Below are positions 1 through 64,000 of a stretch of DNA of 64,000 nt, one piece after another; position 1 is the first letter of the stretch; every line of letters begins with the position of its first letter. The position numbers were made by a program, and so were the translations under genes. The stretch is taken from positions 1-64,000 of the forward strand of contig CAMOPX010000003.1 of NCBI GenBank assembly GCA_946622415.1. Reading direction: 5' to 3'. The notes below the pieces were generated by a model. It saw only the letters and a program-made list of their open reading frames with translations. It had not been told where the DNA came from and ran no database searches. This DNA comes from an uncultured bacterium (GTDB lineage: Bacteria; Cyanobacteriota; Vampirovibrionia; Gastranaerophilales; Gastranaerophilaceae).

Positions 1-572
1 AAATTTGGATTTACATCAACATTATTTATTTTTCTGATATCATACTGATAATCATTTTCTTGAACTGAACCATCCCATAATTTAAAATCTGCCATTAAAT
101 GAGTGTTAAAATTTCTATGTGCATATTTAATAAATGCAATCTCAGCCAATTTACCAGCAATATCATTTGACAACTTTTGATTTAAGTCTCTTGCTTGCCC
201 TGCCATACCAATTCCTGAATGATGATTTTTTATATAATTAGACAGTGCAAACTTTAATGTAAATACATAATCATTAATATCTATTTCGACAGTGTTATTT
301 AAAACATTATTCCACCAATTAATGAAGGCCGTTTCAGATATAATATATCTTGTACCACGAGTTAAAACCTCTTTTTTGTATGGTATTTGTGGCGGTGTTT
401 TTTTATAATATTCACTATTTTCATATTCTATTTGACCCCTAAATTCTCCTGAAAATAAGTGCGATACTTGTTCAAGACTATATGCCCCTAAATTAAAATT
501 AATATTTTTTAAATATTCTAAAGGTCTAATTTTATTTCCTAATGTGGATTTTGTAATTATAATGTCTGTCAT
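1..572 (-). CDS. Restriction-type nuclease-like protein (3' end beyond window)
   Basis: The reverse strand reads open from an ATG at 572 to the window edge, giving about 190 residues; the C-terminus is missing. The stretch N-H-H-S-G ... G-Q ... A-G-K-L-A-E-I-A-F, followed by A-D-F and then Y-D-I-R-K, matches the layout of the complete upstream gene (586-1326), which has N-H-R-S-G ... G-Q ... G-K-L-S-E-F-G, A-D-F and F-S-I-K. I infer a paralogous PD-(D/E)xK-fold protein. Here the expected catalytic lysine position reads Arg-Lys, so activity is uncertain. It starts 13 bases after the stop of that gene and is probably co-transcribed with it. The family name is not recognised. Confidence 0.55.
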   Translation of the reverse strand, partial: MTDIIITKSTLGNKIRPLEYLKNINFNLGAYSLEQVSHLFSGEFRGQIEYENSEYYKKTPPQIPYKKEVLTRGTRYIISETAFINWWNNVLNNTVEIDINDYVFTLKFALSNYIKNHHSGIGMAGQARDLNQKLSNDIAGKLAEIAFIKYAHRNFNTHLMADFKLWDGSVQENDYQYDIRKINNVDVNPN

Positions 573-585
573 AAATTAATTTTCC

Positions 586-1326
586 TTATAAAACATTCTT
601 TAATTCTTCGATATTTATTAAATCTCCGGCTTGAATATAGTAATTTTCAGCATCCATTTTTGTTGTGCCATTCAAATAACTATTTTGTGGCAAAATAAAT
701 TCTTCACGCACCACTTGCTGAAGCATATCTAATGTTACAAAGCCGGGAATATCACACTGCCACTTTTCACTTTTTATTAATGACTCTAATTGTTCTTTTA
801 GACATTCATCTGTAAATAATAATCTCTGACTCTTTAATAGCTTCTCACCATCAGGTTTTACCCTAATTAAAATTGTAATATCGTATTGAGTATTATTTGG
901 TAAATAAAATCCTTCAGAATTCCAATCTTTCGTTTCAAGTAAAATTAAATTACCATAAAATTTTGTCGATTTTATTGAAAATTTTTTATCATTGCAAATA
1001 AAATCAGCTTCATCCCATTTACCTAATTCCCATTTTTCTAAATCAGGTCTTCCAAGATCTATAATATTGTTTTTTTTCAAATAGTAATAAACTCCAAATT
1101 CCGACAATTTGCCCTGAAAAGTATTTATAAAAATTTCTCCATTTCTTCGCTTATGTTGACCTCCACTCCTGTGATTTCTATGCTCACCTTCTTTCCCAAA
1201 TGTCATATCATAAGCAAAATCAAAAACTGCATTTATTATTTCCTTTGAAAAAGGAGGCAGAGGAGAAAAATCCTTTTTACTTGTTATAAAATATTTATTT
1301 TCTTCTGTATTTTTTAGTTTTTCCAT
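586..1326 (-). CDS. Putative PD-(D/E)xK restriction endonuclease-like protein
   Basis: A 246-aa protein. Residues 70-120 carry a typical nuclease core: E76 in G-K-L-S-E-F-G, D108 in E-A-D-F-I-C, and S117-I-K119 in F-S-I-K-S-T-K, which fits an E...D...(S)xK active site. A basic Gly/His-rich segment (H-R-S-G-G-Q-H-K-R-R) precedes the core and could contact DNA. It is the first gene of a leftward pair with the partial paralogue at 1-572 and is divergent from the endonuclease at 1389. A palindrome at 1337-1356 lies in the shared promoter region. No methyltransferase is in view. Function as a restriction enzyme is inferred from fold-like motifs and from the neighbouring restriction gene. Confidence 0.5.
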   Translation of the reverse strand: MEKLKNTEENKYFITSKKDFSPLPPFSKEIINAVFDFAYDMTFGKEGEHRNHRSGGQHKRRNGEIFINTFQGKLSEFGVYYYLKKNNIIDLGRPDLEKWELGKWDEADFICNDKKFSIKSTKFYGNLILLETKDWNSEGFYLPNNTQYDITILIRVKPDGEKLLKSQRLLFTDECLKEQLESLIKSEKWQCDIPGFVTLDMLQQVVREEFILPQNSYLNGTTKMDAENYYIQAGDLINIEELKNVL

Positions 1327-1336
1327 AATCTTTTTA

Positions 1337-1356
1337 TATCACAAAAAATTGTGATA
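1337..1356. promoter_or_regulatory. Palindromic operator between divergent genes
   Basis: Perfect 8-bp arms TATCACAA / TTGTGATA are separated by AAAA, and a further half-site TGTGATTA follows at about 1366-1373. The dyad lies in the 62-base gap between divergent genes 586-1326 and 1389-1934, where one bound protein could control both directions. Restriction systems are often controlled this way by C-proteins, but no such regulator is visible in the window. Confidence 0.45.
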
Positions 1357-1388
1357 CACTAATAATGTGATTAATAAGGAGTGTTCGC

Positions 1389-1934
1389 ATGAAGAAGTTG
1401 GAAGTTAGGCTAAAGGATGGTACAAAAGTCATTGGTGATGCTTTTGATCAGGATGATTTTATCAAATTAAAAAATATATTTAGAAAGTGGCAAGATATAA
1501 ACGCAGATTTAAAATCTCTTGAAGGAAGAACATTAAATGTGCCTGATGTTTTCAGTGAAGCATTATATTGTATATTTTTTAATGCAGTAAGAACAAATGG
1601 AACAGCTCATTCATATGACTGCGTAGACATATCAACTGGGGCAGGGATTCAGATTAAGTCCGCATCTATACCAAATGATTGTACTTCTTTTGGTCCAAAA
1701 TCAACGTGGGATGAATTATGGTTTGCAGATTTTGCACCAAATGGAACTGTTGACGGTGTTGTTGATTTTTATCATATCACACGTGATGTTTATTCACTTG
1801 TTCTTAACCAAGCAAAAAATGAAACATTTAAGATGCAACAAGAACAAGGAAGAAGACCTCGCTTTTCAATGAAGTCTTGCATTATAATCCCTGATAACCT
1901 AAAACCTGTAAAAAGAATTTCATTGGTGGACTAG
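1389..1934 (+). CDS. Putative type II restriction endonuclease, Bsp6I-like
   Basis: A 181-aa protein with a strong AAGGAG ribosome-binding site before ATG 1389. Visible motifs are E57 (F-S-E-A-L-Y), D77/D80 (Y-D-C-V-D) and Q88-I-K90 (G-I-Q-I-K), followed by T-S-F-G-P-K-S-x-W-D-E-L and a Q-G-R-R-P-R-F-S segment near the C-terminus. To my recollection this order (nuclease core, then the S-F-G-P-K-S and G-R-R-P-R-F blocks) is that of the Bsp6I family (GCNGC cutters); I could not run a search. Such enzymes need a partner cytosine methyltransferase, which is not in the window. Only two bases separate it from the downstream MazG-like gene, so the two form a bicistron. Confidence 0.6.
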   Translation: MKKLEVRLKDGTKVIGDAFDQDDFIKLKNIFRKWQDINADLKSLEGRTLNVPDVFSEALYCIFFNAVRTNGTAHSYDCVDISTGAGIQIKSASIPNDCTSFGPKSTWDELWFADFAPNGTVDGVVDFYHITRDVYSLVLNQAKNETFKMQQEQGRRPRFSMKSCIIIPDNLKPVKRISLVD

Positions 1935-1936
1935 TT

Positions 1937-2287
1937 ATGAATAATATCGAAAAATTAAAGGAATTAGTTGTAAAATTTCGAGACGAAAGAGATTGGAAAC
2001 AGTTTCATAATCCCAAAAATCTGTCACTTGCATTATCTGTAGAAGTCTCAGAATTGGCTGAAAATTTTTTGTGGGTTGATAATGAAGATTCAATAAACAC
2101 TGCAAATATGAAAATCGATAACGTAAAAGAAGAAATGGCAGATATTTTTATCTATTTGTTATCATTGGCTGATGTTATGAATATTAATCTTGAAGAAGCT
2201 GTAATCAATAAAATTGAGAAAAACAAACAAAAATACCCTATTGATAAATCATTTGGAAATTGTAAAAAATATACAGAATTAAATTAA
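1937..2287 (+). CDS. MazG-like nucleotide pyrophosphohydrolase
   Basis: A 116-aa all-alpha protein. It has the MazG / RS21-C6 signature: an early W-x-x-F-H-x-P-K-N-L segment, the metal-binding E-V-S-E-L-A-E helix (about residues 35-41), and E-E-M-A-D-I-F-I-Y-L-L (about 66-76), which supply the ExxE and ExxD metal ligands. The family hydrolyses non-canonical or signalling NTPs to NMP plus pyrophosphate. It follows the endonuclease with a two-base gap and is therefore probably co-translated. Its job beside a restriction enzyme (dNTP-pool control, alarmone removal or phage defence) is inference. Confidence 0.8.
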   Translation: MNNIEKLKELVVKFRDERDWKQFHNPKNLSLALSVEVSELAENFLWVDNEDSINTANMKIDNVKEEMADIFIYLLSLADVMNINLEEAVINKIEKNKQKYPIDKSFGNCKKYTELN

Positions 2288-2309
2288 AACCACCTATATT
2301 TTTAATTAT

Positions 2310-2537
2310 CTAATATCCCATTTTTTCCATATTTATATTTGTACAGATTATTTCTTTAATTTTGTCATCTATTTCTTCGGTAGGGATTGAACCTCGGCTA
2401 TCATAGCTATACCATTCTCGCAGTTGTTTTAATATTTCCGATAAACAATACACCATATCTTCCGCTTGATAGTGCGCTTGTAGTTGGTAATTACTAAAAT
2501 TTTCATTATCCGTATCAAATTCAAATATGACTTTCAT
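2310..2537 (-). CDS. Small unknown protein, paralogue A of a tandem pair
   Basis: A 75-aa protein with GAGGA before ATG. Its sequence is clearly related along its whole length to the next gene upstream (2563-2790): both begin M-K-(V/I)-I-F-E-F, share a central I-L-x-Q-L-R-x-W-Y segment, and end N-M-E-K-M-G-Y. It has no membrane segment, cysteine cluster or known motif. It lies at the distal end of the leftward phage early region, where transposable phages keep small unconserved genes. No function can be assigned. Confidence 0.6.
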   Translation of the reverse strand: MKVIFEFDTDNENFSNYQLQAHYQAEDMVYCLSEILKQLREWYSYDSRGSIPTEEIDDKIKEIICTNINMEKMGY

Positions 2538-2562
2538 AAATATATCCTCTACGCTTTACATA

Positions 2563-2790
2563 TTAATATCCCATTTTTTCCATATTTACATTCTCATTTA
2601 TAATATCAATTATTCGGTCTCTAACCTCATCAACAGGCAATTCTTCACGATCGCCATATTTATACCAACTACGGAGTTGATTAAGAATATCATTTAAACA
2701 ACTTGCCATGTTCCAAGCCTGTTGGTGTATTTCCAATTCTGTTCTATCAAAATTTTCGCTTTCAGTATTAAATTCAAATATAATTTTCAT
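2563..2790 (-). CDS. Small unknown protein, paralogue B of a tandem pair
   Basis: A 75-aa protein with an AAGGAGATATAA leader before ATG. It is a full-length paralogue of 2310-2537, 25 bases downstream, with the same N-terminus M-K-I-I-F-E-F, the core Q-L-R-S-W-Y and the identical C-terminal heptapeptide N-M-E-K-M-G-Y. The pair looks like a local gene duplication in the phage early operon. It is rich in acidic residues and predicted helical. Function unknown. Confidence 0.6.
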   Translation of the reverse strand: MKIIFEFNTESENFDRTELEIHQQAWNMASCLNDILNQLRSWYKYGDREELPVDEVRDRIIDIINENVNMEKMGY

Positions 2791-2800
2791 TTATATCTCC

Positions 2801-2992
2801 TTAATTGTATTCAATTTGGCGCATTTCAAAATACAAATTGTTTATCTGTGCTATATCAAAATCAAAAACATCTCTTAGATATTCTTCCAAAGCATATTCA
2901 CCATAAAAAGATACAGTCTCTGTTTGTTTTCCTGAATGTATATCGAGATAATATTTGTCTTTTGCAGTATCGTATGTAAGTTTTATTTCCAA
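2801..2992 (-). CDS. Small unknown phage-region protein
   Basis: A 63-aa reading frame using a TTG start supported by AAGGAAG about eight bases upstream. The N-terminal half alternates hydrophobic and polar residues (beta-like: M-E-I-K-L-T-Y-D); the C-terminal half is acidic and helical. It lies 10 bases before the tandem small-protein pair on the same strand and probably belongs to the same transcript. It is not recognised. Confidence 0.45.
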   Translation of the reverse strand: MEIKLTYDTAKDKYYLDIHSGKQTETVSFYGEYALEEYLRDVFDFDIAQINNLYFEMRQIEYN

Positions 2993-3013
2993 AACTACTT
3001 CCTTTAATAAGTA

Positions 3014-3082
3014 GTCATTCGATAGTCCCTCTACGGCTTCTGTAGGTACTCCTATGACCTTCCGTAGCCATTACCGAATGAC
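3014..3082 (-). other. Three-tier nested inverted repeat (RNA element or attenuator)
   Basis: Three nested perfect stems share one axis: GTCATTCG (3014-3021) with CGAATGAC (3075-3082), CTACGG (3031-3036) with CCGTAG (3062-3067), and TAGG (3043-3046) with CCTA (3051-3054) closing a 4-base loop. The 69-base element is visibly more GC-rich than its surroundings. It sits between the Mor-like gene and the downstream small genes in the phage early transcript. It could be an attenuator, a processing site or a small RNA; no family is recognised. Confidence 0.5.
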
Positions 3083-3120
3083 CATTATGACTATAAAATT
3101 AACGTAAACTCAAGTCAAGA

Positions 3121-3414
3121 CTACCGTTTGGTAGTATCACTTATTTTTTTTCTATACATTCTAAAAATATAATTCTCGGAAAGACCACATAATTTCGATA
3201 ATTTCACACGACTTTGTTTTGAACCGTCATATACATCTTGAATATATGCAATTTTTGCCGGCACAGTTGCGTTCTGAGGAACTGAAATATTAACCCCCTG
3301 CAATTCACACATAATTTTAATCGTTGCCTCTAATCCAATTATTGAGGCAAGAATTTTCATATCTTCATTGGGAAGATTATCTATATTAATGTATTTAGTC
3401 CATGGGTATTCCAA
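3121..3414 (-). CDS. Mor-type transcription activator of a Mu-like phage
   Basis: A 97-aa protein starting at TTG (3414) with AAGGAG six to seven bases upstream; no better ATG exists. The N-terminal part (Y-I-N-I-D-N-L-P-N-E-D-M-K) and the motif S-V-P-Q-N-A-x-V-P followed by I-Q-D-V-Y-D-G-S match the Mor dimerisation region. The C-terminus is a helix-turn-helix (L-S-K-L-C-G-L-S-E-N-Y-I-F-R-M-Y-R). In phage Mu, Mor switches on middle genes. Here it is the last recognisable regulator of the leftward early region, as in Mu-like prophages. It is somewhat shorter than Mu Mor (129 aa), as I recall for Firmicutes-type homologues. Confidence 0.8.
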   Translation of the reverse strand: MEYPWTKYINIDNLPNEDMKILASIIGLEATIKIMCELQGVNISVPQNATVPAKIAYIQDVYDGSKQSRVKLSKLCGLSENYIFRMYRKKISDTTKR

Positions 3415-3448
3415 AAAACTCTCCTTAAGTCCGGTGTGGTCTCGTCAG

Positions 3449-3497
3449 TTAACGCATCACGTTAAGACGGTCAGCTTGCAACGTTAGCCGACCGTTT
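3449..3497 (-). promoter_or_regulatory. Tandem hairpins upstream of the Mor-like gene
   Basis: Two adjacent stems lie in the 90-base gap between gene 3505-3864 and the Mor-like gene. One is TTAACG / CGTTAA around CATCA (3449-3465). The other is ACGGTCAGCT / AGCCGACCGT around a 9-base loop, with one mismatch (3467-3495). No long U-run follows on the minus strand, so these are more likely an attenuation, processing or operator structure than a simple terminator. Confidence 0.4.
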
Positions 3498-3504
3498 CGA
3501 CCTT

Positions 3505-3864
3505 TTATGCACATTCAGGCATCATAGAAGACATAACATCTTCCATAGAATCTAAAACTTTAATCAATATTGATTTCTGTGCATGTAACATCTTGCATTG
3601 ATCTTCAAGTTTATAGGTATTTTCACCATATTTATTGTCGTGATGCGCATTGGCAAAGGCAATATCAGCTTCATTACAAGATTCTTCCAAATCGTTAATT
3701 TGATTTTTTACAATGCCCATAATAACTTCAATTGGGTTCATAGATGCTTCTGGTTCATCTGTTTCGCCTGCAAGGTTTGCCTTCATCATTTCAGGCATTT
3801 GGGCTTCCATACCCATTTCCATTTCGTTTTCCATCATTTCTGATTTTTCCATTGTTGTGTTCAT
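3505..3864 (-). CDS. Unknown Met/Glu-rich phage-region protein
   Basis: A 119-aa protein with AAAAGGAG before ATG. The first 35 residues are extremely rich in Met and Glu (M-E-N-E-M-E-M-G-M-E). The remainder is helical with N-Q-I-N-D-L-E-E-S-C-N-E-A-D. It lies between GemA and Mor in the early operon, a position of variable small genes in Mu-like phages. No known domain is recognised; the Met-rich head may be intrinsically disordered. Confidence 0.55.
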   Translation of the reverse strand: MNTTMEKSEMMENEMEMGMEAQMPEMMKANLAGETDEPEASMNPIEVIMGIVKNQINDLEESCNEADIAFANAHHDNKYGENTYKLEDQCKMLHAQKSILIKVLDSMEDVMSSMMPECA

Positions 3865-3906
3865 AGTTTTACTCCTTTTCTTTTTTATCTACTACTTAAA
3901 AGCCTT

Positions 3907-4335
3907 TTAAATGGCTTTTAAACACATCTGTAATTTAATCTTTTCTAAAACTGCAATAATCTGTGATGCTCTTGCTTTGGTTAAAAAGCGCAAGTCATCA
4001 ACATGAAATTGCTTTTTTATAAACTGGCGCAGAGTTGCTGATTTATCTTCAGCATTTGAAATATCAGCCCATACAACTTCTAATTTGCGAAGTTGTGAAG
4101 GGGTTGCCATATTATCGTCTCTTCCTTTAAATTCATCATATTTTTTATAATTATTTTTTTGTAAGGCACTTATTTTATCCTGCAAGATTTCAATAAGAAC
4201 CTGCGCTTCTGCTTGTGTTAGTTCTTTTGAACTGCAAACTCCAAAACTTGCAAGCATATCACGATATAGGTCATCTTCAAGACCTAAAATGTTTTTTAAG
4301 GTATGAATTTTTTTAATCTGATAAGTTGTGCTCAT
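3907..4335 (-). CDS. GemA/gp16-like phage regulatory protein
   Basis: A 142-aa protein when started at the ATG at 4335, chosen because AAAAGGAGGGTTATT precedes it; a longer frame to 4371 lacks such a site. The N-terminus (I-K-K-I-H-T-L-K-x-x-L-G-L-x-D-D-x-Y-R) and the late T-x-A-Q-A-x-x-L-I-E region fit the Mu gp16 / GemA family (DUF1018), in which Y-R-x-M-L is diagnostic. The family occurs in transposable phages between the transposition genes and mor, as here. Its proposed role is modulating host gene expression and DNA relaxation. It overlaps the preceding microprotein by 23 bases in another frame. Confidence 0.8.
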   Translation of the reverse strand: MSTTYQIKKIHTLKNILGLEDDLYRDMLASFGVCSSKELTQAEAQVLIEILQDKISALQKNNYKKYDEFKGRDDNMATPSQLRKLEVVWADISNAEDKSATLRQFIKKQFHVDDLRFLTKARASQIIAVLEKIKLQMCLKAI

Positions 4336-4456
4336 AATAACCCTCCTTTTGAAGTTCTCTACCATGTGCAATACCTAATTGGACTCCGACAATAAAAACA
4401 AAGAGTCCGATTAAAAAGATATATAGTGCCTTTTCAAACTTTGAATATTCTTCCAC
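4313..4456 (-). CDS. Single-pass membrane microprotein
   Basis: A 47-codon frame from GTG 4456, with AAGGA six bases upstream, to TAA 4313. The order is an acidic N-terminus (V-E-E-Y-S-K-F-E-K), about 20 hydrophobic residues (A-L-Y-I-F-L-I-G-L-F-V-F-I-V-G-V), then a charged tail. It lies between muB and gemA on the same strand, 9 bases after muB, and its end overlaps the gemA start, which suggests translational coupling. No homologue is recognised; the coherent start signal and clean transmembrane helix support a real gene. Confidence 0.55.
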   Translation of the reverse strand: MEEYSKFEKALYIFLIGLFVFIVGVQLGIAHGRELQKEGYYEHNLSD

Positions 4457-4465
4457 GATTTATCC

Positions 4466-5344
4466 TTACATAATTATTTGACTTATACTTGCTTGAACCA
4501 CATCTTCGTTTACTTCTATATTGTTTAATTCGGCAATACGAATAGCTCTGACTAAAAGTTTAGTCAGAACTCTCGTATTACCTGCGCAATAAGAAGAGAG
4601 AGCTGGATATACGCTGTCTTGGTGGGGAAGGAGTTTTGAAATTATTTTAACTTTATCTTCATCGGACAAAGGATTAAGTTCTGTTTTTATCCCTACTCTT
4701 GAATATAATTGAGCATATTCTTTTTTATCGCCCTTGAGGTTCTTCATAAGTCTTGGCATACCGACCAACAAAATGCCAACTTCAGCTTTGTCATAAATCC
4801 TGCGCAAAAGTTCTAATGAGGTATATGGTAAATGCTCCGCCTCATCAACTATAATTAATCTGCCGGAGGATTTTAATTTATCAATAATGTCCAACATCAT
4901 TGAATGGACAGTACCATGCCCGTCAAATCCGAGTTTTTTATGAATTTCAGAGAATAGTACTTTCGGTCTGTAACCTAAATCAGCCTCAATAAGTACAACT
5001 CCTGCGTTTTCATATTTATATCTTTTAACTGCAAAGGTCTTTCCGATGCCGGCCTCACCATAACAAACGCCAATTTCATTTTCAACGTGGCAGGTTTTTG
5101 CAATATCAAAAACATCATCTGCAACTGTTGTTTTAACGAAATCAAGTGAGACTCTGCCTTCACGAAGCTCCTCAATTTCTAAAAAGCGAGCAACTGCATC
5201 ATTTATCTTTTTAATATTACCTTCATATTTATTATTCATCCAAAGATGAAGAGTTGCTGTTGATACATCTACAGCCTTTGCTACAGATGAAATCGTGCGT
5301 TTTTTAGTTTTAATAAAATCTTTTAATCTGCTTTGTAAATCCAT
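4466..5344 (-). CDS. MuB-like AAA ATPase, transposition target selector
   Basis: A 292-aa protein. The N-terminal 60 residues form a helix-turn-helix of the MuB type (S-S-V-A-K-A-V-D-V-S-T-A-T-L-H-L-W). The AAA core has Walker A G-E-A-G-I-G-K-T at 96-103 and Walker B L-I-I-V-D-E-A-E at about 163-170. MuB binds target DNA as an ATP-dependent filament, activates the transposase and gives target immunity. The gene starts just after the transposase stop (9-base gap), the standard A-B order. The size is close to Mu B (312 aa). Confidence 0.88.
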   Translation of the reverse strand: MDLQSRLKDFIKTKKRTISSVAKAVDVSTATLHLWMNNKYEGNIKKINDAVARFLEIEELREGRVSLDFVKTTVADDVFDIAKTCHVENEIGVCYGEAGIGKTFAVKRYKYENAGVVLIEADLGYRPKVLFSEIHKKLGFDGHGTVHSMMLDIIDKLKSSGRLIIVDEAEHLPYTSLELLRRIYDKAEVGILLVGMPRLMKNLKGDKKEYAQLYSRVGIKTELNPLSDEDKVKIISKLLPHQDSVYPALSSYCAGNTRVLTKLLVRAIRIAELNNIEVNEDVVQASISQIIM

Positions 5345-5353
5345 AATGCCCCC

Positions 5354-7288
5354 TTACATTGCGCACCTTTCCAATGCACGTCTTTTTTGGCTCTCTGTAA
5401 GATAGAGAGTCTTTTTCGGTTTTGCTTGTGCCACATACTTAAACTGCAAGTTTTTATCAGATTTCTTTTCCTGATTTACAATCTGATCCATTTTTGTATT
5501 AGTAATCTGCGACACAGTTGGTGTGCTAATAAATTCTGTTTGTTCTAATCCGTTCTTTAAATTAGCGACTATTTCCTCGTTTGACGGATTATATTTGCAT
5601 TTAATATATGATTTAAGAATTTTCTTTTCTTTGTTCTTGCGCTCAATAGCTTCTTTGTATTGTGCTTTTTCAACATTTGTTTGAGCCAAGAATGAAACTG
5701 CGTGATAAACATTACCTTTTCCAAGATATTCTTCTGTTTGAGCATCAAACACCCAAGCTTCTTGGTATGCATTTATATCTCTTCTAATAAAGACTTTGCG
5801 ACCTTTTTCACATATCATCCATTCGCCCCAATAAGTTAATTGAAGTTGTGAATCATAAATACCGTTCCGGCCGATTGTCATTGTTTTAGATGTGCGCATA
5901 CAGAACAGTTTTAAGGCATCTTTACTAATAACTTTTTTATTCGTAAATTCTTGCGCCCACAGTTCGTCAGGACATTTACCCTGTAAGACTTTACCTTTTG
6001 ATGGTTTCTTATTTAAAAAGTTTTCAATAAAATCGTCAAATAATACTTTGAAATCCTCAAACTGCATAATTTTATCAGCTTTGATTTCATCTTTTAATTT
6101 TTCAGGTCGTTCAGTAATCTTTCCACCCCTGTACCCGACAAAACCCTTTGAAAGGAACGACTTTACTTTTAAGAAGTCCCTTTCGACAGGCTTTGTTTGG
6201 GCATTATAAGGGAGGGCAAAATGCACATTTATACCTATATTTTTTAGGAGTGAATTCTCTTTCATACTGTTATGTTCAACTTTTATTGAACTTGCTCTTC
6301 CACCTGCAAAATCTTTGCAACGGTAGTCTTTACCGTTATCAAGATAAATATCATCAGGAAGTCCGAAGTGTTGGACTCCATAATAAAAAGCCTGAAATAT
6401 ATGGTCAGAGTTTGGCGCATCTGCGTGTAAAAACCATCCGAGCCATTTTGAAGTTTTAACATCTCTGAATACAGTTACCCAAGGGAAACAAACCGAACCG
6501 TTGAAACTAACTGCAACATCTATCTGTGCGTGGTCAGAAACCCAACAACTGCCGGCACGAAGTTTTGAATAATCTCTTGGAATATATGATGCATATTTTT
6601 TATTCCAAGACGCATTCCCAAATCGAGCCATATAAATTGCTTGTTTAGGAACTCTTGATTTTAATAATCTTTCAAATGTTTTATATGAAGGGAATTTTAG
6701 AATATCAATATTATCTTTATCTTTTGCATATCCTAAAGTTGCTTGCCAACAGAAAAATGCAGATGGCGCACCTTCTCTTAAATATAAACTTTTATAATAT
6801 TCATAATAATCATCAGGAATAATACTTTGTTTTTTATTACCTTGACCTTTTTGAGATAATAAACCTGCAACACCCGATTCTTCGTATTTTTGTTTCGCAT
6901 AATACAAAGAGGTGTAACAAACTTTTTTATCAGGATGTTCTGAATTCCAACCTTTTAGAAATTCAACCGTTTTATTGTAAGACATTCCCTCGGTTAAAGT
7001 AAAGAGTTGAAGGTATTTATCCGCCTGTTTTCTCTGCCATTCCTGTGCATTATCATAAACTTCAGAATTATACTGCGAATTTATTTTTGATTTTGAAATA
7101 AAATTTTTATAAGTTTTTAAATATTTTGGGGAAAGGGAGTTTATATCAATTTCATAAATTTTATATTTGCCGGATTTAATAAAACGGCTAATATATTTAT
7201 TAGAAACACAGCCTCGTCTTAAAGTTTCAATTTTAAAATCTAAAGCCTGCGCCAATTCTTTTATATCTACCCATTGAGCTTTTTGCAT
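5354..7288 (-). CDS. MuA-like DDE transposase
   Basis: A 644-aa protein, close to Mu A (663 aa). The N-terminal region is a DNA-binding winged-helix type segment (V-D-I-K-E-L-A-Q-A-L-D). The RNase H-like core is marked by S-D-H-A-Q-I-D (D252 or D257), Y-L-D-N-G-K-D-Y (D317) and K-P-V-E-R-D-F (E369), the DDE triad. It is followed by a Mu-type beta-barrel region and a basic C-terminal tail that would contact MuB. It catalyses strand transfer for integration and replicative transposition. It is the first large gene of the leftward early operon, downstream of a Ner-like regulator. Confidence 0.9.
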   Translation of the reverse strand: MQKAQWVDIKELAQALDFKIETLRRGCVSNKYISRFIKSGKYKIYEIDINSLSPKYLKTYKNFISKSKINSQYNSEVYDNAQEWQRKQADKYLQLFTLTEGMSYNKTVEFLKGWNSEHPDKKVCYTSLYYAKQKYEESGVAGLLSQKGQGNKKQSIIPDDYYEYYKSLYLREGAPSAFFCWQATLGYAKDKDNIDILKFPSYKTFERLLKSRVPKQAIYMARFGNASWNKKYASYIPRDYSKLRAGSCWVSDHAQIDVAVSFNGSVCFPWVTVFRDVKTSKWLGWFLHADAPNSDHIFQAFYYGVQHFGLPDDIYLDNGKDYRCKDFAGGRASSIKVEHNSMKENSLLKNIGINVHFALPYNAQTKPVERDFLKVKSFLSKGFVGYRGGKITERPEKLKDEIKADKIMQFEDFKVLFDDFIENFLNKKPSKGKVLQGKCPDELWAQEFTNKKVISKDALKLFCMRTSKTMTIGRNGIYDSQLQLTYWGEWMICEKGRKVFIRRDINAYQEAWVFDAQTEEYLGKGNVYHAVSFLAQTNVEKAQYKEAIERKNKEKKILKSYIKCKYNPSNEEIVANLKNGLEQTEFISTPTVSQITNTKMDQIVNQEKKSDKNLQFKYVAQAKPKKTLYLTESQKRRALERCAM

Positions 7289-7295
7289 CTGTCTC

Positions 7296-7493
7296 CTAAT
7301 CGCAATAAACGTTTTCTTTTAATTGTTTAATAATCCACTTGTTAAAATTCGGATTATTCTGTTCTCCTGCGATTATTTTACTTATTTGCCCTTGAGATAA
7401 TTTTAGTTCGTTGGCTATTGAGGATTGTTTGATATCCAATGACATAATGATAAATTTAGTTAAAATAGTTTTCTTATCTACCATGTGATTCAT
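7296..7493 (-). CDS. Small helix-turn-helix regulator (Ner/Cro-like)
   Basis: I chose ATG 7493 (65 aa) because GAGGA lies ten bases upstream; a TTG at 7502 is too close to that site. The middle holds a helix-turn-helix (Q-S-S-I-A-N-E-L-K-L-S-Q-G-Q-I-S-K-I-I-A-G). It precedes the transposase by 7 bases, the position of ner in Mu-like phages, where Ner represses the early promoter and the repressor gene. Assignment to Ner rather than to a generic Cro-type protein is by position. Confidence 0.65.
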   Translation of the reverse strand: MNHMVDKKTILTKFIIMSLDIKQSSIANELKLSQGQISKIIAGEQNNPNFNKWIIKQLKENVYCD

Positions 7494-7575
7494 TTTTGTC
7501 AATTCCTCAACTCGGCACTATTTTTCCATTTTCATAGTATCAATATTTTTTTGTGCCATATATTCCCCAGTTAGG

Positions 7576-7651
7576 CAACTAAACGGTGATTTCAACTAAA
7601 AATCATACGTTTAATGTAGGTTATCTAATCTGTCAGGATAAGTCTATTATA
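7576..7651 (-). promoter_or_regulatory. Early-promoter region with direct repeats
   Basis: Upstream of the Ner-like gene the octamer CAACTAAA occurs twice (7576-7583 and 7593-7600), 17 bases apart, a spacing suited to paired repressor binding on the minus-strand early promoter. A TATAAT hexamer reads on the minus strand at 7651-7646, with no convincing -35 box. A 12-codon leader frame with GGGGA before its ATG lies between these repeats and the regulator start. I infer a phage operator-promoter. The rest of the 390-base gap shows only the terminator at 7718-7744. Confidence 0.4.
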
Positions 7652-7717
7652 TTCGGTATAAAATCGCTGAAAAGCCCACCACAAAAGCGTTATGAATAAT
7701 TATTCCATAAAAAAATA

Positions 7718-7744
7718 AGAGATTTTAAATTATATAAAATCTCT
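7718..7744 (-). terminator. Rho-independent terminator after the ImmA-type gene
   Basis: Perfect 10-bp arms AGAGATTTTA / TAAAATCTCT surround AATTATA. On the minus strand it is followed by TTATTTTTTTAT. It lies 139 bases downstream of the XRE/ImmA gene stop and insulates that gene from the phage early operon. Confidence 0.75.
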
Positions 7745-7882
7745 ATCATTTTTTATATAGAATAATCTTTCCAAAACAAAACTTAACATTAATTGTTTGA
7801 ATTAACAAATTTTATTCAGACGTCTTTCATATTATCAAAAGATGAACACATTATTTAGAATAAACAATAACTGGTCTCTAAT

Positions 7883-9037
7883 TTATTTAAGCTCATACAA
7901 TGGTATTTTTTCCCAAGATTTTTGAAAGTTAGATATAACTTTTTCTTCCAAATTTAAAATATTGGCAGCTTCAAGTTGAGAAATCCTATTGTCATCAACT
8001 GCTTTTTTTACTAATTCAGCCAATCTTCCGCCAGAATAAAATTGATTTGATAGTGCTCTAAGCTCTCTACTATTTTCATCAAGGTTTGATGCGACTTCTT
8101 TTTTCCAATCTATTTTTATACCATATTTTTTTCGATATAATATTCCAAAGGTCTTCCACACATTAAAATCAATATTATTCTTTCTTATGTATTCGGATAA
8201 GCGATACAGTACGACTTGATAGCTTACCCTAAAAATTTGTTTTACTCTAATAACTCTGTCAACAAAATCGCAATTAGCACTTTTATTCCAAGCTGATATA
8301 AAATCACTGTTTGGCATTAAAAAATGTGCAGCAAATGTATTTGCTTCTTTTTCCTCTTTACTATCTTCAGTTATTAAATCATTTTGAACATTGCCAAAAT
8401 GCATTAGAATATGTCCTAATTCGTGAGCAACGCTAAAGATTCTTCGCTCAACAGATATCCTATCCCAAGTATTAACTACTATTACTTTACCGCCATCAAT
8501 ATCTTCTGCCGACAAACCAAAAAAACTATCTGAATTAAACTGCTTAGCCATGATTTTTATTCCGGCTTTAAATTCAATTAAATTGCAAATATCCATTACG
8601 GTTTCATCGTTTTTTAAATCTAATGCTTCTCTTGCTTTCTGAGCCATAGCAATAGGATCATTTGTTGCATTCTCAATATCTGCGAGTTTATATTCAAAAT
8701 CAGAATTTAATTCTAATTTTTTGACAAGTTTGTTATATTTCTCTATCCATAAAGAGATTTCATATATAATATCTTCTCTTTTTCTTATATTCTTTTTTTC
8801 TAACGCACGAAACCTTATTTTTGAAATTTGCAGTTTTGTTTCATTTAATAAATCCGCAACATCTATTCCATATACTTTGGCAATTTTTTCTAATGTCGAT
8901 AAATTGGGCTTAGATTTCCCACTTTCAATATTTCTATATGCAAGCAAAGAAATACCTGATTTTTCAGCTACATATTCTTGCGTATGCTTGTTTGTTACAC
9001 GCAATTTTATAAGATTTTGTGCAACATTCTCATTCAT
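7883..9037 (-). CDS. XRE-family repressor fused to ImmA/IrrE metallopeptidase
   Basis: A 384-aa protein started at ATG 9037, which has AAAAGGAG five bases upstream (a GTG at 9043 is too close). Residues 5-60 form an XRE helix-turn-helix (Q-E-Y-V-A-E-K-S-G-I-S ... Y-R-N-I-E-S-G-K). H205-E-L-G-H209 is the zinc-peptidase motif of the ImmA/IrrE (M78) family, which cleaves phage or ICE repressors after damage signals. A fused protein could therefore both bind DNA and control its own removal. It lies upstream of the Ner-MuA-MuB block on the same strand, separated by a terminator, and has a dyad operator in its own promoter region (9089-9104). It is the likely lysogeny repressor of the element. Confidence 0.8.
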   Translation of the reverse strand: MNENVAQNLIKLRVTNKHTQEYVAEKSGISLLAYRNIESGKSKPNLSTLEKIAKVYGIDVADLLNETKLQISKIRFRALEKKNIRKREDIIYEISLWIEKYNKLVKKLELNSDFEYKLADIENATNDPIAMAQKAREALDLKNDETVMDICNLIEFKAGIKIMAKQFNSDSFFGLSAEDIDGGKVIVVNTWDRISVERRIFSVAHELGHILMHFGNVQNDLITEDSKEEKEANTFAAHFLMPNSDFISAWNKSANCDFVDRVIRVKQIFRVSYQVVLYRLSEYIRKNNIDFNVWKTFGILYRKKYGIKIDWKKEVASNLDENSRELRALSNQFYSGGRLAELVKKAVDDNRISQLEAANILNLEEKVISNFQKSWEKIPLYELK

Positions 9038-9088
9038 AGTCACTCCTTTTCACTAAATAGTATATCATTAATAAAAAAAATTCAACAT

Positions 9089-9104
9089 ATTAAGTTTGCT
9101 TAAT
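9089..9104. promoter_or_regulatory. Dyad operator upstream of the XRE/ImmA gene
   Basis: Perfect arms ATTAAG / CTTAAT lie around TTTG, 52 bases before the repressor start, in an otherwise AT-only spacer. The size and symmetry fit an XRE-family dimer site. Autoregulation is inferred. Confidence 0.45.
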
Positions 9105-9207
9105 TTAAAATAAATAAATTTATATATTGTAACAAAAGTTGTAATAATGTATTTTTTTGATATAATTATAATTATTAAATAAAAATAAGCATGGAGAGGG
9201 GGTTACC

Positions 9208-9336
9208 TTGATAATTAATGAACAAAAAGCAATATTATACAAGCCTCCCGACTATTTGGTCGGTATAGTCAGCCATTATTGGCAAGGGATACAAAAAAGG
9301 AAGGAAACCAACAGCTATGAAACGTTTCGTAGTTGA
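9208..9336 (+). CDS. Short hypothetical frame A
   Basis: A 42-aa frame from TTG 9208, preceded by GGAGAGGGGG (a strong Shine-Dalgarno), to TGA 9336. A TATAAT-like box lies about 40 bases upstream. The peptide has no membrane segment and no recognised motif. Its 3' end overlaps frame B (9317). The start codon is non-ATG and no relative is known, so it could instead be the leader of a non-coding RNA. Confidence 0.3.
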   Translation: MIINEQKAILYKPPDYLVGIVSHYWQGIQKRKETNSYETFRS

Positions 9337-9451
9337 AGAAAACGGAATATTGTACTTGGTTACAAACTACCGTACGGTAAATGGGGTAATCCAAATGTCG
9401 AAAGGTAAATTTTGGAAATTCCCTCTAAATAGAAGAAAAGGCACCAATTAA
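9317..9451 (+). CDS. Short hypothetical frame B, basic
   Basis: A 44-aa frame from ATG 9317 to TAA 9451, with AAGGAAGG 11 bases upstream. The peptide is basic at the C-terminus (S-K-G-K-F-W-K-F-P-L-N-R-R-K) and beta-prone in the middle. It overlaps frame A by 20 bases and is followed 26 bases later by a hairpin terminator, consistent with a tiny transcription unit. No homologue is recognised. Confidence 0.35.
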   Translation: MKRFVVEENGILYLVTNYRTVNGVIQMSKGKFWKFPLNRRKGTN

Positions 9452-9477
9452 GGCACCTTTATAATTTCAAATCTTTA

Positions 9478-9510
9478 GGAGAGCATACATATGTTCTCCT
9501 TCTTTTTATA
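9478..9510 (+). terminator. Terminator after the short frames
   Basis: The stem GGAGAGCAT / ATGTTCTCC (one G-T pair) has a 4-base loop and is followed by TTCTTTTTATATTTT. It closes the small + strand unit 9208-9451. Confidence 0.65.
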
Positions 9511-9560
9511 TTTTACAATATTTTACAATATTTTACAATGAAACATGAAGAAACATGAAG
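9511..9560. repeat. Five phased decamers
   Basis: Three consecutive 10-base units TTTTACAATA (the last ending in G) are followed directly by two units AAACATGAAG. The strict 10-base period places each unit on the same DNA face. It lies just after the terminator at 9478-9510 in a gene-free stretch. Confidence 0.7.
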
Positions 9561-9609
9561 ATGATTTAAAATGCGCATTTAATAAAATTATCAGAGAGTA
9601 TTGGAGTTT

Positions 9610-9800
9610 TTATCTTTTCAATTTGAAATGTCTGACAATTAGTTTTGAAATTTTTCCGACTTAACGACTCATAAAATTAAAAACTTTCAATTTCATTGTC
9701 GGACTTTTCAATTTATACTGTCTCTTTATATTTTGCGACATTTTTCAAAAACTTCCGACTAAATATGTCAAACTCGCGATACTTTATGTCAAAATCCCTG
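9610..9800. repeat. Cluster of degenerate GTCGGA / TTTTCAATTT repeats, possible element end
   Basis: The motif CTTTTCAATTT or a close variant occurs at about 9614, 9684 and 9713, each followed within ten bases by TGTC. GTCGGA cores occur in direct (about 9698) and inverted (about 9655, 9752) orientation, and TATGTCAAA occurs twice (about 9765 and 9786). Ends of Mu/Tn7-type elements carry such arrays of transposase-binding sites. The cluster lies between the prophage regulator and host tRNA-Ala, where one end is expected. The exact terminus cannot be fixed without the other end. Confidence 0.35.
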
Positions 9801-9831
9801 ATACAAAACACAAGTAATGAAAGCAAAAAAT

Positions 9832-9858
9832 AAAGACAAGGCCTTTGACCTTGTCTTT
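9832..9858 (-). terminator. Terminator of tRNA-Ala
   Basis: Perfect 10-bp arms AAAGACAAGG / CCTTGTCTTT surround a 7-base loop. On the minus strand it lies two bases after the tRNA CCA end and is followed by ATTTTTTGC. Confidence 0.8.
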
Positions 9859-9860
9859 AT

Positions 9861-9936
9861 TGGTGGAGGTTAGGAGATTCGAACTCCTGACCCTCTGCGT
9901 GCAAAGCAGATGCTCTACCAGCTGAGCTAAACCCCC
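9861..9936 (-). tRNA. tRNA-Ala (anticodon TGC), CCA encoded
   Basis: On the minus strand the gene begins GGGGGTT and ends AACCTCC-A-CCA, giving a full 7-bp acceptor stem. The anticodon loop reads TTTGCAC with anticodon TGC, and the T-loop reads GTTCGAATC. The length is 76 bases with the 3' CCA in the DNA, in contrast to the tRNA-Ser and tRNA-Leu genes in this window. Confidence 0.95.
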
Positions 9937-10014
9937 ATAGGGTATCCTTAAATCAGGACAGTTTTAATATTAAACAAAACAAAAAAAATAATCAAGTAAA
10001 ATTTTTTGTTATGT

Positions 10015-10020
10015 TAAGAT
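10015..10020 (+). promoter_or_regulatory. -10 box for a leaderless transcript
   Basis: TAAGAT ends exactly six bases before ATG 10027, and no Shine-Dalgarno sequence is present. The same TAnnnT-6-ATG geometry recurs before 11783, 16711, 20482, 23787, 45231 and 46081. Transcription would start at or next to the ATG. Confidence 0.45.
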
Positions 10021-10026
10021 AAATAT

Positions 10027-10998
10027 ATGAGTCTTCGGAATTTATATACAAAAGAGCCATTAATCAGCATAATAATCACCTATTACAATCTCGGAAAATA
10101 CATTAATGATTGCATTTTGAGCATTATTTCTCAAACTTATACAAACTGGGAAGTAATAATAGTGAACGATGGTTCGGATACAAAAAACACAAAAATTCTA
10201 AACAGAATAAAAAACGATAAAATAAAAATAATAGAATTACCGAAAAACGAAGGTCAACTGTGTGCGTTTTTGGCGGGAGTAAAAAATGCCAAGGGCGAAT
10301 TTATCTGTATGGTGGATGCAGATGACATATTACTTCCGAATTACTTAAAAACGCTTCTTTATGTTCATTTGACAACAAATACGGCGCTCGTTTCTTCTTC
10401 TTGCGGTGAAATAAACGAAAATTCAGAAATAACTTCACTGAATTCAAACACAAATAAAATTTCAATAAAACAAAAAACAATAAATTATTCAGAAATCGAA
10501 AATCTTTTTCAAACGGAAGAAAATTTTAAACTGAAAAAAGTTAAAGCACCTTTTGCTCTATGGAGCTGGAATCCTGCAACATCCGGCATGTTTAGAAAAT
10601 CCGCACTTGATATCTTAAAATATTTTCCGAATAAAGAATACTGGAAAACAGGTGCCGATAAAGTTGTTTTTTCTTTTTTACATTTGATTGGCGGTTCTGT
10701 TAATATTTCTGCGGTTTGTTATTTATACAGACATCACAAAACCAACAACTCCCAAACCTCTTTAACCACGGGTGATAAAAAGTTTCTCAACGAAGAATAC
10801 GTTAATAAATTAATCGATTGGAACATAAAAATCAGGCTGGATGCCATTAATATGTTTAAAAAAAACAGAAGTGATTTAATTAAAAAATATAACAAACTTA
10901 ATTATTACAAAATGTATTTTAAAATAATTTTTTGTATAAATTTAAAAATATGTGCAAAAACTATAAAAGCTTTTGCACATAAAATAATTCAGTACTAA
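10027..10998 (+). CDS. Family 2 glycosyltransferase
   Basis: A 323-aa GT-A fold enzyme. The N-terminus P-L-I-S-I-I-I-T-Y-Y-N-L-G-K-Y is the nucleotide-binding strand-loop. I-V-N-D-G-S and M-V-D-A-D-D supply the acidic residues that bind the sugar nucleotide and metal. A W-S-W-N-P-A-T-S-G-M-F region lies in the acceptor half, and the C-terminus is basic. It transfers a sugar to a surface glycan or lipid; donor and acceptor cannot be told. It stands alone, convergent with 11015-11230. A -10 box six bases before ATG suggests a leaderless message. Confidence 0.85.
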   Translation: MSLRNLYTKEPLISIIITYYNLGKYINDCILSIISQTYTNWEVIIVNDGSDTKNTKILNRIKNDKIKIIELPKNEGQLCAFLAGVKNAKGEFICMVDADDILLPNYLKTLLYVHLTTNTALVSSSCGEINENSEITSLNSNTNKISIKQKTINYSEIENLFQTEENFKLKKVKAPFALWSWNPATSGMFRKSALDILKYFPNKEYWKTGADKVVFSFLHLIGGSVNISAVCYLYRHHKTNNSQTSLTTGDKKFLNEEYVNKLIDWNIKIRLDAINMFKKNRSDLIKKYNKLNYYKMYFKIIFCINLKICAKTIKAFAHKIIQY

Positions 10999-11014
10999 CA
11001 ACACAACTAATTTT

Positions 11015-11230
11015 TTAAGCAATTATGTCCAGTTTTTGTCCTGTATTTCCTTGCATCGGAATTTGTTTACCGTTGTTTGTCATGACAGTATTGCCTTGAG
11101 CTTGGTTGTTTGCACGTGTCGCAATCTGCTCATTCTTTTCAAGTAAAGCATTATATGAACTGCGAACTGAAGAAGAACTGCTCTCTTGACCTTTGAAAGA
11201 TACTGAAGGCATGATTAATTTTGGAATCAT
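11015..11230 (-). CDS. Small unknown protein with N-terminal S-F-K-G motif
   Basis: A 71-aa Ser/Asn/Gln-rich, probably disordered protein. The N-terminus reads M-I-P-K-L-I-M-P-S-V-S-F-K-G-Q. The F-K-G tripeptide within the first 15-50 residues also appears at 14017-14640 and, as F-Q-G, at 33596-34270. The tail N-N-G-K-Q-I-P-M-Q-G-N-T-G-Q-K is low complexity. AAGGAG lies before ATG. Function unknown. Confidence 0.6.
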   Translation of the reverse strand: MIPKLIMPSVSFKGQESSSSSVRSSYNALLEKNEQIATRANNQAQGNTVMTNNGKQIPMQGNTGQKLDIIA

Positions 11231-11348
11231 AATTCTTTCTCCTTACAACACAATTTTATAAAACATGTAAACAACAAAAATTGCCTTTTTACTAAAATAT
11301 TATAACATTTTTTTGAGATTTGTAAAATCATTTTTTTGGTATAGTTTT

Positions 11349-11651
11349 TTAAATATAATTCATTAATTTATTCAAAAGCTGTGGTTTTGTGTGAAAGCCT
11401 GAAAATTGAGCTGCAATTTTTCCGTTCTTAAACAGAATAAAACTCGGAAAACCTGTTATGCCGTTAGAATTTGCAATATCGGAAAATTTATCGCAATCAA
11501 CTTTTCCTATCCAAAAACCGTTGTCGGATAATTCTTTTAATATATTTTCCTGATTAATGCAAAATTTGCACCAAGTCGTATAAAAATCAACAAGCTTTAA
11601 CCCTTTACCCGTTTCTTCTTTGAAATTTTTGTCATTTAATTCTACTAACAT
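11349..11651 (-). CDS. Thioredoxin-like protein (CKFC)
   Basis: A 100-aa thioredoxin fold. The active site reads T-T-W-C-K-F-C (about residues 26-32) in place of the classical W-C-G-P-C. The cis-proline is in G-I-T-G-F-P-S-F-I-L-F. The size equals that of a full thioredoxin domain, with no signal peptide, so it is cytoplasmic. The second residue pair K-F should alter its redox potential relative to the WCGPC thioredoxin at 16349-16675. Partners unknown. Confidence 0.85.
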   Translation of the reverse strand: MLVELNDKNFKEETGKGLKLVDFYTTWCKFCINQENILKELSDNGFWIGKVDCDKFSDIANSNGITGFPSFILFKNGKIAAQFSGFHTKPQLLNKLMNYI

Positions 11652-11770
11652 TATTTTCTCCTTACAAAAACAGTATAAATGTGTTTAAAAAACTTAACAA
11701 TTATCCTGAAATATAGTTTTTGTTTCTTATTAATCAGAATTAAAATATTGAAACATTTTGTTTCGTATTA

Positions 11771-11776
11771 TAAAAT
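11771..11776 (+). promoter_or_regulatory. -10 box for a leaderless transcript
   Basis: TAAAAT ends six bases before ATG 11783, and no ribosome-binding site is visible in AATCCT. Confidence 0.4.
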
Positions 11777-11782
11777 AATCCT

Positions 11783-13177
11783 ATGAAAAAGATAGCATTA
11801 GTTCCTATTGACAATCGTCCGATTTGTTACGATTTAGTTGAGGATATTACAAGGATAGATAAAGATATTAAATTATACATGCCTAAAATAGAAGATTTAG
11901 GTGGTTTATATACAAGTGCAAACATAAGAAACATTTTCAATTTTCTTGAAAATTTGGAAAAAGTCGACTATCTTATTGTGGCACTGGATACTATTGCCTA
12001 TGGCGGATTGGTCACATCAAGAAGATGTAACAATTCTTTTGATGAAATCAAAAAAAGAATAGAAAATTTTAAAAATATAGCTTCAAAAAAAGCAAAAAAG
12101 ATTCTTGCATTCTCTTCTATAATGCGTATTTCAAACAATAACATTAATGAAGAGGAAAAAGAATATTGGAAAGATTACGGAGAAGCTATTTTTGATTGGT
12201 CGGTTAAAACCCATAAACTTCACCAAAATATAATAAACAATATTCCTTCTGAAATTTTGGAAGATTATGTTTCAACAAGAAAAAGAAATTTTGATATAAA
12301 TAAAATATATCTTGATTGGGCGCGTGAAGGGTTTTTTGATACATTAATATTTTCAAAAGACGATTGTGCGGAATATGGTTTAAATGTTAAAGAGGCAAAC
12401 GAGCTGGAGAAAACAATTCAGGATGAAAATATAAAATCCGCAAAAGTAAAAACAGGTGCGGATGAAATCCCTCTATCTCTTTTAACGCACGCAATAAATT
12501 CTAAAGACAAAATAAAAATTAACCCTGTATTTGTTGAAAAAGATTCAATTAACCTTGTTTCAAAATATGAAGATGTCACGATAAAGAATTGTGTTCTGTC
12601 ACAAATCGAGCTTGCAAATTGCGTTATAGACAATAAAAAACCCGATTTAACTCTTATTGTTAATAATTTTCAAAAAGAACAGGGAGATTTGGTCTTAGGA
12701 GATAAAATAAATCTGCTTAATCAAAACATTGAATTTCCAAAAAGTCCTTATTTTATCGCAGATGTTAATAATGCAAACGGCGCTGATAAAAAACTAATCA
12801 GAGAGATTTTTAATCAAAAATATGAAAATTTCTACGGTTATTGCGGATACAATACTTCAGCAAACACATTAGGTTGTGCTATTGCGGTTGCTGTGGTTAA
12901 ATTTCTTGCGAAAAAAAATAAGACTTATAATAAAGAAGCTTTTAAAAAACTCGAACTCATAAGATTTTTAGATGATTGGGCATATCAATCAATCTCAAGA
13001 AAACCCGTCAGGGAAACAAAAACCGATTATTTGACGGCATTAAACGAAGAAAAAAACGAACTCAATGAAAACGCAAAAACAATTTCCGAGTTTTTGGAAT
13101 ACGATTTCAAAGAAATCAAATACAGTTTACCTTGGAACAGAAGTTTTGAGATAAGAATTGAAGTTGAAGAAAAATAA
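11783..13177 (+). CDS. DUF4127 family protein
   Basis: A 464-aa protein with the family start K-I-A-L-V-P-I-D-N-R-P-I-C-Y-D and the block D-Y-L-I-V-A-L-D-T-I-A-Y-G-G-L-V-T-S-R. Later G-A-D-E-I-P-L-S-L-L-T and Y-G-Y-N-T-S-A-N-T-L-G are also typical. The family occurs in gut anaerobes; the conserved acidic and Asn residues suggest hydrolase or lyase chemistry on a polar ligand, but no reaction is established. No signal peptide is seen. It converges with 13181-14017, only three bases away. The start appears leaderless. Confidence 0.8.
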   Translation: MKKIALVPIDNRPICYDLVEDITRIDKDIKLYMPKIEDLGGLYTSANIRNIFNFLENLEKVDYLIVALDTIAYGGLVTSRRCNNSFDEIKKRIENFKNIASKKAKKILAFSSIMRISNNNINEEEKEYWKDYGEAIFDWSVKTHKLHQNIINNIPSEILEDYVSTRKRNFDINKIYLDWAREGFFDTLIFSKDDCAEYGLNVKEANELEKTIQDENIKSAKVKTGADEIPLSLLTHAINSKDKIKINPVFVEKDSINLVSKYEDVTIKNCVLSQIELANCVIDNKKPDLTLIVNNFQKEQGDLVLGDKINLLNQNIEFPKSPYFIADVNNANGADKKLIREIFNQKYENFYGYCGYNTSANTLGCAIAVAVVKFLAKKNKTYNKEAFKKLELIRFLDDWAYQSISRKPVRETKTDYLTALNEEKNELNENAKTISEFLEYDFKEIKYSLPWNRSFEIRIEVEEK

Positions 13178-13180
13178 TTT

Positions 13181-14017
13181 TTATACCTTCAGTGAGGAAC
13201 TGTTTGTAAATGTCATGTAACTTTTCATTGAAAGTGGTTGTTTGTCTAATTTGAAATATCTTCCGTTATTTCCCACATGTGTCGGGTCAAAATAGGGTCT
13301 GTATGGTTTATCTTTTAATTCCGGTTGTTCTTTTTCGAGTCGTTTTTGTACAATATATGCACCGATATCACGAATAATCGGTGTTAAGAGAGAACAGCCT
13401 ATAACAGCACCCGTAAACGCGCCCAAAACGCCTGCACCTTTTTTGATATTATCTTGCATAGTATCTATTGCGTATTTTGTGGGTTTTGCATTTTTCAGGG
13501 CATCTTTAATGTTTTCTGTACCGCTGTTTAACAATTCTTTTCCGTTTTCAAAAAACGTATCCGCAATGGTTTCTATTTCTTCTTTGCCTTTTTTACCGAA
13601 TAAGCCGAAGAATTTTCCGTTTTTGGCTTTTTCAATTATACCCAAATAGAAATTTTTGGTATGCCCTTCCAAATCGAAGTTTTTAGGGCATTCAATCACT
13701 TTTTTTATAATTTCTTTTGTTGTTTTATCTTTGTGTTCTAATGTACCGCCTACAACTTCAACCGCACCTTTTTCAAAGCTGTCTATTATTTTTTGTGTAA
13801 TTGCATAATAAGCAACAATATTAGCGGCACCTGTCATAGCTCCTGCCGGTACAAGAATTTTTTTATCTTCGGGTTTTGTGTTTTTATCTGATGCAATTGC
13901 CCAAGTGTTGCTCATAGCAGCAAAAACCATACTTGCTGCATTCAAAGCAAGTAATAATGCTCCCGGTTTTTTTGTGGGATTTAAAGCGTCAAGCATTTGA
14001 GAAGGATTAAATGCCAT
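13181..14017 (-). CDS. Unknown membrane-associated protein, second gene of a pair
   Basis: A 278-aa protein. Hydrophobic Ala/Gly-rich stretches lie at about 18-40, 57-75 and 193-215, with a Lys-rich hydrophilic middle (E-K-A-K-N-G-K-F-F-G-L-F-G-K-K). ATG 14017 overlaps the stop of the upstream gene as TAATG, with AAGGAGG inside that gene's last codons, so the two are translationally coupled. Both have similar Ala-rich hydrophobic patches and may form one membrane complex. Not recognised. Confidence 0.6.
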   Translation of the reverse strand: MAFNPSQMLDALNPTKKPGALLLALNAASMVFAAMSNTWAIASDKNTKPEDKKILVPAGAMTGAANIVAYYAITQKIIDSFEKGAVEVVGGTLEHKDKTTKEIIKKVIECPKNFDLEGHTKNFYLGIIEKAKNGKFFGLFGKKGKEEIETIADTFFENGKELLNSGTENIKDALKNAKPTKYAIDTMQDNIKKGAGVLGAFTGAVIGCSLLTPIIRDIGAYIVQKRLEKEQPELKDKPYRPYFDPTHVGNNGRYFKLDKQPLSMKSYMTFTNSSSLKV

Positions 14018-14640
14018 TATTTAACCTCCTTGCTTTTAGCTTCATCGTTATTTGTTTCGCTGTTTTTAGCCTTTTTGGCATTTGCAAATTTTGTATTAAT
14101 ATCTGTAACCTTTGTATTGATTTTGTTAATAAAAGGTGCATCAATTAAAAAATTCGTAAACAACATAATACCGATTGCAACGGCACCACCGATTGATTTG
14201 CCCCATGATTTTGCATTTTCGGAGTTTATGTATTTGTTGTCTTTAAAATTATCTTTAACCGTATAAGAAATACTTTCTGCAAGTTTCCCGCCTGCTTTTG
14301 AACAGAGTGCGGTTGCACCTGCAATACAAAGTGCTCTAATAATAACACCTACGACGGTGCCGCCGAATGCCGCAGAAAAAGTTCTAACAGCTTGTTTTTT
14401 AGCGCTGTCATTTGTTCTTCCGTCTTTTTCGTTGGTTATTTTTGTGATTGTTTTTCCGATACCGATATCCATAGCGGGACCTATTACGGCTTCAGAACCC
14501 GACATAACAATTTTTTGCATAATAACAGAAGAGCCTGCAAGAGCAACGGCTGCTTTTGGGTGCTGCGCAAGAACACCTCCAATTTTTGACGGGTTAAAAC
14601 CTTTAAAATTTTGTTGATTGTTAATGTTGTTTATCTTCAT
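14017..14640 (-). CDS. Unknown membrane protein with N-terminal N-F-K-G motif
   Basis: A 207-aa protein. The N-terminus M-K-I-N-N-I-N-N-Q-Q-N-F-K-G-F is polar and shares the F-K-G motif with other small proteins in the window. Three Ala/Gly-rich hydrophobic segments (about 22-46, 90-115, 140-165) resemble membrane helices. The C-terminus is Lys/Asn-rich and charged. It is the first gene of a coupled pair with 13181-14017. No known domain is seen. Confidence 0.6.
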   Translation of the reverse strand: MKINNINNQQNFKGFNPSKIGGVLAQHPKAAVALAGSSVIMQKIVMSGSEAVIGPAMDIGIGKTITKITNEKDGRTNDSAKKQAVRTFSAAFGGTVVGVIIRALCIAGATALCSKAGGKLAESISYTVKDNFKDNKYINSENAKSWGKSIGGAVAIGIMLFTNFLIDAPFINKINTKVTDINTKFANAKKAKNSETNNDEAKSKEVK

Positions 14641-14828
14641 AAATTTTCTTTATAAAACTCAGCCTATACAAGATACCTGAAGCGTAAAAATTGCTATTTA
14701 AAAAGAACATATTAACAAATTTTTACAAAATCCCCAATTTTTTAAATGTTGACTATACTGATGTCTTTAGCCTAAAATTAATTATATCAGAAATAATTAA
14801 AAAATAAACCAGATAGGATATTAAGATT

Positions 14829-16352
14829 ATGCAAAGAACCCCTTTTTTCTATGATATTACTTTAAGGGACGGGAATCAGTCCTTAAAAAAACCTTGGAAT
14901 TTAGAAGAAAAATTATTTATTTTTGATAAAATTGCTTCTTTAAAGGTAGATGCTATAGAAATAGGGTTCCCTGCGTCCTCGCAGCTTGATTTTGATTCCT
15001 GCAAGGCTCTTGCTGACAGAGCAAGCGGTGATATTCTGGTATCCGTTCTTGCTCGTGCGCATAAAGGTGATATTGATAAAGCTTTGCTCGCAATTAAAGA
15101 TGCAAAACGAGCAAGACTTCATACATTCATTACGTTTTCACCGTTTCATATGAAAAATGTTTTAAATAAAACACCCGAAGAAGTTGCAAAAACTGCAATT
15201 GATGCTGTTACTTATGCAAAATCCGAAATAGATAAAATGAATAAAAATATTGATATAGAATTTTCCGTTGAACATTTTGGAGATTGCGGAGAAAATATTG
15301 ATTTTGTGGTAAAAACCTTAAAAGAAATTACAAAAGCCGGTGCTACGACAATCAATCTTCCTAATACGGTTGAAAGATATCGCCCCTCGGTATTTATTGA
15401 ATTGGTTAAAAAAGTAAAAGAAGCACTTGATGATAATATAATTATTTCCGTTCACAACCACAACGATTTAGGCATGGCAACTGCCACTACGGTAGAAAGC
15501 TTTTTTGCAGGTGCGACACAACTTGAATGCTGTTTGAACGGATTGGGAGAAAGAGCGGGTAACACTGATTTTAATCAGGTTGCCGTTGCTTTATATAATA
15601 ACAAGGTTGATTTAAAAATAGATTTAGAAAAAATATATGAAACAGCGCTTACGATTTCGCAAATGAGTCGTATTAAAATTTATGAAAAAGCACCTTTAAT
15701 AGGTCCTGAAGCGCTTGCTCACCGTTCGGGAATTCACCAAGACGGCGCAATTAAAACAAAAGATATGGACTTTGGTGCATATAGACCCATCAACCCTGCA
15801 TTAATCGGAAGATACGATGATGAAAAAATCGGCTTTACTTCTCAAAGCGGAAAAACCGCAATCTACGATATTATAAAAGCTCTTAAATACCCGATAACAA
15901 TAAAAGAATCTATTTATCTTACCCCTTATGCCAAAAAATTGGCAGAATCAAAAGGAGAATTATCCGAAAACGAAATTTTAGACTTATACTTTAATAAAAT
16001 CTGCAACATTGAAGGGGTATTTGAATTTATTTCGTTTAAACCTATTGAAAAAGGTATTTTTGATTTATTTTTCACTTATAAAGGTGAAAGAAAACAAATA
16101 ATAGGTAAAGGTAACGGTCCTATTGATGCTTGCATCAACGGTTTAAACAAGCTCGGCTTTAACGATGTAAAGCTGTCTTATTATAAACAATACTCTCTCG
16201 ATAGTGATAAGGCAGGTTCAGGAGCTAATGCTATGAGCGAAATATCAATGACTGACGAAAAAGGCAATGAAGTAATAGGCAGAGCAATTGATACATCAAT
16301 AGTTCATGCGAACGTAAAAGCTATCTTTAATGCGTTGAATCAGTTGTATTAA
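14829..16352 (+). CDS. leuA: 2-isopropylmalate synthase-type enzyme
   Basis: A 507-aa protein in the usual LeuA range. The TIM barrel begins D-I-T-L-R-D-G-N-Q-S. The metal-binding motif is H-N-H-N-D-L-G, followed by the flexible G-A-x-Q-x-E-C-C-x-N-G-L-G-E-R-A-G-N signature. L-P-N-T-V-E-R-Y-R-P (about 180-190) favours isopropylmalate over citramalate synthase. The C-terminal 130 residues form the regulatory dimer domain, so leucine feedback is expected. It condenses acetyl-CoA with 2-oxoisovalerate, the first committed leucine step. No leuBCD genes are near. Its end overlaps the convergent thioredoxin gene by four bases. Confidence 0.85.
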   Translation: MQRTPFFYDITLRDGNQSLKKPWNLEEKLFIFDKIASLKVDAIEIGFPASSQLDFDSCKALADRASGDILVSVLARAHKGDIDKALLAIKDAKRARLHTFITFSPFHMKNVLNKTPEEVAKTAIDAVTYAKSEIDKMNKNIDIEFSVEHFGDCGENIDFVVKTLKEITKAGATTINLPNTVERYRPSVFIELVKKVKEALDDNIIISVHNHNDLGMATATTVESFFAGATQLECCLNGLGERAGNTDFNQVAVALYNNKVDLKIDLEKIYETALTISQMSRIKIYEKAPLIGPEALAHRSGIHQDGAIKTKDMDFGAYRPINPALIGRYDDEKIGFTSQSGKTAIYDIIKALKYPITIKESIYLTPYAKKLAESKGELSENEILDLYFNKICNIEGVFEFISFKPIEKGIFDLFFTYKGERKQIIGKGNGPIDACINGLNKLGFNDVKLSYYKQYSLDSDKAGSGANAMSEISMTDEKGNEVIGRAIDTSIVHANVKAIFNALNQLY

Positions 16353-16675
16353 TTAATATGTTTTTTGATATTAGAAACGATGGCGCTTTTTGGGATTGAA
16401 CCTACCATAAATTCTTTTGCTTCTTTTTCTTTTACGATAATCAAAGTAGGAAAAGAAGAAACCCCGTATTCTTTCACGAGTTCTATATTTTCGTCCGCAT
16501 TAATTTTGACTATTTTTATTTCATTCAAAAATTCATTCTGTATTTGTTCCAAAACAGGAGTAAGTTTTCGGCATGGACCGCACCATGGTGTTGAAAAATC
16601 AACTAACACAGGAACAGAAGAATCCAAAACCGTTGTTTGAAAACTATCACCATTTATTTCTTGAATTTCTGACAT
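16349..16675 (-). CDS. trxA: Thioredoxin
   Basis: A 108-aa canonical thioredoxin with F-S-T-P-W-C-G-P-C-R active site (about 27-36) and cis-proline in S-S-F-P-T-L-I-I-V. GAGGAG lies before ATG. It reduces protein disulfides in the cytoplasm and would receive electrons from a thioredoxin reductase that is not in the window. It is convergent with leuA and divergent from nth, whose promoter overlaps its own 5' region. Confidence 0.9.
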   Translation of the reverse strand: MSEIQEINGDSFQTTVLDSSVPVLVDFSTPWCGPCRKLTPVLEQIQNEFLNEIKIVKINADENIELVKEYGVSSFPTLIIVKEKEAKEFMVGSIPKSAIVSNIKKHIN

Positions 16676-16698
16676 ATTTTCTCCTCTTGATTTTTATG

Positions 16699-16704
16699 TA
16701 TAAT
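16699..16704 (+). promoter_or_regulatory. -10 box for a leaderless nth transcript
   Basis: A perfect TATAAT ends six bases before ATG 16711, and TTTACC between them has no ribosome-binding character. A longer in-frame extension back to 16573 runs antisense to trxA and is not needed. Confidence 0.5.
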
Positions 16705-16710
16705 TTTACC

Positions 16711-17349
16711 ATGGATATTGATAATATTTATAAAATTTTAAAAAAGCAATTTGATGAAAATAAGCTCAAACATTCTGAGTTTGTGGATTTTATGGAGAAT
16801 CTTAAAAATCCTTATTTAGTGCTTATTTGTTGTATTTTATCTTTAAGAACAAATGATAAAATCACAATAGGTGCTGCAAAAAGAATGCTCGAGCTTGCGG
16901 ATAATCCTTCTAAGATGGCAAATATTGAAGTTAACGAATTGGCGCATGCAATATATCCCGTTGGTTTTTATCAAAATAAAGCGGAGCAGATTGTTGAACT
17001 TTCAAGACTTCTTGTTGAAAAATACAATTCAATTGTACCTTCTAAAATTGATGAATTAACAAAATTTAAAGGAGTCGGAAGAAAAACCGCTAATCTTGTT
17101 TTAACCAAAGGATATAATATTCCGGCAATTTGTGTTGATGTGCATGTCCATAGGATATGCAATCGTTTGGGTTATGTAAAAACCTTGAAACCTGATGATA
17201 CGGAAATGGAATTGAGGAAAATTCTGCCAAAAAAATATTGGATTGATTTTAATACTTATCTTGTTACTTTAGGGCAGAATATTTGTAAACCTCAAAAACC
17301 CAATTGCGCTGTTTGTCCGATTGAAAAATATTGCAAGAAATTAGTTTGA
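16711..17349 (+). CDS. nth: Endonuclease III, DNA glycosylase/AP lyase
   Basis: A 212-aa protein, the normal length. The helix-hairpin-helix is F-K-G-V-G-R-K-T-A (catalytic Lys in R-K-T) and the catalytic Asp is in C-V-D-V-H-V-H-R. The C-terminal 4Fe-4S loop has spacing C-x6-C-x2-C-x5-C (C-K-P-Q-K-P-N-C ... C ... C). It removes oxidised pyrimidines in base-excision repair. I chose ATG 16711 by family length and the TATAAT box directly upstream. Its 3' end overlaps the ferritin-like gene by nine bases, convergently. Confidence 0.92.
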   Translation: MDIDNIYKILKKQFDENKLKHSEFVDFMENLKNPYLVLICCILSLRTNDKITIGAAKRMLELADNPSKMANIEVNELAHAIYPVGFYQNKAEQIVELSRLLVEKYNSIVPSKIDELTKFKGVGRKTANLVLTKGYNIPAICVDVHVHRICNRLGYVKTLKPDDTEMELRKILPKKYWIDFNTYLVTLGQNICKPQKPNCAVCPIEKYCKKLV

Positions 17350-17832
17350 ACATTCTTCTAAAATCGCATTATCCAACAATTCTATGCTTGTTGGAATAAT
17401 GTTTGAATTTTTGATTCTGAATACCATTTTTCTCAATTTACTCAAAACAAATTCACTTTTTATGATTATATTTTTTAAAAACGACATTACGCCGACATCA
17501 TTCGTTTCTTGTGCGATTTTAAATAATTCTCTTGTTTTTTCTTGAATATATTCTTCATGGGATAAAGAAACCGAAAAGACATCCGAAATATTAATCCAAT
17601 CCGAATCAGGCTCCGTTATTTTTTCAAAAATAAGTTTTTCATCTCTTAAAACAAGATAATCATACATAGTTTGTGCATTATTTAATTTTTCAAGTGCAAT
17701 TTCCTTCATAAATGAGCTGAAGCCTGACATATATATTTCACTGAAATATGTTGACATTGCAAAATATAAATAGGCGCTGTTGAATTCTAAATTTATTCTT
17801 TCGTTAAATTCTTCCTGTAATTTTGTGTCCAT
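17341..17832 (-). CDS. Ferritin-like protein with degenerate ferroxidase site
   Basis: A 163-aa four-helix protein started at ATG 17832, with GAGGAAAATTAAT upstream inside the end of the preceding gene (a longer frame reaches 17868). The start E-E-F-N-E-R-I-N-L-E-F-N-S-A-Y-L-Y and the D-W-I-N-I-S-D-V-F-S segment are ferritin. However, the E-E-x-x-H-A-M metal motif of the canonical ferritin at 35727 reads E-K-L-N-N-A-Q here, and E-Q-V-E-E-E reads I-K-S-E-F-V. Iron oxidation at the di-iron site is therefore doubtful. It is coupled to the superoxide reductase gene upstream (one-base gap), which suggests a linked oxidative-stress or iron-handling role. Confidence 0.75.
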   Translation of the reverse strand: MDTKLQEEFNERINLEFNSAYLYFAMSTYFSEIYMSGFSSFMKEIALEKLNNAQTMYDYLVLRDEKLIFEKITEPDSDWINISDVFSVSLSHEEYIQEKTRELFKIAQETNDVGVMSFLKNIIIKSEFVLSKLRKMVFRIKNSNIIPTSIELLDNAILEECSN

Positions 17833-17833
17833 A

Positions 17834-18223
17834 TTAATTTTCCTCAATGTTTTTTGTTGTGCAAACATTGTGGATATTGCAATAAACTCTTATGTAGTAT
17901 CCTTCCCTGCAGTCACATTTGAGTATTAATTCGGGTTTTTCGCCGATTGAAAAATATTTTCTTTTTACATATTTATTGTCTAAAGAAATTGCTTCTATAA
18001 ATTCAATCCTATGTTTTTCCGTCATTTCATGATTAAAATATATTTTTCTTTCTTTATCGCTTATTTTTTCAATATGAGCGTAATGAGGGTCTTCTTTATT
18101 TACTTCTTTATCTTTTAAATGTTCCATTTCTTCATTGCAGCAAACGAGTTTTCCGTATCCCGTTAATGCAATCTGTGCAACATTTTTACAGATATTACAT
18201 CTGAATAAATCCAATTTTTCCAT
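17834..18223 (-). CDS. dfx: Desulfoferrodoxin-type superoxide reductase
   Basis: A 129-aa protein. The N-terminal desulforedoxin domain has C-N-I-C and C-C cysteines (Cys4 iron centre, residues 9-29). The C-terminal domain carries the Fe(His)4Cys site: D-P-H-Y-A-H, M-T-E-K-H-R-I-E-F-I and Y-C-N-I-H. It reduces superoxide to peroxide without making O2, as in anaerobes. It is the first gene of a coupled pair with the ferritin-like protein. AAAGGAGGAAATAAA lies before ATG. Confidence 0.88.
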   Translation of the reverse strand: MEKLDLFRCNICKNVAQIALTGYGKLVCCNEEMEHLKDKEVNKEDPHYAHIEKISDKERKIYFNHEMTEKHRIEFIEAISLDNKYVKRKYFSIGEKPELILKCDCREGYYIRVYCNIHNVCTTKNIEEN

Positions 18224-18354
18224 TTTATTTCCTCCTTTTTAATAGATTTTTGCACAGTGTATTTTTGTGGGAAATAAGACGGGTCGGCTAATTTTAAAGA
18301 AAGAATATTACAAAATATTTTTATATGTTTTTATTTATATTCTATTTTATATTT

Positions 18355-18406
18355 GTTCATTTCTTTCTTTTCGCTCAAACGCCGCAAGGAAAAGAAAGAA
18401 ATGAAC
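18355..18406. repeat. Long perfect inverted repeat
   Basis: Perfect 17-bp arms (18355-18371 and 18390-18406, composition GTTCATTTCTTTCTTTT) surround an 18-base loop rich in CGC. It sits in the 468-base gap between the superoxide reductase and queA. The regular pyrimidine/purine arms and compact size look like a dispersed palindromic repeat rather than a terminator, because no U-run follows on either strand. Confidence 0.6.
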
Positions 18407-18487
18407 CAAAGAAAGAAAACTCGGCTTGGGTATAAAATTATCGTAATTAGATTTAATCAAAAGAAGAAAATTTAAAAATCCAAAATA

Positions 18488-18576
18488 ACAAAAACCCTCT
18501 TTTAATAAGAGGGCTGAAAATCGTTTTTACTTGATTCTCGTGTAGAAAAGGTTAGTGTGTAGTTAGTGTGTTATAT
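18488..18576 (-). ncRNA. Candidate small RNA with intrinsic terminator
   Basis: On the minus strand a TATACT box (18588-18583) is followed by about 90 bases without a reading frame, ending in CCCTCTT / AAGAGGG (18495-18513) with TTTTTGTTATTTT after it. Near the 5' end the decamer complement of GTTAGTGTGT is repeated with an 11-base period (18551-18560, 18562-18571). The terminator points leftward, where no annotated gene ends, so it needs a transcript of its own. No RNA family is recognised. Confidence 0.4.
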
Positions 18577-18691
18577 ATAAAAAGTATAATTTATATATAA
18601 AATTGCCTAACTATATTGTTTTTGTTACAAAAGTTAACATTTATGTTTGTGCTATGATAACAATAATTCCGATAAACAGTTAGGATAAAAA

Positions 18692-19732
18692 ATGAAAACG
18701 TCTGACTTTGATTATCATTTACCAAATGAATTAATTGCGCAAAACCCCTTAGAAAAAAGGGATATGTGCAGAATGCTGCATATAAAAAGAGACAAAAAAC
18801 AATATTTTGATGAACATTTTTTTGATATAGAAAAATATTTAAATAAAGATGATATCTTGGTTCTCAATGATACAAAAGTATATCCCGCAAGAGTTATTGC
18901 AAAACGTAAAACGGGTGCAAATATTGAAGTATTCTTTTTGAATCCTTACGATAATTCTTCCCGATGGGAAGTTTTAATGAAAAATGCAAAACGTGTTCAA
19001 AAGGATGAAATACTCTATGTTTCCGATGAATTTAAAATTAAATATATAGATAAAATTGAAGCGAATAACGAAAATGAAATTCCGCATTATATTGTTGAAG
19101 CTGATTTTTCGGGCGATGATATTTATAAAATATTAAATAAATATGGTTCAATTCCTCTGCCTCCTTATATACAAAGAAAAGCAAACGAAAAAGATAATAA
19201 AAATTATCAAACAGTTTTTGCAAAAAATTTGGGTTCTGTCGCTTCTCCTACGGCAGGATTACATTTTTCAAAAGAGTTGTTGAAAAAGTTAAAAGATAAA
19301 GGTATAAAAATAGCCTACGTTACATTGAATGTTGGTCTTGGAACATTTATGCCGGTAAAAACGGAAGAAATCGAAAAACACACAATGCATTACGAAGCTT
19401 TTTCTATTCCTCAAGAAACTGAAGAAATTTTTAAAAACAAAAAAGGTTCAGTTGTTGCGGTAGGTACAACAGTTTTAAGGTGCTTAGAAGCGACACATCA
19501 AAAATACGGAAAAGTAGTCGCAAATACCGATAAAACAAATATATTTATTTATCCGCCATACAAAATTAAATCAATAGATAAATTAATAACAAATTTTCAT
19601 CTGCCAAAATCTACTCTTTTAATGCTTGTGAGTGCATTTGCGGATAGAGATTTTATCCTTGATACTTATAAACACGCAGTCGATGAAAAATACAGATTTT
19701 TCAGTTACGGTGATTGTATGTTTATTGAATAA
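18692..19732 (+). CDS. queA: S-adenosylmethionine:tRNA ribosyltransferase-isomerase
   Basis: A 346-aa protein of standard length. The N-terminus M-K-T-S-D-F-D-Y-H-L-P-x-E-L-I-A-Q-x-P is diagnostic, with later F-A-K-N-L-G-S-V-A-S-P-T-A-G-L-H-F (about 175-192), V-G-T-T-V-L-R-C-L-E and N-F-H-L-P-K-S-T-L-L-M-L-V-S-A-F. It converts preQ1 in tRNA to epoxyqueuosine using the ribosyl group of AdoMet. AGGA lies before ATG. It is convergent with 19751-20482. Confidence 0.95.
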   Translation: MKTSDFDYHLPNELIAQNPLEKRDMCRMLHIKRDKKQYFDEHFFDIEKYLNKDDILVLNDTKVYPARVIAKRKTGANIEVFFLNPYDNSSRWEVLMKNAKRVQKDEILYVSDEFKIKYIDKIEANNENEIPHYIVEADFSGDDIYKILNKYGSIPLPPYIQRKANEKDNKNYQTVFAKNLGSVASPTAGLHFSKELLKKLKDKGIKIAYVTLNVGLGTFMPVKTEEIEKHTMHYEAFSIPQETEEIFKNKKGSVVAVGTTVLRCLEATHQKYGKVVANTDKTNIFIYPPYKIKSIDKLITNFHLPKSTLLMLVSAFADRDFILDTYKHAVDEKYRFFSYGDCMFIE

Positions 19733-19750
19733 ATATGTAAAAAAGAATAG

Positions 19751-20482
19751 CTATCTTAATTTTAAAAATGCTTCTATTTTTGCTTTTGCGCTGTTAGAAG
19801 GTATAGAATCAATATCTATAAATAATCCGTTATATTTATTTGCAAGTTCTTTTGCGATTAATGTTTTAGAACAAAATGCCTGAGTAAAAAATACTGTTGG
19901 CAAATCTTTATCAACATATGTTTCTATTCTATAATCAGCGGGGTATTTTGCTTCTACTGCTCTTGTCCAGCCAAAAACCTCGGTGCCTTCGGGAAATAAA
20001 TCTAAGATACTTAAATCATTAGGCGGAACACCCCAAAAACCGAACTTTGCTTTTGTTGGTTTCAAATACGAATAGTCTTTTTCTTCCGTAATATTTTTTG
20101 TAATTAATTCTATTTTCTTTTTTAAAGGCAGATTGCTTTTGCATATCGGAAGTTTTAATTGTGTAATATCCGGACATTCTTCTTCAAATATGCTTTGAAC
20201 AACTTCAAAACCTTTTTCTTTTAATATTTCAGATACGAAATATCCGCTGTCACATTTATCTTTTCCTATTGGTGCCAGTATTTTTACTAATTTATCTTTT
20301 AAGAAAAACGCATTATTTATGATATTTTTTATAATTATGCAATAGTTATCGGGTGCGATTTTTAAATCCGGATAGCCGAAATTTATGTCTAAATCAATAA
20401 ATTCACAATCAGGATATTCAACTTTTGTTTGTCTGATGACCTCAGGCCTAGGATAGCCCCAAAAACCGATTAACTTTTTCAT
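19751..20482 (-). CDS. Unknown protein with duplicated F-W-G motif
   Basis: A 243-aa protein not recognised. It begins K-K-L-I-G-F-W-G-Y-P-R-P and repeats this as K-F-G-F-W-G-V-P-P near residue 145, so it may contain two halves each starting with a similar strand-turn. It has scattered cysteines (Y-P-D-C, C-D-S-G, E-E-C-P, C-K-S, F-C-S-K), no signal peptide and no membrane helix. A TATAAT box lies six bases before its ATG. The alternation of short strands and helices suggests an alpha/beta ligand-binding fold, but no function is claimed. Confidence 0.55.
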   Translation of the reverse strand: MKKLIGFWGYPRPEVIRQTKVEYPDCEFIDLDINFGYPDLKIAPDNYCIIIKNIINNAFFLKDKLVKILAPIGKDKCDSGYFVSEILKEKGFEVVQSIFEEECPDITQLKLPICKSNLPLKKKIELITKNITEEKDYSYLKPTKAKFGFWGVPPNDLSILDLFPEGTEVFGWTRAVEAKYPADYRIETYVDKDLPTVFFTQAFCSKTLIAKELANKYNGLFIDIDSIPSNSAKAKIEAFLKLR

Positions 20483-20488
20483 TTTAAA

Positions 20489-20494
20489 ATTATA
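20489..20494 (-). promoter_or_regulatory. -10 box for a leaderless transcript
   Basis: On the minus strand TATAAT ends six bases before ATG 20482, and the spacer TTTAAA has no Shine-Dalgarno. Confidence 0.45.
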
Positions 20495-20521
20495 TTATAA
20501 AAAATGCCATAGAATCAATAT

Positions 20522-22069
20522 CTATTTTGATTCGTGGTATTCTTCTTCCGTATTTACATTCCAGATTTCTTCTCTGATATCTTTTCCTTCAACAATGCTT
20601 TTTGCCGCTAAAAATCCGCTCATCATGGAATGATCCATATTATTATATCTGTGTTGCCCGTTTCTTCCGACACAGTAGAGGTTTTCTATTGAATTTAAGT
20701 AGTTTATTACTTTATCGATATCTTTGTATGAATCAAAATAAGCAGGATAAGCTTTTTCAACGTGTTCTGTATGAAAATCCAAGATATCTTCTTTTTTATT
20801 TATTATATTCATTTTAATTAATTCTCTGCTTACAAAATCAAGCATTTCGTTATCGTTTAAATTCCAAAAATCATCATTTTCTCTGCAAAAATATTCTAAA
20901 CCTATCCATAGGGTATTTTTATAATCTTTGACCATATAAGGCGACCAATTATTAAAAAACTGCATTCTGCCCATTTTAACTTTTGAATCCTGCACATAAA
21001 TCCAGCAATCAGGAATTCTTTGATTCAGAGTTTTTATATTTGTTTTATTTTTTAAATTAATATCCTGAACAAGAATCCCTGCTGTCACAAAATCTCTGTA
21101 GGGTAAGTGATATGCAATTTCTTTTATATCGGCGGGTGCGTCTTTTATCCCTTGAATAAGGTCTTTAATCGGCATTGAAGAAACGACAAAATCTGCTTCT
21201 ATTGTATTTTCTTTTTTATTTAAATCTAAATATGTGATTGTTTTTTTGCTTTCGGGATTTAATCTTATTACTTCGCAGTTATAGAAAATTTTTCCGCCTT
21301 TTTGTTGAATTTTTTCCGCTACTGTTTCCCACAATTGCCCGGGGCCGAGTTTTGGATACATAAATTCTTCAATTAGAGAGGTCTCTGTTTTGTGGTTGAT
21401 AAAAGGGAAGAGCTTAAAAAATACATCTTTTATTATTCCAAAAACAGATAACCCTTTTACTCTCTGTTTTCCCCAATCTGCAGAAATTTCTTTCGGATGT
21501 CTGCCCCAGAGTTTTTCTGTGTAATTTTCAAAAAACATTGAATACAGTTTTTTTCCGAAACGATTTATATAAAAATTTTCAAGAGAATTTTCTTCTTTTT
21601 TGTTAAAAACGGAAAATAAATAACTAACCCCTGCGATTAGGGTTGTTTTAAGTCCAAGATTTTTTATTGTTTCAAATTTCATTCTGATTGGATAATCAAA
21701 AAATTTTTGATTATAAAGAATTCTTGATACCCTGTTTCTTTTGAGCATTACTTTATCTTCTTTTTCGGGGTCAACTTTTCCTTTTGGTAATTCTTTTTGT
21801 TGATTTAATAAAATATCATCAATAGATTGCATATTTTGCATGGGAAGAATATTAAGCCACCATTTTACGATATTTTCATCTTTAGAAAAGAACCTGTGTC
21901 CGCCAATATCCATTCTGTTTCCGTTATGAACTACAGTTCTTGAAATTCCGCCTGTTGTATTAGATTTTTCTAAGATGATTACATTATATTCATCCGACTT
22001 ATCCAAGATTTCATATCCGGTACTTAAACCCGCAGGGCCTGCGCCTATTATTACAACATTTTTTTTCAC
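20522..22069 (-). CDS. FAD-dependent amine-oxidase/UDP-galactopyranose-mutase-like protein
   Basis: A 515-aa flavoprotein. The dinucleotide-binding start V-V-I-I-G-A-G-P-A-G-L-S-T-G-Y-E (residues 4-19) is followed by E-K-S-N-T-T-G-G-I-S-R-T and D-I-G-G-H-R-F-F-S, typical of the protoporphyrinogen-oxidase / UGM-like superfamily used in polysaccharide pathways. Near the C-terminus N-L-Y-C-V-G-R-N-G-Q-H-R-Y-N-N-M-D-H-S closes the FAD site. Its ATG overlaps the stop of the upstream membrane glycosyltransferase by four bases, so the pair probably acts together in surface glycan or lipid-linked sugar metabolism. The substrate is unknown. Confidence 0.8.
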   Translation of the reverse strand: MKKNVVIIGAGPAGLSTGYEILDKSDEYNVIILEKSNTTGGISRTVVHNGNRMDIGGHRFFSKDENIVKWWLNILPMQNMQSIDDILLNQQKELPKGKVDPEKEDKVMLKRNRVSRILYNQKFFDYPIRMKFETIKNLGLKTTLIAGVSYLFSVFNKKEENSLENFYINRFGKKLYSMFFENYTEKLWGRHPKEISADWGKQRVKGLSVFGIIKDVFFKLFPFINHKTETSLIEEFMYPKLGPGQLWETVAEKIQQKGGKIFYNCEVIRLNPESKKTITYLDLNKKENTIEADFVVSSMPIKDLIQGIKDAPADIKEIAYHLPYRDFVTAGILVQDINLKNKTNIKTLNQRIPDCWIYVQDSKVKMGRMQFFNNWSPYMVKDYKNTLWIGLEYFCRENDDFWNLNDNEMLDFVSRELIKMNIINKKEDILDFHTEHVEKAYPAYFDSYKDIDKVINYLNSIENLYCVGRNGQHRYNNMDHSMMSGFLAAKSIVEGKDIREEIWNVNTEEEYHESK

Positions 22070-23787
22070 TTCCGGTTTTCCTTTAATTTTTCTTTTATTT
22101 TATCTTTTAAATCAAAGATTTTGCAAAATATATAAGATGATATTCTGAATAAATCCAGTTTATAGTTTATTGTTTTTGTTTTAACCTCTTTTAGATTTAA
22201 TTTTTCTGCGAGCTCTTTTTTTACTTGTATAATCGTTACTTCATCACTCAAGGGAACACCTTTTTGAATATAGGTTGTATTGTTTGTATAAACTGTTACA
22301 TAGAGGTTTGAATAATTATAATCACCAAAAATGACCGATAAATCGGGACTTCCTGCGATTACATCAGGCAGACCTTTTTGTTTCCAGTGTTTATAAGCTA
22401 AAGCGTTTCCCTCTTTATTTATTTCTTTATGAAATACATAATTTTGATTAGGGTTTTGTTCATTAAAATTATAAAATATATTTTTATTAAAATAAGGTGC
22501 AATGGTAAGCCAAGTACCGTTTATACCTGTGTTAGTGCAATCCTCTTTATACCAATCCGTCATAATTTTGTATTTATCAAGATGATTTTCTTTTATAAAT
22601 TCGGCTTCTTTCTTTCCTTTTGCATAACAAATAAAAACATCCAAAATGCATGATTTAAAATTCCAATACAAATTAGAAAACAAAGAAAAAACTACAAAAA
22701 GCGCAAAGCATTTTTTTATTAATTCGGAATTTTTGTTTTTGGTTTTATTGTTTTTAATATCAAGTGTTATCCAGCAAATAAAAATAATAAAACAAAAAAT
22801 AATTCCCACATGCCACAAGCACGCATATTTTGAAGCGCAGATTGCAAACGGAATATATGGAATCAAAAAAGTCTTAAATAATTTTTTATTTGATGTATAA
22901 AAATATATAAAATACCAAACAATTACCCCGATAAATAACCCTAATAAGAAATCATCAGCAAAATAGGGTTGTTTGTATAGTTCGCTAAAAACACTCGATA
23001 TAAAGCAATTTGCGGGAATTATTATAAAAGAATACAGTAATCTCATATATATATTGCTTTTGTATTCCATATTCATCGCAAAAGCGCTGCTATCAGGGAT
23101 TAACAGAATTATTAACGAAGCATAAAAAATGAATAATAAAAAATATGCTCCCGCAGTTTTTTTGTTAAAGGTTTTATTTTCAATATTTTCAATAAACCAA
23201 CACAGTGCTAATCCCGATGAAATTATAAAAGTAAAAGGGTGTATAGTTGCAAGAAACATTAAACAGAATGAATATAAAAAAGGATGTTTGTTTTTTGTTT
23301 TATAAAAAATTGCAAGTAAACAAAATGCAAGCATAACAAGACAATACGGTCTTGATATTATTGTATATTGATAAAATAAAAAATAAGAAAAAGGTAATAT
23401 AAGCCTTATTATTCTATAAAAAGGTGCTTTTAATACAATTAAACAAACCCCCGCATAAGAAAAAACGCAAGCTATTGTTTTAATTGTTGCTTCGTACGGA
23501 AAATTGTTTTTTGCAAATACAGAAAGCATTAAATGCCAAAATGGCGGATGTCCTTCAAAATGCGGAATATAGAATATTATATCTTTTATGCTTGCGCATT
23601 TTGCTATTTGCCAGGCTTGGGCTTCATCAAACCAAGGTTCATGGAAATATCCGAAAAAACAAACCAATAAAGGAAACGCCAAAAGCACTATGATTTCAGG
23701 TGTTTTGCTTTTTATTTTTTCAAAATTTTTTGCAAAATTTATAAATTTATCGGAAAAATTCAATAATAGATTACTCAGCTTTAGCAT
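22066..23787 (-). CDS. GT-C type membrane glycosyltransferase
   Basis: A 573-aa protein with roughly ten hydrophobic segments in the first 400 residues and a soluble C-terminal part. The first loop carries E-P-W-F-D-E-A-Q-A-W, the acidic D-E pair typical of family-39-like (PMT / ArnT-type) GT-C enzymes, and then H-F-E-G-H-P-P-F-W-H. It would transfer a sugar from a polyprenyl phosphate carrier at the outer face of the inner membrane. It is the first gene of a coupled pair with the flavoprotein (ATGA overlap). TATACT ends six bases before ATG. Confidence 0.75.
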   Translation of the reverse strand: MLKLSNLLLNFSDKFINFAKNFEKIKSKTPEIIVLLAFPLLVCFFGYFHEPWFDEAQAWQIAKCASIKDIIFYIPHFEGHPPFWHLMLSVFAKNNFPYEATIKTIACVFSYAGVCLIVLKAPFYRIIRLILPFSYFLFYQYTIISRPYCLVMLAFCLLAIFYKTKNKHPFLYSFCLMFLATIHPFTFIISSGLALCWFIENIENKTFNKKTAGAYFLLFIFYASLIILLIPDSSAFAMNMEYKSNIYMRLLYSFIIIPANCFISSVFSELYKQPYFADDFLLGLFIGVIVWYFIYFYTSNKKLFKTFLIPYIPFAICASKYACLWHVGIIFCFIIFICWITLDIKNNKTKNKNSELIKKCFALFVVFSLFSNLYWNFKSCILDVFICYAKGKKEAEFIKENHLDKYKIMTDWYKEDCTNTGINGTWLTIAPYFNKNIFYNFNEQNPNQNYVFHKEINKEGNALAYKHWKQKGLPDVIAGSPDLSVIFGDYNYSNLYVTVYTNNTTYIQKGVPLSDEVTIIQVKKELAEKLNLKEVKTKTINYKLDLFRISSYIFCKIFDLKDKIKEKLKENRK

Positions 23788-23793
23788 AATTTA

Positions 23794-23799
23794 AGTATA
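23794..23799 (-). promoter_or_regulatory. -10 box for a leaderless transcript
   Basis: On the minus strand TATACT ends six bases before ATG 23787, and no ribosome-binding site lies between them. Confidence 0.45.
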
Positions 23800-23891
23800 A
23801 TATAACGAGTTTTTTATAAAAAGAATGAAAAAATACTTTACATTATGAAATATTTAGTTTATTATAGTTTCATAAAATTTAATATTTTCTC

Positions 23892-23978
23892 GGAGGAATG
23901 CCGGAGTGGTTGATCGGAGCGGTCTTGAAAACCGTCGAGCATGCGAGTGTTCCCTGGGTTCGAATCCCAGTTCCTCCT
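23892..23978 (+). tRNA. tRNA-Ser (anticodon TGA)
   Basis: The acceptor stem is GGAGGAA / TTCCTCC, the anticodon loop CTTGAAA gives TGA, a long variable arm (about 15 bases) is typical of serine, and the T-loop reads GTTCGAATC. There is no encoded CCA. The base after the acceptor stem is T, whereas the second tRNA-Ser has the usual G. Confidence 0.93.
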
Positions 23979-23983
23979 TTTTT

Positions 23984-24012
23984 AAAACCCTCTTAATTCC
24001 ATAGAGGGTTTT
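23984..24012 (+). terminator. Terminator after tRNA-Ser(TGA)
   Basis: Arms AAAACCCTCT / AGAGGGTTTT surround a 9-base loop and are followed by TC; it starts six bases after the tRNA. Confidence 0.8.
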
Positions 24013-24093
24013 TCAATACTTACAGTTATTAAAAATAGCATTTATTTGTTAGTAATTTTGAATAATAAAATGTTTATAATATTATAAAAATAT

Positions 24094-24178
24094 GGAGAGG
24101 TGTCCGAGTGGTTTAAGGTGCGGATCTCGAAAGTCTGTGTGGAGTAATCCACCGTGGGTTCGAATCCCACCCTCTCCG
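24094..24178 (+). tRNA. tRNA-Ser (anticodon CGA)
   Basis: The acceptor stem is GGAGAGG / CCTCTCC with discriminator G and no encoded CCA. The anticodon loop CTCGAAA gives CGA. A serine-type long variable arm (TGTGGAGTAATCCACC region) and T-loop GTTCGAATC complete it. A TATAAT-like box lies 20 bases upstream. Confidence 0.93.
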
Positions 24179-24202
24179 TTTTTATTTAATTGAATAAAAA
24201 GC

Positions 24203-24370
24203 AGATGAGAACCCACACAAGGCAAAGCCTTGTAAGTGGGTGAGAATGCTGTGTGGCTGTTTGCGAAAGTAAGACTTGAGCAAATACAGCCTCAGATGCG
24301 GCGAACGTAAATTTCTTGGTGAAGAATGAGCCAAAGAAATTAGTGAGAGCGCCACTCTCTCCGATTTTTT
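24203..24370 (+). ncRNA. Structured RNA candidate directly behind tRNA-Ser(CGA)
   Basis: About 165 bases that are markedly more GC-rich than the flanks and lack a reading frame. Stems visible: ACCCAC / GTGGGT (24211-24216, 24236-24241) enclosing CAAGGC / GCCTTG; GGCTGT-TTGC / GCAAAT-ACAGCC (24255-24264, 24280-24291); AATTTCTTGG / CC-A-AAGAAATT (24310-24319, 24331-24341); GGCG / CGCC (24300-24303, 24350-24353) closing the third. A GAGAG / CTCTC stem with ATTTTTT after it may terminate the RNA. It starts 24 bases after the tRNA, so it may be cut from the same transcript. No known family is recognised. Confidence 0.55.
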
Positions 24371-24454
24371 ATTAATTTTGTTTGTCTGTCAATCTGTAAT
24401 TTTTTATAAAGAGTGATTTTTGAGCATGATATAATTTAAAAAAGGAATTATTAA

Positions 24455-27130
24455 ATGCTCAGAAAATGTTTACAAGAAAAAATACTCATTCTTGATGGCG
24501 CAATGGGTACGAATATCCAAAAATACAATCTTAAAGAAGAAGATTACAGAGGAAATATCTTTAAAAACCATGAAATTGATTTAAAAGGTAACAACGATAT
24601 TCTTTCTCTAACAAGGCCCGATGTTATAAAAGATATCCACAAAAGCTTTCTTGAAGCCGGTGCGGATATTATTGAAGCAAATACCTTTAGTTCAAACAGC
24701 ATTTCACAAAAAAAATACGGACTTGATAATATAATAAAAGAATTAAACCGAGCATCAATACGTCTTGCAAAAGAAGCGGCACTTGAATATTCAACTGCAG
24801 ATAAACCCAGATTTGTTGTCGGTTCAATAGGTCCCACAGGAAAAACAGCTTCAATTTCTCCTGATGTCGAAAAACCTTTTTATAGGGATATTACTTTTGA
24901 TAATCTTTTTGACTCCTATAAAGAACAAGCAGAAATTATGGTAAGTGAAGGAATTGATGCATTTTTGGTTGAAACGATTTTTGATACATTAAATGCGAAA
25001 GCTGCAATTTATGCTATCAAACAGGTTTTAAAGGAGCAAAAAAAAGATATTCCTATTATGATTTCTGTTACATTGACGGATAAATCAGGAAGAACTTTAT
25101 CAGGGCAGGAATTAGAAGCTTTTTATTACAGTATAGAACATGCAAACCCAATATCTGTGGGCATCAATTGTGCACTCGGTATTAATGATATCAAACCTCA
25201 TATTATAGAACTATCGGATTTAGCACCCTGCTATATCAGCGTATATGCAAATGCCGGACTTCCTGACGCTTTTGGGAATTATTCGGATACTCCGGAAAAA
25301 ATGGCAGCAGGGTACTCGGATTTAGCAAAAAAAGGCTGCGTTAATATATGCGGCGGTTGCTGCGGAACAACCCCGGAACATATAAAAGCAATTGCCGAGG
25401 CATTAAAAAACATTCCCCCAAGACCTATAAAGAAAATTGAACATAAATGCGCATTTTCGGGGTTAGAACCTTTTGTATATGATAATAAAAATAACAATTT
25501 TATTGTTGTCGGCGAAAGAACAAACGTTGCGGGTTCGCTAAAATTTGCAAAACTTATTGAAGAAAACAATCTCGATGAAGCTATAGAGATTGCGCGCCGT
25601 CAGGTAGAAAACGGGGCAAATATTATTGATATCAATATGGACAAAGGTCTTATTGATTCAAAAAAAATGATGGTCGATTTTCTTAATTACGCATCAACCG
25701 AACCTGATATCGCAAAGGTTCCTTTCATGGTCGATTCTTCAAAATTTGATGTTATAAAAGCGGGATTGAAATGCATACAGGGCAAAGGAATAGTTAATTC
25801 GATAAGTTTAAAAGAAGGCGAAGAAAAATTTATCGAGCACGCTCGAGAAATAAATGAGCTGGGTGCGGCAATGATTGTTATGGCATTTGACGAAAAAGGA
25901 CAGGCTGCAACCACGGAAAGAAGAATTGAAATTGTCGACAGGGCCTATAAAATACTAAAAGAAAAAGTTAAAGTCAAAGATGAAAATATTATTTTTGACC
26001 TGAATGTTTTTCCTGTTGCAACAGGCATGAAAGAGCATAACATAAATGCAATTTCATTTATTGAGGCAACAAAAACCATAAAATCAAAATACCCAAATGT
26101 TATGATATCAGGCGGAATCAGTAATCTTTCGTTTTCCTTTAGAGGTTTAAACAGAGTGAGAGAAGCACTCCACAGCGTATTTTTATATCATGCAATAAAT
26201 GCGGGTTTGGGAATGGGCATTGTTAATGCGGGAATGATTGAAATTTATGATGAAATCGAAGAACCTTTAAAAACTCTGTGTGAAAATGTTATCTTGAATA
26301 AATCTGAGGATGCAGGCGATATACTTCTTGAATACGGCAAAAAAACGTACAGTACAAATCAAAAAAATGACGAATTGCGTGAAATCAAATGGCGAAACAA
26401 TGCAGTCGAAGAAAGGCTGCAATACGCATTGATTAAGGGAAATACGGATTTTCTCGAAGACGATATTAATGAAGCTCTAAAAAAATATGAGCCTTTAGAA
26501 TTAATTGAAAAGCCGCTTATGGATGGCATGGATAAAATAGGCAAATTATTCTCTGAAGGAAAGATGTTTCTTCCGCAAGTTGTAAAAAGCGCCCGTGTTA
26601 TGAAAAAAGCTGTTGATTTTGTAAAAACATATATTTCACAAAATTCCAAACAAAAACCCATAGGAAAGATTGTTCTTGCAACCGTAAAAGGTGACGTCCA
26701 TGATATCGGCAAAAACATTTTGTCTTTAATTTTGACTTGCAACAATTTTGAAGTTATTGATTTGGGTGTAATGGTTAATTGTAAGGATATTTTAGAAGCT
26801 GCAAAAGAACACAATGCTGATTTAATAGGATTATCAGGGTTGATTACTCCTTCGCTTGATGAAATGATTTTTGTAGCCGAGCAAATGGAAAAAGAGGGAA
26901 TAAATCTTCCCGGATTATTAATAGGTGGCGCCACAACAAGTGAATTGCATACGGCATTGAAAATTGCGCCTAAATATCACGGTATTGTTGTACATACAAA
27001 CGGTGCCTCCGAGGTTGCGCCTGTTGCGCAAAAAATCATTAATAATGACACTGAATTTATAAATTCAATTAAAGAAAAACAAAAGAAACTGGTAGAAGAA
27101 TATGAGCAAAAACTTGTTAAATGTAATTGA
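24455..27130 (+). CDS. metH: Cobalamin-dependent methionine synthase lacking the reactivation domain
   Basis: An 891-aa protein. The homocysteine-binding barrel (start L-D-G-A-M-G-T-N-I-Q; zinc site I-C-G-G-C-C-G-T-T-P near 305) is followed by the pterin/methylfolate barrel (V-V-G-E-R-T-N-V-A-G-S at about 350-360), the helical cap and the B12 domain (G-D-V-H-D-I-G-K-N at about 750). The roughly 330-residue AdoMet reactivation domain of E. coli MetH (1227 aa) is absent. It transfers methyl from methyl-folate through cobalamin to homocysteine. AAGGA lies before ATG and TATAAT about 20 bases upstream. It overlaps the next gene by 29 bases. Confidence 0.92.
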   Translation: MLRKCLQEKILILDGAMGTNIQKYNLKEEDYRGNIFKNHEIDLKGNNDILSLTRPDVIKDIHKSFLEAGADIIEANTFSSNSISQKKYGLDNIIKELNRASIRLAKEAALEYSTADKPRFVVGSIGPTGKTASISPDVEKPFYRDITFDNLFDSYKEQAEIMVSEGIDAFLVETIFDTLNAKAAIYAIKQVLKEQKKDIPIMISVTLTDKSGRTLSGQELEAFYYSIEHANPISVGINCALGINDIKPHIIELSDLAPCYISVYANAGLPDAFGNYSDTPEKMAAGYSDLAKKGCVNICGGCCGTTPEHIKAIAEALKNIPPRPIKKIEHKCAFSGLEPFVYDNKNNNFIVVGERTNVAGSLKFAKLIEENNLDEAIEIARRQVENGANIIDINMDKGLIDSKKMMVDFLNYASTEPDIAKVPFMVDSSKFDVIKAGLKCIQGKGIVNSISLKEGEEKFIEHAREINELGAAMIVMAFDEKGQAATTERRIEIVDRAYKILKEKVKVKDENIIFDLNVFPVATGMKEHNINAISFIEATKTIKSKYPNVMISGGISNLSFSFRGLNRVREALHSVFLYHAINAGLGMGIVNAGMIEIYDEIEEPLKTLCENVILNKSEDAGDILLEYGKKTYSTNQKNDELREIKWRNNAVEERLQYALIKGNTDFLEDDINEALKKYEPLELIEKPLMDGMDKIGKLFSEGKMFLPQVVKSARVMKKAVDFVKTYISQNSKQKPIGKIVLATVKGDVHDIGKNILSLILTCNNFEVIDLGVMVNCKDILEAAKEHNADLIGLSGLITPSLDEMIFVAEQMEKEGINLPGLLIGGATTSELHTALKIAPKYHGIVVHTNGASEVAPVAQKIINNDTEFINSIKEKQKKLVEEYEQKLVKCN

Positions 27131-28952
27131 AAAAATGAATGAAGCCCCGCTTGTTTTTGACGGAGCTATGGGGACAATGATTTATGAAAGCGGTATTTTT
27201 ATAAATGCCTGCTATGACGAATTAAATCTGACAAATCCGAATTTAATAAAATCAATACATAAAAGCTATATAGACGCAGGTTCTGATGTTATATTAACCA
27301 ATACTTTCGGAGCAAATAAATTTAAACTTGAAAAATACGGTTTGGGCGCAAAACTGTATGAAATCAACAAAAAAGGCGCAGAGATTGCAAGAGAAACCGC
27401 AGGAGAAAATATATACGTTCTCGGGTGTGTTGGTCCTTGTCTTGCAATAAAATCTTCAATAACTGTTGAGAACATAGATAAATTGAAAGAAGATTACGAA
27501 ACTCAAATAAAAGCACTTAAAGATGGCGGCGTCGATGGTATTATATTTGAAACATTTTCTAATTTTGAGGAGCTTGAAATTGCTGCCAAAATTGCCAAAA
27601 AATATAATATGCCGACAATCGCTTCTCTTGCCTGCAAAAAGGAAAAAGAAACGCTTAGCGGATTAAATATTAAAGAAGCTATAAGACGTCTTGATAAAAA
27701 TAATGATATAGATGCGGTCGGAATGAATTGTATAATAGGTCCTCATGCAATGTTATCCTTGCTTGAAGATGTAATAAATTTGACATCTAAACCTTTTTTG
27801 GTTGAACCGAATGCAGGTTTTCCGCAAAAAGTGGACGACAGAATGATTTATATGTCAACGCCTGAATATTTTGCAACATATGCACAAAACTTTATCAGAC
27901 TGGGCGCAAGAGGTATAGGCGGCTGCTGCGGCACAACACCAAAACACATTAAAGAAGCGGCAAAAACTGTCAAAGCCTTAACGGGAGTAAAAAAACACTT
28001 AAAAATCGAAAAAATCGAAGATAATAAGCCCATTGAAGTTAACATTACACCCTCAATCGAAAAAAGCAATTTTGCAAAAAAACTTTTTTCACCCGAAAAA
28101 GTTTTAACTATGGAAATCACTCCGCCCCGTTCGGTTGTTTTAAATTCTATGCTTGAAAAAGTAAGGGAATGTAAAAATGCGGGAATTGATGCAATAAATA
28201 TCCCTGATGGTCCGAGAGCAAGCTCAAGGATATCATCTTTAGTTGCTGCAATAATGATTGAAAAAGAAATAGGAATTGAAACAATTCTCCATTATTGCTG
28301 CCGCGACAGAAATTTAATCGGTATGCAATCGGATTTACTTGGAGGATATGCTGCAGGATTAAAAAACTACCTTATTGTAACGGGTGATCCTCCAAAACTT
28401 GGTGATTATCCGAATGCGACAGCAGTATTTGATATAGATGCAGTCGGTTTAACAAAAGTTGTTCACAATTTGAATATGGGTTCGGATGTTGCAGGAAACC
28501 TTATTAATCCTCCGACATCAATATTAATAGGTGTCGGGGCTAATCCTTGTGCGGTTGATATTGATAAAGAAATTAACCACTTTATTAATAAAATTAATGC
28601 GGGAGCGGAATATGCAATCACGCAACCTATTTTTGATGCTCAAGCACTCATTGATTTTATTGAAAAAACAAGTAAAAAACTTGGCAAAAATCTTCCTATA
28701 CCTGTTGTTGCAGGGATTTGGCCTCTTGTTTCTTTGAAAAACGCTCTCTTTTTAAAAAATGAAGTTCCGGGAGTTTATGTTCCTGACGATGTTATAGAAA
28801 AAATGGAAAAGGCAAAAACAAAAGAAGACGGAATCAAATACGGAGTTGAAATCGCGCGTGAAATAAAAGAAAAAATAAGTCCGTATGTAGAAGGTTATCA
28901 AATAAGCGCACCGTTTGGCAAAGTGGATATTGCTCTTGATGTGGTTAAATAA
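27102..28952 (+). CDS. Bifunctional homocysteine S-methyltransferase / methylenetetrahydrofolate reductase
   Basis: A 616-aa fusion. Residues 1-290 form a homocysteine-binding barrel (F-D-G-A-M-G-T-M-I, zinc site G-I-G-G-C-C-G-T-T-P). Residues 325-616 are an MTHFR-type barrel (L-T-M-E-I-T-P-P-R-S, I-V-T-G-D-P-P-K-L-G-D-Y, F-D-I-D-A-V-G-L). The MetF half makes 5-methyl-THF, which the upstream MetH uses; the N-terminal half could use another methyl donor or act in a complex. The architecture matches the YitJ-type bifunctional protein. Its start lies within the last 29 bases of metH in another frame, so the pair is coupled. Confidence 0.9.
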   Translation: MSKNLLNVIEKMNEAPLVFDGAMGTMIYESGIFINACYDELNLTNPNLIKSIHKSYIDAGSDVILTNTFGANKFKLEKYGLGAKLYEINKKGAEIARETAGENIYVLGCVGPCLAIKSSITVENIDKLKEDYETQIKALKDGGVDGIIFETFSNFEELEIAAKIAKKYNMPTIASLACKKEKETLSGLNIKEAIRRLDKNNDIDAVGMNCIIGPHAMLSLLEDVINLTSKPFLVEPNAGFPQKVDDRMIYMSTPEYFATYAQNFIRLGARGIGGCCGTTPKHIKEAAKTVKALTGVKKHLKIEKIEDNKPIEVNITPSIEKSNFAKKLFSPEKVLTMEITPPRSVVLNSMLEKVRECKNAGIDAINIPDGPRASSRISSLVAAIMIEKEIGIETILHYCCRDRNLIGMQSDLLGGYAAGLKNYLIVTGDPPKLGDYPNATAVFDIDAVGLTKVVHNLNMGSDVAGNLINPPTSILIGVGANPCAVDIDKEINHFINKINAGAEYAITQPIFDAQALIDFIEKTSKKLGKNLPIPVVAGIWPLVSLKNALFLKNEVPGVYVPDDVIEKMEKAKTKEDGIKYGVEIAREIKEKISPYVEGYQISAPFGKVDIALDVVK

Positions 28953-29058
28953 AATCATTTACTTTAAAGATTTGATTTTTCTAATTCATCAATATGTATG
29001 TTAAAAATATTTTACTGCGTGGTATTATAACAAATATTACTTTTTCGGAAATTTACAT

Positions 29059-29280
29059 ATGGATTCATCTTCAATATCATCAAATTACGGCGACTTGTTA
29101 ACGGATATGTTAACTGATTCCGTTAAAGACATAAGAAAATCAGCCATTATATCCCAAATGTCAGGAGAGTTGGCTGTTAAAACTTCTGTTGCAAATGACA
29201 TTGCAACCGGTGCTGCTTATGGCGGATTTGAGCCTGATGAATATATCCCCGAAGATTCTACAATTTCTTTTCATGTGTAA
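29059..29280 (+). CDS. Small unknown protein with E-P-D-x2-I-P-E-x-S-T C-terminal motif
   Basis: A 73-aa protein, Ser/Asp-rich and helical in the middle. The last residues E-P-D-E-Y-I-P-E-D-S-T-I-S-F-H-V match the end of 33174-33518 (E-P-D-S-I-I-P-E-N-S-T-V-S-Y-H-V), although the rest of the two proteins differ. It lies 121 bases upstream of the first giant prepilin-like gene. There is no signal peptide or membrane helix. The tail may be a binding or sorting tag. Confidence 0.5.
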   Translation: MDSSSISSNYGDLLTDMLTDSVKDIRKSAIISQMSGELAVKTSVANDIATGAAYGGFEPDEYIPEDSTISFHV

Positions 29281-29401
29281 TTTTGTTTGCCATTTTAGAA
29301 TTTATTTTAAAATGCCTCGATGAATATTAACTTATTTATCGTATTTTGTTCTAATTGTAAACTGTGTTACAATAAATTATTATCGGAGGAAGTTTAAAAA
29401 G

Positions 29402-32400
29402 ATGAATAATAATATATATTGCCGTTATGCTGGAACAACGAATAAAAAGAGCCGAGGGTTTTCAATTGCCTATGCAATTGTATCTCTTGTTGTAGTAGCT
29501 GTAGTTTTAGCAGGTTTAACCCCTGTGTTAACAAGAAAACTCCCTAATCTTTCCACTTCTTCCATTATTAAAAACCCTAAAGGCTGGTATGAATCTTTTA
29601 ATGCACCGACAGAAGGTGCAGTGATTTGTAAAAATTGTAAGCAAGCAGATGATGAATATAAGAAATGCCTTGAAGAACAGAAGAAAGATAAAAATAAGAT
29701 CTGCCCATATCCTGAAGAATTAATAAAAACTACAGTAACAATAAAACCCGATCATGAATGCTTTGGAAACCCCGCTTGCATACCGTATGTTATACCAAAA
29801 AAACAAAAGGAAGAAGAAAAGAAACCGAGTGTAATTCCTTTTGAACAATACTGTAAATCAAACGGAAAATGCAATCCTGACCCTGACATATTAAAAGATG
29901 TAAACGAAAAACTTTGTCATGATGCAAATTATACAATAACAGGAAAACTTAAAGACAAATTAAAGCCCTGCCCCTGTCCGAAAGGAAAATGTAAATTTAA
30001 ACCTCAATCAGGTATAACAAAATATGAAGTTTATGCAATAGGCGGCGGTGGTGGTTCAGGTTCTGCGGTTGCTTCTGATCTTGCAGATAAAGGAAATGCA
30101 TATAAAGAATCTGTTGTAGGTTCTGCCAAGAATCCGCTTCCCAAAGGTAACAATGATGATTTAACGAAAGTTCAAAACAATCGACGTAAAGACAGCACCC
30201 ATGTAACATATATAGATGAACATAAAATTCAAATAGCTAATTCATCATTATATCCGAAAGCCGATTTTATCGACCAAAACAGAATTGATACAAAAAACAA
30301 TCCGTATAGTCCTAATGCTTTCAAGGAAGACGGAAATGGTAAAACAAACTATGCTAATATACTTAATGACTCAAATACAGAAAAATGTGCAACAGGAATA
30401 ATTTATACAATTGGAAAAGAAAATAATAATTTCCATACCTATCCGACGGAAGACAGTAATTCTGTACTTGCAAAATCATCAACAAGACAGATTAAAAAAA
30501 TACTCGGAAATAAAACATATAAAATAGGTGAAAGAAATGTATACTATTATGACAGATATTATCTTTATACAAGATATTTAGGCGCTTATGCGTATAACCA
30601 AAATCCCGTATATCTTTTAATGCCCGAATGGGTAAAGGTCGATAATAACGATAAAAGGTATCCAAATGACGATGGTAGTATAGATAATGCTTATGACTTA
30701 ACTAATATAGAAGGAATAAAAGATGATATCGGTTGCAAAAAAAATGATTGCAATATTGCAGAATTTGATCCCATGAAATTTAATCCCATGAATCCTGATG
30801 CTAAGAATGCAAAACCTGTAACTGCAATTATGAACAACTACAATGCAATAGCAGGTGTTGTATGTTCGGGCGATGGTGGTGCAGGTGGAAATGCTTATTC
30901 TGTCAAAAATTCCGGCGACCCCTGTAAATGGATGTTGCCAAATGCTTGTAAATTTGATAAGGGCAAATTTGTTGAAGGTACAGGGTGGTCTAAATATACC
31001 GGAACAGCGTATACAAATCACCAGACGGCTAATGAAAAAGAGTGTGATGAATCATGCGGTTCAGAAAGTGCGCCTGGCAGTAATTCAGATGCTGAACAAT
31101 ATAAATATTGCGTAACCGGTAGCGAAACAACAAAAAAGACTGTTGAATACAAAAAAGACGGAAAGACAAAAACAAAAGAAGTCTGTGATAAAAAATATTG
31201 CGCATATAATGACTTATATTATAACAGGGTTTGCAAATATCAAGAATATAATGACAGATATGTATCTTGTAAGTGTGAAGACATTAAATTAAATCCCGCT
31301 TGCTCTGAAGCCAATGAAAATGATTGTACAACAGCAACACTTCATGTATCTATTGACCCTAATATTGCGTCTGATAGAAAGTTATTAAAAGATACAATAA
31401 CGCATAATCTTAATGCAGCAACTGATTTTAGTTTTGATTTTACATATATAGATGGAAATAGTAAATCTCTTACCTCAAAATCCGGATTTATGGGTATGAC
31501 GGGCGCAGACTGGGAAAGCGTAGTGGATGCAGCAACAAGAATCGATGCAACATTTGATACTATGTTGAATTCTGTTTTTGGTATTATTGAGGAAGGTAAT
31601 ACTAATGCTTCTATAGAATTTGATGTCGCAGATGCGGGCGGTACACCTGTATGTAAATATATAGGTACTTATTCACGTTCTGCGTATGGTGGGCCGTATG
31701 GTCATGGTATATGTGCGTATACTAAGCAAAATATTGCAAGAAAACGATTAATATCATTATATACTTCTCCTAAAGCCGATAATTATAGAACAGCAAAAGG
31801 AAACAATGGGGGCAATAAAGTCGAAAAAGGTGACGGTGTAAATAAAGTTGAAGCGAATGACGGCGGAAATGCTCATGATATAAGCATTTGTATTAGTATT
31901 AAGGATGATAGAAATAAAGATCATTGCGCAAATGCATCCGGCGGAGAAGGCGGAACGCGTGCTATTGTTGGCTCTGTGTGCACCGGACAGTCAATTAATG
32001 GTGTTAGAGGATCGTCAGGAGGAGTAAGCGGTGAAGGAAGTAGTTTTGCCAAAAGTCAAGAAAGTTCTGATGAGCTAATAAACTATGGTAGTACAAAAGT
32101 AAAAAATGCAGAATCAAAAGAAAAATATAAACTGTCTGAGGATTATTATAAGCAGAGCAGTAATAAAGATGATACCATTAAAGGGACACAACGCAAACCA
32201 GGACTTTATAACTATCGCTATATTTGGTATATGCCTTTTGTAACAAAGCATCTTATGTTTGGTTTAGCAGGTGAAGGCGGAGAAGAAGTTCATTCACTCG
32301 TAACTCTATCAGAAGGTCAAACACTGGATGTTACCCCCGGAAAAGGTGCGGTAAAAACCATTCACACATCGGGTGCAAATGGCGGAAATGGCGGACAATC

Positions 32401-32917
32401 CGAAGTTAGAAACGATGATGCAAAAGTAAAAATTATTGCCCATGGCGGAAAGGGCGGATTGGGCAGCCAAAAAACCGATGAATATGTGTTGTGTCATATT
32501 TCTGATTTACAAAATCAAAATCCTAATCTTCCGTGCTACTATAAGAACGAAGTTGATAACAGTTTTAAATCAACCCATGCAAGAGAAAAAGACGGTAAAT
32601 TTGTCGGAATATTAGCGACGCAGCCTAAAATCAGTACAATCGTAAAATCTATTAAAATGAGCGCTAATTTAAAAGATGGCACCCCCGGAATGGGCGCTAT
32701 GGGCTTTGGAACAAAATCTGTTTCGGATGTAATTTGTGAAAACCGATATGTTGAAAAATGGGACAAGATAGAAGGAACAGATACCCCAACTGCTCAATTA
32801 TTATCATCCGGCAAAACATTGTATAATGTATGCAGAGGTAATTCAAGAATTAAATACATAATTCCAAACGGTTCTAAATATACTGCAGGAACCGGTGCGG
32901 TGATAATTATTTGGTAA
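29402..32917 (+). CDS. Giant prepilin-like glycine- and cysteine-rich surface protein A
   Basis: A 1171-aa protein with CGGAGGAAG before ATG. A basic leader K-K-S-R-G19 is followed by F20-S-I-A-Y-A-I-V and a roughly 22-residue hydrophobic helix, the type IV prepilin signal; residue +5 is Tyr, not Glu. A Cys-rich head follows (C-K-N-C, C-F-G-N-P-A-C, C-P-C-P-K-G-K-C at about 75-200). Y-E-V-Y-A-I-G-G-G-G-G-S-G (about 205-217) opens and A-G-T-G-A-V-I-I-I-W closes (C-terminus) what looks like a phage-tail-type glycine-rich domain with a large insertion. G-G-N-G-G, G-G-K-G-G-L-G repeats fill the last 230 residues. It is a paralogue of 46173-49565 and probably a pilus-tip or pseudopilus adhesin. 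Confidence 0.65.
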   Translation: MNNNIYCRYAGTTNKKSRGFSIAYAIVSLVVVAVVLAGLTPVLTRKLPNLSTSSIIKNPKGWYESFNAPTEGAVICKNCKQADDEYKKCLEEQKKDKNKICPYPEELIKTTVTIKPDHECFGNPACIPYVIPKKQKEEEKKPSVIPFEQYCKSNGKCNPDPDILKDVNEKLCHDANYTITGKLKDKLKPCPCPKGKCKFKPQSGITKYEVYAIGGGGGSGSAVASDLADKGNAYKESVVGSAKNPLPKGNNDDLTKVQNNRRKDSTHVTYIDEHKIQIANSSLYPKADFIDQNRIDTKNNPYSPNAFKEDGNGKTNYANILNDSNTEKCATGIIYTIGKENNNFHTYPTEDSNSVLAKSSTRQIKKILGNKTYKIGERNVYYYDRYYLYTRYLGAYAYNQNPVYLLMPEWVKVDNNDKRYPNDDGSIDNAYDLTNIEGIKDDIGCKKNDCNIAEFDPMKFNPMNPDAKNAKPVTAIMNNYNAIAGVVCSGDGGAGGNAYSVKNSGDPCKWMLPNACKFDKGKFVEGTGWSKYTGTAYTNHQTANEKECDESCGSESAPGSNSDAEQYKYCVTGSETTKKTVEYKKDGKTKTKEVCDKKYCAYNDLYYNRVCKYQEYNDRYVSCKCEDIKLNPACSEANENDCTTATLHVSIDPNIASDRKLLKDTITHNLNAATDFSFDFTYIDGNSKSLTSKSGFMGMTGADWESVVDAATRIDATFDTMLNSVFGIIEEGNTNASIEFDVADAGGTPVCKYIGTYSRSAYGGPYGHGICAYTKQNIARKRLISLYTSPKADNYRTAKGNNGGNKVEKGDGVNKVEANDGGNAHDISICISIKDDRNKDHCANASGGEGGTRAIVGSVCTGQSINGVRGSSGGVSGEGSSFAKSQESSDELINYGSTKVKNAESKEKYKLSEDYYKQSSNKDDTIKGTQRKPGLYNYRYIWYMPFVTKHLMFGLAGEGGEEVHSLVTLSEGQTLDVTPGKGAVKTIHTSGANGGNGGQSEVRNDDAKVKIIAHGGKGGLGSQKTDEYVLCHISDLQNQNPNLPCYYKNEVDNSFKSTHAREKDGKFVGILATQPKISTIVKSIKMSANLKDGTPGMGAMGFGTKSVSDVICENRYVEKWDKIEGTDTPTAQLLSSGKTLYNVCRGNSRIKYIIPNGSKYTAGTGAVIIIW

Positions 32918-32941
32918 GAATCTTTTTATAATACTAATCAA

Positions 32942-32968
32942 GACCCTGAAAATTCAGGGTCTTTTATA
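32942..32968 (+). terminator. Terminator of giant protein A gene
   Basis: Arms AGACCCTGAA / TTCAGGGTCT almost abut and are followed by TTTATATTTATT, 25 bases after the stop. Confidence 0.8.
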
Positions 32969-32981
32969 TTTATTCAGATTG

Positions 32982-33045
32982 TCACCCTGAATTTATTTCA
33001 GGGTCTAAAAACCTTATAAGATTCCGAAATAAATTCGGAATGACT
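32982..33045. repeat. Palindromic MITE-like repeat
   Basis: Two 25-base halves (32982-33006 and 33021-33045) are imperfect inverted copies: GTCACCCTGAATTTATTTC... against the complement of ...AAATTCGGAATGAC. Each half is itself a hairpin (CCCTGAA / TTCAGGG and ATTCCGAA / TTCGGAAT). The outer ends are GTCA / TGAC. Such compound palindromes are typical of dispersed repeats mobilised in trans. Confidence 0.65.
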
Positions 33046-33173
33046 GTTTATATATTCAAAATGACAAAATTCAAAGCAAAAATTTTTATGTATTTTTGTA
33101 AATAATGCCAAAAATTTTAGCAATTTTTTGTTACAAATTTAGTATAATAATATATATAGGTTGGGGAAAAAGT

Positions 33174-33518
33174 ATGCCACTATCCAGTAATTCAATCGTC
33201 GGAAGCGATTTCGGCAGCAGATATATGTATTTAAAATTTTTGAACAGTATTTTGGAAAACCAAAATACCAGACGTTCAAATAACAGCCTTATTTCGGAAG
33301 CGTATCGTGATATGTTCTTTTCCGAATACTATTATGCAAACAATATTTTAGAAAGATACTTTGATAACAATTTTTTAACTAATGATGATGCTGTTATATA
33401 TGAAAGAACAGGGATTGCAAATGCATCATCAAACTTGACCCTATTAAATTACATGTTTAATCAATATGAACCCGATAGCATTATTCCCGAAAATTCTACT
33501 GTTTCTTATCATGTTTAG
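33174..33518 (+). CDS. Small unknown protein sharing the E-P-D-x2-I-P-E-x-S-T tail
   Basis: A 114-aa protein from ATG 33174 (GGGG seven bases upstream; a longer frame to 33105 has no such site). Asn/Tyr-rich and helical (M-Y-L-K-F-L-N-S-I-L-E-N-Q-N; F-F-S-E-Y-Y-Y-A-N-N-I). The C-terminal 16 residues match those of 29059-29280 at 10 positions. The two genes bracket giant protein A. Function unknown. Confidence 0.5.
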   Translation: MPLSSNSIVGSDFGSRYMYLKFLNSILENQNTRRSNNSLISEAYRDMFFSEYYYANNILERYFDNNFLTNDDAVIYERTGIANASSNLTLLNYMFNQYEPDSIIPENSTVSYHV

Positions 33519-33595
33519 TTAATAATTCTTAATACAATAACAATTAAATCTTTCTTTCTTTTTTATTTATCTGTATCTAAGAAGAAAGGTTATAG

Positions 33596-34270
33596 ATGTC
33601 ATTAATTTTGTTTTCCGGTGTTCAAAATTGCAGAAATAATTATTTATTAAATAACAGCTATATAGCTCAAAAGAACCCTGTGGATATTTCAAATAATTCC
33701 ATAAATAATATTTCTTTTCAAGGCAGGATTTTTCAAAGAACTATGGCTGATAGAATAAGTGATAAACCTGAAAAGGCAATACCTATAGAACAAAGAGCAA
33801 AAAGATTGGCAAAAGAAGCGCTTAAAAAATCGGAATCTGTAATGGCAGAAGCCTTGTGCTTAAGTACTTTGGTAAGAAATATGCCTGCAAGTTCCGGTGG
33901 TGTTGAGTATTATCGAAGCGAAAATGCGACCTTTGAAGTTAGGAAGAGTTCAAGAGCACCTATTTGTACTATAACAAAACATTCCGCAAGTGGAGATGAT
34001 ATATATACTTATTTTAACTATGGCGAACCAATAAGTTGTGACAAAAATAAAAAGAAATACGATTCGGGACATGAAACATATAGTGAAAGATTTTATTTTT
34101 CAGACGGGGAACTAAAATATTATGATAGAGGTCTCGATTTTTATAAAAACGGCGCATATAATATATCAGAAAGTTTGACTTTTGATAATGGTGCTGTTAA
34201 ATTGTATAGAACTAATCGCGCCCAAGCTTTTAACGGACAAAAAACCTGTGGTGAATCGGTAGAATTTTAA
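33596..34270 (+). CDS. Unknown protein with I-S-F-Q-G motif and strand repeats
   Basis: A 224-aa protein with AAAGG before ATG. The first 45 residues are Asn-rich and end in N-I-S-F-Q-G-R, matching the F-K-G motif of other proteins here. A helical basic stretch follows (R-A-K-R-L-A-K-E-A-L-K-K). The C-terminal half is a run of short strands with tyrosines (Y-T-Y-F-N-Y-G-E, Y-Y-D-R-G-L-D-F-Y-K-N-G, L-T-F-D-N-G-A-V-K-L-Y) reminiscent of MORN-like repeats but not diagnostic. It converges with fliI, eight bases away. Confidence 0.5.
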   Translation: MSLILFSGVQNCRNNYLLNNSYIAQKNPVDISNNSINNISFQGRIFQRTMADRISDKPEKAIPIEQRAKRLAKEALKKSESVMAEALCLSTLVRNMPASSGGVEYYRSENATFEVRKSSRAPICTITKHSASGDDIYTYFNYGEPISCDKNKKKYDSGHETYSERFYFSDGELKYYDRGLDFYKNGAYNISESLTFDNGAVKLYRTNRAQAFNGQKTCGESVEF

Positions 34271-34278
34271 AACGATAA

Positions 34279-35628
34279 CTAAATATTCACGTTTTTCATC
34301 ATACTTTTTAAAGTATCCAGAGTTGTTTTCATGGAAACAATATCTGTTGTTTTTTGTTGAAGAAAAGCGTTGATTTTTGGCATTAATTCTATTGCAACGT
34401 CGAGTTTAGGGTTTGTTCCCATTTGGTACATACCTACGTCAATAAGGTCTTTATTGTCTCTATATAATGCCATTAAATTTCTCATTTTTCCGGCGGCTTC
34501 TTTATGTTCAGGGTCGGCAATTGCGCTCATTAACCTCGAAATTGAACCCAGAGCATCGATTGCAGGATAGTGATTTTGCTCGGCAACTTTTCTTGATAAG
34601 AATATGTGACCATCTACAATACCTCTTACGATATCGACAATAGGATCTGTTATATCATCACCTTCCATCAAAACCGTGTATAATGCCGTGATTGAACCTT
34701 TGTCGGAGTTTCCGGTACGTTCCAGTGCTCTTTGTAACCATGAAAAAATAGAAGGCGGATAACCTTTCATTGTTGGCGGTTCACCTAGTGACAACCCTAC
34801 TTCACGCCCCGCCATAGCACAACGTGTCACTGTATCCGTCATAAGAAATACTTTTTTTCCTTGATCTCTGAAATATTCGCAAACCGTTGTTGCGGCAAGC
34901 AGACATTTCATTCTTATTAGAGGAGGCAAATCCCCTGTTGCACAAACAACAACGGATTTTTTCATACCTTCTTCTTTGAGTGAATCCACAATAAATTCTT
35001 TTACTTCACGTCCGCGTTCTCCAATCAGTGCAACAACATTTACGTCTGCATCTGAGTTTCTTGCAATCATACCTAATAATGTTGATTTTCCGACACCTGA
35101 CCCTGCAAACAATCCCATACGTTGTCCTGTTCCCATTGTAAGAAGTCCATCGATTACTCTGACACCTGTCGAAATTTGCTCCGTGATAATGGGACGGGAA
35201 AACGGGTCGGGGATTGTGCCGTTGATATTCATATATTTTGCCCCTTCGACATTGAGAGGCTTATTATCCATAGGTTCACCCAAAGGATTAATTAATCTGC
35301 CAAGTAGAAAATCACCGACAGGAAGCAAAATAGGGGCGCCTGTTGTTTCAACCAGAGAACCCTGTCCTATACCTTCCCCGTCATATAAAAGCAAAAGCTG
35401 TGCAACATCACCCTTAAAAGCCTGAACTTCGGCCGCTTTTCTTTCGCCTGTGTAGGTTTGAATGTAGCATAAATCTCCTATTTTTAACCCCGGAAGTTTA
35501 ACTTCTACAGTTAAACCCAAAAGCTTTGATACAACACCTTTGTATTTATATAAATCAATATTATCCAGTGTATTGTATGTTTTTTCTTTTAGTTTTTGCA
35601 GTTTGTATTCTATTTCTTCATTCATCAT
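34279..35628 (-). CDS. fliI: Flagellar export ATPase FliI
   Basis: A 449-aa F1-type ATPase. Walker A is G-S-G-V-G-K-S-T (about 172-179), with L-I-G-E-R-G-R-E-V-K-E-F (about 200-211) and the catalytic-site D-T-V-T-R region. G-E-P-P-T-M-K-G-Y-P-P-S-I-F in place of the F1 beta signature identifies the export-ATPase family. It unloads and energises substrates at the flagellar export gate. It lies on the strand opposite the fliE-flhA block, 2.2 kb away. The start M-M-N-E-E has TATAAT four bases before the first and seven before the second ATG. Confidence 0.9.
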   Translation of the reverse strand: MMNEEIEYKLQKLKEKTYNTLDNIDLYKYKGVVSKLLGLTVEVKLPGLKIGDLCYIQTYTGERKAAEVQAFKGDVAQLLLLYDGEGIGQGSLVETTGAPILLPVGDFLLGRLINPLGEPMDNKPLNVEGAKYMNINGTIPDPFSRPIITEQISTGVRVIDGLLTMGTGQRMGLFAGSGVGKSTLLGMIARNSDADVNVVALIGERGREVKEFIVDSLKEEGMKKSVVVCATGDLPPLIRMKCLLAATTVCEYFRDQGKKVFLMTDTVTRCAMAGREVGLSLGEPPTMKGYPPSIFSWLQRALERTGNSDKGSITALYTVLMEGDDITDPIVDIVRGIVDGHIFLSRKVAEQNHYPAIDALGSISRLMSAIADPEHKEAAGKMRNLMALYRDNKDLIDVGMYQMGTNPKLDVAIELMPKINAFLQQKTTDIVSMKTTLDTLKSMMKNVNI

Positions 35629-35726
35629 CTAAATTATAGCAGATTACATTAACCGTGTCATTTTGCTTTTGATATATAATATATAACTTTTTTCATGTTA
35701 AAATCAAAAACAAAAAGGAGAAAATT

Positions 35727-36236
35727 ATGTTGAATCAAAATGTAGAAAAAGCAATTAACAATCAAATCAATGCGGAACTTTATTCCGAATATTTGTATTT
35801 ATCAATGAGTGCATATTTAAAAAGCATTAATATGAATGGATGTGCGGCTTGGATGAATATACAAGCTCAAGAAGAAAGAGCACATGCTATGGGTATGTTT
35901 GATTATATTATAAGACGCGGCGGAAAAGTTGTTCTTGAAGCTATCGAAAAACCTCAAACGGAATGGAAGGACGTTGTTGATGTATTTTCTTCGGCTCTAA
36001 AACATGAAGAACTTGTTACATCTAAAATAAATGCTCTTGCAAACGTTGCGCAAGAAAACTCAGACAGAGCAACATCTCTTTTCTTAAATTGGTACATAAC
36101 GGAACAAGTTGAAGAAGAAGAAAATTTCAACGATTTGGTTTCTCAATTAAATATGCTGAAAAATGATTCATCAGCTTTATATGCTCTTGATAAAGAATTG
36201 GGCGCAAGACAGTTTGTAGCACCGATTATTAAGTAA
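35727..36236 (+). CDS. ftnA: Ferritin, iron-storage
   Basis: A 169-aa four-helix ferritin. Intact ferroxidase residues are visible: E in N-A-E-L-Y-S-E-Y-L-Y, the E-E-R-A-H-A-M motif (about 48-54), and T-E-Q-V-E-E-E-E (about 125-132). It oxidises Fe(II) and stores it as mineral in a 24-mer cage. AAAGGAG lies before ATG. It is a monocistronic unit ended by the hairpin at 36252. Compare the degenerate paralogue at 17341. Confidence 0.93.
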   Translation: MLNQNVEKAINNQINAELYSEYLYLSMSAYLKSINMNGCAAWMNIQAQEERAHAMGMFDYIIRRGGKVVLEAIEKPQTEWKDVVDVFSSALKHEELVTSKINALANVAQENSDRATSLFLNWYITEQVEEEENFNDLVSQLNMLKNDSSALYALDKELGARQFVAPIIK

Positions 36237-36251
36237 TTTTATTTTTTATTT

Positions 36252-36290
36252 ATTGCTGCTTTGGTTAAAATCGCCGAAGCAGCAATTTTT
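36252..36290 (+). terminator. Ferritin terminator
   Basis: Arms ATTGCTGCTT / AAGCAGCAAT (plus partial TGG/CCG pairing) are followed by TTTTTATG, 15 bases after the stop. Confidence 0.85.
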
Positions 36291-36430
36291 ATGCAAAAAA
36301 TAAATATTAATTTTTGTAAAGTTTATAAATTTTTTTGTCAAAAAATAAATTAAAAAATTTTTTATATAAAGTATATAAAACTTTTAGGATGGATTGTTTT
36401 TTTAACTAGCGATATAAGAGGAAAGTAAAA

Positions 36431-37636
36431 ATGCAAATTAACAACACGGATCTGTTTTTAAGCGGAAAAAATTTAAAAACTAATGACACAAGTTCAACTG
36501 CAAAAGAGTCTTCTGCGAATAATAAGTATGAAGAAGATATAATACAAACCTACCGTGATTCGGGTTATGAAATTTATGACAGAGAAGATAAAAATAGAGA
36601 TGCAATTGTAGACCATGACAAATACATAGGTATAAACGGTATGTCTGATTGGAAAGAATGCGGTACCAGTGGTGTAACTTTAGACCTCAATAAGTATCGT
36701 GATTTATACGGATATATGATTGATGAAAATAACGATGAATACGGATATATGAATACCGTTGCCCAAGAAATAGAAAAAGATCTTGCAAATTATTTTGAAA
36801 TTAATCCCTATGAAGAAGGCGGAAAAGAAGATTTAAATTCCGTTATGAAACAAATTTTAAAACACAGATTGTGCTACGATGAACCTCAAAATTTAGATAC
36901 TGATGCATATAATGCTTATGTAGCTGAAACATTAGCAAAAATATCCAACAATGATACATTGGATGATGACTATATATATTTAGACGGTATTGAAGTTGGT
37001 TTTGATCCTTTAGAAGGCCAAACAGAAGATGCATCTCAAACAGCAAGCAATAAAACAGAAAGCGGATTGGAAAAAAGAACGGTAGATGATGATAGCGCAG
37101 CAAAAGTATTGGCTTTAGCAGAAAGTTATGAAGGTATGGAATCTGAAGGCGATAAAACAAGACCATTTTTCGAACGTATTAATTATTCGGGAAGTAACGA
37201 AGGAACACCTTGGTGTGCCGCATTTGCAAGTTACGTTACTTTAGAATCAGGTGCTGATGTTGCAGATTGGTTTGAAGATATGAATGGTTCAGCAAGCTGT
37301 GCACAGATATATGAACAAGCATATGCAAATAATGCAATAGTTGTTAATCCTAATGATGTTCAACCCGGTGATTTAGTTATTTATGATTATTATCACGAAG
37401 ATACGGATGGTCCTGATGGTCCTGATGGAAATAATTTCTACTATGAAACCAATGGAATAATGGACCATGTTGGTATTGTTACAGATATGAACCCTGACGG
37501 TGCTTTTAGTACTATAGAAGGTAATACAGGCTATTCAGAAGGTTCTAAACATGGTAAAGTTGGCAGACATGATTATACATTAGGTCAAATGCAAGCACAA
37601 GGAACACGCGTATATTTCGTCAGAGTCTTAAAATAA
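36431..37636 (+). CDS. CHAP-type cysteine peptidase / amidase
   Basis: A 401-aa protein. The C-terminal 180 residues form a CHAP-like domain: catalytic Cys in T-P-W-C-A-A-F-A-S-Y-V (about 258-268), His in M-D-H-V-G-I-V-T-D (about 345-353) and the polar third residue in I-E-G-N-T-G. Q-P-G-D-L-V-I-Y-D lies between, as in the family. The N-terminal 200 residues are Asp/Asn-rich with EF-hand-like D-R-E-D-K-N-R-D spacing and may bind calcium. No signal peptide is seen. It lies upstream of the transglycosylase and flagellar genes, so wall remodelling for flagellum assembly is plausible. GAGGAAAG lies before ATG. Confidence 0.75.
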   Translation: MQINNTDLFLSGKNLKTNDTSSTAKESSANNKYEEDIIQTYRDSGYEIYDREDKNRDAIVDHDKYIGINGMSDWKECGTSGVTLDLNKYRDLYGYMIDENNDEYGYMNTVAQEIEKDLANYFEINPYEEGGKEDLNSVMKQILKHRLCYDEPQNLDTDAYNAYVAETLAKISNNDTLDDDYIYLDGIEVGFDPLEGQTEDASQTASNKTESGLEKRTVDDDSAAKVLALAESYEGMESEGDKTRPFFERINYSGSNEGTPWCAAFASYVTLESGADVADWFEDMNGSASCAQIYEQAYANNAIVVNPNDVQPGDLVIYDYYHEDTDGPDGPDGNNFYYETNGIMDHVGIVTDMNPDGAFSTIEGNTGYSEGSKHGKVGRHDYTLGQMQAQGTRVYFVRVLK

Positions 37637-37661
37637 AACCAACAACCTAAAATATATAAAA

Positions 37662-37702
37662 AAGAACAGACTAAATTTTTATAAAATGTCTGTTCTTTTT
37701 GT
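37662..37702 (+). terminator. Terminator after the CHAP gene
   Basis: Perfect arms AAGAACAGAC / GTCTGTTCTT lie across a 16-base loop, followed by TTTGTTTT. Confidence 0.8.
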
Positions 37703-37835
37703 TTTAATTTTGGACTTTTAAATTAGACTTTTTTAATAAAAACATTAAATTACTAATATAAATGTACGATTTATTCCCGTTTTATTTCAGATTTCAATTT
37801 TATATCCGAAAATAAGAACGGGGGAAAAGGGTAAA

Positions 37836-38525
37836 ATGTTTAGTCCGCAAATTCAAAATTATATAAATTCTTCATCAAATGCAAATGCTTATTCAAGAGT
37901 GGAAGAAATTAACCGTTATATTAATTCCTTCTATCCTGTTGAAGAAACACAAACCTCTATGACAAGAGGATTTGATGATATTTTATCCGAATCAAAAATA
38001 GAACAAAAGGCACTTGATAGAGGTGTATTTGAAATTGATATTCCGCCGAATATTAAAAAATCATCAGTCTCTCCTCTGCCATTTGGTTCTTTATCAAAGG
38101 GTGTTGAAAAAATAAGTTCCAAAACTACAAGTCCCGTAAAATCAAATTCAAAAGCACAAATTCTTGATTATATAAAAGAAGTAAGTAATAACTACGGTGT
38201 AGAAGAGAAACTTGTTAAGGCTTTAATAAAACAAGAATCAGGATTCAATCCGAATGCAATATCAAAAGCAGGTGCTATGGGTCTAATGCAATTAATGCCT
38301 GCAACCGCAAAATCTTTAGGAGTAAAAAACGCAATGAATCCTAAAGAAAACATTGAAGGCGGAGTTAAATATTTAAAACAAATGTTGAACAGATATAACG
38401 GAAACAAAATTTTAGCACTTGCCGCTTATAATGCAGGTCCCGGTGCCGTAGACAAATATTCGGGCGTTCCCCCGTATCCTGAAACACAAAACTATGTTAA
38501 AGCAATACTAAAAAATTATCTGTAG
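37836..38525 (+). CDS. Lytic transglycosylase (SLT family)
   Basis: A 229-aa protein. The first 100 residues are low complexity; residues 110-229 are a complete SLT domain with catalytic Glu in L-I-K-Q-E-S-G-F-N-P-N-A and the landmarks A-M-G-L-M-Q-L-M-P-A-T-A, N-I-x-x-G-x-x-Y-L and A-L-A-A-Y-N-A-G-P-G-A-V. It cleaves peptidoglycan with 1,6-anhydro product formation. No signal peptide is evident, so export could use the flagellar apparatus encoded just downstream (fliE begins 18 bases after its stop), as for FlgJ-like enzymes. Confidence 0.88.
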   Translation: MFSPQIQNYINSSSNANAYSRVEEINRYINSFYPVEETQTSMTRGFDDILSESKIEQKALDRGVFEIDIPPNIKKSSVSPLPFGSLSKGVEKISSKTTSPVKSNSKAQILDYIKEVSNNYGVEEKLVKALIKQESGFNPNAISKAGAMGLMQLMPATAKSLGVKNAMNPKENIEGGVKYLKQMLNRYNGNKILALAAYNAGPGAVDKYSGVPPYPETQNYVKAILKNYL

Positions 38526-38542
38526 TCAAAAAGGAATAAAAT

Positions 38543-38854
38543 ATGAATAATAAAATCGGACAAGTAAATTTCTTCAGAATGGAAAAAGTTCAGCCAATGG
38601 AAGCAGGTATTTCAATTAATGCATCCGATACAAAGGTGGGAAGTTTTAAAGATGTTGTTGTTGATATGATGAATGAAATGAACGAAACAACAAATAAACC
38701 CCAAGAATTGCTGGCTGATGCAATGCAAGGAAAAGCCGATATCCATGATGTTATGGCTGCGGTTGCAAAGAGTGAATTAACGGTTCAAGCAGCTGCTACC
38801 GTTACGGGAAAGATACTTCAAACGTATGAAAAAATCATGCAAATAACAATTTAG
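38543..38854 (+). CDS. fliE: Flagellar hook-basal body protein FliE
   Basis: A 103-aa protein of standard size. The C-terminal half has the family pattern D-I-H-D-V-M-A-A-V-A-K-S-E-L-T-V-Q-A-A-A-T-V-T-G-K-I (written with variants) and ends Q-T-Y-E-K-I-M-Q-I. FliE links the MS-ring to the rod. AAAGGAAT lies before ATG. It is second in the run SLT-fliE-fliF-x-fliH-flhA. Confidence 0.88.
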   Translation: MNNKIGQVNFFRMEKVQPMEAGISINASDTKVGSFKDVVVDMMNEMNETTNKPQELLADAMQGKADIHDVMAAVAKSELTVQAAATVTGKILQTYEKIMQITI

Positions 38855-38911
38855 TATTAACTTTAAAATCGAATAATAGTACAATTTTTATTGTAAGAAA
38901 ATTGCCAAAAT

Positions 38912-40660
38912 ATGGAAAAATTTGACCTAAAACAAATAACTGAAAATAAGCCTCTTTTTTATACAATAATATCTTGCGCTTTAATGTTTGCAATAGTTGT
39001 TGTATTAATGCTTTTTGTTTTGACGAGTGTTCATACAACTAAAAGCAGTGCAGGTATTTCATCCGGTACCAACCAACAGGTAATGAAGGAATTTAACAAT
39101 AGCGACAACGAGCCTTTAGGAGAGGATGTATCGTTATTTACAACGGATAATATCGGAAAAGCTCTCGAGGTACAAGCCCTGCTTTCAAGAAACGGTATTG
39201 AAACAAAGAAAGAAACAAACGGGTCAAAAATTGAAATCAAACTGGATAAAAAAAGAACTAAATCACAAAGAGATAGAGCCATATTAGCAATTGTCGGAAG
39301 CGGTCTTATAGATGAACATACGGGACTTGAGATATTTGATAAAGGCGATTTCACATCTACAAAAGACGATAAAAAAATAAGACTAATAAGAGCAACAAAC
39401 GGCGAATTATCAAGATTAATCAGAAAAATAGACGGCATTGAAAATGCACAAGTATTTATTTCTATACCCGAACAGGCATTTTTCCAATCTGAGCAAAAGC
39501 CGATTACAGCAACAGTGCAAATTACAATTGCGTCAGGTAAAAAGCTTGATAATGTAAAAGTAAAAGCGATATCAAACTTGCTTTTAGGCGCCGTGAACGG
39601 ATTAGAAGCCGATAATATTTCAATAACAGATACAAACGGAACGGTATATAATTCAATCATTGGCGCATCTGATGATGCTATTGCAAAAATCGAAGAAAAT
39701 GATAAATATATGCAATCCAAAGTTAATGCCCAATTGGATAAATTATTGGGCAAGGGTAATTATATTGCAACCGTTTCAACTTTTCTTACTCAATCTCCTG
39801 TTGAAAAAACAAGTATATTATATGACCCCAAACAAAAAACTGCCGTATCCGAACAGGAATTTAAAGAGAATTTAGGTGACAGCCACAATGATTCTACAAG
39901 TTCAGGAATGAGCCCTGTTAGTGTTCAGGTGCCCGCAGGTGTTCAATCGGGAATACAAAACGGTGCATCATCTCAAGACAGAAAATATTCACGCAGTGCA
40001 ACGGAAACTCAATACGGTGTTTCAAAAACACAGGTTAATGAATATATGGATGCAGGTATTATAGAAGAAATTTCTATTGCTGTTTCGATAAACGAAAATG
40101 TTATTCCTGCAAATATGAGTTTATTTGAATTAAAATCGCTCATTGCATCTGCCGCAAGTCCTAAGGTTAAGCCCGAAAACGTTTCAATAGCCTATGTTGA
40201 ATCAAACAGTCCCGTATTTGCACCCGATATGGAAAACGAGCTTCCGAAGCCTGAAGAATCAGGTAATCCTTGGTGGGTTGTTGGTGCATTATTATTAATC
40301 GGTTTAATTTTAGGATTAAGCCATATTGGTAAAAAAGTAAAAGATGCTAACAAAAAGCAACAGGAAGAACTCGAATATTTAAGAGAAGTTGCGGCAACTC
40401 AAGAACAACAACTTAAAGATGTTACAACACAAGCAAACAGCCTTATTGCTCAACAAGAACAAATGGCACAAAATATGCTTGAACAAAAGAACGAATATAC
40501 GCTTGCAATTGAACAGGCAAAAAATATGGCAACCGCACAGATTCAAAACAATAACAGAGGAAATCTGGCAGATGCAATTGATGAATTGGAGTCCGATTTT
40601 AATTCAATGGATGAAAATGAAGCTATCGAAAAGTTAAAGAATTGGATTGAAAGTGCATAA
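38912..40660 (+). CDS. fliF: Flagellar MS-ring protein FliF
   Basis: A 582-aa protein. One membrane helix lies near residues 15-38 and a second near 452-472, with periplasmic ring-building domains between (L-S-R-L-I-R-K-I-D-G-I-E-N-A-Q-V-F-I-S-I-P is the YscJ/FliF signature, broken by substitutions). The cytoplasmic tail is a long coiled coil, and its last residues N-E-A-I-E-K-L-K-N-W-I-E-S-A resemble the FliG-binding peptide. It anchors the basal body and export gate in the inner membrane. Confidence 0.9.
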   Translation: MEKFDLKQITENKPLFYTIISCALMFAIVVVLMLFVLTSVHTTKSSAGISSGTNQQVMKEFNNSDNEPLGEDVSLFTTDNIGKALEVQALLSRNGIETKKETNGSKIEIKLDKKRTKSQRDRAILAIVGSGLIDEHTGLEIFDKGDFTSTKDDKKIRLIRATNGELSRLIRKIDGIENAQVFISIPEQAFFQSEQKPITATVQITIASGKKLDNVKVKAISNLLLGAVNGLEADNISITDTNGTVYNSIIGASDDAIAKIEENDKYMQSKVNAQLDKLLGKGNYIATVSTFLTQSPVEKTSILYDPKQKTAVSEQEFKENLGDSHNDSTSSGMSPVSVQVPAGVQSGIQNGASSQDRKYSRSATETQYGVSKTQVNEYMDAGIIEEISIAVSINENVIPANMSLFELKSLIASAASPKVKPENVSIAYVESNSPVFAPDMENELPKPEESGNPWWVVGALLLIGLILGLSHIGKKVKDANKKQQEELEYLREVAATQEQQLKDVTTQANSLIAQQEQMAQNMLEQKNEYTLAIEQAKNMATAQIQNNNRGNLADAIDELESDFNSMDENEAIEKLKNWIESA

Positions 40661-40682
40661 TTAGAACAAACAACAAAGGAAA

Positions 40683-41639
40683 ATGGCTGATAATAACGAT
40701 ATAAAAAATTTTAACTCCGACGCTTTTGCCTCTGATTTATCTTCACAGGCTCGTCAAGTGGTGCCTTCCGATATATCAAAAAATGAAGTCGATTTTATAG
40801 TTGATATTATTTATCGTTTTTGTAAAATGGCAGGCGACGCTCTTGTCGGAGAAGAAAATTCAAAACTAAATTCAAATTCTGCCAGTCTTGTTGTACAGTT
40901 TATCGGTGAGTGGATTTTTCATAAATCAATAGACGTAATTAGAGCGGGAATTGCTAATGACCTGAGAGAAGGAATTTTACAAAAAGTTGCTTTTACGGTA
41001 TTTGAAATTGCAAAAAAAGCAATAGAAAGTGATATACCGCAAGACCAGCTTATTGCGCTAGTTGAGGTTCAGGTTAAAAAAAGTTTCGAAAAGGCGATAG
41101 CTGAACTTGAACAAAAAGGTGTATTGTCGGAAGAACTTGCAAAGAATACTCTGTCACAATCAAATATTGATAACATGGCAGTTGAACAAGCTGCGGACGA
41201 TGTTAAAATGCAAACCGAATGCATGTCTGATGATAAAATCGTTAAGCTTGCTTCTTTGGCAGTATTGATAAAGAGTTTTCCGAGCGAAAAAATTAAAAAT
41301 ATAGTACAGGGATTTAATAAACCGGAAAAAGATGTTTTGTTAAAATATCTCAAGATTCCGGATTTGGAAGAGAAAATGGATTTAGATGCAACAATTAAAT
41401 GTTTTGAAGATTTGAAAACAGTTTTGCCTGAAACAATAGTAATCAGTTATGATAGAGCATATAAGAAATTGTATAAAATTGTTAAAAATTCGTCTAAAGA
41501 ACAAATTTCTACTATTATAGATAATGAAAGACCTGCAATAAAAGAGTTTGTTTCTTCATGCTATACGCAAAAAAGAAAAAAACTTCCGGCATATATTGCA
41601 GATGCCGTATCTAAATATATAGAAGAAAATGTTTCATGA
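40683..41639 (+). CDS. Unrecognised protein at the fliG position
   Basis: A 318-aa, mainly helical, soluble protein. It sits exactly where fliG is expected (22 bases after fliF, overlapping fliH by four bases), but the FliG hallmarks (an N-terminal A-A-I-L-L-L-S-L-G-type helix and a C-terminal charged torque helix with the D-D-R-x-I-Q pattern) are not visible. A weak repeat-like segment near 190-230 (L-I-K-S-F-P-S-E-K-I-K-N-I-V) could be an ARM-type unit as in the FliG middle domain. It may be a very diverged FliG or an unrelated switch or export adaptor. Confidence 0.5.
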   Translation: MADNNDIKNFNSDAFASDLSSQARQVVPSDISKNEVDFIVDIIYRFCKMAGDALVGEENSKLNSNSASLVVQFIGEWIFHKSIDVIRAGIANDLREGILQKVAFTVFEIAKKAIESDIPQDQLIALVEVQVKKSFEKAIAELEQKGVLSEELAKNTLSQSNIDNMAVEQAADDVKMQTECMSDDKIVKLASLAVLIKSFPSEKIKNIVQGFNKPEKDVLLKYLKIPDLEEKMDLDATIKCFEDLKTVLPETIVISYDRAYKKLYKIVKNSSKEQISTIIDNERPAIKEFVSSCYTQKRKKLPAYIADAVSKYIEENVS

Positions 41640-42445
41640 TAATAAGAGGTAAAAATTCCGCTTCAAAAAAACAGTCAAATTCTCAAACATCTTCAAAACC
41701 CAAAAAAGGGAATGTAATAAAAAAAGAAGATGCGATTCTTGATGTTGAAAAGGCTAAAAATTCAAACAATCCTGAAGATATTAATATCAGTTCTTTAAGT
41801 CTTGATGATGAATTATCATCTGCTGACAGTTTTGAAAAAATAGATATTTCATCAATTGAATTTAAAGAAAGAATTGAAAGACGCAGAGGAGATAGACGCC
41901 GCGGTTACAGAAGAATTGATGAAAGGTCGCTCGTTACTCGTGCACAACAGGAGGCTCATTCAATTAAAGAATTGGCTGCAAGGGAAGGTTATCAGAACGG
42001 TTTATTAAAAGCACAACAAGATATTGACGATGTTAAAAAATCTCTTTGCGAGTTTTTGGATATGAAAGATGAAATGTATAAAGAATTTTATCCCCATGTT
42101 ATGGAATTATCCATGGAAATTGCAAAAAAAATCATTAAAAAAGAAGTAGAAACTTCGAATGATGTTCTGAAAAATATCGTTATGTCTGTTATGGATGAAA
42201 TAAATTCCGATACTCAAAAAGTCGTTATAAAAGTAAATTCCGGTGATTTGGAATTTGCAGAAGCGTCGTTGCCTGATTTAATTAAGGCAAAAAACAATTC
42301 GGTCAAGGTTTCTTTTGCTTCAGACGATTCAATCGAAAAGGGAAGCTGTCTTGTTGCGGCAAACAACGGTGTAATTGATGCAAACTTTAAAACGCAGCTT
42401 GCTGTTTTACAAAGCGCTTTCGGAATATACAAAGGAGGGCTATAG
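41636..42445 (+). CDS. fliH: Flagellar export stator-like protein FliH
   Basis: A 269-aa protein. The first 90 residues are polar and probably disordered, followed by a basic patch (E-R-R-R-G-D-R-R-R-G-Y-R-R), a coiled coil (Q-Q-E-A-H-S-I-K-E-L-A-A-R-E-G-Y), and a C-terminal FliH/V-ATPase-E-like domain (E-I-A-K-K-I-I-K-K-E-V-E, then a beta-rich end). FliH binds FliI and docks it at the export gate. ATG overlaps the previous gene by four bases; the last codons encode AAGGAGG, the ribosome site for flhA. Confidence 0.8.
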   Translation: MIIRGKNSASKKQSNSQTSSKPKKGNVIKKEDAILDVEKAKNSNNPEDINISSLSLDDELSSADSFEKIDISSIEFKERIERRRGDRRRGYRRIDERSLVTRAQQEAHSIKELAAREGYQNGLLKAQQDIDDVKKSLCEFLDMKDEMYKEFYPHVMELSMEIAKKIIKKEVETSNDVLKNIVMSVMDEINSDTQKVVIKVNSGDLEFAEASLPDLIKAKNNSVKVSFASDDSIEKGSCLVAANNGVIDANFKTQLAVLQSAFGIYKGGL

Positions 42446-44524
42446 TTGGCTGCTCCTAAGCAAAATACGAATATAATTTCCGAATTAGCTTTAGCGGTTT
42501 TCGTTATCCTTTTAATCGGTATTTTGCTGTTTGAAGTTCCGACTTGGATGATAAATATGTCAATCGGGTTCAATATAACATTGGGTATTGTGTTGTTGAT
42601 GATATCCTTGTATGTTAATAAACCGCTTGAATTGGCGGCATTTCCTTCAATTTTACTTATCGGTACCGTATTCAGACTGGTTCTTTCAATAGCATCCACC
42701 CGTTTGATTTTAGCAAAAGGTGATGCAGGAGAAGTTGTTTCTGCTTTTGGTGAATTTGTTTCAGGCGGAAGTATGATAGTCGGCATAGTCATATTTTTGA
42801 TTATTACAGTCGTTCAATTTATGGTTATCACAAAAGGTGCCGAACGTATTGCGGAAGTATCCGCGCGTTTTGCACTGGACGCTATGCCTGGTAAACAAAT
42901 GACAATTGATGCCGATTTTAATGCGGGTCTTATATCTCCTGATGAAGCAGTCAGAAGACGTGAAGATTTACAAAGAGAATCAAGTTTATACGGTTCCATG
43001 GATGGTGCAATGAAATTCGTAAAAGGTGATACTATTGCAGGTATCATTATTACAATAATAAATATTGTGGGCGGATTGATAATGGGTATCTTGGTTAATG
43101 GCATGAGTCCCGAAGATGCTGTCGGAAAATATACAACACTTACAATTGGTGACGGTTTGTGTTCCCAAGTTCCTTCGCTTTTAATGTCTATTTCATCAGG
43201 TATTGTTATGTCGCGTGCTACAGGTTCCGGTGTTGCACTGGGTTCTGATCTTGCAATGCAAATTTTATCCAAACCGCCGAGCTTATTTCTCGCTTCAGGG
43301 TTTTTGATATTATGCGCACTAACTTCTCCTCTGACACATTTACCGTGGTATCCTTTTGTTATTTTTGCACTTATTTTAATAGGTGCAGCTTTTTCTGTTC
43401 TTGTTAATCAGGATGTTCAACAACAATTAGGGCAATTAGACGCAGTTAAACAAAATATGCAGGATTTGGTTAACCCTAATAAAATGTATGAAAGATTAGG
43501 TGTGGATGTTTTATCTTTGCAAGTTGGTGCGGCGTTACTTGTTATTGCAGACCCTGAACAAGACGGACAATTGTTGGCAAAAATTGCCGCATTAAGACAA
43601 CGTGTCACAGATGACCTTGGTTATATTATTCCGAATATAAGAATTATGGATTCTTCCGCAATAGGTGATAATGAATATTTAATATCCATTCGTGGAAACC
43701 CTGTTGCAACGGGTACGGTTTACCCCGGAAAATTAATGGTTATTGCCGATCAGTATCAGGCGCTCGGAAAACCACTGCCTGATAATGCTATTGCAAGTAT
43801 TGAACCTACATTTCAGGCTCAAGCTTATTGGCTAAATCCTCAACATATAAGCAAAAATGATAGAATCCAAGCAATTGATGCTGTTGATGTTATTGTTACG
43901 CACTTGCAGGAGTGTGTTCGTAAATATGTAGATGAAGTCATGACAAAAACGGATGTCTTGAAATTGATGGAGCTTGTTAAATCGCAAGACCCGACTCTTG
44001 TTAATGACCTTGTACCGACAATAATTTCTACTTCGGATTTAAGAAAAATTTTCGTTAATTTGATTAGAGAAAAAGTTTCAATTAAAGATATCATATTTAT
44101 TTTTGAAAGATTATGCGACTATGCTCGTTTTTCAAAAGAACCGGATATTTTATCAGAAAGACTTCGTGCCGCATTAGGCCGACAAATATGTCTTTCAAAT
44201 TCCAATAAAGATAAAGTATTGTACGCACTGACTCTTTCTTCCGACTGGGAAAAGACTCTTGATGACAGTTGCCAAAGAACAGAATTGGGTACAATGTTTT
44301 TACTTAATCCGATGCAGGTTCAAGAGCTTATTGAAACAACTGCAAATACTCTTATGCGTGCTCAAAGTGCTGTTGGGGTTCAGCCTGTGATATTGTGTTC
44401 TCCGAGAATCAGACTCCCCTTATATCAAATGCTTGAACGTCATATACCGACTATTGTTGTAATTTCATATTCTGAATTAATAACCGATATCAGAGTTGAA
44501 GCGATTGATACAATCGGAGAATAA
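42446..44524 (+). CDS. flhA: Flagellar export gate protein FlhA
   Basis: A 692-aa protein, normal length. A TTG start is used directly after the fliH stop, with AAGGAGG seven bases upstream. Eight hydrophobic helices fall in the first 320 residues; the FHIPEP-family signature R-I-A-E-V-S-A-R-F-A-L-D-A-M-P-G-K-Q-M lies near 133-150 (written here in part). The cytoplasmic C-terminal half (about 340-692) binds chaperone-substrate complexes. It forms the nonameric gate ring. It ends the rightward flagellar block. Confidence 0.93.
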   Translation: MAAPKQNTNIISELALAVFVILLIGILLFEVPTWMINMSIGFNITLGIVLLMISLYVNKPLELAAFPSILLIGTVFRLVLSIASTRLILAKGDAGEVVSAFGEFVSGGSMIVGIVIFLIITVVQFMVITKGAERIAEVSARFALDAMPGKQMTIDADFNAGLISPDEAVRRREDLQRESSLYGSMDGAMKFVKGDTIAGIIITIINIVGGLIMGILVNGMSPEDAVGKYTTLTIGDGLCSQVPSLLMSISSGIVMSRATGSGVALGSDLAMQILSKPPSLFLASGFLILCALTSPLTHLPWYPFVIFALILIGAAFSVLVNQDVQQQLGQLDAVKQNMQDLVNPNKMYERLGVDVLSLQVGAALLVIADPEQDGQLLAKIAALRQRVTDDLGYIIPNIRIMDSSAIGDNEYLISIRGNPVATGTVYPGKLMVIADQYQALGKPLPDNAIASIEPTFQAQAYWLNPQHISKNDRIQAIDAVDVIVTHLQECVRKYVDEVMTKTDVLKLMELVKSQDPTLVNDLVPTIISTSDLRKIFVNLIREKVSIKDIIFIFERLCDYARFSKEPDILSERLRAALGRQICLSNSNKDKVLYALTLSSDWEKTLDDSCQRTELGTMFLLNPMQVQELIETTANTLMRAQSAVGVQPVILCSPRIRLPLYQMLERHIPTIVVISYSELITDIRVEAIDTIGE

Positions 44525-44526
44525 AA

Positions 44527-45162
44527 TTAATTGTTTTCATTCTCTTTGATTTCAAAGTTTTTATTGTATCCGTACAACCATATAATGCTCATTAAAGAAG
44601 CATAAAACAGCATTTCTGTCATTTCTTCAAGTAACATATTACAAAGAACTTTTTCCGAATACATTCCGATACCCATACCGATAAACAGAAGAACAATGTT
44701 TAATATCGGGAATTTTACGGATTTTATGTATTTAAATAAATCCAAATACAATTTATTAATAATAAAATATATTCCGACTCCTGCCATATATAAACCGTAC
44801 AATGGATGTGCAAGCCAGCCGTATTTGATTTCTTTCCAACTGTAGAAGGTGTTTACCGTATTTGGCACGGGAAAAAATATTGTTCTTCCGCAGTTTATTT
44901 CTCTCAAGATTAAAATTATCGAAACAAGTGCTACGAATTTAAAGAATTTTTTGTGCGTTTTTGCACAAAACCCGAATATACACGAAAGTATCAGAAAAAT
45001 AAGCTGCATGTTTTCTAAAACCCCGTTTTCATACCCGTATTTTACAGGTAGATATTTAACTGCAGGATAAATAAGAATTGCAATTAATATCGGAATCAAA
45101 GTTATCTTGTATATTTTAAAATCCGTATGCTTTTTAATAAAATCCAAAACATTCTTAAACAT
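44527..45162 (-). CDS. Unknown multi-pass membrane protein
   Basis: 211 aa if started at ATG 45162, where a TATTAT box lies five bases upstream; a frame to 45201 has no such signal. It has about six hydrophobic helices (for example I-P-I-L-I-A-I-L-I-Y-P-A-V, L-I-F-L-I-L-S-C-I-F-G-F, I-L-N-I-V-L-L-F-I-G-M-G-I-G-M). Between helices lie R-E-I-N-C-G-R and H-P-L-Y-G-L-Y-M. It converges with flhA two bases away. The family is not recognised. Confidence 0.6.
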   Translation of the reverse strand: MFKNVLDFIKKHTDFKIYKITLIPILIAILIYPAVKYLPVKYGYENGVLENMQLIFLILSCIFGFCAKTHKKFFKFVALVSIILILREINCGRTIFFPVPNTVNTFYSWKEIKYGWLAHPLYGLYMAGVGIYFIINKLYLDLFKYIKSVKFPILNIVLLFIGMGIGMYSEKVLCNMLLEEMTEMLFYASLMSIIWLYGYNKNFEIKENENN

Positions 45163-45218
45163 AATTAATAATATTATATTTTTTAAAAATTTTAAGGTCA
45201 AGTAAACTTTTTTTGGAT

Positions 45219-45224
45219 TATAAT
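45219..45224 (+). promoter_or_regulatory. -10 box for a leaderless transcript
   Basis: TATAAT ends six bases before ATG 45231, with only TTTTCT-type spacer between them. Confidence 0.45.
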
Positions 45225-45230
45225 TTTTCT

Positions 45231-45572
45231 ATGATAAAACACATAACACCTATAATTCTGCTTTTAATATCAAATATTTTTATGACCTTTGCTTGGTATG
45301 GTCATTTAAGGTTCAAAAGCACGGCTTTGTGGATAGTTGTTCTTGTTAGCTGGGGGATTGCTTTTTTTGAATATTGTTTTCAGGTACCTGCAAATCGTAT
45401 CGGGTATGATTGTTATAATGCGGTGCAATTAAAAACAATTCAAGAAGTAATTACTTTGCTTGTTTTTTCGTTTTTTTCCGTACTATATTTAAAACAAGAA
45501 TTCAGATGGAATTATTTGGTAGGTTTTATTTTTATTGTACTTGCCGTATTTTTTATATTTAAAGGTAAATAG
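45231..45572 (+). CDS. DMT-family small membrane protein (DUF486)
   Basis: A 113-aa protein with four hydrophobic helices. H-I-T-P-I-I-L-L-L-I-S-N-I-F-M-T-F-A-W-Y-G-H-L begins the family; C-F-Q-V-P-A-N-R-I-G-Y and L-K-T-I-Q-E-V-I-T-L are typical of DUF486 within the drug/metabolite transporter superfamily. The transported compound is unknown. ATG 45231 is chosen because of the TATAAT box; an upstream TTG-type extension to 45213 would include that box. Its last 61 bases overlap the convergent phosphopantetheinyl transferase gene. Confidence 0.8.
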   Translation: MIKHITPIILLLISNIFMTFAWYGHLRFKSTALWIVVLVSWGIAFFEYCFQVPANRIGYDCYNAVQLKTIQEVITLLVFSFFSVLYLKQEFRWNYLVGFIFIVLAVFFIFKGK

Positions 45573-46081
45573 AATTTATTTACACAGTAATTTTTTATTT
45601 CTATATTTTCTTTTTCCAAAAAATCAATTTCATAAATTTTTTCTATTTCTTTGTTCCTTGAAGAAACTGTACAAATATAGTTTTTGTATTTAAAGCTCAA
45701 AATCTTATCTTTAATTTGTGATTTATATTCGGCTTCATAAATTGTCCACCATTGATAAAATTCTTCTTCGGATAAGGTGTTGTCCATATTAAAATATTCA
45801 AGAATTTTTTTATGGTTTCTCGTTTTGATAAATTCAATATCAACACCGCAATCGAATTTATCAAATAACAGTGCAACAAGGTTTTTGCTGTGGCTTATAC
45901 TAATTTTTAGGGGAGAATTCTCTATATAGGGTTTATTATTTTTATCTTTTTTTAAAAGCCCTTCTGTATTAAAAAAATTTTTTAATATATAATCAACAAA
46001 AAACTCCGTGATTTCTTTTTGGAGTTTATTGTTTTTGATTTTGTTGTTATCACCTTTAAAATTGATTAAAAAAAGCTGCAT
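45512..46081 (-). CDS. 4'-phosphopantetheinyl transferase, Sfp type
   Basis: A 189-aa protein. Motifs I-S-H-S-K-N-L-V-A (about 64-72), F-D-C-G-V-D-I-E-F (about 79-87; Mg-binding D and E) and W-W-T-I-Y-E-A-E-Y-K (about 113-122; W-x-x-x-E-A-x-x-K) define the family. It adds the phosphopantetheine arm of CoA to carrier proteins. It is shorter than Sfp (224 aa). A TAGCAT box lies six bases before ATG 46081 and there is no Shine-Dalgarno. Confidence 0.85.
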   Translation of the reverse strand: MQLFLINFKGDNNKIKNNKLQKEITEFFVDYILKNFFNTEGLLKKDKNNKPYIENSPLKISISHSKNLVALLFDKFDCGVDIEFIKTRNHKKILEYFNMDNTLSEEEFYQWWTIYEAEYKSQIKDKILSFKYKNYICTVSSRNKEIEKIYEIDFLEKENIEIKNYCVNKFYLPLNIKNTASTIKIKPTK

Positions 46082-46087
46082 AAGATT

Positions 46088-46093
46088 ATGCTA
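46088..46093 (-). promoter_or_regulatory. -10 box for a leaderless transcript
   Basis: On the minus strand TAGCAT ends six bases before ATG 46081; it matches TAnnnT only. Confidence 0.3.
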
Positions 46094-46172
46094 CCATAAA
46101 ATAGTATGTTTGTTATATTTATTGAAATAAAAAACATTGATATAATAAAAATCGGTATATAAGGAATTTAAT

Positions 46173-49100
46173 ATGGAAAAGTTTAATTTGTTTGGTATTA
46201 AAAAAGCTTCAGAAATTTATAATTGCAAGAAGAAAGGTTTTTCAATAGCATATGCCATAGTCGCACTTGTTGTCGTTGCGATTGCTGTTGCAGGTTTAAC
46301 CCCTGTATTAACAAGAAAACTTCCCAATCTTTCAACTTCTTCCATTATCAAAAATCCGAAAGGTTGGTATGAGTCTTTTAATGCACCAAAAGAGGGCGCA
46401 TTTTATTGTAATAATTGTATGGAATATGATGACTGTTTAGCTAAAAACAAAGAACATCCCGAAAGATGCACAAATAAACCAACAAAAGACGATTGGGATC
46501 ATAAAAATGATATTCAAATTATAAAGGATGATAAAGACCCATGTTACGGAAATCCCGCTTGTATTCCTTATATAAAACCACCGGAAAAAGAAGGCGAACC
46601 AAACCCATTAATAATTGCTTTTGAACAATACTGCAAATCAAACGGAAAATGCGGACCGGGACCCCGTGAAAAAGAATGTGGTTTAAAAAATAAGCCATGT
46701 CCATGTGACGGTGAATGTAAATTTAAACCTGCAAAAGGTGTTACAAAATACGAAGTATTTGCAATAGGCGGCGGTGGTGCTGCAGGTTCTGCGGTGGCGG
46801 CAAATCCTTATCTTCCTAAGTACGGACCAACATACAGAGATTCTGTTACAGGTAAAGCTAAATATGAAAATGATTTACCAATAGGTGCTAATATACCGGT
46901 TGACAATCTTAATATTCCTGATGGTGAAAAAATCAATGCTAATTTTATAGATACAAATAAGAAAAATACGAAATACACAGGTAAAATCGAGTTACCCGAT
47001 ATAGCAAATATCAGTGATAATTGCGCAAGCAACATATTTTATACAATAGGCGCCGAACCAGGAGAACACGACGAAGCTTTTCATACTTATCCGACAGAAG
47101 ACAATAATGCAAAACTTGCTGTTGTATCTTCAAAACAGGTAATGAGAATTTTAAAAGAAAAACATAAATATAACCATAATCCGCAATACAGAATAGGAAA
47201 TAAAATTGTTGATTATAAAAACAGATACTATCTGTATACAAAGTATTTAGGTGCGTATTCGTATAATCAAAATCCTGAATATGAATCAATGCCTGAATGG
47301 TTAAATGTAGACGGTAAAGAAGCAAAATATAGAGACGGATTATTTGAAGATGATATCTATAGCACTTTGAACTCTTTGTCTTATATTTATCGTTCAAGTG
47401 ATAACTGTAAAAATTACGTAGGTAATGGTAATTGCAAAATCGGTAAAAACGGACTTGCGATAAAAACAAATGATATAGGCGGACCGATATTGAGTAAATA
47501 TTCCGATGCTGCAGCAATAGCATGTTCAGGTGATGCCGGAAAAGGACAAGCAATAACATATCATAATACTAAAACCATGTGTCCTTGGATGATAACAGGG
47601 ATTAATTCCTGTCCAAAGGATAAGGTGACATTTACTACAAGCAAATTGTCTGATTATGTAAATGGTACAAGTTCAACATGTGATGGTAAAAATAATATCG
47701 ATCCCCCTGATTGTCTAAATGAGTTAGACAAATTTGAACATAAACATACAAGGAAAAGAAATGGAGTAGTTGTAAAAACCTGGTATACTTATACATATAC
47801 TTGCACTTATGATGAGCTTCTTTCAAATAGAGTATGCTTGTATAAAACGATAACAGCTCCATATGTTAGTTGTATGTGCGAACCAGAAAAAATTCAAGAT
47901 GATTCTTGCAAAGATAATAAAGATTTAAACGAAAGATGCTATCCGCATTATGCTTATTTTTATTATAGCAGTGCAAGTAATCAATCAGATAGAGACTATG
48001 TCAGAAATACAATGGATGCGGATTCCAATAAAGATGGTGGAGATAGAACCGGTAACGAGGTTGAAGAAAACTCGAATGGTGGTAGTCATTCAACAGGTTT
48101 TGCAGATGATACTGATAATGGTAATTCTAGCAATAGTCACCAAGTAAGTGACGCTGCTGATGACAATTGGTCAGAATATCAAGGGGATTATAATGCTACA
48201 GCAAGGGGCGGTGACAAAATGCTTGGCAAAGCCGATAGACACCCCGATCTGTCGTATAGATTTAAAGTTAGAGGCGGCGGCACACCGAAGTGTGATCGCA
48301 TAAATGATTATACTCTTCATGCTGACGGTGGTGCAGGCGGAAAAGGAATTTGTGTATATGTAAATAAAAAAATTGAACAATTAATTGAAAACGGTGAACA
48401 AGTTATATTGTCTGCAGAATCCAATGTTGAACCCGGCGAATTAAATAATAATAAATCAACCTCTGCAGTTCATAGAAATTCAACGTTGAATTCATATGAC
48501 GGCGCTACATGTGCTGCAGAAGGTTGGTATTCAAAAGAAGCAACCGCGTGCATAAAACACAAACATAAAAAATATGATTCAGGTTCTAATTGTTGTCGTA
48601 CTGCGCATGGTGCCGAAATGGGTCATCCGGGATGCGTTGACCCTTGCGCTAAGAACCACAAGGGAAACAATGGTGCCGCAGGCAGTTCTGCGGGCGGAAG
48701 CGGATGCGGTGATGGCGGTAATTTTGCAACATCTGCTATGTTAAATATTCAAAATGCCCAAAAAGGTCAAGGAGCTAGCGGATATGAAGCCGATAACAGC
48801 AGTCATATTGTAAACGGTAATATGCAAGGTGTTCTCAGGGCTCCCGGAAGATACAACTATCGCTATGTTTGGTATATGCCTTTTGTCACAAAACATCTTA
48901 TGTTTGGTTTAGCGGGTGAAGGCGGAGAAGAAGTTCATACCCTCATAACTTTAACGGAAAACCAATCTTTAACTGTTAAACCGGGAGCAGCCGCTTTAAA
49001 AACGAATTATACAACGGGTAAAAATGGCGGAAATGGCGGTGAATCAAGAGTTGAAAGCGATGAAGCAAAAGTAAAAATCATTGCCCATGGCGGAAAAGGC

Positions 49101-49565
49101 GGACTAGGCAGCCAAAAGTCCGATGAATATGTGCTTTGTCATAAATCCGATGCACAAAAAGATAGCGCTGATTATCCTTGTTATTATGAAAACCCAACTA
49201 AAAACAACTTTAAAAAGACTCACATATTTAAAGACGGAAAATTTTTAGGAATTCAAGCTACTCAACCAAAGATGAGCACACTTGTTAAGTCAATCAAAAT
49301 GAGTGTAAATCTTAAAAAAGGAGCTCCGGGAATTGGCGCTATGGGATATGGTACGGAATCAGTTTCGGATTTTGTATGTGAAAAACGTCACGTTGATAAA
49401 TGGGATGAAATATACGGAAAACCCGTTATGACGAAAGCGGATGTAATTGCATCGGATGATCAACACAATAATGAACCATGTAACGGAAATTCAAAAATCA
49501 AATACATTATTCCGAATGGTGCCGCTTATTCATCAGGAACCGGTGCTGTTATAATCTTGTGGTAA
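46173..49565 (+). CDS. Giant prepilin-like glycine- and cysteine-rich surface protein B
   Basis: A 1130-aa paralogue of 29402-32917. The leader N-C-K-K-K-G22 precedes F23-S-I-A-Y-A-I-V-A-L and a hydrophobic helix; +5 is Tyr27. The next stretch, A-G-L-T-P-V-L-T-R-K-L-P-N-L and S-I-I-K-N-P-K-G-W-Y-E-S-F, is nearly identical to protein A. Then come Cys pairs (C-N-N-C, C-Y-G-N-P-A-C-I-P-Y, C-P-C-D-G-E-C), the glycine-rich opening Y-E-V-F-A-I-G-G-G-G (about 193) and closing block (about 894-1130) ending G-T-G-A-V-I-I-L-W. The middle third (Asn/Asp/Gly-rich, about 560-830) is divergent from A. It is followed by a terminator. A surface or tip role is inferred. Confidence 0.65.
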   Translation: MEKFNLFGIKKASEIYNCKKKGFSIAYAIVALVVVAIAVAGLTPVLTRKLPNLSTSSIIKNPKGWYESFNAPKEGAFYCNNCMEYDDCLAKNKEHPERCTNKPTKDDWDHKNDIQIIKDDKDPCYGNPACIPYIKPPEKEGEPNPLIIAFEQYCKSNGKCGPGPREKECGLKNKPCPCDGECKFKPAKGVTKYEVFAIGGGGAAGSAVAANPYLPKYGPTYRDSVTGKAKYENDLPIGANIPVDNLNIPDGEKINANFIDTNKKNTKYTGKIELPDIANISDNCASNIFYTIGAEPGEHDEAFHTYPTEDNNAKLAVVSSKQVMRILKEKHKYNHNPQYRIGNKIVDYKNRYYLYTKYLGAYSYNQNPEYESMPEWLNVDGKEAKYRDGLFEDDIYSTLNSLSYIYRSSDNCKNYVGNGNCKIGKNGLAIKTNDIGGPILSKYSDAAAIACSGDAGKGQAITYHNTKTMCPWMITGINSCPKDKVTFTTSKLSDYVNGTSSTCDGKNNIDPPDCLNELDKFEHKHTRKRNGVVVKTWYTYTYTCTYDELLSNRVCLYKTITAPYVSCMCEPEKIQDDSCKDNKDLNERCYPHYAYFYYSSASNQSDRDYVRNTMDADSNKDGGDRTGNEVEENSNGGSHSTGFADDTDNGNSSNSHQVSDAADDNWSEYQGDYNATARGGDKMLGKADRHPDLSYRFKVRGGGTPKCDRINDYTLHADGGAGGKGICVYVNKKIEQLIENGEQVILSAESNVEPGELNNNKSTSAVHRNSTLNSYDGATCAAEGWYSKEATACIKHKHKKYDSGSNCCRTAHGAEMGHPGCVDPCAKNHKGNNGAAGSSAGGSGCGDGGNFATSAMLNIQNAQKGQGASGYEADNSSHIVNGNMQGVLRAPGRYNYRYVWYMPFVTKHLMFGLAGEGGEEVHTLITLTENQSLTVKPGAAALKTNYTTGKNGGNGGESRVESDEAKVKIIAHGGKGGLGSQKSDEYVLCHKSDAQKDSADYPCYYENPTKNNFKKTHIFKDGKFLGIQATQPKMSTLVKSIKMSVNLKKGAPGIGAMGYGTESVSDFVCEKRHVDKWDEIYGKPVMTKADVIASDDQHNNEPCNGNSKIKYIIPNGAAYSSGTGAVIILW

Positions 49566-49591
49566 TATAAATCGCAAATAATAAATAACAA

Positions 49592-49622
49592 AAAAGAAGC
49601 TGCATGATTCGGCTTCTTTTTT
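49592..49622 (+). terminator. Terminator of giant protein B gene
   Basis: Arms AAAAGAAGC / GCTTCTTTT surround an 11-base loop and are followed by TTTATA. Confidence 0.8.
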
Positions 49623-49647
49623 ATATTCTTTTTTATTGTCAACAAAA

Positions 49648-49681
49648 AAGAAACCAAAGAAAATATTTTCTTTGGTTTCTT
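49648..49681 (-). terminator. Terminator of the HU gene
   Basis: A perfect 34-base palindrome (17-base arms AAGAAACCAAAGAAAAT and complement) is followed on the minus strand by TTTTGTTG; it lies 25 bases after the HU stop. Without an unpaired loop the tip must open by a few pairs. Confidence 0.75.
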
Positions 49682-49705
49682 CCAAACTTAATTATTGCAT
49701 TAAGA

Positions 49706-49987
49706 TTAGTGTTTTTTTGCAACAAGTTCTTTGAATTTTTTACCAGCTGAGAAAGCAGGTACAGTTTTTGCAGCAATTTTAATTTCTTTTCCTGTTTGAG
49801 GATTGCGACCTTTTCTTGCTGCTCTTTTTCTAGCTTCAAAAGAACCGAAACCAACTAAAGTAACTTTGTTACCTTTTTTTACTGAAGTTTGGATTGCATC
49901 GATTGTTGCAGTTAAAACTTCTGATGCTGTTTTCTTAGTAACTTTTGCGCCTTTTGAAATTTCTGCGATTAATTCTTCTCTGTTCAT
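49706..49987 (-). CDS. hup: HU-type histone-like DNA-binding protein
   Basis: A 93-aa protein. M-N-R-E-E-L-I-A-E-I-S starts the helical dimer body. V-G-F-G-S-F-E-A-R-K-R-A-A-R-K-G-R-N-P-Q-T-G lies at the beta-arm, with proline in N-P-Q-T-G for DNA intercalation, and V-P-A-F-S-A-G-K-K-F-K closes it. It bends and compacts DNA. AAAGGAG lies before ATG. Confidence 0.95.
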   Translation of the reverse strand: MNREELIAEISKGAKVTKKTASEVLTATIDAIQTSVKKGNKVTLVGFGSFEARKRAARKGRNPQTGKEIKIAAKTVPAFSAGKKFKELVAKKH

Positions 49988-50150
49988 TGTTAAACTCCTT
50001 TCGTCAAGTTAATCACAACACATTCTAATTTCAAGTGTAATTATATATGCAATTACCATGCCAATGCAAACTTTTTTTCAAATATAGATTGAATTATGTA
50101 GTTTTGTAAACTAAAACTACGCATTTTGTACTGTTTTTTGACTGTTGATG

Positions 50151-50591
50151 TTACGCAATTATATCTATAGAGCTTATTGTATCGGTATTTGGGTTTGTTT
50201 GTGCACTTATTTCGGGTATTTCGCTTTTAGATGAAATAATTTCCTTTATATTGCTTAAAAATTCTTCACCTACTCTTTCGACTTCAATATCAATTAAGTC
50301 GTCATCGTTTCCGTAATATTCGTGTATTCTATCCATTTCTTCATAGATAAAATTTCTGTTTTTACTGAATTCTTCCGCATCTTTTCCGCTAAAAATATAT
50401 GCATCTTCTCCGTTTTCGCTAAATGAATATGCAATTGCCTCTCCTTCTTGCGTATCATTAATAATTGCTTTAATTTGTTGTTCTGCTTTGTTTTGCGGTT
50501 CTGTTTTTGAATTTGCAGTATCTGCTACTTTCTTTGCCGTTGCCAATGGTGCATTAACTTTTATTACGTTTCCGAAACTGATTTTTTGCAT
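50151..50591 (-). CDS. Unknown acidic protein with N-terminal I-S-F-G
   Basis: A 146-aa protein with GAGG before ATG. It begins M-Q-K-I-S-F-G-N-V-I-K-V, a variant of the S-F-K/Q-G motif seen in other proteins here. The middle (A-Y-S-F-S-E-N-G-E-D-A-Y-I-F-S-G-K-D-A-E) alternates strand and turn; the tail is acidic and Ile/Ser-rich. There is no membrane helix and no cysteine. Function unknown. Confidence 0.5.
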   Translation of the reverse strand: MQKISFGNVIKVNAPLATAKKVADTANSKTEPQNKAEQQIKAIINDTQEGEAIAYSFSENGEDAYIFSGKDAEEFSKNRNFIYEEMDRIHEYYGNDDDLIDIEVERVGEEFLSNIKEIISSKSEIPEISAQTNPNTDTISSIDIIA

Positions 50592-50744
50592 TAAATACCT
50601 CGTTTTAAAAATAAAAAAATATTACAAATAATTAAAACTCCTGAATTATATTTTTTGCTATTCAAAGATTAATATAAAAATTGATATTAATTTTTTAAAT
50701 GATATCATTTGTTTAATATTTTGTAGTTTATACGAGGAATAACA

Positions 50745-52841
50745 ATGGAAATATTTGTAGTTCTTTTATTTATTTGGCTGATATTTATACAGGTAAAATT
50801 GAATGAATTAATTCAAAAAATAGAGGATAATAAAGAAAGTAAAATTTCAACTGCAGAAATTCCTGTTATTAAACCTGATTTGTCCGAAAATCAAATAAAT
50901 TCAAATGAAAACAATGAAGATTCTATTGAAGATTTAGTTTTAAAATTGGAAAACTTAGAATCACCAAAATCAAAAAAATCATTTGATTTTGAAACTGCGT
51001 TTTTAGGTAATATTTTCAATAAAATCGGTGCCATTGCGCTTATTGTGGGCGTGATTATTTTTATTAAGCTCGTAAGTCCTTATATTGTATTTACCCCTTT
51101 GATGAAGATTTTATCGGGATATATTCTTGGGGTTATTGTTTTTGCATTCGGATTAAGAATAAAAGAAGAAAAACTAAAAGCATATAAAGAAACGCTTCTT
51201 GGAACAGGGGTTTCTTTGTTGTTTATATCAACTTATTTTTCTTCTGCGTTTTTTAATATTTTTTCACCTGCATTAGCAACTGTGATTGCTACAATAATAT
51301 TGCTTTCCGTATTTTTTATTGCGGATAAGCAAAAAACCGTATCAATGATATCAATTGCTCTTATTGCAGGTTATTTAAACCCGATAATCGCAAATGCAAA
51401 CGCTTCAATTGAATTTTTGTTCGGATATTATATATTTTTAAATCTTCTTTCTATAATATATGTGTTTAAAAACACAAAACGCGATGTAATTAATTTTATT
51501 AATTTATGTTTAACATTTATAATCCTTATGGGAATATTCATTTATAGAAGTGCCACAATATCCATAGCTTATCCGCTTGTTTTGTGGGCAATATATCTCG
51601 CATACGATATATTAAGAAAAGAAAAAAGCAATTCCGAAAAAGATAAAAACAATATCTTAAATTGGCTTAATTTTGCCATATTAACATTATTTTCGCTTGC
51701 AATCTTTGGCGACAAAAAATCAGAAATCGGTTATCTTTTAACAAGCGTCAGTGTATTATATTTCGGACTTGTTTTCAAATTTGCAAAGAAGTCTTCTGAA
51801 AATTATAAACCTTATTTGTATTCGGCGCTTGTTACGGTTTTATTATCTGCATTATTTTTAACGGACGGCGTTTTAAGAGTGGTAATCTGGTCATTAGAGG
51901 GTTTGATACTTATAATTGTTGCGAATAAATATAAACTTGATTATCTTTTGAATTGGGCATTCGGGTTTTTATTTTCATCGGTTACATCAATGCTCCTTAT
52001 GGATAATATTGTATATTACAAAAATATAGATGATTATGAACCGATTCTGAATAACAGAACTTTATGCTTTATTTTTCCGACTTTTTTGTCCTTTGCTTCA
52101 TATTTCATATTTAATAAAAACAAAAGTGATAAAAACGAAAAATATGTCGAATTATTTAAGTTTTCATTTGTTTCTTTAATCTTTTTATATTTAATGCTTG
52201 AATTAAACAGTTTTATTTACAAAATTAATTTTGAAAATTTTGATAGTGCATTTATGTCTAAAATGCTTTTATGTATACTCGGTTTTAAATATGCTCTTCA
52301 AACGAAAAGAATGTATATTTCATCAAACTATTATTTATTTAATTATGCCTCATATTTTGTTGCAATAATTTCTTGTCTTGTACTTTTGTTTACGGATTAT
52401 AAATATATGCCGATAAATTATTTTCATCCCGTAATAAATGTGAGATTTTTAGCTTATTTTGTTGCGATTATTACTTCCGCGTTTTACGCAAAGTGGACAA
52501 AAAACGAAATATTTAAATACATTTGCGTAATTTTAGGATTTGTTTTAATAGATATAGAAGCAAGCGATTTTATTTCTTCATCTTCTCTTAGTAATATTAA
52601 TTGGCTTAATACTTTAATGTGGATATTGTATGCGGGAATTTTAACGCTTTTTGGAATATTTAAAAATTTAAAGTTCTTAAAATATACAGGTATCTGGATT
52701 AGCATAATGACAATTTTGAGAATATTTGTTTATGATTTAAAAGATACGGATATGCTCTGCAAGTTTGTTGCATTTTTGTCATTGGGGTCGATATTATTAA
52801 TTGTTTCATATTTTTATAATAAAAAAACAGATAAAAAGTAA
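50745..52841 (+). CDS. DUF2339 polytopic membrane protein
   Basis: A 698-aa protein. After a short N-terminal helix and an acidic linker (about 30-85), a long run of about 20 hydrophobic segments fills the rest. The block F-L-G-N-I-F-N-K-I-G-A-I-A-L-I-V-G-V and later L-G-T-G-V-S-L-L-F-I-S-T-Y-F, K-Q-K-T-V-S-M-I-S-I-A-L-I-A-G-Y, are typical of DUF2339 proteins. Its activity is not established; it is proposed to act at the cell envelope. GAGGAATAAC lies before ATG. It stands alone. Confidence 0.8.
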   Translation: MEIFVVLLFIWLIFIQVKLNELIQKIEDNKESKISTAEIPVIKPDLSENQINSNENNEDSIEDLVLKLENLESPKSKKSFDFETAFLGNIFNKIGAIALIVGVIIFIKLVSPYIVFTPLMKILSGYILGVIVFAFGLRIKEEKLKAYKETLLGTGVSLLFISTYFSSAFFNIFSPALATVIATIILLSVFFIADKQKTVSMISIALIAGYLNPIIANANASIEFLFGYYIFLNLLSIIYVFKNTKRDVINFINLCLTFIILMGIFIYRSATISIAYPLVLWAIYLAYDILRKEKSNSEKDKNNILNWLNFAILTLFSLAIFGDKKSEIGYLLTSVSVLYFGLVFKFAKKSSENYKPYLYSALVTVLLSALFLTDGVLRVVIWSLEGLILIIVANKYKLDYLLNWAFGFLFSSVTSMLLMDNIVYYKNIDDYEPILNNRTLCFIFPTFLSFASYFIFNKNKSDKNEKYVELFKFSFVSLIFLYLMLELNSFIYKINFENFDSAFMSKMLLCILGFKYALQTKRMYISSNYYLFNYASYFVAIISCLVLLFTDYKYMPINYFHPVINVRFLAYFVAIITSAFYAKWTKNEIFKYICVILGFVLIDIEASDFISSSSLSNINWLNTLMWILYAGILTLFGIFKNLKFLKYTGIWISIMTILRIFVYDLKDTDMLCKFVAFLSLGSILLIVSYFYNKKTDKK

Positions 52842-52936
52842 TCTATATCTAAGACTATGCAACGTACTTATTTTGTGCTATAAAGACCTTGTGTCGTAAA
52901 GTTGTTAGGTTAGACGTATGAAAATAAATTTGAATA

Positions 52937-52959
52937 CTTTTGGAACAAGCTTCCAAAAG
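52937..52959. terminator. Hairpin between the DUF2339 gene and the tRNA-Leu repeats
   Basis: Perfect 9-bp arms CTTTTGGAA / TTCCAAAAG surround CAAGC. It may end the leftward tRNA-Leu repeat transcript or the rightward DUF2339 transcript, but neither side has a good U-run. Confidence 0.4.
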
Positions 52960-52966
52960 GCGCTTT

Positions 52967-53216
52967 CGACTCCTTTAATTAAAACAAAAACATAAAAAAT
53001 ATGCCGATGGCCACTCTGCCGAACAAAATGATTGAGTATCATTTTGTGAGAGGTAAGAACCGGAGGTTCGACTCCTTTAATTAAAACAAAAACATAAAAA
53101 ATATGCCGATGGCCACTCTGCCGAACAAAATGATTGAGTATCATTTTGTGAGAGGTAAGAACTGGAGGTTCGACTCCTTTAATTAAAACAAAAACATAAA
53201 AAATATGCCGATGGCC
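52967..53216 (-). repeat. Tandem 102-bp repeats carrying the 3' end of tRNA-Leu
   Basis: Two full units (52967-53068, 53069-53170) differ at one base. A third partial unit (53171-53216, 46 bases identical) runs straight into the tRNA-Leu gene. Each unit contains the tRNA 3' terminus GGCCATCGGCA (minus strand) plus the same downstream ATATTTTTTATG, and a perfect hairpin ACAAAATGAT / ATCATTTTGT. The reading frame across 52905-53285 is a by-product of the repeats and not a gene. The layout resembles the tRNA-end repeats of the E. coli tyrT (rtT) locus. Confidence 0.9.
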
Positions 53217-53291
53217 GGAGTCGAACCGGCACGTGGGGTGAGCCACGCCAGATTTTGAGTCTGGTGCGTCTACCAATTTCGCCACATCGGC
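53206..53291 (-). tRNA. tRNA-Leu (anticodon CAA)
   Basis: On the minus strand the gene begins GCCGATG and ends CATCGGC-A, with no encoded CCA. The anticodon loop CTCAAAA gives CAA. A leucine-type long variable arm (GCGTGGCTCACCCCACG region) and T-loop GTTCGACTC are present. Its 3' end and downstream flank are repeated twice in tandem to the left. Confidence 0.93.
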
Positions 53292-53326
53292 ATATTGGAA
53301 TTAATTATATTTTATTTTAAAAATAA

Positions 53327-54772
53327 TTATTTGTCCAATTCTTGTTTTAATAATTTATTCAACAATTGCGGATTAGCTCTGCCTTTTGTTTCTTTCATCG
53401 CTTGTCCTACAAAGAAACCGAATAATTTATCTTTTCCGCCTTTATATGCTGCTACTTGTTCAGGGTTTGATTGAACAATTTTTTGTACAATCGGAAGAAT
53501 TGAACTTTCATCGGAAATAACGGAAAGTCCTTTTTCTTCAACAAGTGCCTGTGCATCTTTTCCTGTATTCAAAATATCAATAACAAGACCTTTCGCAATA
53601 TTATTTGAAATTGTACCTTTTTTTAATAAATCCAGTAACTTAACGAAATTATCGACCGTAAGTTTTGATTCATTGATTGTAATTTTTTCTTCTTTTAAAA
53701 ATGCTGCAACTTCTCCCATTAAGAAATTAGAAGCCGTTTTTGCGTCAGCACCTTTTTTCAAAAGTTCATCAAAATACATTGCCATGTCTATTTGATTAAC
53801 AAGAACGTTTGCATCATATTCGGATAAACCTGATTTTATGTATCTTTCAACTTTTTCATCAGGCAATTCAGGCATTTTAGCCTTAACGGAATCAATCCAT
53901 TCTTGTGAAATTTCAACAGGCATTAAATCAGGTTCAGGGAAATAACGATAGTCATGGGCATCTTCTTTTCCTCTCATGGAAGATGTTGTGCCGGAATTAT
54001 CGTCCCAGAGTCTTGTTTCTTGAATAACTTTTCCGCCTTCTTCTATAATTTCGGCTTGGCGAATAAATTCGTATTCTATTGCACGAACGAGTGAACGGAA
54101 GCTGTTTACGTTTTTAATTTCCGCACGGGTGCCGAATTCTTTTTGTCCTATCGGGCGAATGGAAATGTTACAATCTGCTCTCATAGAGCCTTCTTCAAGG
54201 TTTCCGTCGCAAACGCCGATGTATTTTAATATGTTTCTTAATTTTTCTACATATTCACGAGCTTCTTCAGAACTTCTCATATCGGGTTCGGATACAATTT
54301 CTAATAATGGAGTTCCCGCTCTGTTTAAATCAACAAGTGAATAAGCTGAGCCATATAAACCTGAAGCGCCTGCGTGAACGAGCTTTCCTGCGTCTTCTTC
54401 AAGGTGCGCTCTCGTTATTCCGATTTTTTTATTTGAAATTTGCACCCAACCGCCTTGGCATATAGGTTCATCATATTGTGAAATTTGATATCCTTTCGGT
54501 AGGTCGGGGTAAAAATATTGTTTTCTGTCGAATTTGCAACGTGAAGGAATTTTTGAATTAAGGGCTAACCCTGCAAGAATTCCCATATTAATACATTCTT
54601 TATTCAAAACAGGTAACGCTCCGGGGAGAGCCATTGTAACGGTGCCTGTTTCTGTATTTGGTTCACGACCGAATTCACATCCTTCTCTGCCAAAGATTTT
54701 TGTTTGTGTCTTTAGCTGAGCATGAACTTCAAGTCCGATAACCATCTCGTATTTATCTTTGTAATCCGACAT
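53327..54772 (-). CDS. gatB: Aspartyl/glutamyl-tRNA amidotransferase subunit B
   Basis: A 481-aa protein from ATG 54772 (AAAGGAGAGAAA upstream; a longer frame reaches 54802). V-I-G-L-E-V-H-A-Q-L-K-T (residues 9-20) starts the cradle domain; R-K-Q-Y-F-Y-P-D-L-P-K-G-Y-Q-I-S-Q-Y, H-L-E-E-D-A-G-K and D-Y-R-Y-F-P-E-P-D-L follow. The C-terminal YqeY-like tail begins near 330. With GatA and GatC (not in the window) it amidates Glu-tRNA(Gln) or Asp-tRNA(Asn). Confidence 0.95.
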   Translation of the reverse strand: MSDYKDKYEMVIGLEVHAQLKTQTKIFGREGCEFGREPNTETGTVTMALPGALPVLNKECINMGILAGLALNSKIPSRCKFDRKQYFYPDLPKGYQISQYDEPICQGGWVQISNKKIGITRAHLEEDAGKLVHAGASGLYGSAYSLVDLNRAGTPLLEIVSEPDMRSSEEAREYVEKLRNILKYIGVCDGNLEEGSMRADCNISIRPIGQKEFGTRAEIKNVNSFRSLVRAIEYEFIRQAEIIEEGGKVIQETRLWDDNSGTTSSMRGKEDAHDYRYFPEPDLMPVEISQEWIDSVKAKMPELPDEKVERYIKSGLSEYDANVLVNQIDMAMYFDELLKKGADAKTASNFLMGEVAAFLKEEKITINESKLTVDNFVKLLDLLKKGTISNNIAKGLVIDILNTGKDAQALVEEKGLSVISDESSILPIVQKIVQSNPEQVAAYKGGKDKLFGFFVGQAMKETKGRANPQLLNKLLKQELDK

Positions 54773-54893
54773 TTTCTCTCCTTTAAATACTTTTGATTTC
54801 ATATTATCACAAAAAAATTTTTATTAATATTTTTTAATGTATTTGGCAATTTTTTTTATGGTTTGTTTTTTATTTAATTATGTAGGGGGGACT

Positions 54894-55706
54894 ATGCAAA
54901 ATAATCCTATAAATTCTTACTCGTGTTATCCGCAGCAAAATCCTAATGCTGTGAGCATTAACATATATTCGCCTCAAGCATACGGAAATGGTTGTGCAAC
55001 TAATCCTGTTTGTTCTCATCCCATGCCGATGAATAATTATTATCCTGTTTACGGTCCGAATGCTCAACCGAATTTGCCGCTTTATCCTGCAAATTATAAC
55101 AACATGATAAACAGACCGAATGAAAATCCTGAATATGCTGCGCAAAACGGATATCCTGAATATCCGAACAATACACAAGATGCAGCCGCTATGCCAAATA
55201 ACCAAGCAAACAAGGCAAACACCGACACAACAGCAAAACCTTCGGTAGTTGAAAATTATTCAAACAATACAAATTCAAACAGTACAAACAGTACCAAAGA
55301 ATCAGAAGATAATAAAAAGAAAAAAGATAAAAAAATTACGCCTTTAAACGACCAATACATTCAAACATTGGAAAATTATTTGAATGATGCAAACCCAAAG
55401 ATTCGTCTATTGGCAGCAAAAGAGCTTCTTGAAAGATTAAAAGAAGATGAAAACAGAAAGGATAACCCGAGTTTGATTCCTCTTATTAATAAAATTCTCC
55501 AAGATACATCTCCAACGGTCAGATTTTTGGGCCTAACTTCACTTCAACTCGGCTATTGTACGGGTGATGATAAAACAGTTTCATTGTTAAAACAAATCCA
55601 AGCGGAAAATAAAGATAAAATCGGACAAGAACAATTGCTTGCGTCAGAAATTCTTCTGAAAATGACAGCTCCCGATGCAATCAAGATAAAGGAGGACAAT
55701 AAATGA
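54894..55706 (+). CDS. Protein with N-A-V-S-I-N-I-Y head and helical-repeat tail (copy 1)
   Basis: A 270-aa protein from ATG 54894 (AGGGGGG upstream). Residues 1-30 contain N-A-V-S-I-N-I-Y-S-P-Q-A-Y-G, shared with 56288-57379. A Pro/Asn/Tyr-rich disordered linker (about 30-130) with a Ser/Asn/Lys run follows. The last 130 residues are HEAT/ARM-like helical repeats (N-P-K-I-R-L-L-A-A-K-E-L-L-E-R-L; T-S-P-T-V-R-F-L-G-L-T-S-L). It overlaps the next gene by four bases. Partner and role are unknown. Confidence 0.6.
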   Translation: MQNNPINSYSCYPQQNPNAVSINIYSPQAYGNGCATNPVCSHPMPMNNYYPVYGPNAQPNLPLYPANYNNMINRPNENPEYAAQNGYPEYPNNTQDAAAMPNNQANKANTDTTAKPSVVENYSNNTNSNSTNSTKESEDNKKKKDKKITPLNDQYIQTLENYLNDANPKIRLLAAKELLERLKEDENRKDNPSLIPLINKILQDTSPTVRFLGLTSLQLGYCTGDDKTVSLLKQIQAENKDKIGQEQLLASEILLKMTAPDAIKIKEDNK

Positions 55707-56140
55707 CTCTGATATCAAAAGCAACAGGTGCATTAGGACTTTCAAGCTGCATATACGACATGCATAAATCCGGAGTAATTGCTTCAAACAGAAATTATGC
55801 AAAAGTAAGTGCAAATTCATATTTATCTAACGAAATAAAATCCATGAAAATGGATTATTGTTCTTTTAAAGATGCTCAAATAAAAAATTGGTCCGCAAGA
55901 AACAATATATTCCAACCCGTAAAAGAATTTACAGCGAGAGTAACAGGCTATATCGGCGGATTCTTTACGGCAGGAATCAGATATATTCCAAATATAGCTC
56001 TTGCTGCAATAGCATTATGCTGTAACAAGAGTAAAGGAATCGCTAATACTGCAGCGGGTGCATTGGCGGTATTAGAAGGCTGGAACTTTATAAAAAATAC
56101 ATCAGGTATAAATAAAAGAAGTGATTACCTGAATATGTAA
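55703..56140 (+). CDS. Unknown protein with hydrophobic C-terminal region
   Basis: A 145-aa protein whose ATG overlaps the TGA of the previous gene (AAAGGAGGACAATAA upstream), so it is coupled. It has an Ala/Gly/Ile-rich hydrophobic part (about 85-125: G-Y-I-G-G-F-F-T-A-G-I-R-Y-I-P-N-I-A-L-A) and Cys pairs (C-I-Y-D, L-C-C-N). It may place the upstream helical-repeat protein at the membrane. Not recognised. Confidence 0.5.
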   Translation: MTLISKATGALGLSSCIYDMHKSGVIASNRNYAKVSANSYLSNEIKSMKMDYCSFKDAQIKNWSARNNIFQPVKEFTARVTGYIGGFFTAGIRYIPNIALAAIALCCNKSKGIANTAAGALAVLEGWNFIKNTSGINKRSDYLNM

Positions 56141-56287
56141 AGAAATATAAAGTCCAAAAACCCGCAGTACAAAACAACTTTGACAATTTTATTTTAAAAA
56201 TAAATAAAAATGTAAAAAAACAAGGCAATATTTTTCATTTACATGCGTTATAGCATTGTGTGGAGAAAACTCAAAAAAGGAGAAGAA

Positions 56288-57379
56288 ATGACTCAACCAT
56301 TAACAAACGCTCAGCAAATGTATCCGCAACAAGGAGGAGCAAACGCTGTTAGTATTAATATCTACAATCCGCAAGCTTATGGAGGTGCAACACCTGCTCC
56401 GGCATGTGTACCGCAACAAGTTCCATATAATTATACAAATTCTTTATATCAAATGCCGCAGGCAAATACATACCAACAACCGATGCAAGTGCCGAATGTT
56501 TATCAACAATACATGCCGATGCAAACCCCAATTGCACCGCCGCCACAAATTATGCCTGAAAGCGTTATGAGTCAACCGCAAGAAGCGCAAGCACAAGAAA
56601 CTCCTGCTCCGACAGCTGAAGTTCAACCCCAACAACCGGAACAAACTCAACAAACTCAAACTCCGGAAGTAGTTAATGAACCGACAAATAAATCTACAGT
56701 GGATATAGATGCTTTGGTTAGTGGTCTTGCAGATGCTGATGCAGATAAAAAAGCTCAAACAATAAACCAAATTGCAGAATATGCACAAGGTGAACCTTCG
56801 GTTGCTTTACAAGTTGTATCGGAACCCATAATGAACGGTTTAATCAATATCATTAATGAAGATACAACAGGTCTCGAAGGTCCTACGGATAAACAAATTG
56901 AAATCGCAGAAAAAATTACAAAAGGCGAAAAATTAACACCTGAAGAAGATGCTTTATCAGAACAATTATCTCCGCGTGACAAAGCAAATAAAAACAGAAT
57001 CTTCGCTTTGTACACTCTTGCAATGATTCAAAAATTACAAAGAGAAGAATTGAATCAATACATTGAAAATCAAAAAGCAAATGGAGAACAACCTATTGAG
57101 CCGTTAAAAATTGAAGAACTTCCCGGATACAACGATATAGTAAACATAATTAAAAATGACCCGAGACCGGAAGTAAAAGTTGCAGCTATGCAAGCACTTC
57201 AATATATAGCTGAACCTAATGATAAAGCTGTAGTTGAAGGAGTGTTAGCAGACTCTTTGAATTCTCAAGATGAAGTTATTAAAACAGCTGCGCAAGAAGT
57301 AATGGACAGATTTGGTACGGAAGCTCCCGCTGAAGAACCAAAAGCAGAAGAAAAACAAGAAGAAAAAAAAGCAGCATAA
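56288..57379 (+). CDS. Protein with N-A-V-S-I-N-I-Y head and helical-repeat tail (copy 2)
   Basis: A 363-aa protein from ATG 56288 (AAAAAAGGAGAAGAA upstream; a frame to 56243 lacks a site). It begins with a Q-M-Y-P-Q-Q-G-G and N-A-V-S-I-N-I-Y-N-P-Q-A-Y-G head like copy 1. A Pro/Gln-rich linker to about residue 140 is followed by helical repeats (V-D-I-D-A-L-V-S-G-L-A-D-A; P-R-P-E-V-K-V-A-A-M-Q-A-L-Q-Y-I-A) and a Glu/Lys/Ala tail. The head motif is the best-conserved part between the two copies. A terminator follows. Function unknown. Confidence 0.6.
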   Translation: MTQPLTNAQQMYPQQGGANAVSINIYNPQAYGGATPAPACVPQQVPYNYTNSLYQMPQANTYQQPMQVPNVYQQYMPMQTPIAPPPQIMPESVMSQPQEAQAQETPAPTAEVQPQQPEQTQQTQTPEVVNEPTNKSTVDIDALVSGLADADADKKAQTINQIAEYAQGEPSVALQVVSEPIMNGLINIINEDTTGLEGPTDKQIEIAEKITKGEKLTPEEDALSEQLSPRDKANKNRIFALYTLAMIQKLQREELNQYIENQKANGEQPIEPLKIEELPGYNDIVNIIKNDPRPEVKVAAMQALQYIAEPNDKAVVEGVLADSLNSQDEVIKTAAQEVMDRFGTEAPAEEPKAEEKQEEKKAA

Positions 57380-57404
57380 TATAAATAAATAAACAATAAA
57401 TTTA

Positions 57405-57440
57405 AAACAAGCAGTAAATACAAGTTTACTGCTTGTTTTT
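57405..57440. terminator. Shared bidirectional terminator
   Basis: Perfect 14-base arms AAACAAGCAGTAAA / TTTACTGCTTGTTT surround a 6-base loop with T-runs on both sides; it lies between convergent genes 56288-57379 and 57445-58329. Confidence 0.9.
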
Positions 57441-57444
57441 TAAA

Positions 57445-58329
57445 TTATAATTTGAGCGCAAGTTTTATAGCTTCAATCATACTGTCTGCTCTTGCAATTC
57501 CTTTTCCTGCTATATCGTATGCGGTGCCCGATGAGGGCGAAGTTCTTATTATATCAAGTCCTATTGTTGTATTTATAGCCTTATCAAAAGCAAGAGCCTT
57601 AACGGGACATAAACCCTGATCATGATAGCAGGCTAAAATAGCGTCATAAGTTGGTTTTTTATTATTTAAATATTCAAAACCCGCTTTTGCAAATAAACTG
57701 TCGGCGCTAATCGGTAATGTTATATCAATGTTTTGTTCTTTTAAAATTTTTACTGCAGGATTCAATATTTTTATTTCTTCATCACCCAAAATCCCGTTTT
57801 CTCCGCAATGCGGATTAAATGCGCAGAGCGCTATTTTTGGTGATTTGATTTTGCATCTTTTTATTAAAAAATCATTCAAAATTTTTGTTTTATAAATTAC
57901 TTCATCAACCGTTAATTTGACATCTTTTAGAGCAACGTGTCTTGTTAAAAGCATCACTCTTAAATTATCCGCAATAAATAACATTTCTGCTTTTTGGTTA
58001 TCGTGTTGAAGCAGATTTTCAAGAACTTCTGTTTGTCCGTTAAAAATGTGCCCTGCTTTATGTAGTTCATTTTTTGATACAGGTGCCGTTACAATTGCAT
58101 TGATTATTCCTTGTTTTGCAAATTTAGCAGCATAAAGAAGTGTTTGATAACAAAATTCTCCGTTGTTTTCGATATTAATTTCACAGGTATCATAAAAATC
58201 ACTTACCTTTTCTCCGATTATCAAAACATCATCTTTTGGAAGTTTTAAATAATCGAGAGCTTTTTTTGTAATCTCTTTTCCGATACCGAGTTTATCGCCT
58301 GTGGTTATTGCTATTTTATATTTTTTCAT
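57445..58329 (-). CDS. pdxA2: PdxA-family dehydrogenase, PdxA2-like
   Basis: A 294-aa protein. T-T-G-D-K-L-G-I-G-K-E-I is the family start. Metal-binding and catalytic motifs are F-N-P-H-C-G-E-N-G (about 168-176) and C-Y-H-D-Q-G-L-C-P-V-K (about 226-236). PdxA proper oxidises 4-phosphohydroxythreonine for vitamin B6. PdxA2 proteins next to a DUF1537 kinase act on D-threonate-4-phosphate, giving dihydroxyacetone phosphate. Its ATG overlaps the kinase stop by four bases, which favours PdxA2, though a B6 role is not excluded. Confidence 0.8.
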   Translation of the reverse strand: MKKYKIAITTGDKLGIGKEITKKALDYLKLPKDDVLIIGEKVSDFYDTCEINIENNGEFCYQTLLYAAKFAKQGIINAIVTAPVSKNELHKAGHIFNGQTEVLENLLQHDNQKAEMLFIADNLRVMLLTRHVALKDVKLTVDEVIYKTKILNDFLIKRCKIKSPKIALCAFNPHCGENGILGDEEIKILNPAVKILKEQNIDITLPISADSLFAKAGFEYLNNKKPTYDAILACYHDQGLCPVKALAFDKAINTTIGLDIIRTSPSSGTAYDIAGKGIARADSMIEAIKLALKL

Positions 58330-59642
58330 TTTTTTAATTTATCAAAATAGTTTATAATTTCAGTTAATGTATTCAAAGTTCCGAAATTACCCGATTTTGT
58401 GACTATTATTTTTCCGTTTGAATCTACACACAATGGAATTGCCGGTAAAATCGCATCAATAATTTGAAGATATTTTGAATCAATCTTTTTTAGGGCTTTA
58501 TGAGATGTTTCTCCGCCTATCATAACTAAAATAGAATTTTGTTTTTGATTTATTTCCTGAATTAAATCGGAAAGATAATTTGTAATTAATCCTGCAAATT
58601 CATTCTTTGGAATTCCGGCATCAATTAAGTTATCCTGAAGATTCTGATTTGTGTTGATTTCTTCGTTTGTTATACAGGAAGAATGCACCACGACATCTAT
58701 ATTTTGCTTGAGTTTTTCACAAATTATATCGACATATTCTTTGTTGTTTTCTATTATGTCTTTTGTTTTTAAATCAATACAGTATATATCTTTTTCTTGA
58801 GTTAATTTTTGAATTTGATTTTTTGTTAATTGAGTTGCGGAGCCTGACACAATGAGTCTTGCAATGGATGGAAAATGTTCAATGTTGTAGGTTTGTTTGG
58901 TTCTATCGTTGTTAATTTTATTTATTGCATTAGCAAGTCCCGCACTTCCGACAGGTAAAACATTATAACCCGATTTATTTATTGCAAGAGCCGTCTGCTC
59001 TAAATCAACAACTGAAACCGCATCTGTTACGATTATTTTTTTGCCTTTTTGAACTAATTCTTTTATTTTTAAAGTTATGGGCCCCGCCCCTTTTGTTATT
59101 GTTTCAAAATTTATTGTACCTATAAGTTCATAAAGCTGGCTGTTTAAATCTTTTTTTAAAATATTCGGTATATATGATTCTGTTATGGGAGATTTGGGGT
59201 CTAGTGCAACTTGGGTTCTTTCTATCGGCATCCCGTTTAACAGTTGGTATGCACCGATTGTGGTTCTGTTTTCTTCAATGTATGCAGGCGCAACAACCGC
59301 TACATCTTTTTTTAATATTTCCAATAGTGCAATAATCTCGATTCCTGCATTACCTCTCAGGGTTGAATCGATTTTTTTGTAGAAATTTTTTGTATTAAGA
59401 TTATCCTGTAATTTTTTGGTTGTTTCAACAATAGTAACAAGGGCTTCTTCTTTGGATAAATTTCTGCTTTCGGTTGAAAATGCCCAAACACCGATATTAT
59501 CCGTTTCGTTTAAATTAAAATCATACTCGGAATCAATGATTACCTTAGCGGAAACACCGGTGTTAAAATATTGTAATGCTGTGTCGTTTGCACCTGTGAG
59601 GTCATCTGCAATTATTATTGTTGAATCTTCTTGTATTGTCAT
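58326..59642 (-). CDS. dtnK: Four-carbon acid sugar kinase (DUF1537), DtnK-like
   Basis: A 438-aa protein. I-I-I-A-D-D-L-T-G-A-N-D-T-A-L (residues 9-23) and F-Y-K-K-I-D-S-T-L-R-G-N (about 86-97) form the substrate-binding N-domain. G-S-A-G-L-A-N-A-I and S-G-S-A-T-Q-L-T belong to the nucleotide-binding C-domain with a later G-G-E-T-S motif. The family phosphorylates D-threonate, D-erythronate or related acids. Position before pdxA2 supports D-threonate. Its ATG lies two bases after the ssb stop. Confidence 0.85.
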   Translation of the reverse strand: MTIQEDSTIIIADDLTGANDTALQYFNTGVSAKVIIDSEYDFNLNETDNIGVWAFSTESRNLSKEEALVTIVETTKKLQDNLNTKNFYKKIDSTLRGNAGIEIIALLEILKKDVAVVAPAYIEENRTTIGAYQLLNGMPIERTQVALDPKSPITESYIPNILKKDLNSQLYELIGTINFETITKGAGPITLKIKELVQKGKKIIVTDAVSVVDLEQTALAINKSGYNVLPVGSAGLANAINKINNDRTKQTYNIEHFPSIARLIVSGSATQLTKNQIQKLTQEKDIYCIDLKTKDIIENNKEYVDIICEKLKQNIDVVVHSSCITNEEINTNQNLQDNLIDAGIPKNEFAGLITNYLSDLIQEINQKQNSILVMIGGETSHKALKKIDSKYLQIIDAILPAIPLCVDSNGKIIVTKSGNFGTLNTLTEIINYFDKLKK

Positions 59643-59644
59643 AA

Positions 59645-59983
59645 CTAAACTGCTTCAACATTTTGTTGAGCATCCCTTTTAGAACCTTCAAAATTAAATT
59701 TAGTCGCGCTTACAAGATAGCTTTCATTCATTTCGCCGTCTTGACCTTGCCATTGATTTACTCTTATTCTGCCTTCAACCGAAATTAAAGCACCTTTTTT
59801 AATCCATTCTGCAGCGGTTTCAGCTTGTTTATCCCACATCTCTATGTTAAACCAATCGGTTACGTCTTCTTTTCCTTGTCTTCTGTTTACTGCCATAGAA
59901 AAAGTTGTTCTGCTCTTTCCGCTTTCGTAATATTTTATCTCAGGGTCTCTTCCTACTCTGCCAATGATTACTACACTGTTCAT
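59645..59983 (-). CDS. ssb: Short single-stranded DNA-binding protein
   Basis: A 112-aa OB-fold protein. M-N-S-V-V-I-I-G-R-V-G-R-D-P-E-I-K-Y starts it and W-I-K-K-G-A-L-I-S-V-E-G-R-I-R-V-N-Q-W ends the core. The linker and acidic tip (D-D-I-P-F type) that recruits repair proteins in E. coli SSB are absent; it ends E-A-V. It is co-directional with the dtnK-pdxA2 pair, two bases before dtnK. AAAGG lies before ATG. It may be the main or an accessory SSB. Confidence 0.88.
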   Translation of the reverse strand: MNSVVIIGRVGRDPEIKYYESGKSRTTFSMAVNRRQGKEDVTDWFNIEMWDKQAETAAEWIKKGALISVEGRIRVNQWQGQDGEMNESYLVSATKFNFEGSKRDAQQNVEAV

Positions 59984-60048
59984 TTTGTACCTTTCTTGTC
60001 GATTTTGATATTTGTTATTATATTATGGATATAATTCAAAAGTCAAAA

Positions 60049-61257
60049 TCATTGTAATATATCTAAAAATTCGGGGAATATTTCAAGACTTCTTTTTAAT
60101 ATTCCGTTCATATACGCAATGGCGATCCCATAGTTTACTATCGGAATCGATGCGTTTTTTGCCGCATAGATTCTATTCTGCATTTCTCTTTCATTTAGCA
60201 TGCATCCGCCGCAATGAATTATAAGTGAATAATTTTCGGGATTTTCCGTAAAATCCATGCCTGACGAAAATTCAAATTTCAATTCTTTTTTTGTAAATTC
60301 TTTAAGCCACTTTGGAAATTTTATGGTTCCTATGTCGTTACATTGTCTGTGGTGTGTACAGCCTTCACTGATTAGAATAGTGTCATTATCTTTTAATTGG
60401 GATATTTTTTTTGCACCTTTAACCAATTCTTCTAAATTTCCCTTGTAATTTGCAAAAAGAATAGAAAAAGAGGTTAGCAAAATATCATTTGGAACAATGT
60501 TTTTTATTTTTTCAAAAACCTGTGAATCCGTAATAACAAGTTTTGGTTTTTTGTTTAATGATTCAATTGTTGATTTTAATTCCGTATCCTGAACGCAAAT
60601 AGCAACTGCATTAGCGTCTAATATTTCTCTTACGGTTAATTGCTGAGGTAAAATAAGACGTCCTTTTGGTGCTGCTTCGTCTATCGGGATACATAAAATT
60701 ACAATATCTTTTTCTTTTAATTTATCTTTTACTATAAATTTTTCTTTTTCCTGTGCTTTAACCAGTTTTGCTATTTTTTCTTTTAATTCATTTATGTTTT
60801 TATTTTCTTTTGAACTTACAATAATTTCATTTTCTTTTAATATGGGTACATAATCCGTGAGATCTGATTTGTTATATACAACAATATAGGGTATGTTTCT
60901 TTTCTCAAAATTTTTAATTAATTTTTCATCTTCTTGTGTTTTACCTTTTAAAATATCAACAACCAAAATAGCAATATCGGTTAAGTATAATATGTTATTT
61001 GTTTTTTCTATTCTTAATTTTCCAAGCTCGCTATAATCATCCAAACCTGCGGTATCAATAATTACAACAGGGCCCAACGGTAATATTTCCATGGTTTTTC
61101 TGACCGGATCGGTCGTTGTTCCTTTTATTTCCGATACAACAGAAACTTTTTGATTTGTAATAGCATTAACAAGAGAGGATTTTCCCGCATTAATACAGCC
61201 GAAAAATGAAATATGACATCTGTCTGCTGCAGGTAAACCAGATAAGCTTGAACTCAT
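60049..61257 (-). CDS. hydF: [FeFe]-hydrogenase maturation GTPase HydF
   Basis: A 402-aa protein. The GTPase domain has P-loop G-C-I-N-A-G-K-S-S-L (about 20-29), K-G-T-T-T-D-P-V (switch I) and D-T-A-G-L-D-D (about 72-78). The C-terminal cluster-binding domain has C-T-H-H-R-Q-C and H-C-G-G-C-M-L-N. It is the scaffold that receives the 2Fe subcluster and delivers it to hydrogenase. It follows hydG with a 21-base gap. GGAG lies before ATG. Confidence 0.95.
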   Translation of the reverse strand: MSSSLSGLPAADRCHISFFGCINAGKSSLVNAITNQKVSVVSEIKGTTTDPVRKTMEILPLGPVVIIDTAGLDDYSELGKLRIEKTNNILYLTDIAILVVDILKGKTQEDEKLIKNFEKRNIPYIVVYNKSDLTDYVPILKENEIIVSSKENKNINELKEKIAKLVKAQEKEKFIVKDKLKEKDIVILCIPIDEAAPKGRLILPQQLTVREILDANAVAICVQDTELKSTIESLNKKPKLVITDSQVFEKIKNIVPNDILLTSFSILFANYKGNLEELVKGAKKISQLKDNDTILISEGCTHHRQCNDIGTIKFPKWLKEFTKKELKFEFSSGMDFTENPENYSLIIHCGGCMLNEREMQNRIYAAKNASIPIVNYGIAIAYMNGILKRSLEIFPEFLDILQ

Positions 61258-61278
61258 TAAAATTCTCCTTTTTGAGAT

Positions 61279-62721
61279 TTAAAATTTGAAATTTCTTTCA
61301 CCGTTTTCAATTCTTTTTAGATACTTTTCAACGGCTTCTTTGACTTTTTGATTGTCTATTGCTTTTATTTCTTCTTTTATTAATTTTTCTCCCGAAGCTT
61401 TGGTATTTTGAGTTGCATAGTCAACCAAAAACTCTTTTAGGGTCATTATGGCATTGGGTTGACAGCAGTTTTGAATTTGTCCTGTTTTGCACAAATCCAT
61501 AAATCTGTCCCCCGTTCTTCCTGATGAATAGCAGGCTGTGCAAAATGAAGGCAAATACCCTAAATCCATTAACCAATTAACAACTTCATCCAATGTTCTT
61601 TTATCAGAAACATCGAATTGTTCGGTATCGGAAGGTCTGATGCTTTCAGTATATCCGCCCACACTTGTTCTTGAAGCGCCTGAAATTTGCGAAACACCTA
61701 ATTCAAGAAGTTCTTTTCTGATTTTTTCGGATTCTCTTGTTGAAATTATTATTCCTGTATACGGAACGGAGATTCTAATCAGAGCGGTAATTTTTTTAAA
61801 TATTTCATCATCTATGCCGTTATCAAATGCAGAAGGGTCAATATCATCCGCTTTTTTGATTCTGGGGACTGAGATTGTATGAGGGCCAACACCGAATTTG
61901 CTTTCTAAATGTTCTGCATGCATTAACAATCCCGCAAATTCATATTTGTATCTTTCGAGTCCGAACAATACTCCCAAACCAACATCATCTATTCCTGCCG
62001 TCATTGCTCTATCCATGGCTTCCGTGTGATAAGCATAATTGTGCTTTGGACCTGTGGGGTGAAGTTTTTCATATGATTCTTTATGATAAGTTTCTTGGAA
62101 TAAAATGTATGTTCCGATTCCCGCTTCTTTTAATTTTTTATAGTTTTCTATTGTTGTTGCGGCAATATTAACGTTGACACGTCTGATTGCACCGTTTTTG
62201 TGCTTGATTGAATATATTGTTTTTATTGAATCAAGCACGTATTCAATAGGATTATTAACGGGATCTTCCCCTGTTTCAAGTGCTAATCTTTTGTGTCCCA
62301 TATCCTGAAGAGCAATTACTTCTTGTTTGATTTCTTCTTGTGTTAATTTTTTTCTCGGTATGGTTTTATTTTTTGCATGGTAAGGACAATAAACACAGCC
62401 GTTTACGCAGTAGTTTGATAAATATAACGGTGCAAAAATAACGATTCTGTTACCATAGAAGGCATGTTTAATTTCTGATGCCAAATTATAAATTTTATTT
62501 AAAACCTCTTTATCTTCACAAGCCAACAAAACACTTGCTTCTCTATGTGATAAACCTTTGCAATACGTTTTATCGCCTTTGGATACAGGTTTTGCTTTTT
62601 TTAAGATAGAATCTATGAGTTCAAAATTGTTTTTATTTTCTTCGGCATATTGAAGCGTTGCCGTGATTTCTTCATCTGAAATAAATTCCGTTGCGTTGGC
62701 AGAGTTTTTGTCGTATGTCAT
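61279..62721 (-). CDS. hydG: [FeFe]-hydrogenase maturation radical SAM enzyme HydG
   Basis: A 480-aa radical SAM protein. C105-V-N-G-C109-V-Y-C112 binds the SAM-cleaving cluster. The C-terminal C-T-A-C-Y-S-S-G-R-T-G-D-R with a later Cys binds the second cluster, the HydG hallmark. It cleaves tyrosine to p-cresol, CO and CN- ligands of the H-cluster. AGGGGGT lies before ATG. It is the first gene of a pair with hydF; hydE and the hydrogenase itself are not in the window. Confidence 0.95.
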   Translation of the reverse strand: MTYDKNSANATEFISDEEITATLQYAEENKNNFELIDSILKKAKPVSKGDKTYCKGLSHREASVLLACEDKEVLNKIYNLASEIKHAFYGNRIVIFAPLYLSNYCVNGCVYCPYHAKNKTIPRKKLTQEEIKQEVIALQDMGHKRLALETGEDPVNNPIEYVLDSIKTIYSIKHKNGAIRRVNVNIAATTIENYKKLKEAGIGTYILFQETYHKESYEKLHPTGPKHNYAYHTEAMDRAMTAGIDDVGLGVLFGLERYKYEFAGLLMHAEHLESKFGVGPHTISVPRIKKADDIDPSAFDNGIDDEIFKKITALIRISVPYTGIIISTRESEKIRKELLELGVSQISGASRTSVGGYTESIRPSDTEQFDVSDKRTLDEVVNWLMDLGYLPSFCTACYSSGRTGDRFMDLCKTGQIQNCCQPNAIMTLKEFLVDYATQNTKASGEKLIKEEIKAIDNQKVKEAVEKYLKRIENGERNFKF

Positions 62722-62853
62722 AATCTAACCCCCTCATTCCTTTAAATATTTTACTCTGTAAGAAAGTTAAGTCAAATTTCAAAATGTTTATATTTACGTT
62801 GCATTTTTTAAGAATTATTTATATTATTAATATTGTATTTTAGAGGTATATAA

Positions 62854-63690
62854 ATGAAATTTAAAAAAGGTTTTTCACTTGCCGAAATATTGATTGCAGT
62901 GATTTTTTTAGGTGTGGTCGCAACTTTAACAATCCCCAATACAATGGCAAGTATGGACAGAAGACATAAAGTTACTGCATATAAGATAGCGTATAATACG
63001 GTTAGTCAAGTTGTTGCAACTTTGATGTCGGAAAATAAAGCATTATGTCAATCAGGAGCTACTACTGAATGTATTCATTCTATTCTTCGTGAATTAAATA
63101 AAACTGTGGGACCTCAGGGGTATATATGCGAAGGCAGTTCGAATAAAAGACTTTATGCTGACAACAAAATATTTGGTTTAAATGATATTAAGTATAAAGC
63201 AACTTGGACTTCTAATTCTATAAGCTCAATGCGTAATGAAAGTTCAACAGATAGTTATGGTTCTTCTACTGTTTTAGGTCCTGACAGTATTACAGGAGAT
63301 AAAGCTTGCACTAAGACATCAGGTTCAAGTCCATGGATTTTAGCCAAGACAAACATTTCATACGTTGTTGACGCGTGTCCGTCATGCGGTCAAACTTGTA
63401 AATCAGTGCTTGAAATTAATGCTTCAAGCAGTGAAGATGAAGCATACAAAAATGCATGTGGTACCGTATATATTGATTACAACGGATTGGATAAAGGCCC
63501 GAACCGATATGCAAGAGATAATAATACAAATGCCAGATACGGAAAAGGTGCAATAACAGATGAAACATTTGGTGACATTTTAGATTCGACAGACAGATTT
63601 GTTATATATATAGGCAGTGACGGAGTAACTGCAGGCCCTCCGGGAGATACTATATCAGGCAGATTGTTTCACGCAAGTAAAACAAATTAA
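62854..63690 (+). CDS. Type IV prepilin / pseudopilin
   Basis: A 278-aa protein. Leader M-K-F-K-K-G6 precedes F7-S-L-A-E11-I-L-I-A-V with the canonical Glu at +5, then a roughly 22-residue hydrophobic helix (residues 7-29). The extracellular part has six or more cysteines (A-L-C-Q, T-E-C, Y-I-C-E, D-A-C-P-S-C-G-Q-T-C) and a Ser/Thr/Gly-rich C-terminal third. It would be cleaved and N-methylated by PilD and packed into a pilus or type II pseudopilus. GAGG lies before ATG. There are no assembly genes nearby. Confidence 0.8.
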   Translation: MKFKKGFSLAEILIAVIFLGVVATLTIPNTMASMDRRHKVTAYKIAYNTVSQVVATLMSENKALCQSGATTECIHSILRELNKTVGPQGYICEGSSNKRLYADNKIFGLNDIKYKATWTSNSISSMRNESSTDSYGSSTVLGPDSITGDKACTKTSGSSPWILAKTNISYVVDACPSCGQTCKSVLEINASSSEDEAYKNACGTVYIDYNGLDKGPNRYARDNNTNARYGKGAITDETFGDILDSTDRFVIYIGSDGVTAGPPGDTISGRLFHASKTN

Positions 63691-63793
63691 AAATAAAAAG
63701 CTATAATCTGTAACAAAATAAAGACTGTAGTATTTTATTTTAATGTTTTTTTAATATGTAGTTTTTTTATTATGTTTTTTGCAATTTGATTAA

Positions 63794-64000
<207 letters not shown>

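Follow-up and report, generated by a model that had tools for sequence, protein, structure and literature searches.

Giant prepilin-like proteins of an uncultured Gastranaerophilales bacterium: candidate modular minor pilins with a phage-fibre-type glycine-rich head

Results

Two giant prepilin-like genes

The window is the whole stretch of 64,000 nucleotides that was analysed, and its positions are those of contig 3 of a 1.88 Mb metagenome-assembled genome (MAG) with a completeness of 91.9%. Two giant genes lie on its forward strand. Their products share 45–47% identity and were the only matches at E ≤ 0.01 within the MAG. The features are listed below; the slash in the motif marks the putative cleavage site.

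29402..32917, + strand: putative giant modular prepilin 1, intact ORF, 1171 aa
29402..29551, + strand: predicted prepilin N-terminus of giant 1 (residues 1–50), basic leader, G/FSIAY (Tyr5, not Glu), hydrophobic helix
29552..29986, + strand: Cys-rich head of giant 1 (residues 51–195), 12 Cys counting C197
29987..30067, + strand: first strand and GGGGG motif of the glycine-rich domain of giant 1 (residues 196–222)
30068..32191, + strand: middle region of giant 1 (residues 223–930), which changes fast and carries Cys and conserved glycines; inflated distal loops by our reading
32192..32914, + strand: C-terminal glycine-rich part of giant 1 (residues 931–1171), GTGAVIIIW at the end
46173..49565, + strand: putative giant modular prepilin 2, intact ORF, 1130 aa
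46173..46322, + strand: predicted prepilin N-terminus of giant 2 (residues 1–50), G/FSIAY
46713..46793, + strand: first strand and GGGG motif of giant 2 (about residues 181–207)
46794..48836, + strand: middle region of giant 2 (about residues 208–888), 32% identity to the middle of giant 1 over aligned residues
48837..49562, + strand: C-terminal glycine-rich part of giant 2 (about residues 889–1130), 67% identity to giant 1, GTGAVIILW at the end

The original prediction spanned 29402..49565. Within this span, the 33–46 kb interval between the two copies contains flagellar and other genes that do not belong to the system. Window 34279–44524 encodes a FliI-type ATPase, FliF, FliH and FHIPEP/FlhA (flagellar export and basal body) and also a ferritin, a CHAP protein and an SLT transglycosylase. 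Window 24455–28952 encodes a MetH-type methionine synthase of 891 aa (its model has 1182 positions) followed by a bifunctional homocysteine methyltransferase/MTHFR.

Predicted prepilin N-terminus and pilus machinery

Both giants start with a basic leader, G/FSIAYAIV and one hydrophobic segment; no second segment was found at 1.6 in a 19-residue Kyte–Doolittle window. Position 5 is Tyr in both window giants and Glu in the 11 relatives with a full N-terminus. When the giants were scanned singly against family models, no match exceeded a cut-off. The N_methyl model (PF07963) had no match in giant 1, giant 2 or the giant of a related locus, L089, and the sub-cut-off matches included DUF930 on giant 2 (E 0.28) and pseudopilin HpsB N-termini (E 0.085 and 0.019). 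In contrast, profile comparison recovered the predicted prepilin N-terminus. Positions 4–52 of the profile of A4, a family from the same locus that is itself recognised as prepilin, aligned with positions 10–60 of the giant profile with 95.6% probability and E 1.3e-8. The A4 protein of L089 scored 25 bits for N_methyl against a cut-off of 21.2, and the A4 protein of the window genome matched the N-terminus of the L089 giant (41.7% over 36 residues, E 9.5e-5). The single-protein scans missed the motif, and the prepilin call rests on the family comparison.

Four T2SSE-type ATPase domains (PilB/PilT/GspE kind) were over cut-off in the window genome. Peptidase_A24, the prepilin peptidase family, was not found in the window MAG. 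It is present in 26 of the 28 genomes of the genus, and therefore its absence is likely a gap in the MAG. For a termite-gut relative, pilA, B, C, T and D and flagellar genes are reported in the cited passages of PMC5877343. None of the GspH, I, J and K NCBIfam equivalogs was over cut-off, and their only matches were sub-cut-off ones to the N-termini of the giants and the L089 locus proteins. The PilC/PilY1 C-terminal beta-propeller domain of Pfam gave no match at E ≤ 1 on the window giants.

The family within the genus

The search of 58 genomes with giant 1 gave matches in 14 including the window genome, all of one genus, and in two of these (G005 and G021) at the N-terminus only. A profile of 12 giant members (A1) was then compared with the 28 genomes of the genus. 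The window genome and 13 further genomes matched strongly, G011 through two pieces, and G017, G014 and G006 contained smaller pieces of a giant. Among the matches listed, which reach down to about E 7e-6, the remaining genomes had only short N-terminal matches to other prepilins, and G026 had none. The members were picked by length and C-terminal pattern; this selection omits L028, L029 and L030, and A1 and A2 also lack the truncated L022. All 13 named giant loci lie on Candidatus Gastranaerophilales contigs, and the complete members measure 927–1171 aa. Contigs end inside the giant gene at G011:C5/C18, G017:C14/C33, G014:C106 and G020:C57, where repeats or strain mixture are possible causes.

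The heads of the window giants hold 12 Cys each, in 147 residues (giant 1) and 129 residues (giant 2). The same region in 12 relatives has 0–2 Cys. Therefore, the Cys-rich head that had been predicted is real in both window giants and is particular to this pair.

A probable split glycine-rich head

In giant 1, YEVYAIGGGGG is located at residues 207–217 and lies 949 residues from the terminal GTGAVIIIW. In giant 2, the distance between YEVFAIGGGG and GTGAVIILW is 923 residues. The predicted separation of about 950 residues between the first and last strands thus agreed with measurement, and across the 14 rows of the alignment A5 the distance from the first GGGG to the last strand is 665–949 residues. 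Glycine clusters (at least 4 G in 8 residues, the first 60 residues excluded) number 9 in giant 1 and 7 in giant 2, which was reached in 0/300 and 1/300 shuffles, respectively. The count was above the shuffle mean in all 12 relatives, and in five of them (L092, L096, L098, L099 and L101) it was reached in 1–23 of 300 shuffles.

Profile comparison was performed between the giants and a small prepilin of the locus in which the domain is uninterrupted, with sub-alignment borders chosen by hand. When strand 1 was placed before the C-terminal 240 residues, the match to the small prepilin profile improved from E 1.3e-7 to 8.7e-10, whereas the same two parts in reversed order gave no gain (E 2.5e-7). 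The gain was smaller with the head-only profile (1e-7 to 4.1e-9; reversed, 1.9e-7), for which the printed aligned stretch lies outside strand 1. In the fold comparison, the model of the window giant matched the Pam3 fibre over model range 142..1171; the confidence of the model was low. The outcome that would have refuted the original prediction, two glycine-rich parts out of contact, did not emerge, although contacts could be judged only indirectly. The best E value of the giant was 0.12 by Foldseek against the PDB; in a viral structure library, one match was below 0.001, a Siphoviridae glycine-rich protein at E 4.5e-4. S16 gp38, a relative according to the Pam3 paper (PMC9608196), was absent among the fold-comparison matches listed. 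The predicted fold of the small locus partner is that of the distal part of Pam3 gp24 (TNF-like/glycine-rich), and this prediction is well supported. Sequence profiles and fold comparison together support a split TNF-like/glycine-rich fold of phage-fibre type in the giants; the original prediction had likened the glycine-rich part to domains at phage tail-fibre tips.

Within the window MAG, Gly_rich_2 (PF21722) matched nothing at E ≤ 1; the small prepilin of L089 scored 22.6 bits against a cut-off of 24.3, and L083, a prepilin of the same genus, passed both Pfam cut-offs, N_methyl and Gly_rich_2. Against PDB sequences, phmmer of giant 1 and the A5 profile gave weak or no matches, and the A3 profile only weak pilin N-termini. 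The window genus might have a third head of this kind in the A4 partner of about 315 aa, but the idea was set aside as weak (A4 head against A3 head, 3.8–3.9%; A4 head against the giant C-terminus, 50% probability).

Fast change in the middle region

Glycines conserved in at least 13 of the 14 rows are 214–217, 220 and those from 928 onward. Glycines 394, 492, 493, 727, 747, 763, 764, 767, 867 and 870, all inside the middle region, reach the same level. Because conserved glycines recur there, the single enormous insertion first proposed gives way to several inflated loops between glycine motifs, which is our reading of the alignment. The conservation pattern would fit a conserved glycine stem bearing large, fast-changing, Cys-bearing distal lobes.

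Five regions were compared in 12 pairs, and the middle had the lowest conservation in 11 of them; the exception is giant 2 against L089, in which the head is lower (16% against 17%). The identities of the middle and C-terminal parts are 32 and 67% for the window pair, 59 and 85% for L095/L096, and 56 and 84% for L089/L093. For L095/L096, the middle has dN 0.347 and dS 0.95, and the C-terminal part dN 0.074 and dS 0.67; dN of the neighbour genes is 0.099 (A4) and 0.055 (fifth gene). Positive selection in the middle was considered and rejected, with dN/dS below 1 in all four pairs computed and several dS values above 1.5. A diversity-generating retroelement was likewise rejected, with no PF00078 match at E ≤ 0.001 in the MAG.

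A five-prepilin locus

Locus ORFs were taken as the longest frame and prepilins were called by pattern. In 8 of the 13 named loci the gene order is a divergent gene (about 302–353 aa), A3 (about 196–229 aa), A4 (about 315–357 aa), the giant, and a last gene (about 184–224 aa), so that the giant is the third of four prepilin-like genes in a run, with the fifth divergent in front. L101 has all five genes with A4 after the giant, the loci L092, L096 and L100 are cut by contig ends, and the giant stands alone in L098. The giant adjoins or sits among other prepilins in 12 of the 13 loci, and the upstream prepilin ORF overlaps it by 7 nt in nine (L089–L091, L093–L097 and L100). In the window genome the other four locus genes are found in the same order at C3:73.7–77.4 kb with no giant between them, and their best BLAST matches to the counterparts in four loci range from E 4e-11 to 6e-47. 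Both giant copies are elsewhere on the same contig, away from the locus. Likewise, A4 and the giant lie on different contigs in G010.

An A4 profile match of at least 148 positions, a floor set post hoc, was found in 16 of the 28 genomes, all of them among the 17 with a giant or giant piece; some A4 match occurs in 25 of the 28, many of them short and N-terminal. In the seventeenth, G020, the contig starts inside the giant. The giant and the locus therefore go together. The off-locus double copy, the loss of Glu5 and the Cys-rich neck of the window species would be derived changes.

Wider distribution in the order

Across the 146 genomes of the order that were searched, 12 had an A3 profile match at E ≤ 1e-8; these belong to four genera within a single family. 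The regions around the six A3 matches outside the window genus were examined, with the following glycine-rich prepilins.

g30, three neighbouring prepilins: L117, 626/317/688 aa; L118, 623/317/676 aa; L122, 626/320/631 aa
g2, three neighbouring prepilins: L119, 519/303/809 aa, first ORF seemingly called from an internal start
g6: L120, 599/877/482 aa; L121, a single one of 465 aa

Gly_rich_2 was over cut-off in all three proteins of L120 and the one of L121. Its cut-off was missed by the five proteins scanned from L117 and L119, and in the genome search one stretch of the 626 aa gene reached 25.0 bits. The three prepilins of L120 also match phage tail families (PHROGs, E 7e-7 to 0.004). In the family, Gly_rich_2 was over cut-off in 13 of the 78 genomes sampled. 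The module shared by three prepilins is thus indicated by Pfam in L120 and by eye in g30 and g2; it is clear in two prepilins of the window genus and weak in the third. One tentative reading is that three neighbouring locus prepilins with a shared TNF-like/glycine-rich module could form a hetero-trimeric, phage-fibre-like receptor-binding head at the tip, with loops enlarged in different members in each genus to give new binding lobes. By analogy, such a head might be the counterpart of the phage homotrimer.

Other prepilin-type proteins were observed in the window genus. Outside the recognised giant locus, Gly_rich_2 was over cut-off in L084:1324–3828, L073:2703–5540 and L083:1880–3646. In G005, short prepilins appear joined to the phage tail Collar domain at L028:155–631 (− strand; PF07484, E 6.2e-14) and, by eye, at L074:1430–1786 and L075:1273–1686 (both − strand); Collar is apparently a second phage-tail-type module on pilins. 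Large prepilins of 811–986 aa with two to four Lcl_C-type (PF07603) stretches are located at L029:14498–16933, L069:3361–6321 and L076:1731–4235, with PF07603 over cut-off in the first two and under it in L076. Further large prepilins (383–1082 aa) occur in G002, G003, G009, G017, G018 and G025. Prepilin N-terminal coding sequences are often near contig ends (G018:C9:76–195, G022:C16:68–178, G020:C46:41–178, G005:C8:404–520), as if the 5' parts of numerous paralogues were similar enough to interrupt assembly; a recombining surface-protein repertoire is possible.

Discussion

The giants are probably modular minor pilins displaying a phage-fibre-type TNF-like/glycine-rich head, most likely for binding at the pilus tip in the gut. 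The N-terminal helix would anchor the giant in the inner membrane, prepilin peptidase would cut after the Gly, and the type IV pilus machine would build the protein into the filament. The head would combine a TNF-like and a glycine-rich domain of the kind found at the distal end of the cyanophage Pam3 fibre gp24. This domain appears uninterrupted in the small locus prepilin, and in the giants its glycine-rich loops would be inflated to hundreds of residues. The phage fibre and the modular pilins of Streptococcus sanguinis suggest by analogy that the head may bind, at the pilus tip, surfaces of the host, the diet or microbes. A tip position is suggested by the head size and the PilABC tip-complex model of S. 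sanguinis (PMC9934059). The window pair alone adds the absence of Glu5, a mark of capping subunits (PMC10191384). The analogy suggests a tip adhesin role.

We consider it unlikely that the giants are instead tip pseudopilins of a type II-like secretion or DNA-uptake apparatus, whose head would meet cargo or the secretin within the periplasm and not serve as an external adhesin. A head of more than 1000 residues far exceeds the known pseudopilins, which to our knowledge are much smaller. In addition, the predicted head fold is a fibre-tip fold and the fast change in the middle suggests outside contacts. On the other hand, the five-minor-prepilin locus resembles GspHIJK/ComG-type sets, GspH, GspG, GspI and ComG models have sub-cut-off matches in the N-terminal parts of the L089 locus proteins, and the window giants are without Glu5, like GspK (PMC9934059). 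Rather improbable is a membrane-anchored surface protein that never enters a filament, in which the helix would be only an anchor and the head would capture polysaccharide or protein near the cell. The window genome and L098 do have the giant outside the prepilin locus, and many other large prepilin-type proteins exist in same-genus genomes; however, prepilins adjoin or surround the giant in nearly all named loci, commonly with the short ORF overlap described above. That independent glycine clusters produced a merely compositional resemblance to phage would agree with the lack of any glycine-rich family match to the window proteins alone and with the low confidence of the giant model; we regard it as quite improbable. 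A recent origin from phage or prophage tail-fibre genes, to which the head fold might point, is largely refuted by the prepilin N-terminus and conserved chromosomal locus of the giants, by viral contigs in which none of 41 pattern matches was confirmed as a relative, and by tblastn of the small head and the giant C-terminus against 50,697 phage records (no match at E ≤ 0.01).

If the modular minor pilin reading is right, a fold used in phage host recognition and in ligand binding by animal receptor kinases is also displayed on gut bacterial pilins, with loops of hundreds of residues. The giants would then be a concrete candidate for the attachment of uncultured Gastranaerophilales in the animal gut. 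The list of modules grafted onto pilins would grow, and nature would offer a case of a glycine-rich fold that accommodates very large insertions.

Modular pilins are known as a kind, with 264 architectures in more than 1,200 proteins described in the text of PMC8179133. By profile comparison, the giants likewise carry a non-pilus domain on a pilin N-terminus, and they would escape a census of that kind based on single-protein hits. The architecture had been called new for pilins; this may hold for the head rather than for the modular plan. A TNF-like/glycine-rich head on pilins was not found in the open-access literature searched, which for PMC8179133 means the main text, and that text contains neither 'glycine' nor 'collar'. 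The most extreme multi-domain modular pilin named there has 860 residues.

Among known systems, PilB and PilC of S. sanguinis are similar in their pilin N-terminus with a bulky grafted binding module, one-operon minor pilins, a tip-complex model and unusual size; their modules, however, are vWA or lectin, and the processed proteins are 50.5 and 52.8 kDa (PMC8179133, PMC9934059). PilHIJK/GspHIJK with PilY1 also form a small one-locus minor prepilin set with a capping subunit without Glu5, as in both window giants (PMC10191384, PMC9934059), whereas the giants have no over-cut-off GspH/I/J/K match or PilY1 domain and their heads are glycine-rich. The TG (TNF-like, glycine-rich) domains of ALK/LTK differ in belonging to animal receptor kinases. 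The best structural match is Pam3 gp24 (7ypx, 7yfw), in which a TNF-like domain leads into a glycine-rich domain. The latter has six loops bearing glycine motifs in pairs, and its glycine stem is conserved and its distal tip, proposed to recognise the receptor, is variable (PMC9608196). As described there, gp24 is a phage homotrimer with a chaperone and no prepilin helix, and its glycine-rich domain has 125 residues, compared with about 975 in the giants.
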